Shown here one piece after another: positions 1 through 40,473 of a stretch of DNA of 40,473 nt (within the stretch, counting starts at the first letter, position 1; the number at the start of each line of letters is the position of its first letter). The DNA lies in the IMG/VR virus record IMGVR_UViG_3300023223_000360, positions 1-40,473 of that record, one strand, 5' to 3'. The translations under genes were made by a program, and so were the position numbers. The stretch is from a virus. The notes under the pieces are model-generated. The model searched no databases. It saw only the letters and a list, made by a program, of their open reading frames with translations, and was not told where the DNA came from.

Positions 1-144
1 GCCTTGACCTATTGCAAATAGCATTATATATTGAGGTAACTTAACAAAAGGAAATAACGAAAAATGGAAAAACCGATCATTATAGAACTACCAAAAATCT
101 CAAGGACTTTATTTACCTATGAGACTTATGGCGTAAAAATGGGC
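1..144. repeat. terminal direct repeat, copy 1
   Basis: Identical to 40330-40473. It covers the first promoter, the leader and the first 81 bases of the gene at 64. The repeat means the molecule closes on itself with a unit of about 40,329 bp. This could be an assembler overlap of a circular or circularly permuted genome, or a true short direct terminal repeat; one sequence cannot decide. Confidence 0.95.
4..59 (+). promoter_or_regulatory. phage promoter P1 with leader
   Basis: TTGACC (4-9), 17 bp spacer, TATATT (27-32), then AACTTAAC (38-45) and an AAAGGAAATAACG leader before the start codon at 64. The spacer holds a CTATT-GCA-AATAG dyad containing TTGCAA. It is the member closest to a sigma70 consensus of a family of eight similar promoters in this genome. 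In the closed molecule it is divergent from the RHH gene at 40229. Confidence 0.8.
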
Positions 145-399
145 ATAACTTGGCCTGTGTGCTATCATTTTGAAAATAAAACATACGTACCCCTAGAGCA
201 TTGGATCGTACTAGGCTACTGTACTGACCCAAGCCTGTCAAGTTGCGCAGGTGGCAAGAGACCATTTGCTGTTATGTATGAACTACAAAAGGATATTAAA
301 AAAGATATATGGGGAGACGATTTACATAAAGCAGGTCTGAAAGCTTGGTATCACTATAAAACACTACCTGTATTCACTTCTTTGGTAGGTGATAGATAA
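64..399 (+). CDS. hypothetical protein, first gene of the plus-strand early block
   Basis: A 111-residue protein I do not recognise. The start follows the conserved AGGAAATAAC leader of promoter P1. It is moderately aromatic (several Trp and Tyr) with two Cys near residue 56-61 and no signal peptide or membrane segment. It is the first gene transcribed from P1 and overlaps the next gene by one base (TAATG), so the two are probably translationally coupled. The position suggests an early function such as host takeover; that is inference only. Confidence 0.75.
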   Translation: MEKPIIIELPKISRTLFTYETYGVKMGITWPVCYHFENKTYVPLEHWIVLGYCTDPSLSSCAGGKRPFAVMYELQKDIKKDIWGDDLHKAGLKAWYHYKTLPVFTSLVGDR

Positions 400-575
400 T
401 GGCGCTTAATACATACGAATACGAGATAGCTTTTGAATGCGCAAATACTGGCGAGCTAAAGGTAGTCAATAAAATATACACCACTAACAATAAAAGCGAT
501 GCCAATGCCGGAATACGTGATTATTGCGCTAATAATAAAACAATGATCGCTCCAATAGCTAGACGAATTAAATAA
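399..575 (+). CDS. small hypothetical protein
   Basis: A 58-residue ORF whose ATG overlaps the stop of the preceding gene (TAATG at 397-401). No motif recognised; the middle is rich in Asn and Thr. Strict coupling to its neighbour and gap-free packing support it as a real gene. A hairpin and the conserved leader follow immediately. Confidence 0.6.
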   Translation: MALNTYEYEIAFECANTGELKVVNKIYTTNNKSDANAGIRDYCANNKTMIAPIARRIK

Positions 576-580
576 TAATA

Positions 581-605
581 AGGGCCTGCGTTAAATGCAG
601 ACCCT
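581..605 (+). other. intercistronic RNA hairpin before a leader
   Basis: AGGG.CTGC pairs with GCAG.CCCT around a GTTAAAT loop, with one internal mismatch. It sits between the stop at 575 and the AAAAAGGAAATAAC leader of the gene at 625. It has no T-tract, so it is more likely a processing or stability element than a terminator. Similar hairpins precede leaders at 2374-2387 and 30239-30254. Confidence 0.5.
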
Positions 606-624
606 CAACCAAAAAGGAAATAAC

Positions 625-1104
625 ATGAAAAACATAATTATAATAGCAATGGTGATTTTTACCGCATCTTGTTCTACGGTATCAACTAAACAGCTTGATC
701 CGAGGATTACGGCAATACAGAAAGAATACAGCAATCCAAAGACTTATACAGACACTTATGATTGCTCCAATAAATCCGCCGACATCTTGGAAGAACTTCA
801 TCGGATAGGCATTGAAGCCGAGATTCATGTAGTAGGAGCGTTTATGAGCTTACATGCTTGGGTTTATATTGTAGAGACTGGACACGTTATTGACTCAACA
901 TCAATGACTAACTATCCTGCTTGGCTTGATTATAAGGGACAAATTATGCGCCCTGCCTACAAGTGCAAGATTACGTATGAAGACCTTCAAGTATTGCTCT
1001 ATGACCCTAAAAAGGCTAAGTCATGGAAGCCAAAGAGAAAGATAAAGCCTTGGATATTAAAAATAATAAGAAATGTTAAAGAATACAAAGGGGTAGTAAA
1101 ATGA
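625..1104 (+). CDS. predicted lipoprotein with transglutaminase-like C/H/D triad
   Basis: 159 residues. The start at 625 is chosen because it directly follows AAAAAGGAAATAAC; an in-frame ATG at 595 would include the upstream hairpin. Residues 1-16 form a lipoprotein signal ending TASC, with Cys16 as the likely lipidated residue. After it, DCSNK (Cys47), LHAWV (His77) and VIDST (Asp90) have the order and local context of the papain/transglutaminase-like fold, where Cys, His and Asp form the active site. A secreted, membrane-anchored enzyme or binding protein expressed early by a phage could modify the envelope or block superinfection; this role is inferred. It overlaps the next gene by 4 bases. 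Confidence 0.7.
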   Translation: MKNIIIIAMVIFTASCSTVSTKQLDPRITAIQKEYSNPKTYTDTYDCSNKSADILEELHRIGIEAEIHVVGAFMSLHAWVYIVETGHVIDSTSMTNYPAWLDYKGQIMRPAYKCKITYEDLQVLLYDPKKAKSWKPKRKIKPWILKIIRNVKEYKGVVK

Positions 1105-1736
1105 AAAACATAATTTTAACAGAGCATGTACGAGGTAAATTACAGGCAAAATTTAGAATAATGTCAAGAACTGGCCGAGGCTTTGTCGAAAACGGCGGAG
1201 AGGTTAAGCTAAACTTATATAAAGATTTTGGCCATATCTCTAAAATGACTGGATTGACAGAAAAAACGCTGTGGCGAATTTACCACGATTATACTTATAT
1301 GAATATTAAGCAATCGACATTTTCAAAAATAGATACAGCTTATAATGAGTTTTGTGTGGAGCCTAATAAGGCAGTTCGTAAATGGCTCAAATTAGACAGT
1401 GAAGAAATCCCTGTTATTACAAAAACCGTAAAAATTGAAGCACCACAAGAATATTTTTTTGATATTGACTCAAGCAAGGGCCGATATGTTAGATTTGACT
1501 ATAACACTAACGAGCTTGAATATTCCGACAATGATGATTTTTCTTCACCGCCAGTAAATGAAAAGCTCGAGACTTTAAAAAGAACTTTCGAAGAATTCAA
1601 AGAAGCGGTTCGCGATTTAGCGTCAAGAAACACTGAGGTAAAATTGATGGATGCTTATGACGATGATATTTTCTTTAACACAAATGATCTTGCAACGGTG
1701 CAATTAAAAGCTTATGAAACAATCGAGGTGTTATAA
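1101..1736 (+). CDS. HTH-containing putative regulator
   Basis: 211 residues. Around residues 43-85, GHISKMTGLTEKTLWRIY followed by a helix containing STFSKIDTAYNEF matches the helix-turn-helix layout of XRE/Cro-type proteins. The C-terminal half is acidic, unrecognised and probably helical. An AAAGGGG site precedes the ATG, which overlaps the lipoprotein stop by 4 bases (ATGA-type). It could regulate the phage promoter family or the host. The HTH call is fairly sure; the target is unknown. Confidence 0.65.
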   Translation: MKNIILTEHVRGKLQAKFRIMSRTGRGFVENGGEVKLNLYKDFGHISKMTGLTEKTLWRIYHDYTYMNIKQSTFSKIDTAYNEFCVEPNKAVRKWLKLDSEEIPVITKTVKIEAPQEYFFDIDSSKGRYVRFDYNTNELEYSDNDDFSSPPVNEKLETLKRTFEEFKEAVRDLASRNTEVKLMDAYDDDIFFNTNDLATVQLKAYETIEVL

Positions 1737-1913
1737 ATGAGTGAACGAACAGACGAAGACATAAAAGCAAGCAATGACGGGATTTTGAAAACTGTTGAGG
1801 CTTACAACGAGGCCGAGGACATTAAAGATAATAGCTGTCGGGATTGTGGAATTTATTTAATTTATGGTGGTTTGTGCTTTGATTGCCATAATAAGTTGAC
1901 AAAAGAACTATGA
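1737..1913 (+). CDS. small zinc-ribbon protein
   Basis: 58 residues, starting directly after the stop of the HTH gene (TAA then ATG). The C-terminal half carries two CxxC knuckles, CRDC and CFDC, about ten residues apart, typical of a zinc ribbon of the DksA/TraR-like or generic phage type. The N-terminal half is acidic and helical. It is the last gene of the first plus-strand unit, followed by a terminator-like RNA structure. Zinc binding is inferred from the Cys spacing. Confidence 0.6.
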   Translation: MSERTDEDIKASNDGILKTVEAYNEAEDIKDNSCRDCGIYLIYGGLCFDCHNKLTKEL

Positions 1914-1941
1914 CGACTTAATTTAATATTGTTAAGTATAT

Positions 1942-2020
1942 AAAACTTACTAGGTTTTTAACTGCGAGCCGAAAGGCATCTACCGCAATGTTATTTCCCC
2001 TCCCTAGTAAGTTTTTTTTT
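1942..2020 (+). terminator. large-loop terminator or terminator-ended small RNA
   Basis: A 13 bp perfect stem (AAAACTTACTAGG at 1942-1954 with CCTAGTAAGTTTT at 2003-2015) runs into nine Ts. Its 48-base loop is far larger than a normal terminator loop and holds a nested hairpin: TGCG/CGCA outside, GCC-GAAA-GGC with a GNRA tetraloop inside. Bases 1988-2000 (ATGTTATTTCCCC) stay unpaired and are complementary to the GGGAAATAACAT leader used by many genes here. It ends the 64-1913 transcript. It may also accumulate as a small RNA, which is inference. Confidence 0.75.
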
Positions 2021-2059
2021 GCCCGTAAAAAATAAATCAATAAAAGGTGTTGCGCCTGC

Positions 2060-2123
2060 TTGCAATGTTGCGGATAGCAATTATATTAAGAGTAGTAAGA
2101 TAACTTAACGAAATAGGAAATAA
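2060..2123 (+). promoter_or_regulatory. phage promoter P2 with leader
   Basis: TTGCAA (2060-2065), 16 bp spacer, TATATT (2082-2087), AACTTAAC (2102-2109), then an AGGAAATAAC leader before the gene at 2128. The 32 bases from the -10 through the ACTTAAC box are identical to promoter P3 at 22456-22487. Confidence 0.8.
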
Positions 2124-2127
2124 CAAA

Positions 2128-2364
2128 ATGAACAACGAGCTAAAGATCGCCAAAAGAGAAGCCAAAGCGCTAGGAATAAACACGAAGTTTGAAGTGACAC
2201 GAGACTCAACAGGATGCTATGATGTCACTCAATACGGTAAAGACTTAGCAAACGGTTATAATATAACAGAATGTAGAGTATTCGCCATAAACGAATTAAT
2301 AAGCGAACATTACGCAAGATTAGACCGCCAAGAAGAAGCAAGACTCGAAAGAGCCGAAGCCTAA
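2128..2364 (+). CDS. hypothetical protein
   Basis: 78 residues, first gene behind promoter P2, with an AGGAAATAAC leader placing the start. A charged, probably helical protein: lysine-rich at the N-terminus and ending in a Glu/Arg-rich helix. No family recognised. It precedes recombination genes and may share their transcript. A reverse-strand ORF over this region is a shadow. Confidence 0.65.
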   Translation: MNNELKIAKREAKALGINTKFEVTRDSTGCYDVTQYGKDLANGYNITECRVFAINELISEHYARLDRQEEARLERAEA

Positions 2365-2373
2365 ACCAAAACG

Positions 2374-2387
2374 GCGGGGAAACCCGC
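2374..2387 (+). other. GNRA-capped intercistronic hairpin
   Basis: GCGGG-GAAA-CCCGC, a 5 bp GC-rich stem with a GNRA tetraloop, just after the stop at 2364 and before the AAAAAGGAAATAAC leader at 2415. Only three Ts follow, so it is a weak terminator at best. It more likely stabilises or processes the mRNA. Confidence 0.5.
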
Positions 2388-2414
2388 TTTAACAATAACA
2401 AAAAAGGAAATAAC

Positions 2415-2672
2415 ATGTGTTTAGATACAACGATTAAAAATGATGCCGATAAAGTGATCGAGCCAATAATGATAACCAAAAAGCAAGAGTTAGTTTTTCG
2501 ACGGTCTTGTTATTTATTGGAGCATAGCGGGAATAATGGCTATGCCAATATAGATGATTGGTCGCCGAAAGATGTGGAAAATGTGCTTTACTTTATCAAT
2601 CTAAGGTTGTCACAAAGTGAAGCCAAAGGGTTAAGATGTGTTTTAATAGCAAAAAATAACGAGGTTAATTAA
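2415..2672 (+). CDS. hypothetical protein
   Basis: 85 residues with an ideal leader (AAAAAGGAAATAAC) directly before the ATG. It has scattered Cys (positions 2, 32 and 79 or nearby) but no recognisable zinc motif. It lies two bases upstream of the ERF recombinase gene, so it is probably co-transcribed and may assist recombination or replication. No homology is claimed. Confidence 0.65.
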   Translation: MCLDTTIKNDADKVIEPIMITKKQELVFRRSCYLLEHSGNNGYANIDDWSPKDVENVLYFINLRLSQSEAKGLRCVLIAKNNEVN

Positions 2673-2673
2673 T

Positions 2674-3252
2674 ATGAAGATATATAAAGAATTAAGCAAG
2701 ATTCAGAAAGCTTTAAAGTGTAATAAAGGTCAAAAAAATACCTTTGGTAATTACGATTATAGATCAATTGAAGATATTTTAGAGGGATATAAAAAAGTTG
2801 ATAGTGATTCCGCTATTATCCTTTCCGATGAAATTGTCGTGATTGGAGATAGATTTTATGTAAAGGCAACCGCTACACTTGTTCTAGGTGACGAAAAGTT
2901 AAGTAATACAGCTTATGCGAGAGAGTCAGACAGCAAGAAAGGAATGGATGTCGCACAAGTGACTGGCTCGTCAAGTTCTTACGCTAGAAAGTACGCCTTA
3001 GCAGGTTTATTTGCTATTGATGACACTAAAGACGCAGATTCACACGATAACAGCCAACAGCCACAAGCTAGGCAACAGCAAAAACAGCCCATCTTAAAAG
3101 CTTTGCAACCAATCCACGCCGAGATAAAAAAGCTTACAGATAAACTTTCTACTGCTGATAATGATTTATATATTAGTCTAGGCGTAAATCCCTCTTGGAA
3201 TAAAGAAAGCTGTGAAGGTTGCTTGGCCTACCTTAAAAACTTGGCCAAGTAA
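2674..3252 (+). CDS. erf: ERF-family single-strand DNA annealing protein
   Basis: 192 residues. The N-terminal domain (about 1-125) matches the ERF pattern: an initial helix with a KALKCNKGQKNTFGNYDYRS-type stretch, then a beta core, and a conserved glycine/serine segment QVTGSSSSYARKYAL close to the end of the core. ERF proteins anneal complementary strands in phage recombination and genome circularisation. A Gln-rich linker (about 128-140) leads to a helical C-terminus ending in EGCLAYLKNL. A neighbouring exonuclease and VRR-NUC nuclease fit a recombination module. Confidence 0.88.
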   Translation: MKIYKELSKIQKALKCNKGQKNTFGNYDYRSIEDILEGYKKVDSDSAIILSDEIVVIGDRFYVKATATLVLGDEKLSNTAYARESDSKKGMDVAQVTGSSSSYARKYALAGLFAIDDTKDADSHDNSQQPQARQQQKQPILKALQPIHAEIKKLTDKLSTADNDLYISLGVNPSWNKESCEGCLAYLKNLAK

Positions 3253-3662
3253 TGAATATCACCGATATTGAAAATAATTTATCAACTCATTATATAGATG
3301 ATGAAATATGGTTTATCGGTGCGGAAGTTTGCGCATTAATTGACGTTAATAAATGTCAGTTGCGCAGGCTTGATGCAGACGAAAAAATGCTCGAAAGAGT
3401 CAAAACAAAAGGAGGCGAACAAAACACAACGCTAATAAATGAGTCCGGCTTTTATCATTTAATTTTAACATCGAAAGCTAAAAAGGCTCAAGAGTTCAGA
3501 AGACTTATAACAAAAGAGTTTTTGCCGAAATTGCGAAAACTTTATCAATACCAACCCGAAAATATAGCTAAGTTTATCGAAGAGGCAAGCGGTAAAAAGC
3601 TTTTGACATTTGAAAAAAGATACTTAAACGCATTATTAATTGACACAACAAAAGGGAAATAA
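3252..3662 (+). CDS. BRO-N domain protein (antirepressor-like)
   Basis: 136 residues, start overlapping the ERF stop by one base (TAATG). Residues about 15-100 show the BRO-N pattern: DDEIWFIGAEVCALIDVNK near the N-terminus, a middle INESGFYHLILTSKAKKAQEF segment in pieces, then FRRLITKEFLPKLRK. BRO-N domains bind DNA and occur in phage antirepressors. No second domain is present, so this is a short version; its C-terminus is helical. It probably regulates transcription early, perhaps at the dispersed promoters. Confidence 0.82.
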   Translation: MNITDIENNLSTHYIDDEIWFIGAEVCALIDVNKCQLRRLDADEKMLERVKTKGGEQNTTLINESGFYHLILTSKAKKAQEFRRLITKEFLPKLRKLYQYQPENIAKFIEEASGKKLLTFEKRYLNALLIDTTKGK

Positions 3663-3663
3663 C

Positions 3664-3834
3664 ATGTTTATATACGAAATAGACTTTGGCGGTTGTTGCA
3701 TAAGATCGAAAAGACCTTTAATTAGTTTGAAAGCATGTAAAGAAGAAATTAAACAAATATTAGAAAACGAAGTTCCGGCAAAAAGCTTTAAAATATATGA
3801 AGCTGTAAAAGTATACTCCGAAAAATTAACTTAA
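3664..3834 (+). CDS. small hypothetical protein
   Basis: 56 residues. The start at 3664 is set by the AAAGGGAAATAAC leader; an upstream in-frame start at 3640 would lie inside the BRO-N gene and include the leader. It has a Cys pair (GGCC) near residue 10 and a helical, lysine-rich middle. No family recognised. It sits between BRO-N and the exonuclease. Confidence 0.6.
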   Translation: MFIYEIDFGGCCIRSKRPLISLKACKEEIKQILENEVPAKSFKIYEAVKVYSEKLT

Positions 3835-3849
3835 TAAAAGGGAAATAAC

Positions 3850-4509
3850 ATGAATACACCAGTAACAATAGACCTCGAAACAATGCCAACTCAAAGCGTT
3901 GAGCAAAAAAGAATACTCGTAAAGAATATTAAGCCACCATCTAATTATAAAAAACAGGATATTATTGACGCATGGATTAAAGATAAAGAGTATAAAATAG
4001 TTAGTGAAACCTCATTTAATGGTGGTTTAGGCGGTATTTACTGTATCGGACTGGCTATACAAGACGAAGCGCCGTTTTGTATTGAGACAGAAGATTATAA
4101 AAGTTTTGAATCGGAGCGTGTAGTTTTAGAAAAATTAAACGAAAAAATGGCAGGTGTTAATCCTTGGTTTATAGGTCATAATTTATCAAGATTTGATTTA
4201 TTGTTTTTAAGACATCGTTATATAATCCATAGACTTCTGCCTACATTTATCAATCCTTGGAGTTCTAAGCCTTGGGATAACGCTTATTTTGATACTGCCT
4301 GCGCTTGGATAGGCAACGGGCAACATGATTATTTAAAGTTAGATGATCTTTGCAATTATTTGAATGTACCAACGCCTAAAGGCTCGATCGATGGTTCGCA
4401 GGTTTGGAATACCATTAAGAACGGTAAAGGCTCAGAGGTCGCCAAGTATTGCCAACGTGACATCGTAGCGACAAGAAGTTGCTATCATATATTAAAACAG
4501 TTTATGTAA
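3850..4509 (+). CDS. PolB-like 3'-5' exonuclease (DnaQ fold)
   Basis: 219 residues, preceded by AAAAGGGAAATAAC. It carries the three motifs of DEDDy exonucleases: Asp8/Glu10 in TIDLET (Exo I), IGHNLSRFD with Asp116 (Exo II) and YCQRD with Tyr200/Asp204 (Exo III). Length and layout fit the family of predicted 3'-5' exonucleases related to the PolB proofreading domain (DNA_pol_B_exo2). No polymerase accompanies it, so it probably serves recombination, resecting DNA for the ERF annealing protein, or degrades host DNA. Confidence 0.85.
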   Translation: MNTPVTIDLETMPTQSVEQKRILVKNIKPPSNYKKQDIIDAWIKDKEYKIVSETSFNGGLGGIYCIGLAIQDEAPFCIETEDYKSFESERVVLEKLNEKMAGVNPWFIGHNLSRFDLLFLRHRYIIHRLLPTFINPWSSKPWDNAYFDTACAWIGNGQHDYLKLDDLCNYLNVPTPKGSIDGSQVWNTIKNGKGSEVAKYCQRDIVATRSCYHILKQFM

Positions 4510-4517
4510 GGTTTATT

Positions 4518-4922
4518 ATGACTAAAAGAAAAAACCACGAAGAAGATACGCAAATTGCTTTGATGAATTGGGCAAAATATAAGATGTTGCCCAATGGTAA
4601 GACGATATTTGAGCTAATGATTCATATTAGAAACGAATCGTACGAGAAAGGAAAGCCGTATCAAATAGCTAATCGCATGAAACGTGCGAAGCTTGGCGGG
4701 TTTAAAAGTGGCATCCCCGATTTATTTTTCGCATATCCTATAAATGGAAAGCATGGTTTATGGCTTGAGATGAAGCGACCGCATATAAAAGGAAGCGTTA
4801 AAGGTCGTTTATCAGATAACCAAAAGAAAATGTTAGCTATTTTAGAACTGGCGGGCTATGAGTGCGCCGTTTGTCATGGATGGCAACAAGCCGTCGAAGT
4901 AATAGAGGATTATTTAAAATGA
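4518..4922 (+). CDS. VRR-NUC domain nuclease
   Basis: 134 residues. The start at 4518 has a TAAGG site; an earlier in-frame start would lie inside the exonuclease gene. It shows the PD-(D/E)xK signature of VRR-NUC proteins: GIPD (about 65-68), LEMK (Glu84, Lys86), and a following QKKML helix. Stand-alone phage VRR-NUC proteins act as structure-specific or junction-resolving nucleases. It fits the adjacent ERF and exonuclease as a recombination set. Its TGA overlaps the next ATG (ATGA). Confidence 0.85.
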   Translation: MTKRKNHEEDTQIALMNWAKYKMLPNGKTIFELMIHIRNESYEKGKPYQIANRMKRAKLGGFKSGIPDLFFAYPINGKHGLWLEMKRPHIKGSVKGRLSDNQKKMLAILELAGYECAVCHGWQQAVEVIEDYLK

Positions 4923-5188
4923 TGATTGGGTTAAAGAATTATTACAGAAAAAAAAGGGAAGCTCAGATAAGCTCATTATTTAGAGACATTCATGATTTTG
5001 TGACTTTCCCTTATAAAGAGTCTATTATGTTTATGCCGGAAGGTGAAATAAGGATTATAGTTAAGCGAATTGAGTTATTATACAAAAAATATCCGAAGCA
5101 TCTTTTCACTTGGTCTTATTTCAAAATAGGAAATCAGTACTTTAGGAAGTTGGTGATCAATATTAAAAAGGAAAAAGAGACTACTTAA
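4919..5188 (+). CDS. hypothetical basic protein
   Basis: 89 residues, starting within the ATGA overlap with the nuclease gene. Very basic and aromatic, with a KKREAQ segment near the N-terminus and a lysine-rich end. No family recognised; nucleic-acid binding is plausible from charge alone. Its last 8 bases overlap tail-to-tail with the minus-strand gene at 5181, where the early and structural transcription units converge. No clear terminator was seen at this junction. Confidence 0.65.
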   Translation: MMIGLKNYYRKKREAQISSLFRDIHDFVTFPYKESIMFMPEGEIRIIVKRIELLYKKYPKHLFTWSYFKIGNQYFRKLVINIKKEKETT

Positions 5189-5519
5189 TTTTTTTCTGTA
5201 TGTCTTGCATTAACGAAATCATTAAAGAGTTTTGTTTCTTTAGTGATTCGTTAGTTTCTTTTAATACTGAAACCTTTGTATCGACTGAGTGGATAGCGTC
5301 TTTTATTGATTCGTATTTTACCTCTATTTTATCAATTCGCTGTTTTTGCTCGTCTTGATTTTCTTCGAGGTGTTTAATTTGGCTGACGTTTATTGTGGTT
5401 TGCTTGTCTCCGCTATTTACTATAAAGCTTTGACCGCCGAAAATAACTATCATTCCGACTATAACGCCGACCATTTGTTTTAAAGTAAATTTGATTGAAT
5501 CATCGTCTTTGTTGCCCAC
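5181..5519 (-). CDS. membrane protein with coiled coil (lysis-related candidate)
   Basis: 112 residues. One hydrophobic segment (about 13-36, LKQMVGVIVGMIVIFGG) is followed by a long heptad-rich helix to the C-terminus (KHLEENQDEQKQRIDKIE and on). This topology resembles small phage holin-, XhlA- or inner-membrane spanin-like proteins, but no family can be named. It is the last gene of the long minus-strand structural operon, a common place for lysis genes. Confidence 0.6.
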   Translation of the reverse strand: MGNKDDDSIKFTLKQMVGVIVGMIVIFGGQSFIVNSGDKQTTINVSQIKHLEENQDEQKQRIDKIEVKYESIKDAIHSVDTKVSVLKETNESLKKQNSLMISLMQDIQKKIK

Positions 5520-5535
5520 ACTTAAACCTCTTCTT

Positions 5536-6396
5536 TTAGGATTGTATTTTGAATCTTTTTGATATTGCTGTTGTTAATAATTGAACGTCATTTGTTAAAG
5601 TTACAAACCTATTGTCCAAATTTATAGACGCTTTTGGCGCTACTTTTAGCGTTGTTATTGTAACAGCGTTCATGATTAAAGCGTTTAATACTCCACTGAC
5701 AACGGTTAATGTCGTTATCGTTAAAGCTCCGCTAGTTTGCAAATCTAACTGTGCGGTATCGTCCATTAATGCTGTCGTTATAGCTGTTACGCCATCTAAA
5801 GCGATTAATTGCCCGCCTGTTAAGTCAATGTCGGGTAAATCGCTATTTGACTCACAAAGCCCGCCGGATTGATTTATTTTTGTCATTGTAACAGTAGAAG
5901 AAATTAAAGTCGTTCCACCATGAAGATTAAATGTACCGACAACATTGGCCGATAAATCAGAACCGATACCGACCGAGCCACTCTTTATTAAAAAATTGGT
6001 ATTTGCATTATTAGCTATTATATCAAGAGCGGATAAACCGTCGACAGTTGCGCCAGTGGTATAAACCGTAACCTCGCATGCTGTTGTCGTTCCTAAATCG
6101 ATTAATATTCTGCTACTGCCTAAACCAGTTTGTCCCGATAATTTACCGCCGATGTCTAATATTGTCGTAGCTATCTGCAGGTATTCGCCTGCATCACCGC
6201 CAAGAGTTCCGGTGTAGCTTTGTGATACATGCAAAGAATCTAAAACGATTGCAGATTGTCCGAGTCCTAAATTACAAGCGACTCCGCTATCTTTAAAATA
6301 AACATCATCGCCCGCAATAGGTACACCGCTTGGTGTCCAATTACCCGCAACGCTCCAATCTTGACTCAATGAGCCGGCCCAAACTTTAACAGCCAT
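5536..6396 (-). CDS. predicted beta-solenoid surface protein, paralogue A
   Basis: 286 residues. The N-terminus (VKVWAG..DWS..GNW.PSGVP.AGDDVYF) is a motif found in bacterial adhesin-like repeat proteins. The rest is a run of short strands rich in Thr, Gly, Val and Asn with a period of about 20 residues, as expected for a beta-helix. It is directly followed on the genome by a paralogue of identical length (6399-7259). Its place downstream of the tail fibre genes suggests a tail-tip or fibre accessory that binds host glycans. Confidence 0.65.
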   Translation of the reverse strand: MAVKVWAGSLSQDWSVAGNWTPSGVPIAGDDVYFKDSGVACNLGLGQSAIVLDSLHVSQSYTGTLGGDAGEYLQIATTILDIGGKLSGQTGLGSSRILIDLGTTTACEVTVYTTGATVDGLSALDIIANNANTNFLIKSGSVGIGSDLSANVVGTFNLHGGTTLISSTVTMTKINQSGGLCESNSDLPDIDLTGGQLIALDGVTAITTALMDDTAQLDLQTSGALTITTLTVVSGVLNALIMNAVTITTLKVAPKASINLDNRFVTLTNDVQLLTTAISKRFKIQS

Positions 6397-6398
6397 CT

Positions 6399-7259
6399 TT
6401 AAAACTCCATATTTAAAATTTTGCTCGTTGAATCAATTTCAATATTATTTGTAAGCGTCATTAAATCAATATCTAAATCAACCAATCCGCCTTTGCTCAT
6501 TATTATATCTGTAACCGTTAAGTCTTTAGATAATAAACTGGCTGTACCGCCTTTGCTATTAATGGTCGTTATTGTTCCGACACCTTTAGCGACAAATGCG
6601 CCCTCGTCTTCAATTGTTAGCGTGGTTAAGTCACCCGCAAACTGTGTAAATGTACCGCTTTTTAATACTGCTGTACCGATGTTAAAATTAGCGTGAATAA
6701 TTCCGCCGTCTAAATCCATCGAAGTTATTGTAACGCCCGCACCAGTTACAGCACGACCGCCGGAAACATATAAATCGTTTAATGTTCCAGTAGCATCGGC
6801 ATCGATTAAAACACCTAATGAACCCGCCCGCACTTTTGCGTCAATAGTTCCCGAGCCTAAACCCGTTAATATTACGCATTGGCCAGTTTGTTCATCCCCA
6901 ATAAAATCCGAGCCAAAGCCCGCAGAATTTAATATATCAAGTGTGGTATTGCCATTAACGAACTCAAGAGCCACAAAACTAGGGCCGGTATTTTGTCCAT
7001 CTTCTGACGAACCTATAAAAATATCAGTAGCATCTAGTTTTAAACTCTCGCTAAATAATCCAATTTGACCACGAAAACTTTGTAAAATATGTAAGCTATC
7101 AAGATTTAAAGCGTTTTGATCTAGGTTAACATAAATCGAATTAACGCTATTTTTTATATAAACATCGTCGCCACTTATAGGTAATACTCCGCCTTTCCAA
7201 TTTGCGGTGTTTGACCAATCGCCATCCGTTGCATTACCTGTCCAAATTTTAACCGACAT
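6399..7259 (-). CDS. predicted beta-solenoid surface protein, paralogue B
   Basis: 286 residues, the same length as paralogue A. It shares the N-terminal pattern VKIW.G...DWS..ANW.GGVLPISGDDVYI and the following LDSLH.LQS element. The remainder has diverged but keeps the repetitive Gly/Thr/Asp strand pattern. Only two bases separate the stop of this gene from the start of the paralogue, which indicates tandem duplication. Likely a virion surface protein; receptor binding is inference. Confidence 0.65.
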   Translation of the reverse strand: MSVKIWTGNATDGDWSNTANWKGGVLPISGDDVYIKNSVNSIYVNLDQNALNLDSLHILQSFRGQIGLFSESLKLDATDIFIGSSEDGQNTGPSFVALEFVNGNTTLDILNSAGFGSDFIGDEQTGQCVILTGLGSGTIDAKVRAGSLGVLIDADATGTLNDLYVSGGRAVTGAGVTITSMDLDGGIIHANFNIGTAVLKSGTFTQFAGDLTTLTIEDEGAFVAKGVGTITTINSKGGTASLLSKDLTVTDIIMSKGGLVDLDIDLMTLTNNIEIDSTSKILNMEF

Positions 7260-7293
7260 AATTATATTCCTTGAATTTTATATAAATATAGAG

Positions 7294-8019
7294 CTATTTC
7301 TTTGTTTTCGCTCGTTTCTTTTTGATCTTTTTTATTTCGTCTTGCGTGTCTTTTGATTGAATACGCTGTATAACCTTTCGAGCTTCACCTTTTAAATGTA
7401 TATCTCTAAGGCTGTCTTTGTAATGGTCAACGGTATCATATAACTCGTCTTTTACTTTGTTATTATGCTTTGTTCCTAAGTAAACAACAACTATTGCAAC
7501 AAATACACCAATGACGACACCGATATGACTTATAAACCATGTTACTGCAAGAGAAGCCAATACACCACCAAAACAGCATAAGCCCGCCCAAATATTATGA
7601 GCATAAAAACAATAAAGGCCCGCAAGCAATAAACCCGCTCCGAGCATCCAAAATATCTTTGTCGTTTTAGACGATAACTCTTTTTTCAATTTGGCGTTAC
7701 TGGCTGATAGTATTTTTAGCTGTTTATCTTTCTGCTTTACATAGTCGGAACTTTCGATAACATTATCAGATAACATTAAAATACCGCTTTGCTTTTCTGA
7801 AATAATAGAAGCGTTATCACCAATCTTGATTAAGTCGGGATTGCTTTTTACAGCTTCCGTTTTAATATCGACCGCTAAACCTTTGCTATCAGTAGCGAGA
7901 TTTTTGATTTTTCCGCCATCTTCTTTTAAAGATTTGCTCGTTGTTTTATCCGTAAAAACTTGCTGACCTGTTTTGCAACCGATAAAAACCATCATTAATA
8001 TTATTATTATATTTTTCAT
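7294..8019 (-). CDS. predicted lipoprotein with coiled coil and membrane segments
   Basis: 241 residues from the ATG at 8019, which gives a classic short lipoprotein signal (VFIGC, Cys15). An in-frame ATG at 8058 would extend into the preceding gene. A charged helical region with coiled-coil character (about 60-115) is followed by up to three hydrophobic stretches (about 120-190), then a basic tail. Such a mix of lipobox and membrane helices is unusual. It may belong to the lysis apparatus (spanin- or holin-like) with the protein at 5181. Function unproven. Confidence 0.6.
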   Translation of the reverse strand: MKNIIIILMMVFIGCKTGQQVFTDKTTSKSLKEDGGKIKNLATDSKGLAVDIKTEAVKSNPDLIKIGDNASIISEKQSGILMLSDNVIESSDYVKQKDKQLKILSASNAKLKKELSSKTTKIFWMLGAGLLLAGLYCFYAHNIWAGLCCFGGVLASLAVTWFISHIGVVIGVFVAIVVVYLGTKHNNKVKDELYDTVDHYKDSLRDIHLKGEARKVIQRIQSKDTQDEIKKIKKKRAKTKK

Positions 8020-8021
8020 AA

Positions 8022-8699
8022 TTAAGCGGGCCAGTTCTGACCTTTGTAAAATTTCCATGTGCGACCATTATCGAAAACAAGTGTACAAGGAAAAAACATA
8101 TCGCCTGTAATTGTATTGGTGAATGTCCACGATGGATAATCGGGATCGAGGCTTGTATAGTTATTTAAACCGAAAGGCTGAATAACCCCATCTTTACGAT
8201 CGATAAAAGCATAATTATGTCCGCCGTTGTTTTCATGAACTTGAAATCTTACCCACTCCACGCCTAAATCTTCATAATTAAATAAACCTACTTCGAAGTC
8301 ATTTGTCGTTAGGGATATTTTTTCACCGCTACCAATTCCAGTAATTGCGTTCCCTGCCCAAACCTCCCGAATATCACCCGACACCCAAGCAGTCCCGCCG
8401 ATTGTCACATTCGAGCCTATATATTCTAATATATAACTAGGATTAGAGTCCGGTGTGCCTATTGCGGGCTTATTCGGTGGTGGTGGGCCGACTTGCGCAA
8501 CTTCAAAAATTCCATAATGCCAAGCGCTTTGATTGGTTGTTAGGTTTTCTGCAAAAACAGTAAATAGCTTTGTGCCTGCTGTTAAAGGTGCTTCCGATGA
8601 TAGCTCAACACTTGTATCATTAACTAATTTAACGTCGGCATTATTAGCGCCTGCGCCTACTTCATCGGGATCAACTTTTAATACATAAGTCCAAGCCAT
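8022..8699 (-). CDS. virion-associated hypothetical protein
   Basis: 225 residues, Gly/Asn/Thr-rich, predicted all-beta, with a PPPPNKP linker near residue 73 that separates a small N-terminal domain from a larger one. The C-terminus is aromatic (FDNGRTWKFYKGQNWPA). It lies among tail fibre genes with 3 bases to the upstream neighbour. It is probably a fibre, chaperone or receptor-binding accessory. No family recognised. Confidence 0.65.
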   Translation of the reverse strand: MAWTYVLKVDPDEVGAGANNADVKLVNDTSVELSSEAPLTAGTKLFTVFAENLTTNQSAWHYGIFEVAQVGPPPPNKPAIGTPDSNPSYILEYIGSNVTIGGTAWVSGDIREVWAGNAITGIGSGEKISLTTNDFEVGLFNYEDLGVEWVRFQVHENNGGHNYAFIDRKDGVIQPFGLNNYTSLDPDYPSWTFTNTITGDMFFPCTLVFDNGRTWKFYKGQNWPA

Positions 8700-8702
8700 T
8701 AT

Positions 8703-9332
8703 TTAAACCTTTGATTTCTCTAAGTGATATAAACCGCCAAGTCTTAAACCTTCAACTTCGCCTAAACCTTGAACCTCGATTAATTCCGCTTTTGTTACTT
8801 CGACAAGCTTTTTATTTGCTAAAGTCCAGTAAGTTTTTCCACCATCGGGCAAATGTTTTATTGTGGTAGCATAGGCGATTGCACTTGACATCGCAACATC
8901 AAATACATTCCCGTTAACTTCGACCGTCATAGCTTCTAAATCGCTTTTATACTTGGCTTTTAATTCCTGCTTTGTATCTTTCTTGACTTGCTCGTCACTT
9001 GGTTTGATCTTAGCTAAGTAAGCTTTTTTTAATGCTTCCGTCCAAGTCTTATTACAAAAATCTTGAATCTCTTTCGGCTGTCCGCTAATATCAGAATTTG
9101 GATATAAACGAACTAAATGAGTTCCGCTTGTTCGCTTTTCTGTTGGCGTGATAACTTCTCGATCAGTAAATATTTCTTTTTCTATTTCTGTCTCGTTTCC
9201 GTCTTCATCGGTTTCAATTTCGATTAAAACAGCCTTATCTTGAACAATCGAAGTAACATCTTCAATAATATAATCATAAGATTTTGATACTATTTCAAAT
9301 TCACCGTCTTTCTGTATGTCGTATTTTTTCAT
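8703..9332 (-). CDS. DUF4376-like tail fibre assembly or baseplate protein
   Basis: 209 residues. Residues about 130-190 match the DUF4376 pattern: TVEVNGNVFDVAMSSA, then LPDGGKTYWTLANKK and LVEVTKAELIE. Proteins with this domain lie next to tail fibre genes and are thought to help fibre assembly or form part of the tail tip. The N-terminal third is acidic and beta-rich. Directly downstream of the large fibre gene, which supports the call. Confidence 0.7.
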   Translation of the reverse strand: MKKYDIQKDGEFEIVSKSYDYIIEDVTSIVQDKAVLIEIETDEDGNETEIEKEIFTDREVITPTEKRTSGTHLVRLYPNSDISGQPKEIQDFCNKTWTEALKKAYLAKIKPSDEQVKKDTKQELKAKYKSDLEAMTVEVNGNVFDVAMSSAIAYATTIKHLPDGGKTYWTLANKKLVEVTKAELIEVQGLGEVEGLRLGGLYHLEKSKV

Positions 9333-9341
9333 AATGTTTCC

Positions 9342-11735
9342 TTAATTTAATGGATATGAGCCGTTGATTTGAAGTATATCATTTACAGCCCATGTCATAG
9401 GAGAGGTTGCTGTGACTATATTGTTTGAGGAATCTTTAATTACACCTGTTGATGTCGCATTGGCTGTCACAAGAGCTACGCCTTGATAATGCGTTGCTCC
9501 TGCATCGAGTATCATTATCGGCATAGGGTATAGAGTGTTTGACTGTGTGAATGATGTTGCAGGTAACCCCGAAACACCTAAATTACCAGTAACCACGCTT
9601 GTGCTACCCATAATAACACCACATTGAATATGACACACTTTGTCAATGATCTGATATTCGCCCCATACTGTACCATTGCCCAATGTAAGGTTAATAAAAG
9701 TTGGCGTGAAGCTGTTTGAAAGGCCGATTATGTTACCGCCAAGATGTATGTCTTTTATTTGAAAACTCGCTAGTCCAAAATCACGAGTGTTGTTTGTTAT
9801 GTTCCCGTTTTCATCTGTTAAGAATCCTGCACCAATTGTGCTACCATAGCCAGTACCACCCGATCTTGGGTCACCAACATAAGCGGAGCTTGCGCCTCCA
9901 ATAGATATAAGGTATCCGACTTCTGTGCCATCATCCTCAAGCTGTATAATTTTGCCTACTGATCCTGTGCGGTTCAGAGTTGCGACAGTTGCAGAGACTT
10001 TGGTTATTGTTGCGCCATTAGCAGTTAAAGCGCCCTCGCCAGTTACAGCAAACGTTTTTGTTCCTGCGCCGTTTTGACCTTCTAAGATATCGTCGGTATC
10101 TGCGCTTGAGCCTCTTTTGATTGTTAGTGCGCCACCTGTTGAGTCGGTCGTTATTTGAGGCGTTACGGATAAATCATAAGTGTTTTGAAAGTCTTGCGCT
10201 CCTGCTGAACCGCCCGCCGAGCTTGTTTCGCTTGTTATTGTTACAAACTTTGCGTCACCCGATGCTATAGCCGAATCAAGATCGGTCACACCTTCTTGAA
10301 TTATTAAGGCTGACACGAAACTACCAGTTGCCAAAAGAGGGCTAAGTACTGGTGACTCAGAAAATATTGCCGATTCTGCAAGAACTAACGATGTATATTC
10401 GGCTTGTCCGTATGTAGTCAGAATTTTATCATTTTGTCCAAAGAAATAAAATCTCTTTATCGTAAATCTATTATTTGTAACACCGTTTAACGTGCCCGTT
10501 CCATCGTCCCAAAAATCCGGATCAACAGTTGTTTTATTAATTATCGGTGTAAATCCGCCGACCCCATCTTGATAGAAAGCTGTCCAATCGCCGGCGATTA
10601 CAGGATTTTGCGAAGGGTTTGTCGCTTCTGCAGGGTTTTGTGGATCAACATCTCGATTAATCCATGGAAGAGTTGTTGAGCCGACTGTTTTCTGTATAGT
10701 TAAATCGCCACTAATAGAAGAGTTAAAAGTGTTTCCTTCATTTATAGGCCCAAGTTTTCGAACATAATCAAAAAGAGCTGATACGCCTTGATATGCTTGA
10801 ACTGAATTAGTCGCAACATTGGTAATCGTTGTAAGGTCGTTATGCACTACAGCGTCAAGAACAATATTTTGTTTTATTTGCTGAGAAGAAAGAACCGTAT
10901 CAAGAGCTTGTTGAACATCGCCATTAACATCTATATATAAACTTGTAAAAATACCCGAAGCTATACCGGTAACAGGTTCCGCAGTTAAACCCGCAAATTC
11001 TATAAAAGTTATAACTGGCGGAGATGTAGGTATTGCAAAATCAATAATAACGCCTCGACCTGCTGAAACATCGAACTTTGCAGGATCGCCACCGTTGACA
11101 GTAACCGCCATTCCGTGAATAATACCAGTAATTAAACCGATTGATTCAGATATTGGCACGTTTGTTATTTTGGCCGTTTGTTCAGTCGTGCTATCATTAA
11201 CATATATTTCAATAATATTTCTAGCGTTTATTGAGAACGCACCTAAAACAACAGTAACCGAAGCGGGCAAAGTCAAAACCGCATTTGATGTGCTCGTTAT
11301 TTCAAGACGTATATTTTGGCCTTGTCTTAAATTTGAAAATGTAAAAGTCTCCGGCGAGCTTATTGATTTTACTTGTAAGCCACCTTTTGAACCATCGACA
11401 TCTAAAGCCGGTATCGTATAAGGCCCATACATTTGCTCTATGTTGTCAAAATGCGCTTTATTGATACTCATTAAGGCTTCGGCGCCTATTGCGAACGTTT
11501 GGCCAGTTGTGCCGTCTTGCGCTCTTGTGACCGTTAAAGTATTGCCTGTAATATCTGTAACAAGCATATACTCAAGGCTTGAACCGCTTTTAACTCTTAA
11601 ATAAAAAGGATTATCGGCAGTTGCACCAGTAAATAATATACTCGGAGTTACGACATCAAAAGTCGTTTGTCCTGCGGTTGTGATCGCTGTGGCTAATTGA
11701 GTTATAGCGTTATTTTTATATTCATTCTTAATCAT
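9342..11735 (-). CDS. tail fibre protein
   Basis: 797 residues, the largest protein in the window. The N-terminus (about 1-95) is a small beta domain with a GTTGQTFA stretch seen in baseplate-attachment regions of phage fibres. A middle of Gly/Thr/Ser/Asn-rich strands follows, then a C-terminal head with many Gly and Thr, as in receptor-binding tips. No enzymatic motif is evident. Its position behind tape measure and tip genes, with a DUF4376-like gene next to it, supports a host-recognition fibre. Confidence 0.78.
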   Translation of the reverse strand: MIKNEYKNNAITQLATAITTAGQTTFDVVTPSILFTGATADNPFYLRVKSGSSLEYMLVTDITGNTLTVTRAQDGTTGQTFAIGAEALMSINKAHFDNIEQMYGPYTIPALDVDGSKGGLQVKSISSPETFTFSNLRQGQNIRLEITSTSNAVLTLPASVTVVLGAFSINARNIIEIYVNDSTTEQTAKITNVPISESIGLITGIIHGMAVTVNGGDPAKFDVSAGRGVIIDFAIPTSPPVITFIEFAGLTAEPVTGIASGIFTSLYIDVNGDVQQALDTVLSSQQIKQNIVLDAVVHNDLTTITNVATNSVQAYQGVSALFDYVRKLGPINEGNTFNSSISGDLTIQKTVGSTTLPWINRDVDPQNPAEATNPSQNPVIAGDWTAFYQDGVGGFTPIINKTTVDPDFWDDGTGTLNGVTNNRFTIKRFYFFGQNDKILTTYGQAEYTSLVLAESAIFSESPVLSPLLATGSFVSALIIQEGVTDLDSAIASGDAKFVTITSETSSAGGSAGAQDFQNTYDLSVTPQITTDSTGGALTIKRGSSADTDDILEGQNGAGTKTFAVTGEGALTANGATITKVSATVATLNRTGSVGKIIQLEDDGTEVGYLISIGGASSAYVGDPRSGGTGYGSTIGAGFLTDENGNITNNTRDFGLASFQIKDIHLGGNIIGLSNSFTPTFINLTLGNGTVWGEYQIIDKVCHIQCGVIMGSTSVVTGNLGVSGLPATSFTQSNTLYPMPIMILDAGATHYQGVALVTANATSTGVIKDSSNNIVTATSPMTWAVNDILQINGSYPLN

Positions 11736-11738
11736 AAT

Positions 11739-13823
11739 TTATCCTAGTTCTTTACCAAGCACTCCGCCCGCTGTTGTGTTATCAATTATTAAGGACAATG
11801 TACCAACGCCCTTTCCTTCTACATCTGTTGTCGTTATCGGCGAATCCGGCTCAAGTATCAACGTTACCTCTTCCGGAGTGATAATGGCGTCCGGATACTC
11901 AATACTTATTAAGCTCATTTTGTCGTCTATATTTACTTTACAAGGAATATTAATATTTTCAACAAAAGCCGAAACGGTGATAACTTCGTTTTCGTGGTTT
12001 GTTGGCACTGCAATAGTATCTGTAAAGCTTGCACTGCTAGAGTCTACAAAAACCGCATCAACTCCAAAATTACCACCTTCGGAAGATTGAACGAGATCAC
12101 CATTAGGCCAAGTTAGCTTAAAATTAATTAGGTGTATTCCGTCATCGTCGAAATCTGTAAATTGAAATCCGCCGAAATCCTTTAAAGATGCGGTGATCTC
12201 TAATTGCTGACCGTCTTGTACTTCTGCGACGTCTGCAGTTAATTCCATAGTGACGACTTTTGTTTCGAAAGTTACACTACTACTTAGACCCGAATTTGGG
12301 ATAGTTGCGTTAATAGTAGCTGTCTCATTATAATGACATTCCAAATTAGCAACAACCGTTATTGCGTCGCCGGCTTTATCCGGTGACACGCTATATTGAT
12401 TTATTGCCTCTATCACGAAAAGCCCACCCTCTTCGCCAACAGGCTCGAATTCTATCGCCTGCCCGCCAATCGTTATGGTATATTTTATATTATATACACC
12501 ATTCCATTCGGCAAAATAAGCGCCGTCATGCTCTAATAATGCTTCGAGGTCTATTTCGTCACCTGTGCCGATGTCTACTTCCGAGGATTCAAGAGATAAG
12601 ACAAAAGTCATTTCCGGCGTTGAAGTTGGGCCGGTTGTCGGGTTGTCCGATTGTTCGCTGTTCTCGCCGTCACAATCTGACACTAAAGGAATATGTCCGT
12701 TAATATCGATAAGAAACTTCTTTATATTTGCGAGAAAAATATCATTTACCCAAGTTTCAACATCTGAAATATTAGAAAAAGCCACGCTGTCGCATGAAAA
12801 ATCAGTGCTCATACACAAAAGCTCTTTCCAATTACATTCGCTTGATTCTCCGGATTCGGCAATTTCTTTTGATAATCTTGTATGATAAATTTCATTTTGG
12901 TTTCTTATTTTTAACCATTTATTATCTACTGAAAAAAGTGTCGGTGTTGGCGTTGGTGTTGGCGTTGGATTGTCGCCGAAAGTATAAGAATTACCGCCTA
13001 AAGAAATATCCATAAGGATATCATTAGTTTGATAATTTACCAAAAAACCTAAATGCAAATTAAATTCTGTGACTTCCGCAATAGGTACATTTCTGACTAA
13101 ACGGTCTTCGTCTTCTTGCTGAAACGGTGGCAAATCTTCTACTGAAACGACCATTAATTTAGAATCTCCGGCAGTAAATCCGCTTACTGGCGATGTTGCG
13201 CTCGGTGTTTCGCTTTCAGATGCGGAGCTACTTGACGTTGTTTTTATAAACTCTATCATTGCGTAACATATTTGACCCGTTTTAATAACAATCGGTGTAT
13301 CATCTATATCCTCGCCGTCTTCATCCTGTCCATTATTACCCGCTTCCATTAATTCAAAAGAACCGAAATTTGTGTGACAATCACCGCCGACAACCATGAC
13401 AAAGCCGTTTGCCGAATGTGTGTTATTGGAATCACTAACGCCGATAAACTTAAAAGATGAATACATCGTTACAAGTTCAGCTAACCATACGGCGCCATCT
13501 TCGCCACTTGTTAGTGTTGCTTTAACAATGCTGTCCTGTGGGATATGATCGTTTCTAGCGTGATTTAAAATAATATCAGCGCCCCATGCTCTCTCAGTTG
13601 CAACATATACGCCATCGACATTTCTAACGACTGCAACGGCATTGTAAGCGACTGGATTTGTATTTGGTATTGCACTTCCTACACGTAAGAAAGCGGTATC
13701 CGAAAGAAACGGTAACGATTTCGGCGCTATCGGTGGCGTACCTTTAAAGCCTAATACTTCATTACTCGCTTTATTGAACTTTTTAAAAGCTTTAAGCGTA
13801 ATTTCATAGCCGTCATCACTCAT
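11739..13823 (-). CDS. multi-domain tail protein with Ig-like repeats
   Basis: 694 residues. The N-terminal part (about 1-200) is a beta-rich structural domain. A Ser-rich linker (SSSSASESE) and a (PT)n linker (NPTPTPTPTPT) divide the protein, the latter encoded by a 12-base tandem repeat near 12943-12968. After about residue 410 come several Ig-like segments that repeat a pattern of V..GD.I.L.A.L.....F. Ig-like modules on virions commonly bind surface sugars. Exact role in the tail is not known. Confidence 0.65.
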   Translation of the reverse strand: MSDDGYEITLKAFKKFNKASNEVLGFKGTPPIAPKSLPFLSDTAFLRVGSAIPNTNPVAYNAVAVVRNVDGVYVATERAWGADIILNHARNDHIPQDSIVKATLTSGEDGAVWLAELVTMYSSFKFIGVSDSNNTHSANGFVMVVGGDCHTNFGSFELMEAGNNGQDEDGEDIDDTPIVIKTGQICYAMIEFIKTTSSSSASESETPSATSPVSGFTAGDSKLMVVSVEDLPPFQQEDEDRLVRNVPIAEVTEFNLHLGFLVNYQTNDILMDISLGGNSYTFGDNPTPTPTPTPTLFSVDNKWLKIRNQNEIYHTRLSKEIAESGESSECNWKELLCMSTDFSCDSVAFSNISDVETWVNDIFLANIKKFLIDINGHIPLVSDCDGENSEQSDNPTTGPTSTPEMTFVLSLESSEVDIGTGDEIDLEALLEHDGAYFAEWNGVYNIKYTITIGGQAIEFEPVGEEGGLFVIEAINQYSVSPDKAGDAITVVANLECHYNETATINATIPNSGLSSSVTFETKVVTMELTADVAEVQDGQQLEITASLKDFGGFQFTDFDDDGIHLINFKLTWPNGDLVQSSEGGNFGVDAVFVDSSSASFTDTIAVPTNHENEVITVSAFVENINIPCKVNIDDKMSLISIEYPDAIITPEEVTLILEPDSPITTTDVEGKGVGTLSLIIDNTTAGGVLGKELG

Positions 13824-13831
13824 AAAAAACC

Positions 13832-14821
13832 TTATCTCTCTTTACGTTTCGTCGGATAAGTCGAAAAATCAACTCTCGGTAATGTATCCCATAAAAGAAA
13901 TATTTCTTTACCGAGTGCGCTTCCTTTAAAAGGTTGTCCCTGTAAATCTAAAGGTACTGGCTCAGTAATCCACCCGCCGTCACCATCTGCAATTTTACTA
14001 TATTTTTCGTCACTATAGCTATATTTTCTTGTACCTGCATTTAATAACTTGCGTCTAAATCCTTTAAAATCTCCGGCATTGACGGCGATTGTTTGCGGGC
14101 CATTGCCTTGGCTAAAACCATCTACTCTATAAGTTCTTTCGCCTACTAAATCGAAATTTAACTGATAGGTATATTGTGCTTTAACATAATATTCATCTGT
14201 ATTAGGCTTTTTAGCTTCATTGGTTACATAAGCTATAAGTTTCGCACAATAAGGCGGTATGGTTATATTTTGAATAGTAAACGGCTTATCATTGACACGA
14301 CCAACGCCCAAGCGTAAATGATCTTGAATCATATCGTTTTGATTTAATGAAATTGTGACGTTTGGATTATGTAAGTCTTCTGTTAAAGGTGGATTCGTTA
14401 CAGGATCGGACGCTAAATTCATAATATAATTACCGTTCATTCTTTCCTGTATAATTGCCTCGGGATAAGACCAAGTTCCCCAATCGAAAGTCGGCGCCAT
14501 ATCTAAAGGATCGAGTCCGCCATCATCGCCATTACCGCCACCAACGCCAAGACCTTCTTGATTGGTGTATGAACATTCAATCAACCATGTACTGGCTGTC
14601 CCTTCACTTATTAAAGAAGCGGTAACAGTATCTAAAAATAATCCTCGTAATGTTGGATGCGGACTTCCCGATGTAAATAATACATGTCTAGTCGCTATAT
14701 CTAATTCATCGCCGACGCCAAATTCAGTTCTGACATAATAATTCTCAGTTCTCGATTTTGATGTGGCAGAATGCTCTTGAGTTCGTCCAGTTTTCAATAA
14801 TATAGGTGATCCAATAATCAT
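13832..14821 (-). CDS. tail tip/baseplate protein
   Basis: 329 residues, beginning at the stop of the tape measure gene (1-base overlap). In siphophages the gene after the tape measure encodes a distal-tail or tip protein, and the composition here (beta-rich, Gly-rich GVGGGNGDDGG loop near residue 115, no signal) fits. I do not recognise a named domain, so the role is inferred from synteny. Confidence 0.6.
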   Translation of the reverse strand: MIIGSPILLKTGRTQEHSATSKSRTENYYVRTEFGVGDELDIATRHVLFTSGSPHPTLRGLFLDTVTASLISEGTASTWLIECSYTNQEGLGVGGGNGDDGGLDPLDMAPTFDWGTWSYPEAIIQERMNGNYIMNLASDPVTNPPLTEDLHNPNVTISLNQNDMIQDHLRLGVGRVNDKPFTIQNITIPPYCAKLIAYVTNEAKKPNTDEYYVKAQYTYQLNFDLVGERTYRVDGFSQGNGPQTIAVNAGDFKGFRRKLLNAGTRKYSYSDEKYSKIADGDGGWITEPVPLDLQGQPFKGSALGKEIFLLWDTLPRVDFSTYPTKRKER

Positions 14822-16344
14822 TATACGTCCAATACTTTTGTCTTTTTAGTGTCTTTAGAAATCTTCTCGACTGCTTTAGCGGTTCTTTTATTGGCGTTTA
14901 AGTTTTCTTTGTCGGTTTTATCAATCTTCGTTCCGATTATTTTAAAAGCTTCGGTCGAACCAAATTCAACAGCTCCCGCACCTTTTCCACCAAAAGCCGG
15001 CGACTCTACTTTTTTAACGTCGCCCTTGCCTGCACCCTCGCCTTTCACGTCAATTTCTTTAAAATTTAGTAAAGCATCCGCACCATCTCTTAAAGTTTTA
15101 ATTAACTTCTTTGCTTTATCATCTGATTTTTTGAAAGCTTTAGCGAGTTTTTTATCTAATTTATCAATCTCGTCTGCCAATTCTGTCGGGATTTCTTTTC
15201 CTAAAAAATTAAGCATTGCCTCTTTTGCACTTAAAAATCCGAGCTTTACACTATCAGTAAAATTGCTAAATACTGCAGTCATTTTAAATAAAAACTTTGT
15301 GGCATCAGCTGTGAAATCTTCTATAGAAGAAATGTCAAACACCTCCGCTAACATATCTAGCAAAGGCTGTAAGCCTATCATAATTAAATCTTTTACGGCG
15401 CCTATTAGTGCCCATATCATCTGACCCCAAGCCAAGCCAATAGGCAGAATATTTGACATCCAAAAAGCAATACCTTTTTTTAATATACCCACAAAGGCCA
15501 TTATTTCGGGCATGAAAGCTTTAATGCTTGATAAAATAGTGCTCGAAAGTGATAAAAATAATGCTCTAAAAGGTTTGATGGCTTCGTTAAATTCGACCTT
15601 TAATTCAAACATATTATTTGCCATTCGGTTTGACATCGCTTGAATTGATTTAGCGCCCTTTTCACTAGCGCCTTTAAATCTCTTTTCCATAAACGACGCT
15701 ATTTTCTCGATAGCGTCCGGCGCTTTAATGTCAAGCCCTTCAATACTGTCAACGCCTAAAGCTTCGGCTATTAAATTACGGCCGATGCCTCTTTCTGCTA
15801 ACTGGTTCACTTCTTCCATACTGAGCTTACCTTTAGAAAGTATCTGAGCAAAAGCAAGGAAAATGCCTTTCGTTTCGTCGGTGGTAGCGCCTAAACCTGC
15901 GATACCTGTTGAAAGTTGTTCAAAAACTTTAACGGTATCTTTACCAAAAGAATCACCGCCCGCTAGTGTGAATTGTGATAAGCCTTGCGCTACACCTCTT
16001 ACATCTAATCCAAGTTTTTCGGCTATGCGACTTGATTCGCCCCAAGCTTTTCGAGCGTTGGCACTGCTTCCAGTACTGGCAATCAATTTTTGATGCAACA
16101 AGTCAAAAGCGTCGCCCGCTTCCATAATTGCGCCTGTGGCTTTTACCAATAAGCCTACCGTAACAGCAAGAGCAATATTAGCTTTCGTAAGCATCCCGCC
16201 AAAACCTGCCGAACCTTTGCCGGTCGTTTTGCTCATTTGCTTACCAAAGCCCCGCATCTTACCTTTTGTCCGCTTTATATTACGGTCAAAATCTCTCGTA
16301 TCCATCGCCACTTCTACTATAATTTGCTCTACTGCACTAGCCAT
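14821..16344 (-). CDS. tape measure protein
   Basis: 507 residues. The N-terminus (VEVAMDTRDFDRNIKR, then MRGFGKQMSKTTGKG) and the following ANARKAWGESSRIAEKLGLD, LGATTDETKGIFLAFAQIL and LSMEEVNQLAERG segments match the conserved tape measure N-terminal domain. Hydrophobic helices occupy the centre (about 260-330) and a Lys-rich end follows. Tape measures set tail length; this one is short. It follows the G and GT chaperone genes as expected and overlaps the second by 8 bases. Confidence 0.88.
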   Translation of the reverse strand: MASAVEQIIVEVAMDTRDFDRNIKRTKGKMRGFGKQMSKTTGKGSAGFGGMLTKANIALAVTVGLLVKATGAIMEAGDAFDLLHQKLIASTGSSANARKAWGESSRIAEKLGLDVRGVAQGLSQFTLAGGDSFGKDTVKVFEQLSTGIAGLGATTDETKGIFLAFAQILSKGKLSMEEVNQLAERGIGRNLIAEALGVDSIEGLDIKAPDAIEKIASFMEKRFKGASEKGAKSIQAMSNRMANNMFELKVEFNEAIKPFRALFLSLSSTILSSIKAFMPEIMAFVGILKKGIAFWMSNILPIGLAWGQMIWALIGAVKDLIMIGLQPLLDMLAEVFDISSIEDFTADATKFLFKMTAVFSNFTDSVKLGFLSAKEAMLNFLGKEIPTELADEIDKLDKKLAKAFKKSDDKAKKLIKTLRDGADALLNFKEIDVKGEGAGKGDVKKVESPAFGGKGAGAVEFGSTEAFKIIGTKIDKTDKENLNANKRTAKAVEKISKDTKKTKVLDV

Positions 16345-16678
16345 TTGTCAACTCTCTTTCTTTAATTAGCTTTTTTTGTAGCTTTTTGGCATCTTCTATG
16401 CACTCTTTTATTATAACATAGTCGTCATCGCTTAAATCTGCTAGACTTCCGCCAGTAATAAAGTCAATCATAAAGTTTCTATGTGAGGCAATTTTAGCGC
16501 CTGCACAATTGGCGGTTACAAGCATATTCAACGCGTTAAATAAATTATCTCGATCAATACCACTCGGAAAAACTGACTCATAAGCTATCGACCACCAGTA
16601 TTCATTCATACTGATCGCTGAACCTGCCGGCCTTAGTCCCATTAATTCAGCAACAGGACGACCGGTTTTATCAGACAT
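16337..16678 (-). CDS. tail assembly chaperone T-like ORF (frameshift extension)
   Basis: 113 residues if started at its own ATG. The -1 frame is open from the A10 run in the upstream G-like gene through to this ORF, so it is probably expressed mainly as the C-terminal part of a G-T fusion of about 272 residues. The fold is helical, with a LSDDDY..IKE segment near residue 80. In lambda the T domain binds the tape measure while G polymerises around it. The next gene is the tape measure, as in lambda. Confidence 0.72.
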   Translation of the reverse strand: MSDKTGRPVAELMGLRPAGSAISMNEYWWSIAYESVFPSGIDRDNLFNALNMLVTANCAGAKIASHRNFMIDFITGGSLADLSDDDYVIIKECIEDAKKLQKKLIKERELTNG

Positions 16679-16710
16679 TTTAAACCAACATACTAAAGAG
16701 TAATTCTCTT

Positions 16711-17154
16711 TTATGTACTCAATTTTTTTTTTAAGTCTTCCACATCATCTTCGGCAGTAAAAGGCTTGTCCAAGTCGTCTTGATCTTTTTTCAAAATCTT
16801 ATTGAATTGTATAGCCTGCTCAAAAATAAACAAAAACGCTTCGGTTTGACCTTGAATCTTTCTTACTTTTTCCAAGTCGTCTTCATCATCTTCAAATAAT
16901 CTAACGCCTTTAGAATCACATAAGCTTTGAATCAATAAACTATCCTTCGCTTTCTGCATAGCTGTATCATCGCCAAGACCAAGAAGCCCCGCCATTCCTG
17001 CATTATTACAAACTGCTCTAAATGCCGTAACTTCGCCATAATCAAGCGAGCGAATATAGACCTGTCCGCCGTCTTTTTGGTCTTTCCATTGTGGGACGAT
17101 TAACGACTTTACTTCGCCGTCATCGAAACCTAATATATCCTTAGCAGTGATCAT
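16711..17154 (-). CDS. tail assembly chaperone G-like protein
   Basis: 147 residues. The ATG at 17154 is favoured over a longer start that would overlap the tail tube gene. A helical, acidic protein with VPQWKDQKDGGQVYIRSLDYGE at its start in pieces and an acidic C-terminus, typical of gpG-like chaperones (sometimes annotated tail assembly chaperone). It lies between the tail tube gene and the tape measure and ends just after an A10 run, the expected frameshift site. It should coat the tape measure before tube assembly. Confidence 0.75.
   Translation of the reverse strand: MITAKDILGFDDGEVKSLIVPQWKDQKDGGQVYIRSLDYGEVTAFRAVCNNAGMAGLLGLGDDTAMQKAKDSLLIQSLCDSKGVRLFEDDEDDLEKVRKIQGQTEAFLFIFEQAIQFNKILKKDQDDLDKPFTAEDDVEDLKKKLST
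16723..16732 (-). other. programmed -1 ribosomal frameshift site
   Basis: On the minus strand a run of ten A follows CTT and precedes TTGAGT. In frame it reads TTA AAA AAA AAA TTG; slipping back one base gives ATT GAG TAC and stays open into the downstream ORF. The A-AAA-AAA context is a classic slippery sequence and the location matches the lambda G/GT site. The fusion would be about 272 residues. Confidence 0.78.
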
Positions 17155-17155
17155 A

Positions 17156-17572
17156 TTAAGTGGTTTCCGGAGCCCATACAAACGCTGTACCAGTAAGCAT
17201 GAAAGTGACTTCCGCTGTATGTACATCGTTTATAACATTGATCGGCTTAAATTCAATTATACTCGCTTGATCTGTAATGCTCATAGGTGTTGAGTTTGCA
17301 ACATTACTAATTGGATAAGTCATTGTCAAAAGGTCTTGAGTGTCGATAAAAGCGTCGTAATCTGTCTCAGTATCAAAGAATAGAGTTACTTTTAAATTAC
17401 CAAAATCACGCAAAACACCCGCAACTCTTTCAATATTTAGGGCTACTGTGCTTGTAATGTCGATTGCTTCTCGGATAATTCCGTCCCAATCATAACCATC
17501 CTCAGCACGATAAACGCCTGCTAGTGTAGACCCGAATACTAATGTCGGGAATCCTTCTTTATTTATACTCAT
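17156..17572 (-). CDS. major tail (tube) protein
   Basis: 138 residues, beta-rich with a Gly-containing start (PTLVFGSTLAGVY) and an even strand pattern ending in VHTAEVTFMLTGTAFVW. The size and position, after the tail terminator and before the G-like chaperone, match tail tube proteins. No specific motif can be named, so the call rests on synteny and composition. Its stop is one base from the next start. Confidence 0.65.
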   Translation of the reverse strand: MSINKEGFPTLVFGSTLAGVYRAEDGYDWDGIIREAIDITSTVALNIERVAGVLRDFGNLKVTLFFDTETDYDAFIDTQDLLTMTYPISNVANSTPMSITDQASIIEFKPINVINDVHTAEVTFMLTGTAFVWAPETT

Positions 17573-17592
17573 TTTATTACCTTATTTTTTGT

Positions 17593-18048
17593 TTATGTAA
17601 AATATTTTCTGAATGTGCCTCTAAGAGATATTTTATATAATCCCTTATTAGCGTGTAAACTATTGCGTCTTTTTCCGCCTTGCTCGCCTCGTGTACGTTC
17701 CACGATGCCAATATTTTCAACTCTAAATATTTCGAATATAATAGAGTCAAATTGAGTTTTTAAGCCTGTTTGGAAAGTGTCGGCCATTGTATAAAGTCTT
17801 TGACCTTGGTCAATATCGTCGAAAAATTCCATAATTAAATTCCCGACTTCTTTATCGCCTTGAGTTCCTGCGCCATTAATAACCCCGAAACTTTGCTCTG
17901 AATCAAAAATCCTAAACTCACAAAAAGGCCCACTTGCAGGCTCACGCTTTCGGCTATTAAAAGTTTTATTGATTAAATATAGATTTGTAATAGTTGCGCC
18001 AACGGTTTCAACCTGTGTTTGTAAATCCTGTATAGTTATTAAACTCAT
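17593..18048 (-). CDS. tail terminator-like protein
   Basis: 151 residues, located between the gp10-like connector and the tail tube gene, the usual site of the tail terminator (lambda gpU-like) that caps the tube and joins head to tail. Mixed alpha/beta, with an N-terminal helix and a conserved-looking FRIFDSEQSFG strand region. Start overlaps the upstream stop (TAATG). Function from synteny. Confidence 0.6.
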   Translation of the reverse strand: MSLITIQDLQTQVETVGATITNLYLINKTFNSRKREPASGPFCEFRIFDSEQSFGVINGAGTQGDKEVGNLIMEFFDDIDQGQRLYTMADTFQTGLKTQFDSIIFEIFRVENIGIVERTRGEQGGKRRNSLHANKGLYKISLRGTFRKYFT

Positions 18049-18491
18049 TAACTTAAATTACTCACTATTGTTGTATCTACTGCTATTCGTACCATTCCGT
18101 GCGGTGCTTGAGGACTTGCGCCATTTTCAAGCTTCAAGATATATCCACCTTCACTGGCGTTGCCTTGAACGCTATTACTTATATACATAGTATCACCGAC
18201 TTTAGCATTGTTCAAAACCTCTCGGCCTCTATTTATCGTTGTCGTTGGTATCATACCTCTATCAAAAGAGAATGGAAAGACTCGATCTTCCGCACTGTTT
18301 AACTTAGCCCGCCAGTTAGCAGTTGCCCGTCCTGTATCGACCGGTGTCAGTGTCGCAACCCTTGATAATACTTCAACAGCTATTTTTCTTTGTAAGGCGA
18401 CGCCGTTCTCTAAAGAATCAACCAAAAGCCTCGATATATTCCTTGTAACAGCATCTAAATTCCTAACTCGAAAACTCATTCTATCAGACAT
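18048..18491 (-). CDS. HK97 gp10-like head-tail connector
   Basis: 147 residues. The central TLTPVDTGRATANWRAKLN is the hallmark of the HK97 gp10/minor tail family (an amphipathic helix followed by TPVDTG...NW). The remaining parts are strands and a C-terminal VRIAVDTT. These proteins join the neck to the tail. Overlaps the DUF1353 gene upstream by 8 bases and the terminator gene by one. Confidence 0.8.
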   Translation of the reverse strand: MSDRMSFRVRNLDAVTRNISRLLVDSLENGVALQRKIAVEVLSRVATLTPVDTGRATANWRAKLNSAEDRVFPFSFDRGMIPTTTINRGREVLNNAKVGDTMYISNSVQGNASEGGYILKLENGASPQAPHGMVRIAVDTTIVSNLS

Positions 18492-18909
18492 TTTTCAACT
18501 CCTTAGCAAATTTTTTGCCGAAAACTCTTACTAATTTATAGCCAATACAAGCGACAAACTTCGGCGCTTTATTCTTGAGCCACAACCTATATAAAAGATC
18601 ATCGCCTTTTAATCTAACATCGTCGAAATCAAAACCAAAGCAATCTTTAAAGTGCCCTTCTTGCAATAATTGATAAATAATATCATGCGGTAAAGCGCCG
18701 TCAAATAAACATTTAAAGTCGGGAGAACAACTTACACCGTTCCAACGATAACCAATGCGAGCCGTTAAAAGTCCGTATTGGTTAAGGCTGAAATAAGATT
18801 TAAAAATAGTAAAAGTCATTATATCAGTCGTGACACAATAAGGCTTTATCATCTCATATTTATATATAGGATGCTTTATTTTCTTATAATCTCGACCTTC
18901 AACTAACAT
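18484..18909 (-). CDS. DUF1353 family protein
   Basis: 141 residues from the ATG at 18909, which overlaps the preceding stop as TAATG; a longer reading would need TTG. It matches DUF1353: a strand giving GYRWNGVSCSPDF, an acidic ALPHDIIYQLL helix, then DDVRLKGDDLLYRLWLKN and a C-terminal GYKLVRVFG. Phages often carry DUF1353 in or beside the connector genes. Its biochemical role is unknown; the H-D pair of PHDIIY is conserved in the family. Confidence 0.75.
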   Translation of the reverse strand: MLVEGRDYKKIKHPIYKYEMIKPYCVTTDIMTFTIFKSYFSLNQYGLLTARIGYRWNGVSCSPDFKCLFDGALPHDIIYQLLQEGHFKDCFGFDFDDVRLKGDDLLYRLWLKNKAPKFVACIGYKLVRVFGKKFAKELKNV

Positions 18910-19493
18910 TAACCAACCCAACTTTTTCTATTTACATAAGGCATTATTATTTTTCTAAAATTTGGCGGTGTAATTTGATACTGATTATCGAAATCAATTA
19001 TATTATTTTGTTGCCAGTGAGTGACTAACATATACATAGCTAATTTAAAATCATCGGGCAAATTGGCTATTTCATCGCCTAAACCTGCATTAACGGATAT
19101 TTCAACAGCGTCATAAAAACGGCTTGAATTACCGTCAACTACACCGGCCGAAGTCGCGGTATCAAAAATAATAAAACCATTGCTCAATCTGTATTTGTCC
19201 GAAGTAACGGTGTTTTCTGTGCCGTTCTCTTGGATTACCTTATAACTCTCAATAGAAGTAACGTTTAAGCCTTGTAGCTCTAATTTATTCGATAATTCAT
19301 TGCGGTCATAAGTAAGCTTCCAAGCTTCATCTAAAACAGGTATGTTTAAATACTTCTTAATCCACACACTAGCCTCAGCGATCAAAGCGGTTAATTCGTC
19401 GTCTTGATCTGTCGATTGATATTCGCCATAAGTTTTGACGTCTGCCAATAAAACGACGGGCCCATCATCTGCGGTAATAACTGTTTTAAACAT
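18909..19493 (-). CDS. gp6-like head-tail connector
   Basis: 194 residues. The pattern of an N-terminal LLADVKTYGEYQS....DDELTALIAEASVWIKKYL in pieces, then a beta domain and a C-terminal LPDDFKLAMYMLVTHWQQN helix is that of HK97 gp6/phiE125 gp8-like connectors that attach under the portal. Placement between capsid and gp10-like genes is normal for the family. Confidence 0.8.
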   Translation of the reverse strand: MFKTVITADDGPVVLLADVKTYGEYQSTDQDDELTALIAEASVWIKKYLNIPVLDEAWKLTYDRNELSNKLELQGLNVTSIESYKVIQENGTENTVTSDKYRLSNGFIIFDTATSAGVVDGNSSRFYDAVEISVNAGLGDEIANLPDDFKLAMYMLVTHWQQNNIIDFDNQYQITPPNFRKIIMPYVNRKSWVG

Positions 19494-19501
19494 TTTTAAA
19501 C

Positions 19502-19672
19502 CTACTTAATTTTATTTTTTCTTTTCCAAAGCTCTGCAGTCTTTTCCGCAAGCTGAATCTTTGAGCCGGCTTTTAATAACTTGCCGTCAATATGTGTATC
19601 TCTTGATAATATACACTCGATTTTATTGATAACAGGCTTTTTTACTTTTGATTTAGCGGTTTCCTTAGCCAT
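19502..19672 (-). CDS. small basic hypothetical protein
   Basis: 56 residues, lysine-rich, with a beta-like middle (KIECILSRDTHIDGKLLKAG). The ATG at 19672 overlaps the stop of the gene upstream as TAATG. Small basic proteins of this kind often sit between capsid and connector genes. No family recognised. Confidence 0.6.
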   Translation of the reverse strand: MAKETAKSKVKKPVINKIECILSRDTHIDGKLLKAGSKIQLAEKTAELWKRKNKIK

Positions 19673-19914
19673 TATCTTCTGCCTTTTTTAGCTTTCTTCT
19701 TCTCTACTGGCTTGGATTTTTCTTCTTTTGCCGGCTCTTCAACTGGTGAGGATTTCTCGTTAGTTGCTTTTTTTTCTGCGCTAGAACAAATCTTTTGCTT
19801 GATAAAAGCTTCTGCCAATTCTTGCGAAATTTCTTCGGTTTCACCTTTTAATGATGTTTTATTGTCCCATCCATTAGGCGAATACATTTTGTTTTCTAAA
19901 AATCGAACTCTCAT
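19672..19914 (-). CDS. hypothetical protein with Lys/Glu-rich tail
   Basis: 80 residues: a compact N-terminal half (RVRFLENKMYSPNGWDNKT) and a low-complexity C-terminal half of alternating Lys, Glu, Ser and Pro. The N-terminus is the kind of small beta domain found in capsid-associated proteins. It lies just after a strong terminator that follows the decoration-like gene, so it must be expressed by read-through or another promoter. Confidence 0.6.
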   Translation of the reverse strand: MRVRFLENKMYSPNGWDNKTSLKGETEEISQELAEAFIKQKICSSAEKKATNEKSSPVEEPAKEEKSKPVEKKKAKKGRR

Positions 19915-19940
19915 TTTTACTACCTCGTTATTTTTTGGTT

Positions 19941-19975
19941 AAAAAAAAGCCGGTCGCACCTAAGTGAACCGGCTT
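19941..19975 (-). terminator. intrinsic terminator after capsid genes
   Basis: On the minus strand AAGCCGGT pairs with ACCGGCTT, followed by a T-run of at least six, a strong rho-independent terminator. It lies between the gene at 19992 and the one at 19914, so it would cut transcript levels after the most abundant virion proteins and leave less mRNA for connector and tail genes. Confidence 0.85.
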
Positions 19976-19991
19976 TCCCCGCTAAGGACAA

Positions 19992-20387
19992 TTATGCCGG
20001 AGCGTTTGTCTTCTTAGTATTCAAGGCAATCGCCCCGAAGTTATTTGTACCACTTGGGCCAGTCGCAGTAAGAGTTATTCTTACATAGCGTTTGTCGCCA
20101 ATATAAGAAAAATGCTTTGCTGTGTTATCTTCTGAGGCCAAGAAAGCAGGCAAGTCGCCCACTAAATCGGAACTGTCAACGCTTGAAGCGTCGGACAAGT
20201 TGGCAATATTGCCCTCGTCGATAGTTGTAGCCCATGTTCCAGTTGTCAAAGTAGCTGACAAGATTTGAAACAAAGTGGTTAATGAATCACGAGTATCGAT
20301 AATAACACCAACAGAGCCGGCAGTTACATCTTGAATCGCTAGTGCTTCAAGTGGATTTGTGAAATGGAATAGTTCTTTTGTACGCAT
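19992..20387 (-). CDS. capsid-associated (decoration-like) protein
   Basis: 131 residues, Thr/Ser/Gly/Ala-rich and beta-rich, with a repeated acidic loop (SVDSSDLVGDLP). It lies immediately downstream of the major capsid gene and is enclosed by two hairpins, which points to an abundant head protein such as a decoration or capsid-stabilising protein. No domain recognised, so the role is inferred. Confidence 0.6.
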   Translation of the reverse strand: MRTKELFHFTNPLEALAIQDVTAGSVGVIIDTRDSLTTLFQILSATLTTGTWATTIDEGNIANLSDASSVDSSDLVGDLPAFLASEDNTAKHFSYIGDKRYVRITLTATGPSGTNNFGAIALNTKKTNAPA

Positions 20388-20424
20388 TTTGATTTCCTTT
20401 TTTTATGCGTTAAAATTAAAACAA

Positions 20425-20449
20425 AGGGATTGCGTTTAGCGCAACCCCT
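20425..20449 (-). terminator. weak terminator-like hairpin after capsid gene
   Basis: On the minus strand GGG.TTGCG and CGCAA.CCC pair around CTAAA, with one bulged T, and a T-rich stretch (TTTGTTTTAATTTT) follows. It lies between the capsid stop and the next start. It may partly terminate or protect the capsid mRNA end. Confidence 0.55.
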
Positions 20450-20454
20450 AATAA

Positions 20455-21693
20455 TTAGGCTTGAGTCTTAAGAATCTTCATTGCTTGACCCTTCATCAAT
20501 CCGCCACCCGAACGCTTTTTCGCAATGTATTTAACATCGGGATATTGCGTAAGGTTGTCTCGTGTCACTTCAATTCCGCTACGATCAACGATTTGATATG
20601 CGCTTCTTACGTCACCATAAGCAACAGATAAAGAAGAACTAGCGACATCCGGCATTTCGAAAACTTCAATTAAAGGCGAACCTAAAATTGAGCTTGGAGC
20701 GCCGGCAGTTAGTGAAGGACTCCACAAGTATTGACCTTCCGAATCTTTCAACTTGCGAACAACAGCTTTAGTTAGACGGTTCATCATCCAAGAAGCATTC
20801 AAAGAATAAGAATTCTTTAATTGTGCCTGCGTGTCGATAAAGTCATCAAAAACAAGAGCGCCCGAACCTGCAGAAGTAATCTGCTCGATTGTATCAAATG
20901 CGTCGGTAGTTGAGTGAGCATAAGTTAATATCCCTCTTAAACCTTCACCAGTTGCATTTGTAGCAAATTCCGTTGCTTCAGTTATAGAGAAATCTTCTGA
21001 AATGCTCATAAGTAAATCAGCAACAAGATTAAACATTGAATCGTTTAATAGATTGGCTTCATAAAGAGCGATTGCGTAAAGATCGTCAACCTTGATAACT
21101 AAGTCACCGAAGTTATCTTTCTTTGTTTCAGCTGTGAAGTTAGCCATTGCACCTTTTCTCAAAGCGCCGTTGTTCTTCTTTCTGATAACACGATTATAAG
21201 AATCTGTCGAAATGTTAATAACAGAAGCTATTGAACGAATCGGTGAAAATTCACGTATTAATGAATCAATCTGTGAATCAAGGAAAGGTTTGATAAAGAT
21301 ACCACCATCTGCGGTATTACCCGAAACATGATTCTTTAATTCTTTAACGCTGATAAATTCCTCAGTATTAAAACCCATTGATTCCGGATTACGGCCGATA
21401 GTCTTTCTAAGGTTCATTAAAAACTCTTCAGTTTCTTTTCTGCCTTGAACATCTTTCGACATTTTGCTTTCAAGCTCAAGACGAGCCTTTGCGCTTTTCT
21501 CGATCTTATCAAGAGAAGCCAAAGCATCATCCATCTTACCGAGTTTTTCGTTCATCTGCTCAACGCCGGTATCTTTTTGACCCTTTACGTCTTCGCCGAT
21601 CTTTGTTAAATTTGCTTCGAAATCATCTTGACGAGTTTTTAATTCCTCGAAAAGAACCGTTTGCTTTTTAAGTAGCTCTACTGCTTCGCTCAT
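20455..21693 (-). CDS. HK97-fold major capsid protein
   Basis: 412 residues. Residues about 1-100 are a coiled-coil, Lys/Glu-rich scaffolding (delta) domain that the S78 protease, encoded just upstream, should remove. The remainder has HK97 features: an N-arm and E-loop region, an ASVINISTDS...NRVIRKKNNG part, P-domain helices (ISEDFSITEATEFATNATGEG) and a C-terminal strand with YGDVRSAYQIVDRSGIEV. Followed by the decoration-like gene. A canonical protease-capsid order supports the call. Confidence 0.92.
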   Translation of the reverse strand: MSEAVELLKKQTVLFEELKTRQDDFEANLTKIGEDVKGQKDTGVEQMNEKLGKMDDALASLDKIEKSAKARLELESKMSKDVQGRKETEEFLMNLRKTIGRNPESMGFNTEEFISVKELKNHVSGNTADGGIFIKPFLDSQIDSLIREFSPIRSIASVINISTDSYNRVIRKKNNGALRKGAMANFTAETKKDNFGDLVIKVDDLYAIALYEANLLNDSMFNLVADLLMSISEDFSITEATEFATNATGEGLRGILTYAHSTTDAFDTIEQITSAGSGALVFDDFIDTQAQLKNSYSLNASWMMNRLTKAVVRKLKDSEGQYLWSPSLTAGAPSSILGSPLIEVFEMPDVASSSLSVAYGDVRSAYQIVDRSGIEVTRDNLTQYPDVKYIAKKRSGGGLMKGQAMKILKTQA

Positions 21694-21707
21694 AATTGAA
21701 CCTTTAT

Positions 21708-22343
21708 TTAGTTGTTTTCTTTTAAATACTTGATTAATTCGCTGTCTTCATCCTCTTGTGAATCTCTCACAAAAGATTTAAAGCCTTTAGAACTAATTAT
21801 TAAAGCTTCTTTTTTCGAATAACCTAAATCTCTCAAGTGACTCTCAAATTCTCGCTCGTTTTTGTGTTTGTGATCGGAAACACCACCGTTATCATCTTTT
21901 AAGCCTGTTATTAAAGCGTTGGTATTCATAGGCCAAGTAACCAAAGAAATCTCATGTAAATCGACCTCTTTTAATACTCTCACGCCGTTATCATACTTAT
22001 GATCTTTCAGCATGTAACCAATACTCATTGAATTGATTTTGTTTTTAGCCATTAAAAATACAGCTTCTTTTGCCCGCTGTATATTCTCGTGGAATAACTG
22101 GCCCTTAACAAATAAACCCTCGTCGGTTTCTTTTGCGTCTGTCCATTCGCCAATAACTTCAGCGCTATCATGTTGCCATAACATCTGAATATTTTTAAAA
22201 CCCTTGATTAAAGTCTTTTTGAAAGCGCCCTTTTCGACTCGGTCATTACCCAAGTCAACATCATGAGTCGAAGCGAAACCTTCGAAAACGCCAGTCGATG
22301 AATCGAGGTTCTTAAACTCAACATTTAATTTCTTGTATTCCAT
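21708..22343 (-). CDS. HK97-type prohead protease (S78)
   Basis: 211 residues. The N-terminus (FEGFASTHDVDLGNDRVEKGAF) is the conserved start of U35/S78 prohead proteases. The probable catalytic residues are His58 in LWQHDS and Ser107 in the SMSIGY motif. It cleaves the capsid delta domain and itself during maturation. It precedes the capsid gene by 15 bases. Upstream, the opposite-strand cassette (22502-23704) breaks the usual link to the portal and head genes. Confidence 0.92.
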   Translation of the reverse strand: MEYKKLNVEFKNLDSSTGVFEGFASTHDVDLGNDRVEKGAFKKTLIKGFKNIQMLWQHDSAEVIGEWTDAKETDEGLFVKGQLFHENIQRAKEAVFLMAKNKINSMSIGYMLKDHKYDNGVRVLKEVDLHEISLVTWPMNTNALITGLKDDNGGVSDHKHKNEREFESHLRDLGYSKKEALIISSKGFKSFVRDSQEDEDSELIKYLKENN

Positions 22344-22433
22344 TTGCTACACTCCAAACTTTTTTTTGCTCTTTATATTAAAGTACTAACAAAACAAAAA
22401 AATACAAATGATCATTATTTTATTTAAAAGGTG

Positions 22434-22501
22434 TTGCAATCCGCAATAGCCCATGTATATTAAGAGTAGTAAGATAACTTAACGAAAAAAAGGAAATAAC
22501 G
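22434..22501 (+). promoter_or_regulatory. phage promoter P3 with leader
   Basis: TTGCAA (22434-22439), 16 bp spacer with the TTGC-N5-GCAA dyad over the -35, TATATT (22456-22461), AACTTAAC (22476-22483), and AAAAAAAGGAAATAACG directly before the gene at 22502. It is nearly identical to P2 over the -10 to ACTTAAC region. It gives the inserted cassette its own transcription in the direction opposite to the head operon. Confidence 0.85.
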
Positions 22502-22639
22502 ATGACACAGAAAATGAAAGAGCTACTAATTAAAATCGGCGAAAACAATATCAAGGTTTTAGAGGCAAAAAAACCAAAGGGTTATAAATCATTAATAACC
22601 TTATGGGAAAAAGATATTAAAGAAGCAAGGGGTAATTAA
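22502..22639 (+). CDS. small hypothetical protein, cassette gene 1
   Basis: 45 residues, helical and lysine-rich (LIKIGENNIKVLEAKKPKGY). The ideal AAGGAAATAAC leader precedes its ATG. No known family. It is the first gene of the plus-strand cassette inserted in the minus-strand head operon. Gene calling may miss it because of its length. Confidence 0.65.
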   Translation: MTQKMKELLIKIGENNIKVLEAKKPKGYKSLITLWEKDIKEARGN

Positions 22640-22640
22640 T

Positions 22641-22811
22641 ATGACACTTGACCAATTGCACGACCTAGCAGAGACATCGCCGAGGCATGAGAGATTCTTA
22701 ACCAAAATACATAATAAGGTAATTAAGCAATTAAGAAAAGAAAATAGGCCATCAAATAGCGATAATGTGATTCAATTAAAAGAAAAGTTTTGCCAAAGGT
22801 ACTCGCTATGA
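22641..22811 (+). CDS. small hypothetical protein, cassette gene 2
   Basis: 56 residues, basic and helical, beginning two bases after the previous stop. Its TGA overlaps the ATG of the PAPS-reductase-like gene (ATGA), so translation is likely coupled. No motif recognised. Tight packing suggests it functions with the enzyme that follows. Confidence 0.6.
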   Translation: MTLDQLHDLAETSPRHERFLTKIHNKVIKQLRKENRPSNSDNVIQLKEKFCQRYSL

Positions 22812-23704
22812 TATGCCATTTCTCATGCGGTGCGACTTCGGCAGTTGCGACAATCCTTGCATTAATGGAAGACAGCGAAGAAGCAATCGAGGCTGTATAC
22901 GCTGACCCAAGCATGGAACATGAAGACAATAAAAGATTCATGGAAGACTTTGAAGAGATTGCGGGAATAAAAATAACTGTTCTTAAAAGCAAAAAATATA
23001 AAGACCCTTTTGACGTATTTGACCAAAAAAGATTCTTGTCCGGTGTTTATGGCGCACCCTGCACTACTGAATTAAAGAAAAAGGTTATTGCCGACTACTT
23101 AGCAGAAAGGCTAGTTTTAGAACCTCATGTATTCGGTTTCACCTCAGATGAAGAAAGCAGGATAAAAAGATTTAAGGATAATAACCCCGAGATCGATTTA
23201 AGATTACCTTTAGTTGATAAAGGCTTATCTAAAGACGATTGCTTATTCATACTTAGAGAAATAGGGATAAGTTTGCCGATGATGTACAAGCTAGGCTATA
23301 GAAACGCAAACTGTACTGGCTGTGTAAAAGCTGAGTCGATTGGTTACTGGTCTGCCATTCGTGAAGACTTCCCCGTTATCTTTGAAAAGTTTTCTGAACG
23401 TGAAAGGCTATTTGGCAAAAAAATAGATGGTGTTCCTCGTGGTGTAGCAATTAATAAGCAATATAAAAAATGCGAAGATTGCAAGGATTCCAGTTGCGGT
23501 AATTGTGATAAAAATAATCAAGTTCGTCATCGTGTTTTTTTAGATGAAATACCGAAAGACTTTCCGCCAAAGAGATCAATTAGCTTTTCTTGTGGATATT
23601 CTTGCGGTACTCAAGATATGGAATTTATCGAGGATGAATTAACAAAAGAGCCAACGTTAACAGCTTGGATGATCTTAGAAGACATTAAAAGATGGTTGAG
23701 TTAA
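22808..23704 (+). CDS. PAPS-reductase-like (adenine nucleotide alpha hydrolase) protein
   Basis: 298 residues from the ATG at 22808; AAAGG lies 8-9 bases upstream and an in-frame TTG at 22790 is less likely. Near the start SCGATS is a variant of the SGG.DS PP-loop that binds ATP or adenylyl substrates. APCTTELKK (about 83-91) and NCTGCVKAESIGYW (about 168-181, in pieces) match phage PAPS-reductase-like proteins. Eight Cys in pairs (CTGC, CEDC, CGNC, CGYSCG) suggest zinc or iron-sulphur binding. Relatives include PAPS reductases, DndC and QueC-like enzymes, so it may act on sulphur or nucleic acids. It shares its TTAA stop with the opposing gene. Confidence 0.8.
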   Translation: MICHFSCGATSAVATILALMEDSEEAIEAVYADPSMEHEDNKRFMEDFEEIAGIKITVLKSKKYKDPFDVFDQKRFLSGVYGAPCTTELKKKVIADYLAERLVLEPHVFGFTSDEESRIKRFKDNNPEIDLRLPLVDKGLSKDDCLFILREIGISLPMMYKLGYRNANCTGCVKAESIGYWSAIREDFPVIFEKFSERERLFGKKIDGVPRGVAINKQYKKCEDCKDSSCGNCDKNNQVRHRVFLDEIPKDFPPKRSISFSCGYSCGTQDMEFIEDELTKEPTLTAWMILEDIKRWLS

Positions 23705-24447
23705 TCTTGACGTCGTAATCTTAAAAAACATCTGCAACCGATTGTCTCGGCCGGCCCGCCTGCAGGATCGCTTGGTCGCATCATCAAAGCGCTACCAACT
23801 CGGAACGGCTGATCAATTGGAACTCTTTGGCCGTCTGCCCTTATATGAGTAGGTCGGACCACTCTATCACGTTGCGAAATCCAAGTCTTATCAACCCGCT
23901 GATTAATTATTATACCTGCTTGTATTTGACCTCGTGAGGCTGAGTTGTGGGCCTCAGTTGCGCTAATAACATTAATCCTCGCTGTATTACGTTTCTTTAC
24001 ATCGGCAAGAATAGCGGTATTTAAAGTCGGGCCAGTTAATTCGGGAATAGCCGATAACGTTTCGGTAACTCTAATAAAAATTTTGATTGTGGTACGATTG
24101 ATTAATTGCGCTCTTTCTTTGCTATTAATAAGCATCCATAAAATCAAAGAGGCTGTTACTTCGCCCGCTATGCTATCGTTTTGCTCGTCTTTTGGCTGTA
24201 AATCATTAAGCGTAAATAGTGCGCCGGCTGTTGCTACTGCGGGTAAAACATCGTTGAAAATCTCTTCCAAATCTCTATCAGCATTAAGCAAAATTAATGC
24301 GCCACCGACTGCGGTGTTATCGTCTAATTGCTTTTTAAGTGTGTTTATTAGCCCGTTAAAATGCTTTATCAATCGCAAGCGTAAAACAGCTTCAAACTTG
24401 TCTAAAATTGAATTCCACGCCCTTTCTAATTGTGCGATATTAGCCAT
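23701..24447 (-). CDS. phage head morphogenesis protein (Mu gpF/SPP1 gp7-like)
   Basis: 248 residues. The C-terminal third holds the typical pattern: SATEAHNSASRGQ, VDKTWISQRDRVVRPTHIRADGQRVP in pieces, FRVG...MRPSDPAGGPAETIGCRCFLR, with the CRC end motif. These minor head proteins associate with the portal inside the prohead. It directly follows the portal gene (start overlapping by one base). Its stop overlaps that of the opposing cassette, sharing TTAA at 23701-23704. Confidence 0.85.
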   Translation of the reverse strand: MANIAQLERAWNSILDKFEAVLRLRLIKHFNGLINTLKKQLDDNTAVGGALILLNADRDLEEIFNDVLPAVATAGALFTLNDLQPKDEQNDSIAGEVTASLILWMLINSKERAQLINRTTIKIFIRVTETLSAIPELTGPTLNTAILADVKKRNTARINVISATEAHNSASRGQIQAGIIINQRVDKTWISQRDRVVRPTHIRADGQRVPIDQPFRVGSALMMRPSDPAGGPAETIGCRCFLRLRRQD

Positions 24448-25718
24448 TAAACGTTATTATTTAAATCGTTGCTGTTATTTGGCTTATCCATATCCCCGAA
24501 AAATATATCACCGCCGAACTCTATCACTTCAAGCCCCGAAGCTGAACGAGCTTCCGCCAGCGTCATAATTTTTGATTGATAATGTTTTCTAGCGCTTTCG
24601 AGTGTTCTTTCCCTCTTTTCTGCCAGTGCTGATATTTCATTAAGATTAACTTTGTATTGAATTTGCTTATCGAATAAACGTGTATGATAACTAGAAAGCA
24701 TCTCATAATATTCGTTAATTATTGGCAATACAGCTTCTTCGTATAAGCTTTCTTTGGCTTCTTTTTGATTATTAAAAGTCGCTCCGGCAATACCAAGAAG
24801 ATATGGCGGATAATTTAAAGCGTTACAAATCTCGATAGCTTTTGATTTTTGGCCCTCGATGAAATCCATGTCTTGCGGTGATAAAGAAATTGTATCAAGT
24901 CGCCCTTTGGCGTTCATTACTGCGATACCGCCTTGATGTGATCTAAACTTTTTATTGATGTCATCGGCTAAAGCTTTTACCTCTTCCGGTGTCATTGCTT
25001 CGAAGTCGTCGCCGTCGCTATCCAGTGTTAAAATGCCCGATAGCTTTGAACCGTTATCAAACATGCCTTTATTCCACTCGTTGGCGTTGTTATACTGCTC
25101 TAATGACATCCCGCCCGCTGATATTGGTGATAAACCGTCGATATCTGACAAAGGATTAAACGTCTTAAAAAACAACAAATCAAAATAGCCGTCTTCGTTA
25201 CGTTCGAAAGTCTTTTGTATTGAGCCGTTATTGTATTGCATCGAAATAATCTTATCTGAGCCACTGGTATTTTTTTGGATTCTGTCGGGCCTATAACCTT
25301 CTGTATCCATAATAACGCCACTCGATGTCGTATCAGTATGCACGTAAAACTCACCTTGGATTAATCTGTGAGAAATAACCTCGTGAAGTAATTGCTTTCC
25401 GGATTGGTCGGCATTTGGTTGAGTCATATTGAATAAAAGACTCTTTGTTAAACGATCGCCCATGCCAATTTCTTGCAATTTGCCGTCTATATATAACTCG
25501 ACTGGAATATTTTGGGCACTTGTAGCAATTCGGTTTATGCAATGGTAAGCGATAACGTTTTGAGCGTATCCCTTTTTTGCTAACGTCCGATAATTATTAC
25601 TGTATATAATGTTTTCGGTGAATTGGTCTAAAAAAACTAAATCATTCATTCCATTACCGTTAGTAATAGACTTTTTGTTTTTACTACTACTAAAGATATT
25701 GCGAATATATTTAAACAT
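24447..25718 (-). CDS. HK97-family portal protein
   Basis: 423 residues. The sequence fits HK97 portals: an N-terminal VAYHCINRIATSAQNIPVELY-type part in pieces, PNADQSGKQLLHEVISHRLIQGEFYV, then a central SLSPQDMDFIEGQKSKAIEICNALNYPPYLLGIAG region and ATFNNQKEAKESLYEEAVLPI in pieces. Portals form the dodecameric DNA gate at one capsid vertex. The upstream 275 bp lacks genes and holds inverted repeats. Confidence 0.9.
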   Translation of the reverse strand: MFKYIRNIFSSSKNKKSITNGNGMNDLVFLDQFTENIIYSNNYRTLAKKGYAQNVIAYHCINRIATSAQNIPVELYIDGKLQEIGMGDRLTKSLLFNMTQPNADQSGKQLLHEVISHRLIQGEFYVHTDTTSSGVIMDTEGYRPDRIQKNTSGSDKIISMQYNNGSIQKTFERNEDGYFDLLFFKTFNPLSDIDGLSPISAGGMSLEQYNNANEWNKGMFDNGSKLSGILTLDSDGDDFEAMTPEEVKALADDINKKFRSHQGGIAVMNAKGRLDTISLSPQDMDFIEGQKSKAIEICNALNYPPYLLGIAGATFNNQKEAKESLYEEAVLPIINEYYEMLSSYHTRLFDKQIQYKVNLNEISALAEKRERTLESARKHYQSKIMTLAEARSASGLEVIEFGGDIFFGDMDKPNNSNDLNNNV

Positions 25719-25993
25719 TTTATTCCTAAAGTTGATTTCTAATATAATAATAGCCTTTTAGAACTCTTTCAATGTAAAAAGCAAAAAATCAACTTGACAA
25801 AATTAAATACATAGGGAAAAAGGCGGGCGCTCTCAAGGCAAACGAAAAATTATGTTTTTACAATTTACTTAGGTTATAAGGCAAAAGCGAAAGTGTATTA
25901 ACTTTTATTTTTTAAACTTGAAAGCGCCCTAATAACTAGCGCATAAGTGGCCAGTTAAATTATTTTATTATTATACATCGTTATCTCGATTAA
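25719..25993. other. gene-free region between TerL and portal with two inverted repeats
   Basis: No ORF of note on either strand. Two inverted repeats lie in the would-be portal leader: AAGTTGATTT (25729-25738) with AAATCAACTT (25786-25795), 10 bp perfect, and GGGCGCTCTCAAG (25825-25837) with CTTGAAAGCGCCC (25917-25929), 12 of 13 pairs with a 79-base loop. It could be a leader RNA, a packaging site or an origin-like element; the sequence does not decide. Confidence 0.7.
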
Positions 25994-27388
25994 TCAATAA
26001 ATACTAATCTCTCTTTTTTGTTTTGTAACTAATTCGGCGCATCCTGTTAAAGTATCGGCCGAGTCATCATGTGCGTTTTTGCCCTCTTTCTGAAAACCTG
26101 CGAGCGACTTATAAAACAAAGGCCAAACGAGATGCCACCCTTTAGGATAAAGAACATTTTCCATAACCCAAAAGCTATTACTTATTATCCGAGCTATTTT
26201 ATTCTTAGATTGATGAAACCATTTGACGACACAATCCCCGCCTAAATCTTTATGTATTCTTATAACGTTACGAGCAAAGGCCCGTCCGCCGTTATTGGAT
26301 TCGATCATTGCTTTATCCGTTTCGTTGTCTAAAAGCTTCTGAGCGATCAAAGGCTCGGTTATTTCTTGGCCGTCTTGCGTATAAACAACATCATAGATAT
26401 ATATTTTCTTCATGTAAACAATAAAAAAGATTGCGCATAAAAAATCCTTGCCCTCGTCGGCTGTATCGATATAAGCCATCTTGACACCTTCGGGTAAATC
26501 GTTTTCGGTATATTCCAAAAAGCTTTTATACAAACTGCCTTGATCGTCGATTGTCTCTTGATGAAAGTTAGCTTGAAATATAAGTGGACAAGTCAATTTC
26601 TTTTTTGCTTTATAAGTTTCATAGCTCATTATTTCATCACAAAGCATATTCTCGCCGTCATAAACGGGAATCTTTAAAACATACCATTGCCCTTCTTCTT
26701 CTTCCAATAAGCGCCCGCAAAGGTCACGCTCGGCCCATCTAGTAAAGTTCACAATCTGTCTTGCGCCTTCTTCGAGTCTTGAAAGCCAAGTGTTTGTGTA
26801 CCAATCCCAATGGCCATCTAATATTATTTCGTTTCGGGCCTCGTAAGCATCTTTGACCAAATCATCAATAATACCTAACGTACAACCCATACCTGTTAAT
26901 GTACCTTTAGGTGAACCGCCCATATATGAAAAGTGGCTATCTTCTAAACTCCACAATTGAGCACTGGCATCGCCGAATTTTACTCGAGCTTCAAATATAT
27001 CGCAATACTGCAGACTATCGGGATCAACATTTTCCATCTCTATGTCATTTTTTACAAACTTCGAAAAACGGCCCGAAAGCTTTTGATTATAAGACGCTGT
27101 GATAATGCCCTCTTTAGGTGATTTGCCCAAAAACCACGAGCAAAGCTTAACCAATGATAACGATTTTAAATGCCTTGGCGGTAAATTCATCATCATTTTA
27201 GTGTAGGGCGTGCCGTCTTCTTTTAATAGCTTGCCTTCGATAAAATTCTGCAAAGTGTCAGCAATTACTTTCGCATGGGGCCGAGAATCTTTGAATTGCT
27301 TGGGTAAAACGGCTTTCTCGTATTCCCAAAATGAACGCCTGCACCGCTCCGCTTTTAATTTCTTGCCTGTTATGGAATCAATAATCAA
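25994..27388 (-). CDS. terL: terminase large subunit
   Basis: 464 residues from a TTG at 27388 that overlaps the preceding TGA (TTGA); no suitable ATG exists before the ATPase. The ATPase has NLPPRHLKS (Walker A variant, about 68-76) and LGIIDD (Walker B, 171-176). The nuclease has Asp308 in YIDTADEG, Glu363 in MIESNNGG and the aspartates of HDDSADTL (440-447). TerL packages DNA into the prohead and cuts it. It lies 5.6 kb from the TerS-like gene, an unusual gap. Confidence 0.92.
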   Translation of the reverse strand: MIIDSITGKKLKAERCRRSFWEYEKAVLPKQFKDSRPHAKVIADTLQNFIEGKLLKEDGTPYTKMMMNLPPRHLKSLSLVKLCSWFLGKSPKEGIITASYNQKLSGRFSKFVKNDIEMENVDPDSLQYCDIFEARVKFGDASAQLWSLEDSHFSYMGGSPKGTLTGMGCTLGIIDDLVKDAYEARNEIILDGHWDWYTNTWLSRLEEGARQIVNFTRWAERDLCGRLLEEEEGQWYVLKIPVYDGENMLCDEIMSYETYKAKKKLTCPLIFQANFHQETIDDQGSLYKSFLEYTENDLPEGVKMAYIDTADEGKDFLCAIFFIVYMKKIYIYDVVYTQDGQEITEPLIAQKLLDNETDKAMIESNNGGRAFARNVIRIHKDLGGDCVVKWFHQSKNKIARIISNSFWVMENVLYPKGWHLVWPLFYKSLAGFQKEGKNAHDDSADTLTGCAELVTKQKREISIY

Positions 27389-27573
27389 TTATTTTCATCT
27401 TCCTGTTTATTCATTCTTTTATATATATCACTCGTGTACCAAATTGGCGGAATTATCACTGGTTCAAGGCATTCCCGATAAGAGTTAAGCCATTTTTTTA
27501 ACGGAATTTTAGATTTATAAGACTTATCTAGCTTGGCCATCAACTCTTCTAACTTCTCTTCTGTTATTTTCAT
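27385..27573 (-). CDS. small hypothetical protein upstream of TerL
   Basis: 62 residues from the ATG at 27573, which has AAAAGG upstream and overlaps the previous stop as TAATG. A helical, Lys-rich N-terminus (EEKLEELMAKLDKSYK) is followed by a Trp-containing middle. It overlaps TerL by 4 bases. No family recognised; it might help packaging because of its location. Confidence 0.6.
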   Translation of the reverse strand: MKITEEKLEELMAKLDKSYKSKIPLKKWLNSYRECLEPVIIPPIWYTSDIYKRMNKQEDENN

Positions 27574-27719
27574 TATAAACCTTTTGATTTCTTTAAATGC
27601 CGATAACATAAATCGTTATCAACAAAAACTTTCTCACAACATAAAATACATTTCGAGTTCCAATTATTCAAGAAGCGCTTTTTATTGTCTCGGCGGTCTT
27701 TGTCGCCTTTGCCGTTCAT
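27573..27719 (-). CDS. small zinc-finger protein
   Basis: 48 residues. A basic N-terminus (KDRRDNKKR) is followed by CILCC, then LCYRHL, giving a CxxC...CxxxH-like metal site. Its start overlaps the upstream gene by 4 bases (ATGA) and its stop overlaps the next start (TAATG). The order basic stretch then zinc finger suggests nucleic-acid binding. HNH-type relationship is possible but the motif is too short to claim. Confidence 0.6.
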   Translation of the reverse strand: MNGKGDKDRRDNKKRFLNNWNSKCILCCEKVFVDNDLCYRHLKKSKGL

Positions 27720-28129
27720 GATTGTATAATCACAATTTTATCATCCGTTAGTTTTTTGATCTTAGCTTTTAGCTCAGTAATATAGATATCCTTTGCGAGA
27801 ACATTCTCTTTTGCCGAATTAGCAACAAGCTCATGAGATTTAATTATCTCCATTTTTCTACATACTTTTTCTTCAAGCATTTTTATCTGCTCATCTTTTG
27901 AATTAATCTGTTTTTCCTGCTCGGCTAGCATCTTTTGAACTATATCGAAATTAATAAAAGTGTTATTTTTTACAAAGCCCCTTCCTGTATTTGATGCGTT
28001 ATAATTTACCCATTCAATCTGAAAAGAACCCTTTTTACTTTCACCCTCTCCAAATAAAAAGACCTTTTCCGGCTCTTGATCAACCATTCTCGTTCTTAAA
28101 TTTTCATGAAACCAGTCTAATTCACTCAT
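27716..28129 (-). CDS. coiled-coil hypothetical protein
   Basis: 137 residues. The N-terminal half is mixed; the second half (about 66-130) has continuous heptads (EQEKQINSKDEQIKMLEEKV and on), predicting a coiled-coil dimer or trimer. Upstream sequence GGAAGGTATAAT precedes the ATG at 28129. No family recognised. Confidence 0.65.
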   Translation of the reverse strand: MSELDWFHENLRTRMVDQEPEKVFLFGEGESKKGSFQIEWVNYNASNTGRGFVKNNTFINFDIVQKMLAEQEKQINSKDEQIKMLEEKVCRKMEIIKSHELVANSAKENVLAKDIYITELKAKIKKLTDDKIVIIQS

Positions 28130-28130
28130 A

Positions 28131-28298
28131 TTATACCTTCCTTTTTAAATTAAATGTCATTGATTCCTCGCGAACTAACCACTTATCTAAATTAGCTTGC
28201 ATCTTCTGAGCCAAAGCGACATCGGCTTCGCTCATATTGCGTTTATTTGACGCTTTAAGTGCGTTTTTGAATACTACGTCGAACATTGTTTTATACAT
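28131..28298 (-). CDS. small hypothetical protein
   Basis: 55 residues, helical, from the ATG at 28298 with GGAG upstream; the stop lies one base from the next start. Sequence includes FDVVFKNALKASNKRNMSEA. Gap-free packing in the operon supports it as real. No function known. Confidence 0.55.
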   Translation of the reverse strand: MYKTMFDVVFKNALKASNKRNMSEADVALAQKMQANLDKWLVREESMTFNLKRKV

Positions 28299-28616
28299 TT
28301 ATTGACTCCTTAATTTTCGTCTTAATTCATTTGCTGTAACTGGATGACATATAAGTCCCATCGGTGTTTGCATTATATTAGGCGATGGAATTGACCCGTA
28401 TTTCTTTAGATATTTCTTATTAATGCGCTTGCGCTTATGTGTCCTCTTTGGAATAACCATAAGACAGGTTTCAATGATCTTTATATCATGCGTATAAGAT
28501 GAACGGAAGTCACCGAACTCAATAGAGAGTGGCGACGATGCTGATGACGCTGACGACGGATTGTCATACCTAACTGGCGATCCTAATATATTGGTTGGAT
28601 AATCTAATATGCCCAT
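28299..28616 (-). CDS. hypothetical basic protein
   Basis: 105 residues. A Ser/Ala-rich N-terminal part (NPSSASSASSPLS) leads to a very basic segment (IPKRTHKRKRINKKYLKKYG) and an alpha-helical end. The basic cluster implies nucleic-acid contact. The operon continues in close spacing. No family is recognised and the start is not fully certain. Confidence 0.55.
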   Translation of the reverse strand: MGILDYPTNILGSPVRYDNPSSASSASSPLSIEFGDFRSSYTHDIKIIETCLMVIPKRTHKRKRINKKYLKKYGSIPSPNIMQTPMGLICHPVTANELRRKLRSQ

Positions 28617-28665
28617 TTGTTTCGCTCCGAAAATTCTTTTAAGTATATATAGTATGCAATTTCCA

Positions 28666-28827
28666 TTATTGGCCTTCTATGATTACTTCATTAATAGGAT
28701 ACAAGAAAGTCAAAACGCTATCTTTCTTAAATTTGACTGAGTAGCTATTTTTTAGCCAGTCCGAACGCTCAATTGATACAATACTGCAAAGAACATTTTC
28801 AATTATAGCCATTTTAGCGTTTTTCAT
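28666..28827 (-). CDS. small hypothetical protein
   Basis: 53 residues from the ATG at 28827, which overlaps the end of the upstream gene and follows a GGATGGGAT stretch. Beta-rich with AIIENVLCSIVSIE and KDSVLTFLYP elements. No motif recognised. A longer start at 28866 would overlap the upstream gene heavily and is less likely. Confidence 0.5.
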   Translation of the reverse strand: MKNAKMAIIENVLCSIVSIERSDWLKNSYSVKFKKDSVLTFLYPINEVIIEGQ

Positions 28828-28999
28828 GATCCCATCCGCAAGTATGACAAGAATTGAACATCTCATGTATCGCCGATTCTAGTGTCGGATATGCCATCGT
28901 ATCCCAACAATCCGGATAATGTATCTTTTGGCTTAGATTATAAAGAGTCAATTCTAGTAGCTCTATTTTTTCGGTTAATTCTCCTACTGGATCATTCAT
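28814..28999 (-). CDS. small Cys/His-containing protein
   Basis: 61 residues, started at 28999 right after the stop at 29001 (TAATATG). The N-terminal helix (ELTEKIELLELTLYNLSQK) is followed by a Cys/His-rich end (CWDTM...CHTCGWDH), a possible metal site. The longer reading up to 29092 is a shadow of the gene at 29001 in another frame. Confidence 0.55.
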   Translation of the reverse strand: MNDPVGELTEKIELLELTLYNLSQKIHYPDCWDTMAYPTLESAIHEMFNSCHTCGWDHEKR

Positions 29000-29000
29000 A

Positions 29001-29141
29001 TTATACCATCCCCAATTCAATTCTAATTTTCGCCATTGCTTGCGCTTTCTCGACCTTGGCTTGGTCTTTCTCGGCTTGCGTTTTAGTTCCAAACATCGCT
29101 TTTACTTTTCTGTCGTAGTTTTGTATTGATTGCTGTGTCAT
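29001..29141 (-). CDS. small basic hypothetical protein
   Basis: 46 residues, placed directly after promoter P4 and the AAAAAGGAAATAAC leader, so it is the first gene of this unit. Helical, Lys/Gln/Ala-rich (AEKDQAKVEKAQAMAK). It was missed by ORF length limits. No function known. Confidence 0.65.
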   Translation of the reverse strand: MTQQSIQNYDRKVKAMFGTKTQAEKDQAKVEKAQAMAKIRIELGMV

Positions 29142-29205
29142 GTTATTTCCTTTTTAATATTAGTGTTAAGTAATTATAATATAGTGCCTATATTGCGTAT
29201 TGCAA
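29142..29205 (-). promoter_or_regulatory. phage promoter P4 with leader
   Basis: Read on the minus strand: TTGCAA (29200-29205) with TTGC-N5-GCAA dyad, 16 bp spacer, TATATT (29178-29183), ACTTAAC (29165-29171) and AAAAAGGAAATAAC before the gene at 29141. The -35 overlaps the 3' end of the membrane-protein gene at 29188. Confidence 0.83.
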
Positions 29206-29487
29206 CACATGATACACGCAATAAAAGAAAATAATCCAAATTAATATTAAGATAACCCAAAAACAAATGATGTGATTTAGCTTTTTCTTTGATGTTTGTA
29301 TAAAATCATTGTAGTTTGTAGCTTTGTTTTCCCAATCAAAGTGCTCGGGCATAAAAGCACCTGCTTTAGATGTTAGAGTAATCCTTTTACCGCCATTAGT
29401 ACTTCCGTCAGTTACAACCCAAGGCTCCCACTCATAATGCAATGGCTTCCGCCTTGATACTGGCCGTTTCATTTTATGCTTATTCAT
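29188..29487 (-). CDS. C-terminally anchored membrane protein
   Basis: 99 residues from the ATG at 29487, which has GAAGGGAG upstream. The first 70 residues are soluble and basic at the very start (KHKMKRPVSRRK). A strongly hydrophobic segment (about 74-96, rich in Ile, Trp, Phe) is the C-terminal anchor. A tail-anchored protein next to a lytic transglycosylase could be a holin-like or lysis-regulating protein, but no motif proves it. Confidence 0.65.
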   Translation of the reverse strand: MNKHKMKRPVSRRKPLHYEWEPWVVTDGSTNGGKRITLTSKAGAFMPEHFDWENKATNYNDFIQTSKKKLNHIICFWVILILIWIIFFYCVYHVLQYAI

Positions 29488-29671
29488 TTTCGCTCCCTTC
29501 TGTCCATACATCACACTGGAATATAACATGAATTCCATGATTGCACTTACTACAATTAATCGAGCTTGTTCTAAAAGGCTCATTGAATTCATCGGGTAAA
29601 TCATCGATGTCGATTTTAATATCTGTCACGTACTCACATTTACTGCAGTAGTGTTTGCCTTTATAAATCAT
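29480..29671 (-). CDS. small zinc-ribbon protein
   Basis: 63 residues with two CSKC knuckles (CSKCEYVTD near the start and INCSKCNHG around residue 39), a classic zinc ribbon. The ends overlap neighbours by a few bases. Such small zinc proteins are common in phage accessory regions; the function is unknown. Confidence 0.65.
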   Translation of the reverse strand: MIYKGKHYCSKCEYVTDIKIDIDDLPDEFNEPFRTSSINCSKCNHGIHVIFQCDVWTEGSENE

Positions 29672-30030
29672 TTGATTAACTCCTTTCTAACTTTAAGCCA
29701 ATATTTGACCGTTGCTTTTTTTTGGTAGCCACGAGGCCCGCCGTTATGGATTTTAGCCAGTACCATAATATTGACAGTACCGTGCTTTTTTGCGTAACGA
29801 TTGCCCCAATACAAAAGATACTTGCTAGCGATCTCTTTGCTTAATTTCGGGCTGTATCGGTCTTTATACGTGTAATTAGTCTTGTATATGCGGTTTACAT
29901 CATCGACAGTAATTTTATGAATCTGCAAAATACCAACAGCTCGGCCATTATCGCCGACTGCGTCCGCCTGCCCGCCCGACTCTACTTGAATCAAAGCGGT
30001 TAATAATATCGTTATTAGTTTAATTAGCAT
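29668..30030 (-). CDS. small lytic transglycosylase (endolysin candidate)
   Basis: 120 residues from the ATG at 30030, with ACAGG 8 bases upstream. LIQVESGG places the catalytic Glu at 17; then GDNGRAVGILQIHKITVDDVNRI and a C-terminal IHNGGPRGYQK in pieces match phage SLT/lysozyme-like transglycosylases. There is no separate signal peptide: the hydrophobic start is part of the catalytic helix. Release of the protein would need a holin. It lies far from the tail-end lysis candidates. Confidence 0.82.
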   Translation of the reverse strand: MLIKLITILLTALIQVESGGQADAVGDNGRAVGILQIHKITVDDVNRIYKTNYTYKDRYSPKLSKEIASKYLLYWGNRYAKKHGTVNIMVLAKIHNGGPRGYQKKATVKYWLKVRKELIK

Positions 30031-30220
30031 CGACATCGCCTGTACCATCGCAACACAAACACTCATTCCATTTGGTCTGCCATTCGCTATAAAACGAATC
30101 AACCTGCACATATACCGATATATCCCAACCGCCCCAACCTAGACAATTTTTACAGTTAGTCTTCGGCTTTGTTTCCCCTTGGTGCATCTTGTCAACTTCT
30201 TTCTGTGATAAAACTTTCAT
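30020..30220 (-). CDS. DnaJ-type zinc-finger protein
   Basis: 66 residues from the ATG at 30220 after a conserved leader (GGGAAATAAC). CKNCLGWGG and CLCCDGTG are two CxxCxGxG-type modules as in the DnaJ cysteine-rich domain. The N-terminus is short and helical. Many phages have such small DnaJ-like zinc proteins of unknown role. An upstream longer reading includes the leader and hairpin and is rejected. Confidence 0.65.
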   Translation of the reverse strand: MKVLSQKEVDKMHQGETKPKTNCKNCLGWGGWDISVYVQVDSFYSEWQTKWNECLCCDGTGDVDAN

Positions 30221-30238
30221 GTTATTTCCCTTTGGTTT

Positions 30239-30254
30239 GCCGGCTTTCACCGGC
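30239..30254 (-). other. GNRA-capped intercistronic hairpin
   Basis: On the minus strand GCCGGT-GAAA-GCCGGC forms a 6 bp stem (one G-U) with a GNRA loop, placed between the stop at 30262 and the leader of the gene at 30220. It is comparable to the hairpins at 581 and 2374. Confidence 0.55.
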
Positions 30255-30261
30255 GGTTGGT

Positions 30262-30399
30262 TTATTTGTAGCTGTTGGCTAATTCTTGAGCTTCTTCCAT
30301 TGTATTTTCGTTCCAAGTATAAATTCCGTCTACTACTACCCAAAAACGTCCGGCTTGAAATTTAGTGTCGATTGTTACTTTTTGCGTTTCGTTGTTCAT
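30262..30399 (-). CDS. small hypothetical protein
   Basis: 45 residues with a GAGGAAATAAC leader, first gene behind promoter P5. Strand-rich start (QKVTIDTKFQAGRFWVVVDG) with a YTWNENTMEEAQ helix. No family recognised. Too short for many gene callers, but promoter, leader and packing support it. Confidence 0.6.
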   Translation of the reverse strand: MNNETQKVTIDTKFQAGRFWVVVDGIYTWNENTMEEAQELANSYK

Positions 30400-30464
30400 G
30401 TTATTTCCTCGTTTGTGTTATTGTTAAGTTAAGTATAATATAAACGCTCTATTGCATAATGCAA
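30400..30464 (-). promoter_or_regulatory. phage promoter P5 with leader
   Basis: Minus strand: TTGCAT (30459-30464) with TTGC-ATTAT-GCAA dyad, 16 bp spacer, TATATT (30437-30442), doubled ACTTAACTTAAC (30423-30434), then GAGGAAATAAC before the gene at 30399. It lies downstream of a strong terminator. Confidence 0.83.
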
Positions 30465-30483
30465 CACCTAATATATAAATAAT

Positions 30484-30520
30484 ACAAAAAAATACCGCAA
30501 TCTTTTTAAGGACTGCGGTA
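30484..30520 (-). terminator. intrinsic terminator
   Basis: Minus strand: TACCGCA ... TGCGGTA stem (with further weak pairs) followed by seven Ts. It ends the unit 31838-30538 and separates it from promoter P5. Confidence 0.88.
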
Positions 30521-30537
30521 AATATCGAAAATCAGCG

Positions 30538-30780
30538 TTAGACTTCTTCTACTTCGGGATACCAACTCGGCTCAGATTCTTTCTGCGTGTGAGTCTGTAT
30601 ACCTACAGGACAAACAGTATAGAACCATTCTTCTGCATCTTCACGCTTTCGGACGTTGTCCCATTTTACTGTAATATCCCAATACTCATGCGAGACGTTA
30701 TTCTTAGCATCCTTAAAGGCTTGAAAATCTACCTCTTGAGCATCTAACCCAGCTTTTTCTGTTATAAATGTATTTTTCAT
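30538..30780 (-). CDS. hypothetical protein
   Basis: 80 residues from the ATG with AAGGAATATT before it. Aromatic, acidic, with HEYWDITVKWDNVRKRED and EEWFYTVCPVG. No family recognised. It lies directly behind the lectin-like gene and before the terminator, so it is probably part of a small virion- or fibre-related unit. Confidence 0.6.
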   Translation of the reverse strand: MKNTFITEKAGLDAQEVDFQAFKDAKNNVSHEYWDITVKWDNVRKREDAEEWFYTVCPVGIQTHTQKESEPSWYPEVEEV

Positions 30781-30788
30781 AATATTCC

Positions 30789-31571
30789 TTAAATCGTTGG
30801 TGGAGAACCTTTATATGGATGTCCGATAGGCAAACTCGCTTGAGTTCCCCACTTCCATGCGAGGTAGCCTTCTAACTTTTGACGATCAGCGGGAGGGCCT
30901 ACTACTACTTCACAGAATAATCCATCTGCATTGGAAGCGTTGCCCCGTAGTTCGCCTATCGCATCGAACTGTATAGTTCCGTCGAAAGCGAGAGGATTAC
31001 TCGGCGACGGTTCACCGTTGATGAACGACTCTCTATTTACGTCAAATTTAATCGCTAATATGTTTGGAACAAATTTTCTGTCTGTCGCAGGGTCAAACGA
31101 AGCTGCAGCGCTGCCATCATAACTACTTAGACTGCCATTTACATTATCCGTTCTCCACCGAATAACTTGATTATTTACAGCTGTGTCCGCTAAGATCATT
31201 CCTCCCGAAGCACCAGTGTCATTCCCATATCCTTTCCACATGACCACTATCACCTTACCTGCGGCACTTATGGGTGAGGCTGTACGAAGTACTATACCAC
31301 TACCATTGTAAGTTATGGTGTTTAGTCCGCCTACTGTGTCTAAGAAGGTTGGTGGTTGCTTGGCTCCAAGTGCCTGTAACATGTGTCTGTCATACCCGCT
31401 CTTGTCGCTAAGTTGAGAAACATCACCACCCGACTCAATAATATTAGTAGGTGACGTATCAGACGCATCTAACAATAAATCGTAAGTCTGTGTTGGTTCG
31501 AGTACTGGCGTCCAAAGTGGCCGACGTCTAAATACTGGCCGTAAACCTAATCTTGTCCTTGATAAAAACAT
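30789..31571 (-). CDS. concanavalin A/LamG-like lectin-fold protein
   Basis: 260 residues. After a basic N-terminal segment (RLGLRPVFRRRPLW), the chain has the pattern of LamG/concanavalin-like phage proteins: LLLDASDTSP, VSQLSDKSGYDRHM, KQPPTF, a central jelly-roll, and a C-terminal LEGYLAWKWGTQASLPIGHPYKG signature. The last motif recurs at the ends of many phage tail or fibre proteins. It may be a receptor-binding accessory encoded far from the main tail operon. The next gene resembles a spike base. Confidence 0.72.
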   Translation of the reverse strand: MFLSRTRLGLRPVFRRRPLWTPVLEPTQTYDLLLDASDTSPTNIIESGGDVSQLSDKSGYDRHMLQALGAKQPPTFLDTVGGLNTITYNGSGIVLRTASPISAAGKVIVVMWKGYGNDTGASGGMILADTAVNNQVIRWRTDNVNGSLSSYDGSAAASFDPATDRKFVPNILAIKFDVNRESFINGEPSPSNPLAFDGTIQFDAIGELRGNASNADGLFCEVVVGPPADRQKLEGYLAWKWGTQASLPIGHPYKGSPPTI

Positions 31572-31574
31572 AAT

Positions 31575-31838
31575 TTACCAAAGTATTTGAGTTGCTATTG
31601 TTGTGCCGGTGGTAATCTCGGTCGCTCTAATAGGAAGTATTTCACCTTTGAGAACATTGTAAGTCACTGCTGTACCGTCGGCATCTTTCATAATAATAAT
31701 ACCATCGGCATCGGCTCGAATAGCTCGCGGTATTTCATCGGCTGTAAAAGCTCTTAAAGTTCCTAACGCTAAGGCTTCGTGAAATTTTGCGGGACTATCT
31801 AAACCGCTTTGATTGGTGCTAAAATCTTTTTCGGACAT
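31575..31838 (-). CDS. spike-base-like protein
   Basis: 87 residues from the ATG at 31838 with GGAG upstream (another in-frame ATG at 31850 lacks one). The C-terminal part (TAVTYNVLKGEILPIRATEITTGTTIATQILW, in pieces) resembles the end of RCAP_Rcc01079-type spike base proteins (LP.R...V.aTGTTAT.I..L). It sits next to the lectin-like gene, so both may build a small fibre or spike. Similarity is recalled from the family pattern only. Confidence 0.6.
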   Translation of the reverse strand: MSEKDFSTNQSGLDSPAKFHEALALGTLRAFTADEIPRAIRADADGIIIMKDADGTAVTYNVLKGEILPIRATEITTGTTIATQILW

Positions 31839-31901
31839 GGTTTTCTCCATAAATTAAGGTTACATAATAACCTAACGTCACTTAGTATTATTTGCAAATA
31901 G

Positions 31902-31948
31902 AAAAAAACCTGCGTACCTTACTAGTTTAGAAAGCTAGTGGTAGCAGG
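31902..31948 (-). terminator. strong intrinsic terminator ending candidate ncRNA
   Basis: Minus strand: CCTGC.TACC.ACTAG pairs with CTAGT..GGTA.GCAGG (14 pairs, small bulges), followed by seven Ts (31902-31908). It ends transcription started at promoter P6 and insulates the gene at 31838. Confidence 0.88.
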
Positions 31949-32120
31949 CTTGGACTTATCATCGGCCCTTAAAAAAAATCAGCTTTGTCTCACGATATAC
32001 AACCCTTGATTGCCGAAGCACGAACAACTTAATGTCATTTAGGAGCATCCCGACTGATCACGAGGTCAGTTGCCAAAGATTAACTATATTGAACTTATAT
32101 CAGAGGTCTAGTTAATATGC
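31902..32120 (-). ncRNA. candidate phage non-coding RNA (about 215 nt)
   Basis: Between promoter P6 and the terminator lies a gene-free stretch of about 215 bases. No ORF with a leader is present on either strand. It contains an ACTGA-CCTCGTGA-TCAGT hairpin and an internal T8 run (near 31971-31978 on the minus strand) that might act as an early stop. No known RNA family is recognised. Promoter at one end and terminator at the other make an expressed RNA likely. Function unknown; it could be a small RNA or leader relic. Confidence 0.6.
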
Positions 32121-32126
32121 TACTTA

Positions 32127-32154
32127 AATATAAACCATCTGCTATTATTTACAA
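32127..32154 (-). promoter_or_regulatory. phage promoter P6 (diverged)
   Basis: Minus strand: TTGTAA (32149-32154), 16 bp spacer, TATATT (32127-32132). The spacer ends GATGGTT as in P8. The downstream AGTAGC.TATTAACT resembles a decayed ACTTAAC box, and no AGGAAATAAC leader follows, which fits a non-coding transcript. Confidence 0.65.
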
Positions 32155-32158
32155 TCAC

Positions 32159-32434
32159 CTAATTCTGTAGGCTATAAGTCGAGGCCTTATCTTCAAATAC
32201 ATAAACATCAATAATGGTTTTTGCGTCATCGTCAAGAACAATAATGTTGCCGTCTTCATCTAAAACATATCTTTCGACTTCAACCGTTCTATTATTAAAA
32301 TCAAAGTTGGCATGAACGTTTAATTTAACATCTCTAACCAAAGCCTCTGATTTGACACCATCTATAAATAAATCCCCGTCACTTGTGAATTTAACGTCTT
32401 TAATCTTCTTGCTTATTACATTTCTTTCAATCAT
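32159..32434 (-). CDS. hypothetical protein
   Basis: 91 residues, beta-rich, with DGDLFIDGVK and two strand-turn-strand stretches. No family recognised. It lies just before promoter P6; its stop is 4 bases from the -35. Start at the only upstream ATG with a weak AGGTAATAAA site. Confidence 0.6.
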   Translation of the reverse strand: MIERNVISKKIKDVKFTSDGDLFIDGVKSEALVRDVKLNVHANFDFNNRTVEVERYVLDEDGNIIVLDDDAKTIIDVYVFEDKASTYSLQN

Positions 32435-32454
32435 TTTATTACCTTATTTTGTTA

Positions 32455-32619
32455 TTACCTGCGTCGTCTTCTATAATAATCGTCGTCGTCATAATCATCT
32501 TGCTTTCTACATAAGGCCCAAAATATAAGATGAAGTGGAATCGTTAAAAAAAGCCCTATCAAACCAAAGAGCAAAGCAAAAAAATGTAGCATTAAAAACA
32601 TACCATGAGCAAAACACAT
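32455..32619 (-). CDS. small membrane protein with acidic/basic tail
   Basis: 54 residues, starting after TAAGGAAATAAT. A hydrophobic hairpin (MFLMLHFFALLFGLIGLFL and a second helix) is followed by a DDYDDDDYYRRRRR-like tail of Asp/Tyr then Arg. The tail charge would keep the C-terminus inside. It may regulate lysis or exclusion; this is inference. Confidence 0.6.
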   Translation of the reverse strand: MCFAHGMFLMLHFFALLFGLIGLFLTIPLHLIFWALCRKQDDYDDDDYYRRRRR

Positions 32620-32628
32620 ATTATTTCC

Positions 32629-32691
32629 TTATTTATTATTTAAAAGTCTTAGTCTTGTACATTCGATACAGGTGCAATTCTCAATCATCAT
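32629..32691 (-). CDS. putative 20-residue Cys-rich micropeptide
   Basis: ATG at 32691 overlaps the preceding stop (ATGA) and the ORF ends before the leader of the next gene. The chain holds CTCIEC, a possible metal site, and an Arg/Leu-rich end. It is very short and may be chance, but the overlap is like the neighbours. Confidence 0.3.
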   Translation of the reverse strand: MMIENCTCIECTRLRLLNNK

Positions 32692-33026
32692 ACACAATCC
32701 CATAAGTTTTCTTCTAGTATTTTAGAAGCTTCATTGTTTGGTTCTTTCTGATTAGATAAAAGGTCAGCAAAAAACGTAATCTCTTTACATGTATCAGACC
32801 ATAAAGCGCCTTTTAAATCAACATCGGCAATAAACATCCAGTCGCCTGTAATTTGCGACCAGTCGTCGCCGTCAAGTCTTGCTACATTCTCATAAGCATA
32901 AACGCTCCCGTCTGAATCGGTCGCCAAATAATTCATATTTTCGGGAACATCTAAAATCAAATCAAAATACTTGGCTTTCTTTGTTTTGAAGAAATCGGCA
33001 ATTTCTTGAGGCTCTAATAAAATCAT
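32688..33026 (-). CDS. hypothetical protein
   Basis: 112 residues, acidic, with aromatic strand segments (KAKYFDLILDVPENMNYLA, DDWSQITGDWMFIADVD). No family recognised. Start overlaps the TerS-like stop by one base. Its place directly behind the TerS-like gene suggests co-expression with it. Confidence 0.6.
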   Translation of the reverse strand: MILLEPQEIADFFKTKKAKYFDLILDVPENMNYLATDSDGSVYAYENVARLDGDDWSQITGDWMFIADVDLKGALWSDTCKEITFFADLLSNQKEPNNEASKILEENLWDCV

Positions 33027-33424
33027 TATTCTTTCACCTTTGCAATATCAGACAATTTAATAAACTCGTTTAATTGGTCGTCGGTTAATTGGGATAAATC
33101 GATCTGCTTATCAATCTTTACATCAAGCTCGGTCTTTTCTATATAGCCTCTTGACCTGCCACGCGTCTTCAAAAAGAATATCTGAGCCGAAACATTACCG
33201 CTATCGATACTTTTAAAAAACTTTGATTCAGCGAAGTCTATAACGTTTTCGGCGATGTCATCAACCGATTTCTTGAATATTGGATCAACCTCCATCCACT
33301 TGTAAAACTGTGCCCTCGAAAGATTCGTTTTACTGCATGCCGTCGTAACAATTCCGAGCGATCTTTCAAGCGCTTTTAGGAATATCTTTTTATTAATGTC
33401 CGTTTTGTTTTCTTTCTTTGCCAT
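33026..33424 (-). CDS. terminase small-subunit-like HTH protein
   Basis: 132 residues. Residues about 15-100 read KALERSLGIVTTACSKTNLSRAQFYKWMEVDP and DFAESKFFKSIDSGNVSAQIFFLKTRGRSRGY in pieces, matching the HTH-type TerS/phBC6A51 family, with a Lys/Glu-rich end. TerS recognises the packaging site and loads TerL. It is not beside terL (25994-27388), which is unusual. It could also be another HTH DNA-binding protein of the same fold. Confidence 0.72.
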   Translation of the reverse strand: MAKKENKTDINKKIFLKALERSLGIVTTACSKTNLSRAQFYKWMEVDPIFKKSVDDIAENVIDFAESKFFKSIDSGNVSAQIFFLKTRGRSRGYIEKTELDVKIDKQIDLSQLTDDQLNEFIKLSDIAKVKE

Positions 33425-33426
33425 GA

Positions 33427-33639
33427 TTATTTTACACCTTTTCTATTAAAATAACGTCTAATTAAATAACTTCTAGCTAATGAGATTATAGTAAAATATA
33501 ACCCTATTTTTAAATTTTGCCCAAAAGTAACATAAACTCCGACGATTGGAAAAACGATTAACTGAGAAATTAAAGCAACCAAATAGCCGATAACTGTATT
33601 AACAATTGACTCGGTTAAAGATTGCCTCTTGGTTTGCAT
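33427..33639 (-). CDS. DUF7220-type small membrane protein
   Basis: 70 residues. The pattern KRQSLTESIVNTVIGYLVALISQLIVFPIVG...LKIGLYFTIISLARSYLIRRYFN is characteristic of the DUF7220 family of two-helix membrane proteins found widely in phages, usually next to replication or nucleic-acid enzyme genes. Function is not known. It abuts the methyltransferase stop. Confidence 0.75.
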   Translation of the reverse strand: MQTKRQSLTESIVNTVIGYLVALISQLIVFPIVGVYVTFGQNLKIGLYFTIISLARSYLIRRYFNRKGVK

Positions 33640-34841
33640 TACTCGGCGACTCCAGTTTCGAAGACCGTTTCGGGGTCGATGCCTTTAAACTTGCAATAAC
33701 GCCTAACGATGACGTCGCAATATTTTGGATCAAGTTCCATCATACGGCATTGCCTAGAAGTTTCCTCGCAGGCTATAAGGGTTGAACCCGAACCGCCAAA
33801 GAGATCGAGAACTAATTCACCTTTTTTAGCGGAATTTTTAATAGCCCTTGCGCATAGCTCAATGGGTTTCATAGTAGGATGCAAGTCATTCTTCTTGGTC
33901 TTACTTATATCCCAAAAATCCCACTCAGCCTTACCACCATGAAAATTATGATCATTAATCCATCCGTAAATAATTGGCTCATAATTACTCTTATAATCTG
34001 AGTTACTTAATGTCCCTCCTTTTTTGAACCAAATTATCTGCGCTCTATATTTTAAGTCGTTTTCATCTAATGCCCTAAATACATAATCAACCCCGAGGCG
34101 ATAAAAACATATATAATAAGCGCCAGTGCAAAACTCTTTTATATTTTTCACAATACTAGAAATAAAAACGTCCCCATCCGCCCTCGACATCTTATCGTTT
34201 TTTATAGCGCCATGAATAGCCCCGAAAGACTTCGAACCATCAGCATTCACCGCACCAGTAAAATTCATTAAATAAGGTGGATCAGTAAACGTCATCTCAG
34301 CTTTTTTACCATCCATTAATAACCCGACATCTTTCTCGCTTGTTGAGTCACCACACATTAAACGATGATTACCTAATTGATAAATACGTCCCAATTCGGT
34401 TACAGGGTTTTCCGGCGGTTCTTCGTCAAAATCATCTTCTTCAACTTCGGGGTCTTCTTCATCTTCAAAAAAATCTAATTCCCCTTCTTCAAATCCCCAC
34501 GCTAATAAATCGGCGGTATCAAATTCATTACCTAAAACGTCATAATCCCATGAACCGCTATTTTTATTAAGACGTACATTAAGCTCTTTTTCACGCTCTA
34601 AAGTCAAATCTAACTCAACAGTAGGAACAAGCTCCATTCCCATCTCTAAAGCGACTCTTGTACGTTGGTGACCGCCGATTATTATATCTTTACGGTCTTT
34701 GTTAATATTAACGATAATAGGATCAACAAAACCGAATCGTTTTAAACTTGCGCTTATCTGTTGATGTTCTTCGATGCTTAACTGCCGAGGATTGTAACTG
34801 GCGGGAATTAAGTCTTTTGGATTTCTTTCAATTATTTTCAT
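33639..34841 (-). CDS. ParB-like domain fused to DNA methyltransferase
   Basis: 400 residues. Residues about 1-100 form a ParB/Srx-like domain with IIGGHQRTRVALEMG. An acidic linker (EDEEDPEVEEDDFDEEPP) follows. The C-terminal part has DPPY (187-190, motif IV) before FGGSG (348-352, motif I), the beta-class order, and HPTMKPIEL in between. DNA adenine or cytosine-N4 methylation could protect phage DNA. Fusions of ParB and methyltransferase domains occur in phages and plasmids. Confidence 0.9.
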   Translation of the reverse strand: MKIIERNPKDLIPASYNPRQLSIEEHQQISASLKRFGFVDPIIVNINKDRKDIIIGGHQRTRVALEMGMELVPTVELDLTLEREKELNVRLNKNSGSWDYDVLGNEFDTADLLAWGFEEGELDFFEDEEDPEVEEDDFDEEPPENPVTELGRIYQLGNHRLMCGDSTSEKDVGLLMDGKKAEMTFTDPPYLMNFTGAVNADGSKSFGAIHGAIKNDKMSRADGDVFISSIVKNIKEFCTGAYYICFYRLGVDYVFRALDENDLKYRAQIIWFKKGGTLSNSDYKSNYEPIIYGWINDHNFHGGKAEWDFWDISKTKKNDLHPTMKPIELCARAIKNSAKKGELVLDLFGGSGSTLIACEETSRQCRMMELDPKYCDVIVRRYCKFKGIDPETVFETGVAE

Positions 34842-35064
34842 TTTCGTCCTTTGGTTTTAAAGTTATCGTATTTTTAATATTAGCGATTTGAACAACCTTT
34901 CTTGCAAACGATGGAAGCTTCGAGGATTTGCTTTTAATCAACAGCATTTCTTCTTTGATAAATGCGTCCTCTGCGTCGGTAAGTGGAAGTTTACTAACTA
35001 TACTAAATTTTATCTCTCTAATCATTACTTCGGGCCTTTCGTCTTCTCGGTATCTATGCAACAT
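34828..35064 (-). CDS. hypothetical protein
   Basis: 78 residues, overlapping the methyltransferase start by 14 bases. Helical with KLPLTDAEDAFIKEEMLLIK and a basic end. Start at 35064 has AAAGG upstream within the previous gene. No family recognised. Confidence 0.6.
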   Translation of the reverse strand: MLHRYREDERPEVMIREIKFSIVSKLPLTDAEDAFIKEEMLLIKSKSSKLPSFARKVVQIANIKNTITLKPKDENENN

Positions 35065-35280
35065 TTAATTATTACCTTTAATTACAATAACAGCACTTAT
35101 CTTATCGTAGTATACCCCGTCGACAAACTTATGAACTTCTACGGGATATTCGCCATCTTCCATAAAACTTGTAGTAACTAATTTAGCTTTGCCGACTATT
35201 GCAAAACCTTCTGTTATACACTTATAAGTGCATCGTTCGAGTTTTTCATTTAGTCGCTTGGTTAGGTCGTTTTTATTCAT
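35065..35280 (-). CDS. hypothetical protein
   Basis: 71 residues, basic at the N-terminus (NKNDLTKRLNEKLERC) with later beta strands. Overlaps the upstream gene by 4 bases and touches the next start. No family recognised. Its place behind a chain of tiny genes makes it part of the same operon. Confidence 0.6.
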   Translation of the reverse strand: MNKNDLTKRLNEKLERCTYKCITEGFAIVGKAKLVTTSFMEDGEYPVEVHKFVDGVYYDKISAVIVIKGNN

Positions 35281-35423
35281 CTAATGCCACCTTTAATTTT
35301 AAATCGCTCAAAACATTCCTCATAAGTACCAACCGCAAGAGTCTCTTTGCCCTTGACTAATTTGAATTCGAAGTGATCTTTCTTTTTTATGGTATGCGTT
35401 TCATCTAGTCTAACTGGATTCAT
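35277..35423 (-). CDS. small hypothetical protein
   Basis: 48 residues, Lys-rich and beta-like (KKKDHFEFKLVKGKETLAVG), with GAGAGTAAATAA before its ATG at 35423, which lies one base after the micropeptide stop. Its TGA overlaps the next ATG. Missed by length filters. Confidence 0.6.
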   Translation of the reverse strand: MNPVRLDETHTIKKKDHFEFKLVKGKETLAVGTYEECFERFKIKGGIR

Positions 35424-35501
35424 TTATTTACTCTCTACATTAAGTATATTCATTACATATATCATAAAAATAATTGCCACAAAAACTAGTACGTACTCCA
35501 T
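35424..35501 (-). CDS. putative single-span membrane micropeptide
   Basis: 25 residues, almost entirely one hydrophobic helix (MEYVLVFVAIIFMIYVMNI). ATG overlaps the preceding stop as TAATG and its own stop abuts the next ATG (TAAATG), as in the neighbours, so translation is likely although the ORF is tiny. Confidence 0.45.
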   Translation of the reverse strand: MEYVLVFVAIIFMIYVMNILNVESK

Positions 35502-35704
35502 TAACTAGCACCAGTCCCTTTATTTATATTATCTTCATGCTCAGTCCATTTAAAAGCAAGAACACCATCGTCATCAGATAAATTATCAACTCGCTTTTGT
35601 TGATAAGGTGGCAGACGATCATAAGAATCTGCAATTATTGAACATAATTCTTTTACGATATCTAAGTTCTTTATATCGATTTCTATTCTTGGCATCTTAG
35701 CCAT
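35501..35704 (-). CDS. small hypothetical protein
   Basis: 67 residues, acidic in the second half. Start at 35704 has AAGGAG upstream. PRIEIDIKNLDIVKELCSIIADS suggests a short strand then helix. No family recognised. It is the first gene downstream of the tRNA-like gene and its terminator. Confidence 0.6.
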   Translation of the reverse strand: MAKMPRIEIDIKNLDIVKELCSIIADSYDRLPPYQQKRVDNLSDDDGVLAFKWTEHEDNINKGTGAS

Positions 35705-35724
35705 ATTTAATCTCCTTGTTATAT

Positions 35725-35755
35725 TAAAACGATTTGCGTGACATCACGAAAATCG
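35725..35755 (-). terminator. terminator after tRNA-like gene
   Basis: Minus strand: CGATTT.CGTGA and TCACG.AAATCG pair (11 bp, one mismatch) and four Ts follow. It lies just downstream of the tRNA-like gene and would end the transcript from promoter P7. Confidence 0.7.
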
Positions 35756-35766
35756 AACTGGTTAAA

Positions 35767-35861
35767 TAAGCGTGGCAGGATTCGAACCTGCACCTTTTTT
35801 TGAACACTTGGGCCAAAATCTCCACTATGTAGAACGCTCTATCCAATTGAGCTACACGCTT
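35767..35861 (-). tRNA. tRNA-like gene with aberrant anticodon/variable region
   Basis: Perfect 7 bp acceptor stem (AAGCGTG/CACGCTT), a canonical D arm (GCTC AATTGGATA GAGC) and a canonical T arm (GCAGG TTCGAAT CCTGC); discriminator A, CCA not encoded. The part between D and T arms is 43 bases after position 26, about 20 more than a class I tRNA. No 7-base loop with T33 and a 5 bp stem is evident, so no anticodon can be assigned. It may be an inserted, decayed or unusual tRNA, or a regulatory mimic. It lies between SSB and the small-gene block. Confidence 0.7.
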
Positions 35862-35866
35862 TTAAG

Positions 35867-35884
35867 TGCTAGTCTTTCCTAGCA
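35867..35884. other. small hairpin upstream of tRNA-like gene
   Basis: TGCTAG and CTAGCA pair around a 6-base loop. It lies between the SSB stop (35908) and the tRNA-like 5' end and might mark a processing site. No T-run follows. Confidence 0.35.
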
Positions 35885-35907
35885 GTCATTTATTTGGAGG
35901 CAACAAA

Positions 35908-36393
35908 TTAAAATGGAATATCTTGATCATCTATGCCAGTACTTTGCATTGCCGGCGGTGCTTGAAACGCTGTTGCCGGTGGCTTCGGTGCTTGAAATGC
36001 AGGCTTTTGCGGTTGTTGAGGCTGAAAAGATTGGCTTGGCTGTTGGCTTGGTGCTTGCTGATTAGCGCCTTTACTATCTTGAAACTCCCAATTGTTACCA
36101 ATGACCGAAAGCTTTGTCCGCTTTTTTCCTGTGTTTTTGTCGTCCCAAGAATCCATACTCAACTTACCTTCGATCAAAATTTTGGAGCCTTTGGTAAAAT
36201 GCTTTGCCAGTGACTCGCCACCTTTACCGAAAAACGTCACATCGATAAAAGACGTTTTCTCTTTATCTTCGCCCGATTGCGTTTTCCATCTTTCGTTAAT
36301 AGCGACATTGATTTCACAAATTACGCTCCCGCTTTGAGTGTGTCTTAGCTCGGGGTCATGACATAAATTACCGTTAAAAATTACCTTATTCAT
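35908..36393 (-). CDS. ssb: single-stranded DNA-binding protein
   Basis: 161 residues. The OB-fold shows the SSB pattern: MNKVIFNGNLCHDPELRHTQSGSVICEINVAINE in pieces, FIDVTFFGKGGESLAKHFTKGSKILIEGKL and WDDKNTGKKRTKLSVIGN. A Pro/Gln-rich linker precedes the acidic tip DDQDIPF that recruits replication partners. Start follows GGAGATAACGAAA. Downstream of the HTH gene and upstream of the tRNA-like gene. Confidence 0.93.
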   Translation of the reverse strand: MNKVIFNGNLCHDPELRHTQSGSVICEINVAINERWKTQSGEDKEKTSFIDVTFFGKGGESLAKHFTKGSKILIEGKLSMDSWDDKNTGKKRTKLSVIGNNWEFQDSKGANQQAPSQQPSQSFQPQQPQKPAFQAPKPPATAFQAPPAMQSTGIDDQDIPF

Positions 36394-36411
36394 TTTCGTT
36401 ATCTCCTTTTT

Positions 36412-36594
36412 TTATACGCTAACAATATTAAATTTATCTTCAAGCTTTTCACCTGTAACCGTAAAACCCTCTTTAGGCATGTAATATTTTTTTGAATCGG
36501 GGTCTTGAAAATAAGTGTACTCGTCGCCAACTTTCCAACCATTTTTTGCGGACGCTTTATCCACTACAAATTTTACTGCTACTAATTTATTCAT
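36412..36594 (-). CDS. small hypothetical protein upstream of SSB
   Basis: 60 residues from the ATG at 36594, chosen because it follows GGAGATAACGAAA exactly as ssb does. Beta-rich with YTYFQDPDSKKYYMPKEG. No family recognised. A longer reading would overlap the upstream membrane protein. Confidence 0.6.
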   Translation of the reverse strand: MNKLVAVKFVVDKASAKNGWKVGDEYTYFQDPDSKKYYMPKEGFTVTGEKLEDKFNIVSV

Positions 36595-36766
36595 TTTCGT
36601 TATCTCCATTTTTATTATTATTAATATTCTTACTTTCCAAATAATCAAGCACGATTTTTAGACCTAACCAAGCGACTGTTACAAAAAAGCACCATGATAT
36701 AGTCAAGCAAATCCACCCGACAAAAGTCATAAAACTATGCGCATCCATATAGTCGTAAATATTCAT
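36587..36766 (-). CDS. small membrane protein
   Basis: 59 residues with one hydrophobic segment (about 14-40, GWICLTISWCFFVTVAWLGL) and an Asn/Lys-rich end. It overlaps the next start by 8 bases. No family recognised. Position among replication genes does not explain it. Confidence 0.55.
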   Translation of the reverse strand: MNIYDYMDAHSFMTFVGWICLTISWCFFVTVAWLGLKIVLDYLESKNINNNKNGDNENE

Positions 36767-36769
36767 TTA

Positions 36770-37543
36770 TTATTCACCAACCTTAAAAAGTACACCAATT
36801 GCATGTCCGAAAACAGGATGCCAACAATGCGAATAGGCTTTAAACTGGCCTAAATCTTGATTGTAGATTACGAATCCTGCAAAGTCTTCATGGCTTGCCC
36901 AAGCAGATAAAAGAAAGGTTTCATCAAGATAACTAACTGAGTTCATGTCATCGAATTTTGTCCACTTATCTGACAGCTTGACCTCAACAACCTTAAATTT
37001 CCCCTTATCTTCAAGCTCTTCATAAGGATTAACGGGCTCGGCAGGCTTTTGGAGTTTGCGGATATTAGGCCATCCAATAGTCCCGTCCTTAGGAATATAA
37101 GAGTCTTTACGAAATGGGTCAATTCCTATAAGTTGCCATGTGAACCAATCACTATCTTTATTATTAAACTCACACTCTTCACCTTCTTCAAAATCCAAAA
37201 TAGCCTCTCTAACATCCTCTTTTGAAGAGCCATACACTTTTGGCTTTTTCTCAGCTATAAAGCCAGTCTTGACTTTCTTGGCGACAAAGTCAACGTATTT
37301 AACGACATACATTTTTGCCCATTCTTGGGTGATGTCTCTAAGCTTAATATACTTTTCAAAAACCCCTGTAGTCATTAAATCCAAATACTCATCTATTATA
37401 TAAAAATCCGTATCAAGATCAATCTGAGTCTCTGTGTTACCGCAATACCAACTACAACCCTTACTAAAAGCGTACTCTTGAAACGCTATTTTTTCCGCAT
37501 TCGACTTGCCTCTCATATCAATCTTTGTATTTTTTAAATCCAT
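36770..37543 (-). CDS. hypothetical protein
   Basis: 257 residues, start overlapping the HTH gene stop; GGAG precedes the ATG. Acidic, aromatic, with many Trp/Tyr residues and DFEEGEECEF, EGEECEF... elements, and beta-rich segments at the end (FAGFVIYNQDLGQFKAYSHC). No signal or membrane span and no recognised family. Its size and place before ssb hint at a nucleic-acid-related role, unproven. Confidence 0.65.
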   Translation of the reverse strand: MDLKNTKIDMRGKSNAEKIAFQEYAFSKGCSWYCGNTETQIDLDTDFYIIDEYLDLMTTGVFEKYIKLRDITQEWAKMYVVKYVDFVAKKVKTGFIAEKKPKVYGSSKEDVREAILDFEEGEECEFNNKDSDWFTWQLIGIDPFRKDSYIPKDGTIGWPNIRKLQKPAEPVNPYEELEDKGKFKVVEVKLSDKWTKFDDMNSVSYLDETFLLSAWASHEDFAGFVIYNQDLGQFKAYSHCWHPVFGHAIGVLFKVGE

Positions 37544-37767
37544 TTTGAAAACTCCGGCTGAGCTTTTACCCTTGCAAAAATCACTTTATCGGCTTTGATA
37601 AAATCTTTGACATCTTGCATCGATATAAATTTAACTAAAAACGGCGCTTCGCCTTTCTGCTCCCATCGCCACAAACACGAGCGATCACAACCCAAAAGCT
37701 TGACTAATTCGCCAATCTCTAACGGCTTGGTAATATCTTGTAAATGATGTAGTCTATTTTTTTTCAT
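37534..37767 (-). CDS. HTH/excisionase-like DNA-binding protein
   Basis: 77 residues from the ATG at 37767 after AAAGGAAATAGC. LEIGELVKLLGCDRSCLWRWEQKGEAP is a MerR/AlpA-like helix-turn-helix with the WEQKG wing; KFISMQDVKDFIKADK follows, as in excisionase-type proteins. Such proteins regulate promoters or recombination. With no integrase present, a transcriptional role is favoured. Confidence 0.7.
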   Translation of the reverse strand: MKKNRLHHLQDITKPLEIGELVKLLGCDRSCLWRWEQKGEAPFLVKFISMQDVKDFIKADKVIFARVKAQPEFSKWI

Positions 37768-37768
37768 G

Positions 37769-37966
37769 CTATTTCCTTTCATCTAAATTATACATTAAAT
37801 CGTCAAAAGAATTACTACAGGACGCATCAAAATCATTTTTAAAAAAAACTTTTGCACCTTTCTCGATCTCTAAGACCTCTGAAACATAACAACGCCTAAA
37901 GGCTCTCCTATAAGGCCCGTCACCTTGACTGTCACTGATGACATCTAATACAATAAACTCTTTCAT
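37769..37966 (-). CDS. small hypothetical protein
   Basis: 65 residues, first gene behind promoter P7 with an AAAGGAAATAGC leader. Mixed alpha/beta with YRRAFRRCYVSEVLEIE and an acidic end. No family recognised; the stop lies 1-2 bases from the next start. Confidence 0.6.
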   Translation of the reverse strand: MKEFIVLDVISDSQGDGPYRRAFRRCYVSEVLEIEKGAKVFFKNDFDASCSNSFDDLMYNLDERK

Positions 37967-38027
37967 GCTATTTCCTTTTTTTATACGTTAAGCTACTTCA
38001 ATATAATTGCTATTAGCAATATTGCAA
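37967..38027 (-). promoter_or_regulatory. phage promoter P7 with leader
   Basis: Minus strand: TTGCAA (38022-38027), 16 bp spacer, TATATT (38000-38005), GCTTAAC box (37987-37993) and AAAAAAAGGAAATAGC before the gene at 37966. It drives the small genes, HTH protein and probably ssb. Confidence 0.8.
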
Positions 38028-38038
38028 CATGCAAAAAC

Positions 38039-38233
38039 TTAGTTTTCTATAATTAATAATGATTTTATACCCTTAAAAACACTTTGATCACTGCTCGGGA
38101 ATACCCAATTACATGGAGCAATCCATTTATCGCCGTTCTCGCATACCCCGATAGAAGCAACAGAACTCCCTCCGCTTTTCCATTTAACCACATAAAGGCC
38201 CACTTTTAATTTTTTTACCCGTTCCTTATTCAC
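38039..38233 (-). CDS. small hypothetical protein
   Basis: 64 residues, basic start and Trp/Gly/Ser-rich core (VVKWKSGGSSVASIGVCENGDKW in pieces), SH3-like in size. Start is one base from the upstream stop. No family recognised. It precedes promoter P7. Confidence 0.55.
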   Translation of the reverse strand: MNKERVKKLKVGLYVVKWKSGGSSVASIGVCENGDKWIAPCNWVFPSSDQSVFKGIKSLLIIEN

Positions 38234-38234
38234 C

Positions 38235-38468
38235 TTACTTTCCTCGCTCGCTTATTAGCTTCTTATAAAAAGGCATATTCTTGTTTATCTTCAGCCTTAT
38301 CTTTAAATCCCTGTACTGCTCTTCGTCTAGCCCGTCAATCAGCTCCAGTATAAAATTGACCTTGAGCTTTTCTGCTTGCTTGTCTACTTTTTGATAATGC
38401 AGTATTAAATTCAACAAATCTTTTCTTGTCAAATCCTTTAAGTCTTCTGTTAATTGCTCGATGTTCAT
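38235..38468 (-). CDS. small helical hypothetical protein
   Basis: 77 residues, predominantly charged helices (EQLTEDLKDLTRKDLLNLILHYQK). Overlaps the DnaC-like gene by one base and probably serves the same replication unit. No family recognised; a short partner of the loader is a guess. Confidence 0.6.
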   Translation of the reverse strand: MNIEQLTEDLKDLTRKDLLNLILHYQKVDKQAEKLKVNFILELIDGLDEEQYRDLKIRLKINKNMPFYKKLISERGK

Positions 38469-39235
38469 TATTTAGCCCTTCTGTCGTTATGAATTAATAC
38501 ACAATTGTCGCCTGCGCTCAATCTTGATGCCAGTCGTCCGCTGTAACGTGCCGAAATATCGCTTATCGGGACGTTTGCGGTCATTATCGTCTTTAGACAG
38601 TTATTGTATCGATAACATAACAAGTCTTCAATTATACGCCTTGAATCGTCGCTCTCTCGTTCTGCGCCTAAATCATCAATAAACAAAATATTAACATCTC
38701 GGTATTTTTTAATCGCTTTTTCTGAATCGCCACCGTCTTTTTTATACTCGGCTTGATACAAAGAAACTAATTGCCCCGACTCAACACATTTGACATTAGG
38801 CTCAATAAATCTAGTGAGCTTAACAAAAACAGCTTTTTCAATTGCCCGTTTCAAAGTCCAGTAAATTAAATGCGTCTTTCCCGAACCGTATTCACCGCAT
38901 AAATAAAAACACCATGAATCACCATTTATTAAAAAATTCATAAATTGCTTTAAAGCTTGATTTGTTTTTGGGTTTAAATCGTCATCATGAAGTTTAATAA
39001 ACCTCGGAATATCTAAAGCGCCTAAATCAGTACTTATTGAATTACGATTATCTAAAGTTTGCTTTGCGTTTTCCTGCTCCGATTTAATCACCATAAAACA
39101 ATCTTCGCAAATTAAGTCGGGCAAAGGTCTTTCAAGATTAACCGCTGAACTTTCGCACTGGCCGATCTGCTCGTCGGTATAAGCCCGCTTCTTGCATCGG
39201 GTACAATTATATTTATCTATCGTTTCTTGTTTCAT
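38468..39235 (-). CDS. DnaC-like helicase loader (AAA+ ATPase)
   Basis: 255 residues. The N-terminus has a Cys pattern (CTRC at 11-14, then CEDC at 43-46) like a zinc-binding partner-recognition domain. The AAA+ core has GEYGSGKTH (Walker A, about 114-122), VNILFIDDLG (Walker B), and TANVPISDISARYSGRLASRL (sensor I and following part). It loads the replicative DnaB-type helicase; the phage lacks one, so it must use the host helicase. It follows the initiator gene. Confidence 0.88.
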   Translation of the reverse strand: MKQETIDKYNCTRCKKRAYTDEQIGQCESSAVNLERPLPDLICEDCFMVIKSEQENAKQTLDNRNSISTDLGALDIPRFIKLHDDDLNPKTNQALKQFMNFLINGDSWCFYLCGEYGSGKTHLIYWTLKRAIEKAVFVKLTRFIEPNVKCVESGQLVSLYQAEYKKDGGDSEKAIKKYRDVNILFIDDLGAERESDDSRRIIEDLLCYRYNNCLKTIMTANVPISDISARYSGRLASRLSAGDNCVLIHNDRRAK

Positions 39236-39293
39236 GTTATTTCCTTTTTGCTGTTAAGTTAATTTAATATAAACCATCTAATGCAATTTGCAA
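39236..39293 (-). promoter_or_regulatory. phage promoter P8 with leader
   Basis: Minus strand: TTGCAA (39288-39293), 16 bp spacer, TATATT (39266-39271), TTAACTTAAC box (39253-39262) and AAAAAGGAAATAAC before dnaC-like at 39235. It separates the initiator gene from the loader, allowing independent control. Confidence 0.83.
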
Positions 39294-39297
39294 CATA

Positions 39298-40086
39298 TTA
39301 AAATGGCAATTCTTCGTTTTCGTCATTTGGTGGTAAATTCGGGTCTGCTACAAATATCGGCAAAGAAACAATACTCTTTCCATTCCGGACCACTCCGCCT
39401 GCTGACGTTGTTTGATTGCCGTTTGATTTATTATTGCCAGTACTTTGATTTAAGTATCCGTCGAATTTTTCAGAAAATAAAGTATTCGGGACTAAGTATT
39501 GCTCGAAATCAGTCCCAAGCCATTCGGTAGTCTTTTTATCAATTACTGTTTTACAATCCTCGACTGTGTATCCTTCATTAAATCTTGCCTGTAATCCTTT
39601 AGCCTTTTTAAATTTCTTGTTAAGTTTTTTATTTAGATAATCCAAAACCTCTTGTTCTTTGTTCCTTGTTCCTTGTTCTAAGGTTACTTGTTTATTTATA
39701 CTCGCTTTGGTTTGACCTTGCTTTGTATGTTGCTTTTGCCCGTGCTTTGACAGTGCTTTGTCCAATGCTTTCGCCTCTGCTTTGTCCTTTTTTGCAGTGG
39801 CATTTATAGTAATTATATTAGCTGAGTATTGATTTGTAGACTTTTCTATCATCGTAATAAATCCAAAATCAACAATATCGTTAAGAGTATTTATGTAGGT
39901 GCGCCAACTCTTAATACCTATAGCCTCCATGACCATTACAGAAGGAAAGCCGAATTTAGATTTCCATCCCAATCTATTACAATGCTCAATAGCAAAGAAG
40001 TAAACCGCTGTATGATTAGGTTTAATTTTCTCGGGGTTCTCAAAACAGAAATCAAACCAAGCTCTTGATAATTCATAGCTATTCAT
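39298..40086 (-). CDS. replication initiator (phage_rep_O-like with conserved C-terminal domain)
   Basis: 262 residues. N-terminal about 1-95 reads as a winged helix (FFAIEHCNRLGWKSKFGFPSVMVMEAIGIKSWRTYINTLNDIVDFGFI in pieces). A Lys/Gln/Ala-rich linker (about 97-140) is encoded by DNA with iteron-like repeats. The C-terminal YLNKKLNKKFKKAKGLQARFNEGYTVEDCKTVI fits the TIGR02220/Phg_2220_C domain. It ends in ENEELPF, resembling the SSB tip. It should bind the origin and recruit the loader encoded next door. Start overlaps the RHH stop (TAATG). Confidence 0.85.
   Translation of the reverse strand: MNSYELSRAWFDFCFENPEKIKPNHTAVYFFAIEHCNRLGWKSKFGFPSVMVMEAIGIKSWRTYINTLNDIVDFGFITMIEKSTNQYSANIITINATAKKDKAEAKALDKALSKHGQKQHTKQGQTKASINKQVTLEQGTRNKEQEVLDYLNKKLNKKFKKAKGLQARFNEGYTVEDCKTVIDKKTTEWLGTDFEQYLVPNTLFSEKFDGYLNQSTGNNKSNGNQTTSAGGVVRNGKSIVSLPIFVADPNLPPNDENEELPF
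39704..39784 (+). repeat. iteron-like GCTTTG repeats (candidate origin)
   Basis: Seven GCTTTG-type units (exact or one change) start at 39704, 39720, 39732, 39744, 39755, 39767 and 39779, spaced by 16, 12, 12, 11, 12 and 12 bases. They lie within the initiator gene, as the lambda origin lies in gene O. AT-rich DNA flanks them near 39600-39670. The 11-base step breaks codon phase, so the pattern is not simply an amino acid repeat. Confidence 0.6.
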
Positions 40087-40229
40087 TATCGGCTTTGACG
40101 AATCATGTCACCAATTAACTCACTGGCTGTGACGTTGCGCTGTAATGCTTTTTTTCTGCGCTCTATTGACTTATTAAGCTCTTTGTGAACGCCTACTGTT
40201 ACCCGTATCATTTTGTATTTTTGCTTCAT
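40086..40229 (-). CDS. ribbon-helix-helix (CopG/Arc-like) regulator
   Basis: 47 residues from the ATG at 40229 with AAGGAAC upstream. IRVTVGVHKELNKSIERRKK (beta strand and helix) then NVTASELIGDMIR (second helix) is the RHH pattern. RHH dimers bind paired palindromes, often their own promoters. Divergent from P1, it is a good candidate to bind the dyad in the phage promoters. Stop overlaps the initiator start. Confidence 0.75.
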   Translation of the reverse strand: MKQKYKMIRVTVGVHKELNKSIERRKKALQRNVTASELIGDMIRQSR

Positions 40230-40329
40230 CGTAGTTCCTTATTTTGTTAATTAAACTACTCAACTATATAACCTTTTTATATTGTATACAAGTTGTATTA
40301 ACGTTTATTTACAATTTTTAAACAAACAA
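40230..40329. promoter_or_regulatory. divergent intergenic region of RHH gene and P1
   Basis: AT-rich, with a perfect palindrome TTGTATACAA (40282-40291) and a nearby TTGTA. It must contain the promoter of the RHH gene (minus strand) and abuts P1 (plus strand) once the ends are joined. The palindrome is a likely operator. No good -10/-35 pair for the minus strand could be fixed with confidence. Confidence 0.5.
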
Positions 40330-40473
40330 GCCTTGACCTATTGCAAATAGCATTATATATTGAGGTAACTTAACAAAAGGAAATAACGAAAAATGGAAAA
40401 ACCGATCATTATAGAACTACCAAAAATCTCAAGGACTTTATTTACCTATGAGACTTATGGCGTAAAAATGGGC
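40330..40473. repeat. terminal direct repeat, copy 2
   Basis: Exact copy of bases 1-144, including P1, its leader and the 5' end of the gene at 64. The partial gene here is the same gene as at 64-399, not a second one. Confidence 0.95.

Follow-up and report, generated by a model that had tools for sequence, protein, structure and literature searches.

Seven promoters on both strands of this phage genome form one family, and a 13-bp dyad, TTGC-N5-GCAA, lies in the core of each of them, exactly or with one mismatch. That these sites are a promoter family with one common dyad is well supported across the window, i.e. the whole stretch of 40,473 nt analysed here. The family, the dyad, the two registers it takes within the promoters and the modules that the promoters share can all be read directly from the DNA. 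With such an arrangement one regulator could probably switch most of the gene groups of the phage together. In the reading we favour, to which we give about an even chance, the sigma70-type promoters P1 to P5, P7 and P8 are paralogues that carry a 13-bp operator, and a phage-encoded dimer, most likely the product of the gene at 1101, represses them.

The record begins and ends with exactly the same 144 nt as a direct repeat (1-144 = 40330-40473), a sign of a circular map, a terminal repeat or an overlap left by assembly. Owing to this repeat P1 is present twice, and the genome unit, about 40,329 bp long, is probably circular. The promoters are listed below together with their putative transcription units, the extent of which was taken from gene order:

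4-32, also 40333-40361, plus strand: P1, TTGACC, 17 bp, TATATT; ACTTAAC box at 39-45; dyad TTGCAAATAGCAT with one mismatch at 12-24, within the spacer; unit 64-1913, containing the candidate helix-turn-helix (HTH) gene at 1101.
2060-2087, plus strand: P2; exact dyad TTGCGGATAGCAA at 2068-2080, within the spacer; box at 2103-2109; unit 2128 to about 5188, with the recombination genes (Erf annealing protein, BRO-N, exonuclease, VRR-NUC).
22434-22461, plus strand: P3; exact dyad over the -35 at 22434-22446; box at 22477-22483; unit 22502-23704, a cassette on the opposite strand that includes a PAPS-reductase-like gene and lies inside the head-gene block.
29178-29205, minus strand: P4; exact dyad over the -35 at 29193-29205; box at 29165-29171; first ATG at 29141; followed by a series of small genes towards the terminase large subunit.
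30437-30464, minus strand: P5; exact dyad over the -35 at 30452-30464; two overlapping boxes at 30423-30434; first ATG at 30399; unit including the SLT transglycosylase gene at 29668-30111.
32127-32154, minus strand: P6, upstream of tail-fibre-like and virion genes; placed outside the family.
38000-38027, minus strand: P7; exact dyad within the spacer at 38007-38019 and a second exact dyad at 38022-38034, just upstream of and over the -35; box GCTTAAC; unit from 37966 leftwards, with a weakly HTH_17-like protein, SSB and others.
39266-39293, minus strand: P8; dyad TTGCAAATTGCAT with one mismatch over the -35; box at 39253-39259; unit 38468-39235, with a DnaC-like loader.

P5 comes after a terminator-like stem (30520-30493). 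The P3 cassette as a whole (22434-23704) comprises the promoter, two small ORFs and the PAPS-reductase-like gene and is situated between the head morphogenesis and head protease genes. The first-pass annotation had described the genes behind these promoters as early or accessory, which agrees with the replication, recombination and accessory units; the label is too narrow, since the P5 unit holds a lysis-type SLT transglycosylase and P4 leads to the terminase.

The same annotation had proposed a family of eight, and all eight hexamer pairs, P1 to P8, are present where it placed them, but only seven belong together in detail. At P1 to P5, P7 and P8 a -35-like hexamer, a spacer of 16-17 bp and TATATT are followed by [AG]CTTAAC, a GGAAATARC ribosome site and an ATG; as had been noted, the box is broken in P6 only (in P7 it reads GCTTAAC). 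The -35 of P1, previously called TTGCAA-like, is in fact TTGACC. P6 was rejected as a full member because it lacks the dyad, an intact box and GGAAATAAC, and it was not among the top 16 sites of a matrix scan; it has 14 nt in common with P8 (AGATGGTTTATATT), and 22 of 28 core bases are identical between the two. Generic sigma70 scans gave no clear excess of promoter-like sites over expectation (21 vs 20.6, 71 vs 63 and 55 vs 45), and the evidence for the family therefore lies in the detail common to its sites. TTGCAW-16-TATATT occurs six times in the genome compared with 0.05 expected, and the same string extended by the [AG]CTTAAC box also six times compared with 0.00 expected; in both cases none of 300 dinucleotide shuffles reached six. 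For a non-circular selection, sites were picked on a rotated map by the -10, the box and GGAAATA only, leaving the -35 and the dyad unused, which returned exactly P1 to P5, P7 and P8 (0 expected).

TTGC-N5-GCAA has six exact copies in the genome, all within promoters of the family, where 1.18 are expected and none of 300 dinucleotide shuffles reached six; two near copies come in addition. Among the seven independently picked sites, the 45 bp upstream contain an exact dyad in five cases and a one-mismatch dyad in the other two, whereas 0.4% of random 45-nt segments have an exact dyad and 1.3% one with at most one mismatch. When all 3,328 dyads with 4-nt arms and gaps of 0-12 were compared at these sites, TTGC-N5-GCAA was the best. 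The exact dyad over the -35 of P3, P4 and P5 and the near copy in P8 had already been pointed out; a second register, in the spacer of P2 and P7 (exact) and P1 (one mismatch), about 8 bp further downstream, had been overlooked. With the -10 hexamer set as -12 to -7, the dyad lies at -34 to -22 in P3, P4, P5 and, with its mismatch, P8, at -26 to -14 in P2 and P7, and at -27 to -15 in P1; the further exact dyad of P7 lies at -41 to -29. All registers overlap the polymerase footprint. A point against the operator reading is that, where the dyad lies over the -35, its left arm doubles as the -35 hexamer. The right-arm positions have no role in the sigma70 consensus, and at P3, P4, P5 and P8 this arm is kept (mean 3.75 of 4), compared with 2.4 of 4 at the other spacer positions.

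The promoters derive from one another by copying. The cores of P2 and P7 agree at 25 of 28 bases, and the 32 nt of -10 and leader are identical in P2 and P3; P2 has the look of a core of the P7 type fused to a leader of the P3 type. The seven dyads are therefore not fully independent pieces of evidence, and so extensive a sharing of modules would also fit the view that there is no common operator at all, the promoters being recent copies of a strong promoter-leader module that carried the dyad along. We regard this as unlikely: simple copying explains neither the constancy of the arms, next to a diverging dyad centre and spacer, nor the different registers. In the operator reading, the family would have spread via copying and recombination of promoter modules, and the ACTTAAC box together with GGAAATAAC would form a common transcribed leader that probably helps translation. 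The leader resembles that of T7 gene 10, with its epsilon enhancer UUAACUUUAA (PMC9590205, PMC8748333), in that an A/U-rich, UUAACUU-like stretch stands shortly 5' of a strong Shine-Dalgarno (SD) site, a resemblance only; unlike in T7, the stretch here is ACTTAAC, occurs in seven leaders and is not enriched in the leaders of other phage contigs. ACTTAAC was accordingly dropped as a leader element of phages in general: it occurs in 3 of 4,193 leaders and ranks 190th among 210 permutations. So was GGAAATAACATG as a promoter-specific element, as it is also found at other genes and in unrelated phages.

The earlier proposal of a phage-specific regulon with its own operator thus stands as far as a promoter family with a common dyad is concerned, and coordinate control follows from this reasonably. 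Repression, the identity of the regulator and the timing of expression we infer. The dyad registers shift by about 8 bp within the polymerase footprint. An activator would need a fixed face, so this pattern is more in keeping with a repressor that works by occlusion, and suggests one. In the proposed mechanism a phage-encoded dimeric DNA-binding protein would bind TTGC-N5-GCAA and block RNA polymerase, so that most units other than the main late structural block would be turned down together, and P1, whose unit would encode the regulator, would repress itself. The candidate regulators are:

1101-1736, plus strand: protein of 211 aa with a weak HTH match at residues 45-77, in P1's own unit.
40086-40229, minus strand: RHH-like protein of 47 aa, read as RHH by eye; a separate gene just upstream of the replication initiator.

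We favour the 1101 protein, on weak evidence, because of its weak match to a transcriptional regulator (phrog_11187, E 0.004) and its place in a dyad-carrying unit; homologue searches with it gave none, and its structure model was uninformative (pLDDT 37). The 37534 protein gave a weak excisionase/regulator-like match (E 0.002) in a scan of a subset of the ORFs, and no integrase family was recognised among the proteins in that scan, which leaves a role in lysogeny unsupported. It is distinctly improbable, in our estimate, that the orphan 1101 protein represents a new regulator family that silences nearly all units, lysis included, by way of a single operator in two registers, and so switches an extrachromosomal carrier state of an integrase-less phage globally on or off.

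The RHH-like protein might instead be the regulator, in the manner of CopG, which represses the copG-repB operon (PMC6607859). Its position directly upstream of the replication initiator fits a CopG-type cop-rep operon, with RHH assigned by eye; profile searches matched it to no family, its single-sequence model is one helix, and it was not found in six relatives searched. Its own upstream region holds an ATACAA-N-TTGTAT palindrome and not TTGC-N5-GCAA, which makes it the weaker candidate, and we consider this assignment very unlikely. Upstream of both the RHH-like gene and the replication gene, at 40282-40298, the overlapping palindromes TTGTATACAA and ATACAAGTTGTAT may constitute a separate operator.

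The dyad could also be the site of a host regulator through which the phage reads the state of its host. CtrA sites, which cluster in promoter regions of unrelated phages of Alphaproteobacteria and regulate their genes (PMC9437464), are a precedent, and the dyad is not linked to any of the phage's own proteins. The relatives speak against it: records related through the replication-protein domain have only 0-4 copies of TTGC-N5-GCAA each, and L174, one of these records, carries another dyad in a promoter family of its own. We hold a host regulator to be unlikely and retain repression by a phage protein as the favoured reading. Among the sequences searched there was no close relative with these promoters; the phage collection gave no near DNA match to the structural block, matches to the terminase go up to about 46%, and several viral contigs that are roughly 50-80% identical in the N-terminal domain of the replication protein do not have these promoters. 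The promoter-like family of L174 consists of four 65-nt copies:

6393-6457, 11706-11770, 14292-14356 and 17994-18058 of L174: dyad TTTAGAAY-N-RTTCTAAA, followed by TTGCAA and a TATATTTG-type -10.

This family with its different dyad suggests that the arrangement recurs with other sequences. Motif-scan matches were rejected as relatives, being either a few single-copy -10/box/SD arrangements without the dyad or coding-sequence-like. In contig L294 an exact TTGC-N5-GCAA (6135-6147) is followed by CTTAAC and AGGAAATAACATG (SD); lacking a matching promoter and being otherwise unrelated, this contig was not counted as a relative either.

Should the favoured reading hold, this uncultivated phage lineage would provide a regulon governed by a single operator and open to testing, as well as a set of natural promoters in which one regulator meets its operator at varying positions; the dyad would in addition serve as a handle for finding an unrecognised phage regulator.

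Here a single putative operator sequence is spread over seven promoters in six exact and two near copies. Dispersed phage operators are already known, and the present case is a new, well-defined example. The immunity repressor of the mycobacteriophage L5 type has many 13-bp operators or stoperators across the phage genome, some of them in promoters (PMC9283540), and the putative regulator here would likewise use dispersed 13-bp sites. The L5 sites are asymmetric, monomer-bound, more than twenty in number and often outside promoters, whereas those described here are symmetric, about eight, and all in promoter cores, which is not a stoperator pattern. The C1 operators of phage P1 are also scattered over the genome, control several promoters and are asymmetric and longer, in a phage whose prophage is a plasmid; the dispersal over several promoters is shared, but the sites here are symmetric and shorter, and no C1 homologue was identified. 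As in the phages with CtrA sites, one motif is concentrated in phage promoter regions for putative coordinate control, although the dyad differs from the motif of host CtrA. The present example stands out by its predicted operator, which is symmetric and occupies two registers in the promoter cores.

What the first reader, a model, noticed from the sequence alone, without database searches (positions are those of the whole stretch)
1942..2020. Structured RNA whose unpaired loop is complementary to the shared gene leader
The loop of the 13 bp terminator stem contains a GNRA mini-hairpin plus ATGTTATTTCCCC (1988-2000), predicted to be single-stranded. It is the reverse complement of GGGGAAATAACAT, matching GGGAAATAACAT directly before the starts at 3664 and 3850 and, slightly shorter, the leaders of many other genes. 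If this RNA accumulates, it could pair with these Shine-Dalgarno leaders and repress translation of a whole gene set, an RNA counterpart to the promoter regulon.
Basis: partly seen in the sequence, partly recalled or inferred. Interest (0 to 1): 0.85.

Follow-up and report, generated by a model that had tools for sequence, protein, structure and literature searches.

The report
Terminator hairpin complementary to shared gene leaders
A phage transcription-stop hairpin carries, in its loop, an exact antisense copy of the ribosome-binding leader shared by a dozen of the phage's genes; the copy is real and unlikely to be chance, and an unrelated, well-studied phage group turns out to conserve the same arrangement, but no RNA or repression has yet been shown.

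Summary
At 1942-2020 there is a perfect 13-bp stem, a 48-nt loop and nine T: an intrinsic terminator between gene 1737-1913 and the promoter of gene 2128. The loop holds the exact reverse complement (1988-1999) of the leader GGGAAATAACAT. GGAAATAAC occurs at 12 distinct sites in this circular genome; 11 sit directly before a start codon, and the twelfth is this antisense copy (about 0.4 expected by chance). One detail is wrong: 1990-1993 pairs inside the loop, so only 1988-1989 and 1994-2002 are open. Predicted net pairing with most leaders is still about -8 to -12 kcal/mol. No close relative exists in the collections, so conservation cannot be tested here. An unrelated group gives a parallel. 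Cluster K1 mycobacteriophages have a shared leader (SAS) and one unexplained reverse copy. I find that copy in the apical loop of a conserved hairpin; its loop is invariant in 16 of 17 aligned sequences, while the stem varies and stays mostly paired. Other SAS-bearing phages lack it. Best reading: a terminator that probably doubles as an antisense RNA against the shared leader (0.42). Main rival: an ordinary terminator carrying an inverted leader relic (0.35). Transcription and repression are inferred.

The parts
1942..1954 (+). 5' arm of the terminator stem, AAAACTTACTAGG
   Evidence: perfect inverted repeat I7; fold
2003..2015 (+). 3' arm of the terminator stem, CCTAGTAAGTTTT
   Evidence: perfect inverted repeat I7; fold
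2012..2020 (+). T9 tract of an intrinsic terminator
   Evidence: sequence
1959..1993 (+). inner hairpin in the loop: UAAC/GUUA, UGCG/CGCA and GCC-GAAA-GGC (GNRA tetraloop)
   Evidence: minimum-energy and suboptimal folds, pairing probabilities
1988..2000 (+). anti-leader segment ATGTTATTTCCCC, reverse complement of GGGGAAATAACAT
   Evidence: exact 12-nt match to leaders at 3654, 3840, 30219(-); the only copy of GGAAATAAC not before a start codon
1994..2002 (+). unpaired stretch UUUCCCCUC, candidate toehold
   Evidence: about 90% unpaired; opening cost 0.1 kcal/mol
1737..1913 (+). last gene before the terminator (58 aa)
   Evidence: ORF list; no Pfam family
2048..2113 (+). next promoter region: TTGC/GCAA palindrome, TATATT, ACTTAAC
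   Evidence: sequence shared with the other regulon promoters
2115..2127 (+). leader AGGAAATAACAAA of gene 2128, first leader downstream of the hairpin
616..627 (+). target leader GGAAATAACATG (gene 625)
   Evidence: net pairing -9.7 kcal/mol
2406..2417 (+). target leader GGAAATAACATG (gene 2415); unfavourable in the model, because the best duplex runs into a neighbouring hairpin
3654..3666 (+). target leader GGGAAATAACATG (gene 3664)
   Evidence: exact match; net -10.6 kcal/mol
3840..3852 (+). target leader GGGAAATAACATG (gene 3850)
   Evidence: exact match; net -11.1 kcal/mol
30218..30230 (-). target leader GGGAAATAACATG (gene starting at 30220)
   Evidence: exact match; net -12.4 kcal/mol
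29139..29150 (-). target leader GGAAATAACATG
30397..30408 (-). target leader GGAAATAACATG
39233..39244 (-). target leader GGAAATAACATG
1918..1989 (-). minus-strand reading: leader GGGGAAATAAC followed by ATT and 23 open codons (rival: relic or tiny gene)

Best explanation
The element is the intrinsic terminator that ends the left-hand early operon (genes 64-1913) just before the next promoter. Its 48-nt loop carries a folded insert whose 3' flank is an antisense copy of the phage's shared Shine-Dalgarno leader. The most likely added function is that the stable hairpin left at the 3' end of the early transcript pairs with the leader GGRAAATAACAUG of a dozen other phage genes, starting at the open UUUCCCCUC and invading the weak UAAC/GUUA helix. 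That would block ribosome binding and couple the end of the left operon to lower translation of the leader-bearing set. Shown here: the hairpin, its T tract, its position, the exact complementarity, and the fact that this is the only leader copy not at a gene start. Inferred: that the RNA accumulates, that it pairs in trans, and that it represses.
For: Perfect 13-bp stem with T9 between a gene end and a promoter; low folding energy, z -3.1. Every other GGAAATAAC in the genome is at a start codon; the sole orphan is antisense, non-coding and inside this loop. The loop pairs better with translation starts than shuffled loops do: 17 of 72 starts below -10 kcal/mol against a mean of 5.2 and a maximum of 13 in 200 shuffles, and 5% of windows inside genes. 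Net energy after opening both partners is -7.7 to -12.4 kcal/mol for 12 of the 14 leaders tested. Among 21 long-loop terminators found in the window and 390 related or background loci, this one matched the most distinct leaders. Independent parallel: in cluster K1 mycobacteriophages the single reverse copy of the shared leader lies in the apical loop of a conserved hairpin. The loop CCUCCUAUCC is invariant in 16 of 17 aligned sequences while the stem varies with 92.7% of cells still paired. It is the most conserved stretch of the 401-nt surroundings in 17 K1 sequences. Its predicted net pairing with exact SAS copies is -7.8 to -10.3 kcal/mol.
Against: No transcript data for this phage. No relative closer than 54% (Erf), 46% (terminase) or 55% (methyltransferase) by best match was found, and no second copy of the element, so covariation is untestable. 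GUUA 1990-1993 is paired. The segment is the 3' side of an internal loop closed by a strong stem, which limits how long a duplex can form without opening it. The minus strand can be read as an inverted leader followed by ATT. In cluster K, several SAS-bearing or related phages lack the hairpin (Pixie, Keshu, TribleTrouble, Shandong1, Krueger, SirPhilip), and cluster EF phage AnnaSerena has a shared leader but no reverse copy, so a shared leader does not require one.
Confidence: 0.42

Rival explanations
1. Ordinary intrinsic terminator. The loop contains an inverted, decayed copy of a gene leader left by rearrangement; it has no regulatory role beyond ending transcription.
For: Terminator anatomy and position explain the stem. 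On the minus strand the match covers exactly the leader up to the start codon, which is ATT instead of ATG, and an AACTTA lies 9 nt upstream of GGAAATAAC, within the spacing seen in real leaders. Similarity to other leaders ends where the gene would begin. The stretch just upstream (1920-1945) also resembles the region before the 36393 gene (89% over 27 nt), as expected of a patched region.
Against: A relic should be rare and random in place; this one lies in the loop of a perfect stem. In cluster K1 the equivalent reverse copy is strictly conserved in a loop, which a relic would not be.
Confidence: 0.35
2. Functional minus-strand initiation site: GGGAGGGGAAATAAC with an ATT start drives a tiny peptide (IAVDAFRLAVKNLVSFIYLTILN) antisense to the operon end.
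For: Very strong Shine-Dalgarno (GGAGG) and standard spacing; 23 open codons.
Against: ATT is a rare start; no minus-strand promoter of the shared type lies upstream; all neighbouring genes are on the plus strand; no homologue is known.
Confidence: 0.08
3. Protein-binding or cis-acting structured 3' end: the GNRA-capped inner hairpin is a protein site, or the loop tunes readthrough into gene 2128, and the leader match is incidental.
For: The inner hairpin is well formed; the first leader downstream (2115) is itself complementary to the loop.
Against: Does not explain why the segment matches the leader to 12-13 nt; no Rfam family matches.
Confidence: 0.1
4. Chance match in an AT-rich genome.
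For: Leaders are A-rich, so partial matches are common.
Against: Expected 0.005-0.009 exact copies of the 12-mer in the whole genome on both strands, and about 3e-6 in this loop.
Confidence: 0.05

Closest known systems
Start-associated sequences (SAS/ESAS) of cluster K mycobacteriophages (PMC3203893), with the single reverse SAS in K1 phages
   Same: A conserved 13-bp leader at the ribosome-binding site of 11-19 genes, about half of them preceded by an inverted repeat now read as part of a promoter (PMC11373665). In Anaya, Adephagia, Angelica and CrimD exactly one copy is in the opposite orientation and not at a gene start; I find it in the loop of a conserved hairpin.
   Different: Unrelated sequence (GGGATAGGAGCCC against GGGAAATAACAT). 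The K1 hairpin has an apical 10-nt loop and no T tract, and lies in the gap where late transcription starts; the window's segment is in an internal loop of a terminator.
c4 antisense RNA of phages P1/P7 and sar RNA of P22 (reviewed in PMC12197685)
   Same: Phage-encoded antisense RNAs that block translation initiation, c4 by pairing of loop sequences around the ribosome-binding site.
   Different: They act on one mRNA (ant); here one RNA would act on a shared leader of about a dozen genes.
Staphylococcus aureus RNAIII and other C-rich-loop RNAs (PMC2837412; details from general knowledge)
   Same: C-rich loop complementary to Shine-Dalgarno sequences of several mRNAs.
   Different: Bacterial and much longer; the pairing here extends into a phage-specific leader.
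Microbacterium cluster EF SAS (GGGAAAGGACCCC, PMC7302621)
   Same: Shared leader at ribosome-binding sites.
   Different: No reverse copy in AnnaSerena.

Membership tests
Intrinsic (Rho-independent) terminator | Stable stem followed at once by a U tract | tested here: met
   13-bp perfect stem, T9
Intrinsic (Rho-independent) terminator | Position at an operon end | tested here: met
   28 nt after the stop of gene 1737-1913, before the promoter of gene 2128
Intrinsic (Rho-independent) terminator | Short loop, G+C-rich stem (typical, not strictly required) | tested here: not met
   48-nt loop with its own hairpin; stem A+T-rich (9 of 13 pairs A-T). Long-loop intrinsic terminators exist, so this weakens rather than excludes the filing.
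Phage antisense RNA blocking translation initiation (c4/sar type) | Complementarity to the ribosome-binding site of a phage mRNA | tested here: met
   12 nt exact to three leaders, 9-11 nt to the others
Phage antisense RNA blocking translation initiation (c4/sar type) | Pairing segment accessible in a loop | tested here: inconclusive
   1994-2002 open, 1990-1993 paired; opening all costs 2.5 kcal/mol
Phage antisense RNA blocking translation initiation (c4/sar type) | Stable transcript and repression of the target | not testable with these tools
   needs infection RNA data and reporters
Cluster K SAS/ESAS system | Homologous sequence motif | tested here: not met
   GGGATAGGAGCCC is not the leader here
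Cluster K SAS/ESAS system | Many gene starts with one shared leader, part of them with a palindrome-containing promoter, plus one reverse copy in a hairpin | tested here: met
   for the window; for K1 (works like, not a member)
Any Rfam family | Score above gathering threshold | tested here: not met
   only a tRNA in the window; no real match at the hairpin; none for the K1 hairpin

The most novel reading that the evidence does not exclude
Phages of unrelated lineages have independently evolved anti-leader RNAs: a hairpin presenting the antisense of a leader shared by about a dozen of the phage's own genes, so that one RNA can lower translation of the whole set at once. The K1 reverse SAS, unexplained since 2011, and the terminator in this window would be two instances.
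Probability: 0.3. Interest if true: 0.85.

Novelty: new variant of a known kind. Interest (0 to 1): 0.6.

Why it matters
Why some phages put one near-identical leader in front of many genes, conserved beyond what the ribosome needs, has been open since start-associated sequences were described. An RNA that reads the leader would explain the conservation and give phages a one-step switch over a gene set. The cluster K1 hairpin makes this testable in a laboratory phage.

Tried and rejected
Close relatives: Erf, terminase, methyltransferase, two neighbouring small proteins and three DNA patterns in viral contigs, plus Erf in genome contigs, gave no close relative. The 80 contigs with a similar leader pattern and L391 looked like chance matches, with no shared promoter or repeated leader. 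Rfam: nothing. Phage DNA similarity: only short chance pieces. Cofolding the whole hairpin with targets is uninformative, because nested folding cannot keep the stem while the loop pairs. Cluster EF AnnaSerena as a second parallel: no reverse copy. Covariation in K1 is only moderate: 3 pairs change on both sides, a number that 84 of 500 shuffles reach, although cells paired and covariation score exceed nearly all shuffles. The K1 argument therefore rests on loop invariance and the maintained stem more than on compensatory changes.

Full report
What was checked. The window is a circularly closed phage genome (144-bp terminal direct repeat; 40,473 bases recorded, a virus record with no host named) with Erf, antirepressor, terminase, major capsid, DNA methyltransferase and replication genes. 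Its left early operon runs on the plus strand. At 1942-2020 there is a perfect 13-bp inverted repeat around a 48-nt loop, followed by T9. It lies 28 nt after the stop of gene 1737-1913 and before a promoter region at about 2048-2113 that starts gene 2128. The fold is clearly more stable than shuffles (-23.2 kcal/mol, z -3.1, 0 of 200). This is an intrinsic terminator with an unusually long, decorated loop.

The loop. Inside it are UAAC/GUUA, UGCG/CGCA and GCC-GAAA-GGC, and on the 3' side UUUCCCCUC. Freeing the whole segment costs about 2.5 kcal/mol; the open part costs 0.1.

The complementarity. GGGAAATAACAT is exact at 3654, 3840 and 30219(-) and, antisense, at 1988-1999. The core GGAAATAAC occurs at 12 distinct sites (13 with the terminal repeat) where 0.4-0.6 are expected. 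Eleven stand directly before an ATG; the twelfth is this one, antisense to the operon and in the loop. The expected number of exact 12-mers is 0.005-0.009 for the whole genome and about 3e-6 for the loop; allowing for the search that found it, chance remains unlikely. The loop pairs with translation starts better than shuffled loops do (17 of 72 below -10 kcal/mol; shuffles mean 5.2, maximum 13). After opening costs, 12 of 14 leaders tested come out at -7.7 to -12.4 kcal/mol; two do worse in this simple model because the best duplex runs into neighbouring structure.

Conservation in relatives could not be tested. Nothing closer than about 46-55% protein identity by best match (terminase 46, Erf 54, methyltransferase 55) was found in the collections scanned apart from more distant or shorter segments, the two neighbouring small genes have no relative at all, and no other contig carries the element.

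An independent parallel. Cluster K mycobacteriophages have a shared 13-bp leader, GGGATAGGAGCCC, at 11-19 gene starts. [quoted passage not shown] I located that copy in Adephagia at 58682-58694 in the gap between genes 92 and 93. It lies in a hairpin whose 10-nt apical loop, CCUCCUAUCC, is complementary to SAS (GGAUAGGAG of GGGATAGGAGCCC plus a flanking base). The loop is invariant in 16 of 17 aligned sequences and is also present in Bella96; the exception, Amohnition, has CCUCCUUCCC. The stem varies with 92.7% of cells paired, against 38-46% when the partner is slid. Across 17 K1 sequences, including Bella96 and without Amohnition, the loop is among the 8 best of 392 ten-base windows. Opening the loop costs nothing and net pairing with exact SAS copies is -7.8 to -10.3 kcal/mol. 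Published RNA-seq places the start of late transcription in the same gap, while the early lytic region spans genes 44-88 (PMC11373665). Several SAS genes lie in that region, which fits an early-to-late shut-off; this timing argument is inference. The SAS paper does not mention a hairpin at this site. The hairpin is absent from K3 (Keshu, Pixie, TribleTrouble), Unicornvirus (Shandong1, Krueger) and one Anayavirus, SirPhilip, and a shared-leader phage of Microbacterium, AnnaSerena, has no reverse copy. An anti-leader hairpin is therefore an optional addition to a shared-leader system.

Interpretation. Terminator function is well supported by anatomy (about 0.85 in my judgement). For the anti-leader function, the orphan status of the copy, its place in a structured non-coding loop, the energetics and the K1 parallel raise the probability; the lack of relatives and of RNA data keeps it below one half. 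The main rival is an inverted leader relic. On the minus strand the leader is followed by ATT and 23 open codons, with an AACTTA upstream as in real leaders, and nothing in this genome alone separates relic from regulator. An antisense RNA born from an inverted leader would look the same.

What it works like and what it is. It would work like c4 RNA of P1/P7 (PMC12197685), but on a shared leader. It is not a member of the SAS system by sequence; the likeness is in architecture. No Rfam family matches either hairpin.

Noticed in passing
L393:38660-38718 (Adephagia JF704105 58660-58718): Conserved hairpin in cluster K1 mycobacteriophages whose apical loop is complementary to the start-associated sequence; it is the home of the unexplained reverse SAS. 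Loop invariant in 16 of 17 aligned sequences and present in Bella96; absent in K3, Unicornvirus and SirPhilip.
   Followed up: yes
Adephagia gp39 (PMC11373665, Table 1): A predicted Hfq-like fold encoded by a gene with SAS and ESAS; a possible partner for an anti-SAS RNA, as mycobacteria are thought to lack Hfq (general knowledge).
   Followed up: no
window 1-144 and 40330-40473: 144-bp terminal direct repeat: the record is a closed circular or terminally redundant genome.
   Followed up: partly
window 2048-2113, 1-60, 22420-22500, 38030-37960(-), 39300-39240(-), 30460-30400(-), 29200-29140(-): Repeated promoter with a TTGC/GCAA palindrome, TATATT, ACTTAAC and the shared leader; resembles ESAS plus SAS in layout.
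   Followed up: partly
window 31900-32160(-): Non-coding stretch with two terminator-like hairpins and no Rfam match; a possible untranslated RNA.
   Followed up: no
window 22502-23704(+): Plus-strand island inside the minus-strand late region with its own regulon promoter and a phosphoadenosine phosphosulfate reductase-like gene (phrog_424).
   Followed up: partly
window 1920-1945 and 36408-36434(-): 27 nt, 89% identical: the stretch just before the hairpin resembles the region before the 36393 gene's leader (E 0.001, AT-rich).
   Followed up: no
window 35767-35861(-): tRNA-Leu gene.
   Followed up: no

Follow-up and report, generated by a model that had tools for sequence, protein, structure and literature searches.

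A Putative PptA-Type Sulphurtransferase Encoded Against the Head Genes of a Phage and Its Possible Role in DNA Phosphorothioation

Introduction

The head operon of the phage described here is interrupted by a short cassette on the opposite strand, whose main product is, judged by its sequence, a member of the large phage family phrog_424 (PptA type), a clade apart from CysH that by profile lies nearest to SspD. We consider it highly probable that this enzyme is a sulphurtransferase that receives its sulphur from a cysteine desulfurase of the host; the acceptor would probably be a nucleic acid, most likely the phage's own DNA. By analogy with known systems, the chances that the enzyme carries out DNA phosphorothioation appear evenly balanced, and we would give about the same weight to the reading as a whole, namely a stand-alone, ATP-dependent sulphurtransferase of the PptA family that takes its sulphur from a host desulfurase and phosphorothioates phage DNA for self-protection. 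A role in modification or counter-defence is our best guess, based on homology and on the complex of a homologue with IscS. The phrog_424/PptA family is known, common and mis-filed as sulphate metabolism, and its biochemical role is only now emerging. Its database label, phosphoadenosine phosphosulfate (PAPS) reductase, suggests sulphate metabolism; the evidence assembled here instead groups the family with enzymes of DNA phosphorothioation and ties it to cysteine desulfurase.

The Cassette and Its Place in the Genome

The window, that is the whole stretch of DNA analyzed, is an entire virus record of 40,473 bases, and its two ends (1-144 and 40330-40473) are identical direct repeats of 144 nt, as would be expected of a complete genome. 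The cassette (22434-23704) consists of a promoter, an ORF of 45 amino acids, an ORF of 56 amino acids and then the gene of the 298-aa enzyme (Table 1). A preliminary description had reported a plus-strand cassette with its own promoter, two tiny proteins and a PAPS-reductase-like enzyme, set between head genes that read the other way; all of these parts are present, and both flanking genes, for an S78 protease and a MuF-like protein, lie on the minus strand. The enzyme gene and the MuF-like gene converge with a 4-bp overlap of their stops. The start of the enzyme was taken as the ATG at 22808, which is likely given its overlap with the preceding stop; the same frame is also open from a TTG at 22790. 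A search of the cassette DNA against phages gave no match, and no relatives of the two flanking genes were found in IMG/VR. Among 80 TerL relatives, compared with a view to the moron insertion suggested earlier, a MuF-like or protease match was seen in only 7 and both together in none, and no empty site was observed.

Table 1. Positions of the cassette, its flanking genes, its promoter elements and the predicted motifs of the enzyme.
Feature	Position	Strand	Basis or remark
Cassette promoter TTGCAA-N16-TATATT	22434-22461	+	Exact phage motif
-10 box and leader, 32 nt	22456-22487	+	Identical to 2082-2113; 0 expected
Sister promoter and leader	2060-2113	+	Precedes operon with Erf-like annealing protein (2674-3252)
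45-aa small ORF	22502-22639	+	AGGAAATAAC ahead of ATG, as at other leaders; matches no family
56-aa small ORF	22641-22811	+	Stop overlaps enzyme start as ATGA; matches no family
PptA/phrog_424-type PP-loop sulphurtransferase (predicted), 298 aa	22808-23704	+	Profiles, alignment, tree
PP-loop S6-C-G8-A-T-S11 (SCGATS, aa 6-11)	22823-22840	+	S, G and S in 107/107
C85-T-T-E-L-K90 motif	23060-23077	+	C85 and K90 in 107/107
C169-x2-C172	23312-23323	+	Both in 107/107
Insert, about aa 208-240, CxxC-x4-CxxC at 222-233	23429-23527	+	Particular to the window protein
C-terminal C262-x3-C266 pair	23591-23605	+	C262 in 107/107, C266 in 106/107
S78 prohead protease (flank)	21708-22343	-	Domain and phrog profile matches
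MuF-like head morphogenesis protein (flank)	23701-24447	-	Domain and phrog profile matches

The cassette had also been thought to have adopted the phage's own promoter set, and the sequence bears this out. The window holds five exact copies of TTGCAA-N16-TATATT (at 2060+, 22434+, 29178-, 38000-, and 39266-) against 0.02 expected from shuffles, with further copies at 30437, 32127, and 39792 when one mismatch is allowed; at two or fewer mismatches there are 22 copies against 15.1 by chance, an unconvincing excess. The claim of a cassette promoter is based on this exact motif and the common leader and not on the sigma-70 consensus, which alone yields five promoter-like sites, fewer than shuffles do (10.4). 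Across the phage, a TTGC-GCAA type inverted repeat often lies in or near the first hexamer of these promoters. The operon behind the sister promoter encodes an Erf-like single-strand annealing protein, an anti-repressor-like protein and a DNA polymerase exonuclease-like protein. Because its promoter and leader duplicate those of this DNA-recombination operon, the cassette should be read with that operon and against the head genes. On this basis it resembles an island of early genes inside a late operon, and we infer that it is transcribed early. The search for a plus-strand terminator-like site after the cassette (21500-25000) found none, therefore antisense read-through into the head genes (23704-24447) is possible.

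Family Membership

The first searches (domain, phrog, NCBIfam, PADLOC, and phmmer/tblastn) used the 297-aa protein lacking Met1, which matched phrog_424 at 5e-42. The Pfam PAPS_reduct model gave 19 bits, below its cut-off of 22.5, while the best PADLOC model was SspD, at 3e-16 over aa 2-200 (3.8e-16 without Met1). The family was recovered from 52 phage records by tblastn, from 25 IMG/VR loci with the single protein as query and from at least 575 IMG/VR stretches with an alignment as query, 80 of which were kept; in genome contigs, 56 of 88 pattern-matching stretches carry it. Of 161 loci to which an ORF was assigned, 159 gave a match to the window protein and 143 passed a length and coverage filter, at which point the window's own copy (L011) was dropped; removal of near-copies left 106, to which the window protein was added to give a set of 107.

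A profile built from these 107 homologues matched all seven SspD proteins offered (E 1.7e-10 to 3.6e-19) and, where clearly matched, NinC proteins at 1.6e-8 to 2.6e-6, whereas DndC reached only 0.008 and 0.68 and the CysH/APS reductases 0.00085 to over 4. A separate alignment of 36 rows includes the window copy and three fragments (L034-L036). The tree, likewise of 36 rows, was built from every sixth protein of the set of 107 plus references, with YbdN left out as well as one SspD (L192) that was scored with the profile. From a short search and with SH-aLRT support only, this tree separates PptA (98; 19 rows on one side of the branch), CysH/APR (99), DndC (100), NinC (93), and SspD (83). The earlier suggestion of a PAPS-reductase-like PP-loop protein with relatives in phosphorothioation is upheld, with SspD the nearest of these by profile and DndC further off. 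The result named beforehand as weighing against it, a clear CysH-type match with assimilation genes only, was not found, and profile, tree and motif all argue against CysH.

Conserved Residues and Predicted Fold

Eleven residues are invariant in all 107 homologues, namely S6, G8, S11, C85, K90, G110, E115, R118, C169, C172, and C262. The SCGATS variant of the PP-loop and the four cysteine pairs described previously (169/172, 222/225, 230/233, and 262/266) are indeed present in the enzyme, and only 169/172 and 262/266 are family-wide; the other two sit in a near-unique insert, where C225, C230, and C233 each occur in 1 of 107 proteins and C222 in 2 of 107. Some other members have inserts at the same place (L002-L004 and L010) and these are cysteine-poor. 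By alignment, the CxxC-x4-CxxC insert is absent from nearly all other members and is specific to the phage of the window.

Several of these elements recur in related proteins. Like the window enzyme, PptA of phage VH-5 belongs to phrog_424 and has the same invariant residues, although it lacks the CxxC-x4-CxxC insert and its gene sits after that of a phage RNA polymerase. SspD of the SspABCD system has in common with the window enzyme a PP-loop, CT-x-x-[LM]-K, CxxC and a C-terminal Cys pair, but it reads SGG[KR]DS with a CxxC at its very end where the window enzyme reads SCGATS with CxxxC, and although the two are related (3e-16) the window enzyme falls in its own PptA clade. DndC of DndABCDE likewise has the PP-loop, CTxxLK, and CxxC, yet it is about 490 aa long and forms a separate clade, and neither of the two DndC sequences read ends in such a Cys pair. 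NinC of phage lambda, which matches phrog_424 at 1.2e-89 and SspD at 1.8e-14, carries the motifs of the window enzyme including the C-terminal CxxxC, but has SGGRTS as its PP-loop and groups in a clade separate from PptA; its gene is located in the recombination region. The C-terminal pair is common to PptA, SspD, and NinC. APS reductases resemble the window enzyme in fold and PP-loop domain and have CCxxRK and CxxC, at which they hold an iron-sulphur cluster, while E. coli CysH and YbdN have neither CT-x-x-[LM]-K nor CxxC. The CysH/APR proteins end in ECGLH in 6 of 6 rows, in contrast to SCGYSC in the window enzyme.

The AF2 model of the enzyme, with an overall pLDDT of 79.7, is of low confidence around 210-222; with values below 50 at 258-277, it does not give the geometry of the C-terminal Cys pair. 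Foldseek/VIA searches with this model, against a library ending in April 2026, returned CysH/APS reductases first (Z about 10-12), followed by GMP synthetase, LarE, ThiI, TtuA, and NcsA; entry 21fy, described below, did not appear in the results, an absence that carries no weight. Structure prediction, which had been proposed as a check, supports a PP-loop fold with CysH/APS reductases in the lead; since the matches span the whole PP-loop class, the fold does not choose the substrate and the substrate family is left undecided by it.

Sulphur Supply

One PDB sequence matches the enzyme strongly, chain C of entry 21fy, a 270-aa protein named "PptA" (phmmer 9e-48 over aa 1-203; 1e-101 with the alignment). 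Over the matched stretch this sequence agrees at 100% identity with a protein of the Vibrio harveyi phage vB_VhaP_VH-5 that is annotated as hypothetical. There are two PptA chains in 21fy, and E. coli IscS is in the entry too (its sequence class comprises 1p3w and 21fy). This shared entry suggests that PptA of VH-5 binds host cysteine desulfurase. A literature search, with most subscription journals and preprints outside its coverage, returned no paper on PptA, 21fy or a one-protein phage phosphorothioation enzyme.

A second pointer comes from Thalassotalea sp. 42_200_T64 (L125, 5899-12437), in which the gene immediately preceding an sspA cysteine desulfurase gene (PADLOC 1.4e-129), and sharing its strand, encodes a family member; sspD (1.5e-103) and sspC (0) come next, on the opposite strand. 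Here the PptA-family gene may be an extra subunit or a swap within the Ssp locus. Ssp neighbours were found in this one of 170 loci (L001-L170), so the locus is a pointer and not a rule. In the window itself, queries for SspA, SspC, a second SspD-like protein, DndB, DndC, DndD, and IscS found none (best E 0.49 and 0.66): the SspA, SspC and SspC-like queries had no match below E 0.49, and DndB, DndC, and DndD none at E up to 1. These partners, which Dnd and Ssp require, are thus missing. SspD, for its part, acts together with SspB and SspC (PMC12707154), and IscS can act as sulphur donor for host PT systems (PMC13251355; PMC12839542).

Proposed Mechanism and Alternatives

In the mechanism we propose, a host cysteine desulfurase of the IscS class would bind the enzyme and pass on persulphide sulphur. 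Going by residue invariance and the motifs of SspD and DndC, the sulphur may be kept on the C262/C266 pair or at an iron-sulphur site formed by C85, C169, and C172; in one arrangement a cluster or metal would sit at C85/C169/C172, while C262/C266 would relay persulphide supplied by the host desulfurase. A cluster and relay are proposed because CTxxLK and CxxC are common to PptA, SspD, DndC, and NinC, together with the C-terminal pair of PptA, SspD, and NinC. The PP-loop would then bind ATP and adenylate a nucleic-acid phosphate, and sulphur would displace AMP to leave a phosphorothioate, as in DNA phosphorothioation; phosphorothioation by way of an adenylated intermediate has reportedly been found for Tdp. 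Made early, the enzyme could mark phage DNA and shield it from host nucleases or from phosphorothioate-sensing defences.

DNA is preferred as the substrate because of the affinity with SspD and the DNA-recombination and replication neighbours. Counted against it are the single Ssp-associated locus, the missing partners and the case of lambda, which carries the distant relative NinC and whose DNA is not known to be phosphorothioated. The main competitor is an RNA sulphurtransferase, equally charged by a host desulfurase, that would act on tRNA or other RNA and so keep translation going or block tRNA-targeting defences. The fold matches include structures of TtuA, NcsA, ThiI, and MnmA, the three invariant cysteines of the enzyme equal in number those of TtuA and NcsA, whose clusters are the basis of this comparison, the phage has one tRNA-Leu, and the CxxC-x4-CxxC insert could bind nucleic acid. 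We nevertheless regard RNA as an unlikely target, given that the sequence profiles favour SspD and NinC, that Pfam and NCBIfam revealed no tRNA-binding domain in the enzyme and that the gene context is one of DNA recombination and replication. Somewhat less likely still is a role in counter-defence, in which the protein would sequester or inhibit host IscS and so deprive IscS-dependent host phosphorothioation or other sulphur pathways of their supply, with no catalysis on nucleic acid. This would agree with the presence of the homologue and IscS in one PDB entry and with the sulphur donation to host PT systems cited above; however, all 107 proteins retain the PP-loop, C85, C169, C172, C262, and E115/R118, which fits catalysis better than mere binding.

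The two remaining explanations are far weaker. A true three-gene system with the 45-aa and 56-aa proteins as essential subunits, as tight spacing, the ATGA overlap and a common promoter might suggest, seems very doubtful, considering that no similar small ORF stands beside other family members and that the 56-aa protein has no relative in IMG/VR. Least credible of all is that the enzyme serves sulphate assimilation as an auxiliary metabolic APS/PAPS reductase of the CysH type. CysH/APS reductases do lead the fold matches and databases name the family PAPS reductase, but in the tree the family groups apart from CysH/APR, the profile scores of CysH/APR are poor, the enzyme ends in SCGYSC and no sulphate-assimilation gene was recognized among the window proteins scanned; in sequence terms, motif, profile and tree rule this enzyme type out.

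If the sulphur acceptor is indeed phage DNA, a single gene would suffice for phages to make a backbone modification that has until now been described from multi-gene systems of bacteria, and this would bear directly on phosphorothioate-sensing defences. We tentatively suggest, at somewhat less than even chances, that one phage protein, unaccompanied by Dnd or Ssp partner genes, draws on a host cysteine desulfurase to sulphurate phage DNA, that a large proportion of the phage genes assigned to sulphate assimilation as "PAPS reductase" are such one-enzyme phosphorothioation systems and that the enzyme of this phage has acquired a CxxC-x4-CxxC finger of its own, which could set the target.

Gene Context and the Small ORFs

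Neighbours at other loci of the family include replication initiation, RusA, exonuclease, and methyltransferase genes, and no neighbour is constant across loci; the flanks are of unequal length, and missing neighbours may lie outside them. The preliminary description had treated the enzyme and its two small companions as a set that might recur in other phages. This part did not hold up: neither small ORF clustered with neighbour ORFs at the family's other loci, an IMG/VR scan found no relative of the 56-aa protein, and the check for the three-gene set in other phages gave no conserved partners, on which ground the three-gene system was rejected. The two ORFs are best read as ordinary early-gene passengers and not as constant subunits.

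At four loci (L037, L049, L103, and L141) two PAPS-reductase-like genes are adjacent, one of the PptA type and one weaker and NinC-like. A further gene of the window, at 33639-34841, specifies a DNA methyltransferase that carries a ParB-like domain at its N-terminus (phrog_498 3e-120; type II methyltransferase model 1.4e-98) and may be a second DNA-modification gene of this phage.

Follow-up and report, generated by a model that had tools for sequence, protein, structure and literature searches.

The '6S' RNA of the lambda-type late leader is about 200 nucleotides (nt) long. At phage late promoters, a terminator lies ahead of the late genes, and Q helps polymerase to read through it (PMC6606751). 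IsrK of Gifsy-1 is the short RNA of a single promoter that also gives rise to a read-through mRNA (PMC4825925), and among phage-encoded base-pairing small RNAs some measure 200–225 nt (CfrI and aQ) and some are intergenic (reviewed in PMC12197685). Here we analyse a noncoding gap from which, to judge by its sequence, a short untranslated RNA is probably transcribed just upstream of a tail-protein cassette; that this RNA is an independent regulator is possible.

The window, which is the whole stretch of DNA analysed and an IMG/VR virus record, comprises 40,473 bases and has identical ends (1–144 and 40330–40473). Because of these 144-base repeats, we take it to be probably a complete genome, its ends representing terminal repeats or an assembly overlap. 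By its predicted gene content it is a tailed phage, with PHROG matches to terminase, portal, major head, tape measure and tail fibre proteins, a ParB/methyltransferase fusion, replication genes and a PAPS reductase.

A noncoding gap between the terminase genes

The gap (Table 1) separates two minus-strand open reading frames (ORFs) of 91 codons each, at 32159–32434 and 31575–31850, and the features described there by the first-pass annotation all lie on the minus strand. In this phage the genes for the small and large terminase subunits are 5.6 kb apart (27389–33025), and the gap sits in the intervening block, together with tail, lysozyme-like and unknown genes. In L085, which is among the nearest contigs carrying the methyltransferase and the terminase small subunit, the terminase large subunit and portal genes come directly next, with no gap; the ORF layout of L086 is the same, as far as that contig extends.

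The first-pass annotation held that no coding sequence fits the gap, and our coding tests agree. We trained a phase-specific composition model on the genes of this phage. Under it, true gene frames average +0.089 and the best frame exceeds +0.015 in 95% of coding windows; across the gap, the best of six frames scores between −0.06 and −0.09 in each 102-nt window. The longest ATG-initiated ORF on the minus strand encodes 29 amino acids and has no usable Shine-Dalgarno sequence. Six-frame translation pieces of the gap gave no convincing protein match in this phage or the relatives fetched. A missed or recently decayed gene was ruled out on the same grounds, with neither coding signal nor protein similarity in any of the six frames.

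Table 1. Features of the noncoding gap and the adjoining tail cassette
Feature	Position	Strand	Description or basis
Noncoding gap	31851..32158	-	308 nt; ORF list and gap table; six-frame coding test
12-nt repeat TATTATTTRCAA	31886 and 32143		Two copies in the gap
P6, TTGTAA-N16-TATATT	32127..32154	-	Promoter-like; one mismatch to the phage promoter core; low full-matrix score
Perfect 8-bp dyad ATTAACTA-N22-TAGTTAAT	32079..32116	.	Just downstream of P6; possible operator
Predicted untranslated transcript, ~215 nt	31902..32120	-	Inferred from P6 and T1
Transcript body	31949..32120	-	No stable structure; z +2.05
Second T run, eight Ts	31971..31978	-	Sequence; only a weak hairpin ahead of it
Perfect antisense match of 13 nt, ATAAGTCCAAGCC	31947..31959	-	Target 8685–8697, just behind the start codon of ORF 8022–8699 and including its last base
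Intrinsic terminator T1	31902..31948	-	14-pair hairpin (31948–31909) followed by T7 (31908–31902)
Tail-protein cassette	30538..31850	-	Tail-fibre-like protein (91 amino acids), virion protein (260) and an 80-amino-acid ORF; G+C 43%
Terminator T2	30493..30520	-	Closes the cassette

A strong terminator and a promoter-like site

The terminator T1 proved to be exactly as the first-pass annotation had described it, a strong hairpin of 14 pairs followed by seven Ts. Its core pairs are CCTGC/GCAGG, TACC/GGTA and ACTAG/CTAGT, its local fold has a z score of −3.7 (60-base window against dinucleotide shuffles), and with an energy of −18.9 kcal/mol it ranks with the strongest intergenic terminators in this genome. 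That energy does not settle the matter by itself, because shuffled whole genomes, scanned on both strands with long loops allowed, also yield T-tailed hairpins of −17 to −20 kcal/mol; T1 is convincing through its position in the gap and its compact loop. It begins about 200 nt behind the upstream stop codon, compared with 6–18 nt for three other minus-strand terminators.

The promoter-like site P6 was assessed against a promoter set recurring in this phage. The set consists of six sites of the form TTGCAA-16-TATATT, one of them with TTGCAT, and downstream of all six lies the leader GGAAATA(A/G)C (GGAAATAACATG), followed by a start codon. Cores at least as close to this form as that of P6 occur at 8 sites in the genome against 1.0 expected. 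P6 has the core hexamers and 16-nt spacer of the set with one mismatch, and cores as good arose in only 47 of 10,000 dinucleotide shuffles of the gap on that strand and in 84 of 10,000 on either strand. On the full-site matrix, by contrast, P6 scores 11.7 and the six members score 22–30 (each left out in turn). That score was reached in 39 of 3,000 shuffles of the gap, and shuffled genomes contain 1.7–2.7 sites each that equal or exceed it, or 9.0 with one intermediate choice of flanks. The dyad TTGCA-N3-TGCAA, seen over the −35 box at most other set promoters, is absent from P6. As a generic sigma-70 site P6 matches at 9/12 positions, a quality found 12 times in the 4-kb surroundings against 12.6 expected by chance.

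The earlier claim that P6 shares the phage promoter pattern thus stands for core and spacer and fails for the full matrix and the dyad; the accompanying remark that P6 lacks the translation leader is borne out, with no GGAAATAACATG leader behind it. At most, P6 is a variant that lies outside the regulated promoter set, and we regard its being a working promoter as reasonably probable.

The dyad itself (at most one mismatch) occurs five times, at 22434, 29193, 30452, 38022 and 39281, each time at or beside the −35 box of a set promoter, and is a probable operator of a phage regulator. The PAPS reductase-like gene (22502–23704, plus strand) is placed within the structural region, is encoded on the other strand and has a TTGCAA-set promoter of its own ahead of it. 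A search of IMG/VR for the promoter-plus-leader pattern returned five contigs, none with protein similarity to this phage.

A predicted transcript without stable structure

If transcription started about 7 nt past the −10 box of P6 and ended at T1, it would yield the ~215-nt RNA listed in Table 1. The fold of this whole predicted transcript is no better than that of shuffled sequences (z +0.2 to +0.45), and 298 of 300 shuffled versions of the body without T1 fold as well as it does or better. Nothing between P6 and T1 points to a structured RNA.

Rfam 15 at its gathering threshold matched only a tRNA-Leu (35767–35861) in the whole window, and at a permissive threshold the gap returned only a chance match of 15.5 bits. 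This agrees with the first-pass statement that no known RNA family is matched; for an orphan phage such an absence means little. DNA similarity to the gap was found among neither phages nor plasmids, and a loose T1 pattern with a free loop had no match in IMG/VR. The 16-mer ATAAGTCCAAGCCTGC occurs there in 16 contigs, in all of them embedded in unrelated sequence. The search used found no IMG/VR relatives of the flanking ORFs 32159–32434 and 31575–31850, in collections that may omit near-identical records. The terminase large subunit reaches a best identity of 46–48% in IMG/VR and GTDB genomes, too distant for RNA comparison, and the best relative of the methyltransferase shares about 55% identity.

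A possible transcription switch ahead of the tail cassette

The genes directly downstream form a cassette whose annotation rests on PHROG matches, with tail and virion genes spanning 31850–30789. Its G+C content exceeds the 36% of its surroundings, and it was probably acquired. All three genes are intact, and a GGAG Shine-Dalgarno sequence precedes the ATG at 31850. Between T1 and this first start codon, promoter-like sites are no better than 8/12. The cassette would be silent if T1 stopped all transcription; polymerase must therefore pass T1, by leakage or antitermination.

Our preferred reading, held tentatively, is that the gap combines promoter, untranslated leader and terminator in one unit ahead of the tail cassette. 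RNA polymerase would start at P6, at about 32120 on the minus strand, and most transcription would end at T1, so that the short untranslated RNA might accumulate. A fraction passing T1, through leakage or an antitermination step, would go on to transcribe the cassette (31850–30538) and end at T2, making the short RNA at least partly a by-product of the switch. Several observations favour this arrangement, for which phage late promoters and Gifsy-1 IsrK are precedents: the core match of P6 is rarer than chance in the gap, T1 lies unusually far behind the upstream stop codon, the downstream genes have a Shine-Dalgarno sequence but no promoter-like site above 8/12, and the cassette is a bounded segment between T1 and T2, of distinct G+C content, within the block between the terminase genes.

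Against the switch stand the weak full-matrix score of P6 and several searches for antitermination signals. No Q-type antiterminator was detected with PF06530 or PF03589 in six frames (E ≤ 1), which leaves room for an unrelated antiterminator. boxA-like sites are not enriched (61 found, 50.7 expected), and the one at 32047–32039, TGCTCCTAA, is within chance. The 16-nt spacer of P6, inspected by eye, has no 6-bp direct repeat like that of the phage 21 Q-binding site; other Q types use other sites. A −10-like TATTAA element at about +4 to +9 of the transcript matches at 4/6 positions, as is expected often in A+T-rich DNA. We also considered an antiterminator fold built into the leader and rejected it: it falls 7.1 kcal/mol short of the fold that includes T1, and no competing fold of equal energy was found. 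Alternatively, the upstream operon could feed the cassette through T1.

The first-pass annotation went further and proposed an independent orphan noncoding RNA gene. The layout is indeed read most economically as a short untranslated transcript that runs from P6 to T1; independence goes beyond the evidence, with the body unstructured and P6 a distant member of its set. Because the cassette genes have no promoter-like site of their own above 8/12, a leader or attenuator is at least as likely as a noncoding RNA gene.

Alternative explanations

One form of independence is a trans-acting small RNA, in which the unpaired AUAAGUCCAAGCC just before the terminator of the P6–T1 RNA would pair with the mRNA start of ORF 8022–8699 (AUGGCUUGGACUUAU) and block its translation. 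The promoter-like site, the lack of an ORF and the strong terminator with its U-tail suit this explanation, as does the perfect 13-nt match at the start codon, since matches of 13 nt to any start region were reached by 35 of 2,000 shuffled RNAs (p about 0.02). Genome-wide, however, a longest match of 13 is ordinary (shuffles give 11–14), the duplex energy was reached by 5 of 40 shuffles, and ORF 8022–8699 has no recognisable function. When the whole RNA was paired with the phage start regions, the best duplex did not go beyond shuffles. We consider a trans-acting small RNA rather unlikely and treat the 13-nt match as a lead for testing, not as evidence for a target. The more specific proposal that P6 makes a new phage small RNA that pairs across the first codons of ORF 8022–8699, in the tail/lysis region, and so times or damps production of its 225-amino-acid protein is a long shot.

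A second alternative dispenses with P6, reading its sequence as a chance match: the methyltransferase/terminase-small-subunit operon would simply end at T1, with the 200 nt in between serving as spacer or representing debris from the insertion of the tail cassette. In favour of such a 3′ trailer, the body is unstructured, the comparison with L085 marks the region as an insertion, and P6 itself fits poorly into its set, being weak on the full matrix, lacking the dyad and the leader that characterise the set and having a generic sigma-70 quality expected by chance nearby. This plain trailer is in turn at odds with the long stretch between the upstream gene and T1 and with the core match of P6, which shuffles of the gap equal in less than 1% of cases; moreover, an idle spacer is unusual in this genome because about 92% of it is coding. 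On balance the trailer explanation is about as likely as the trans-acting small RNA, rather unlikely but with a real chance of being right. We rate as very improbable a DNA element in place of an RNA, such as an operator or an attachment, packaging or replication site built on the 8-bp dyad or the 12-nt repeat. The gap does contain both sequences, and only about 0.9 kb separates it from the gene for the terminase small subunit, but we estimate (without simulation) that both are of chance size for A+T-rich DNA, no integrase gene was recognised among the proteins scanned, and the G+C skew does not turn at the gap.

Better RNA candidates elsewhere in the window

Two other noncoding stretches, 1936–2022 on the plus strand and 25822–25968 on the minus strand, fold much more stably than chance would predict and make stronger RNA candidates than the gap at 31851–32158. 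The former contains a closed 10-bp hairpin, ACTTACTAGG/CCTAGTAAGT, followed by nine Ts (z −4.1). Its loop carries the 9-mer ATGTTATTTCC, the exact reverse complement of the repeated translation leader GGAAATAACAT; by our estimate about 0.5 copies of the 9-mer are expected. The hairpin may belong to a small RNA directed at this shared leader, or the match may be due to chance. The latter lies just ahead of the portal gene, where a promoter-like TTGATT-16-TATAAT is followed by the folded 147-nt stretch (together 25822–25997). A closing stem of 12–13 bp, GGGCGCTTTCAAG/CTTGAGAGCGCCC, precedes five Ts (z −3.7), marking this region as a candidate RNA or attenuator.

Comparison with known systems

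The gap shares with the lambda-type late leader (PR′, '6S' RNA, tR′ and Q) a predicted promoter, a predicted untranslated RNA of about 200 nt, an intrinsic terminator and virion or late genes on the same strand. It differs in that Pfam gives no Q homologue, the P6 spacer has no recognisable Q-binding repeat, the pause signal is only a −10-like TATTAA at about +4, matching at 4/6 positions, and at most a three-gene cassette would be controlled instead of the whole late region. We do not file it as a Q-type leader because neither a Q homologue nor a visible Q-binding repeat turned up and boxA-like sites are at chance level.

From Gifsy-1 IsrK the gap differs in having no Rfam match and no antiterminator gene seen upstream, and any pairing between its short and long forms is hypothetical; what the proposed unit has in common with IsrK is a single promoter, a short terminated RNA and a fraction reading into the next genes. 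The predicted P6–T1 RNA resembles some phage base-pairing small RNAs in being untranslated, intergenic and of similar size (200–225 nt), whereas its transcription is predicted and the one candidate target match that it has is statistically borderline.

Should the transcript exist, an undescribed lineage of phages would gain a regulatory untranslated RNA, and the unit would illustrate how phage transcription takes in an inserted tail cassette. Taken alone, and with the modest general interest that this implies, the unit would be one more case of a known arrangement in which a terminated short RNA precedes phage genes.
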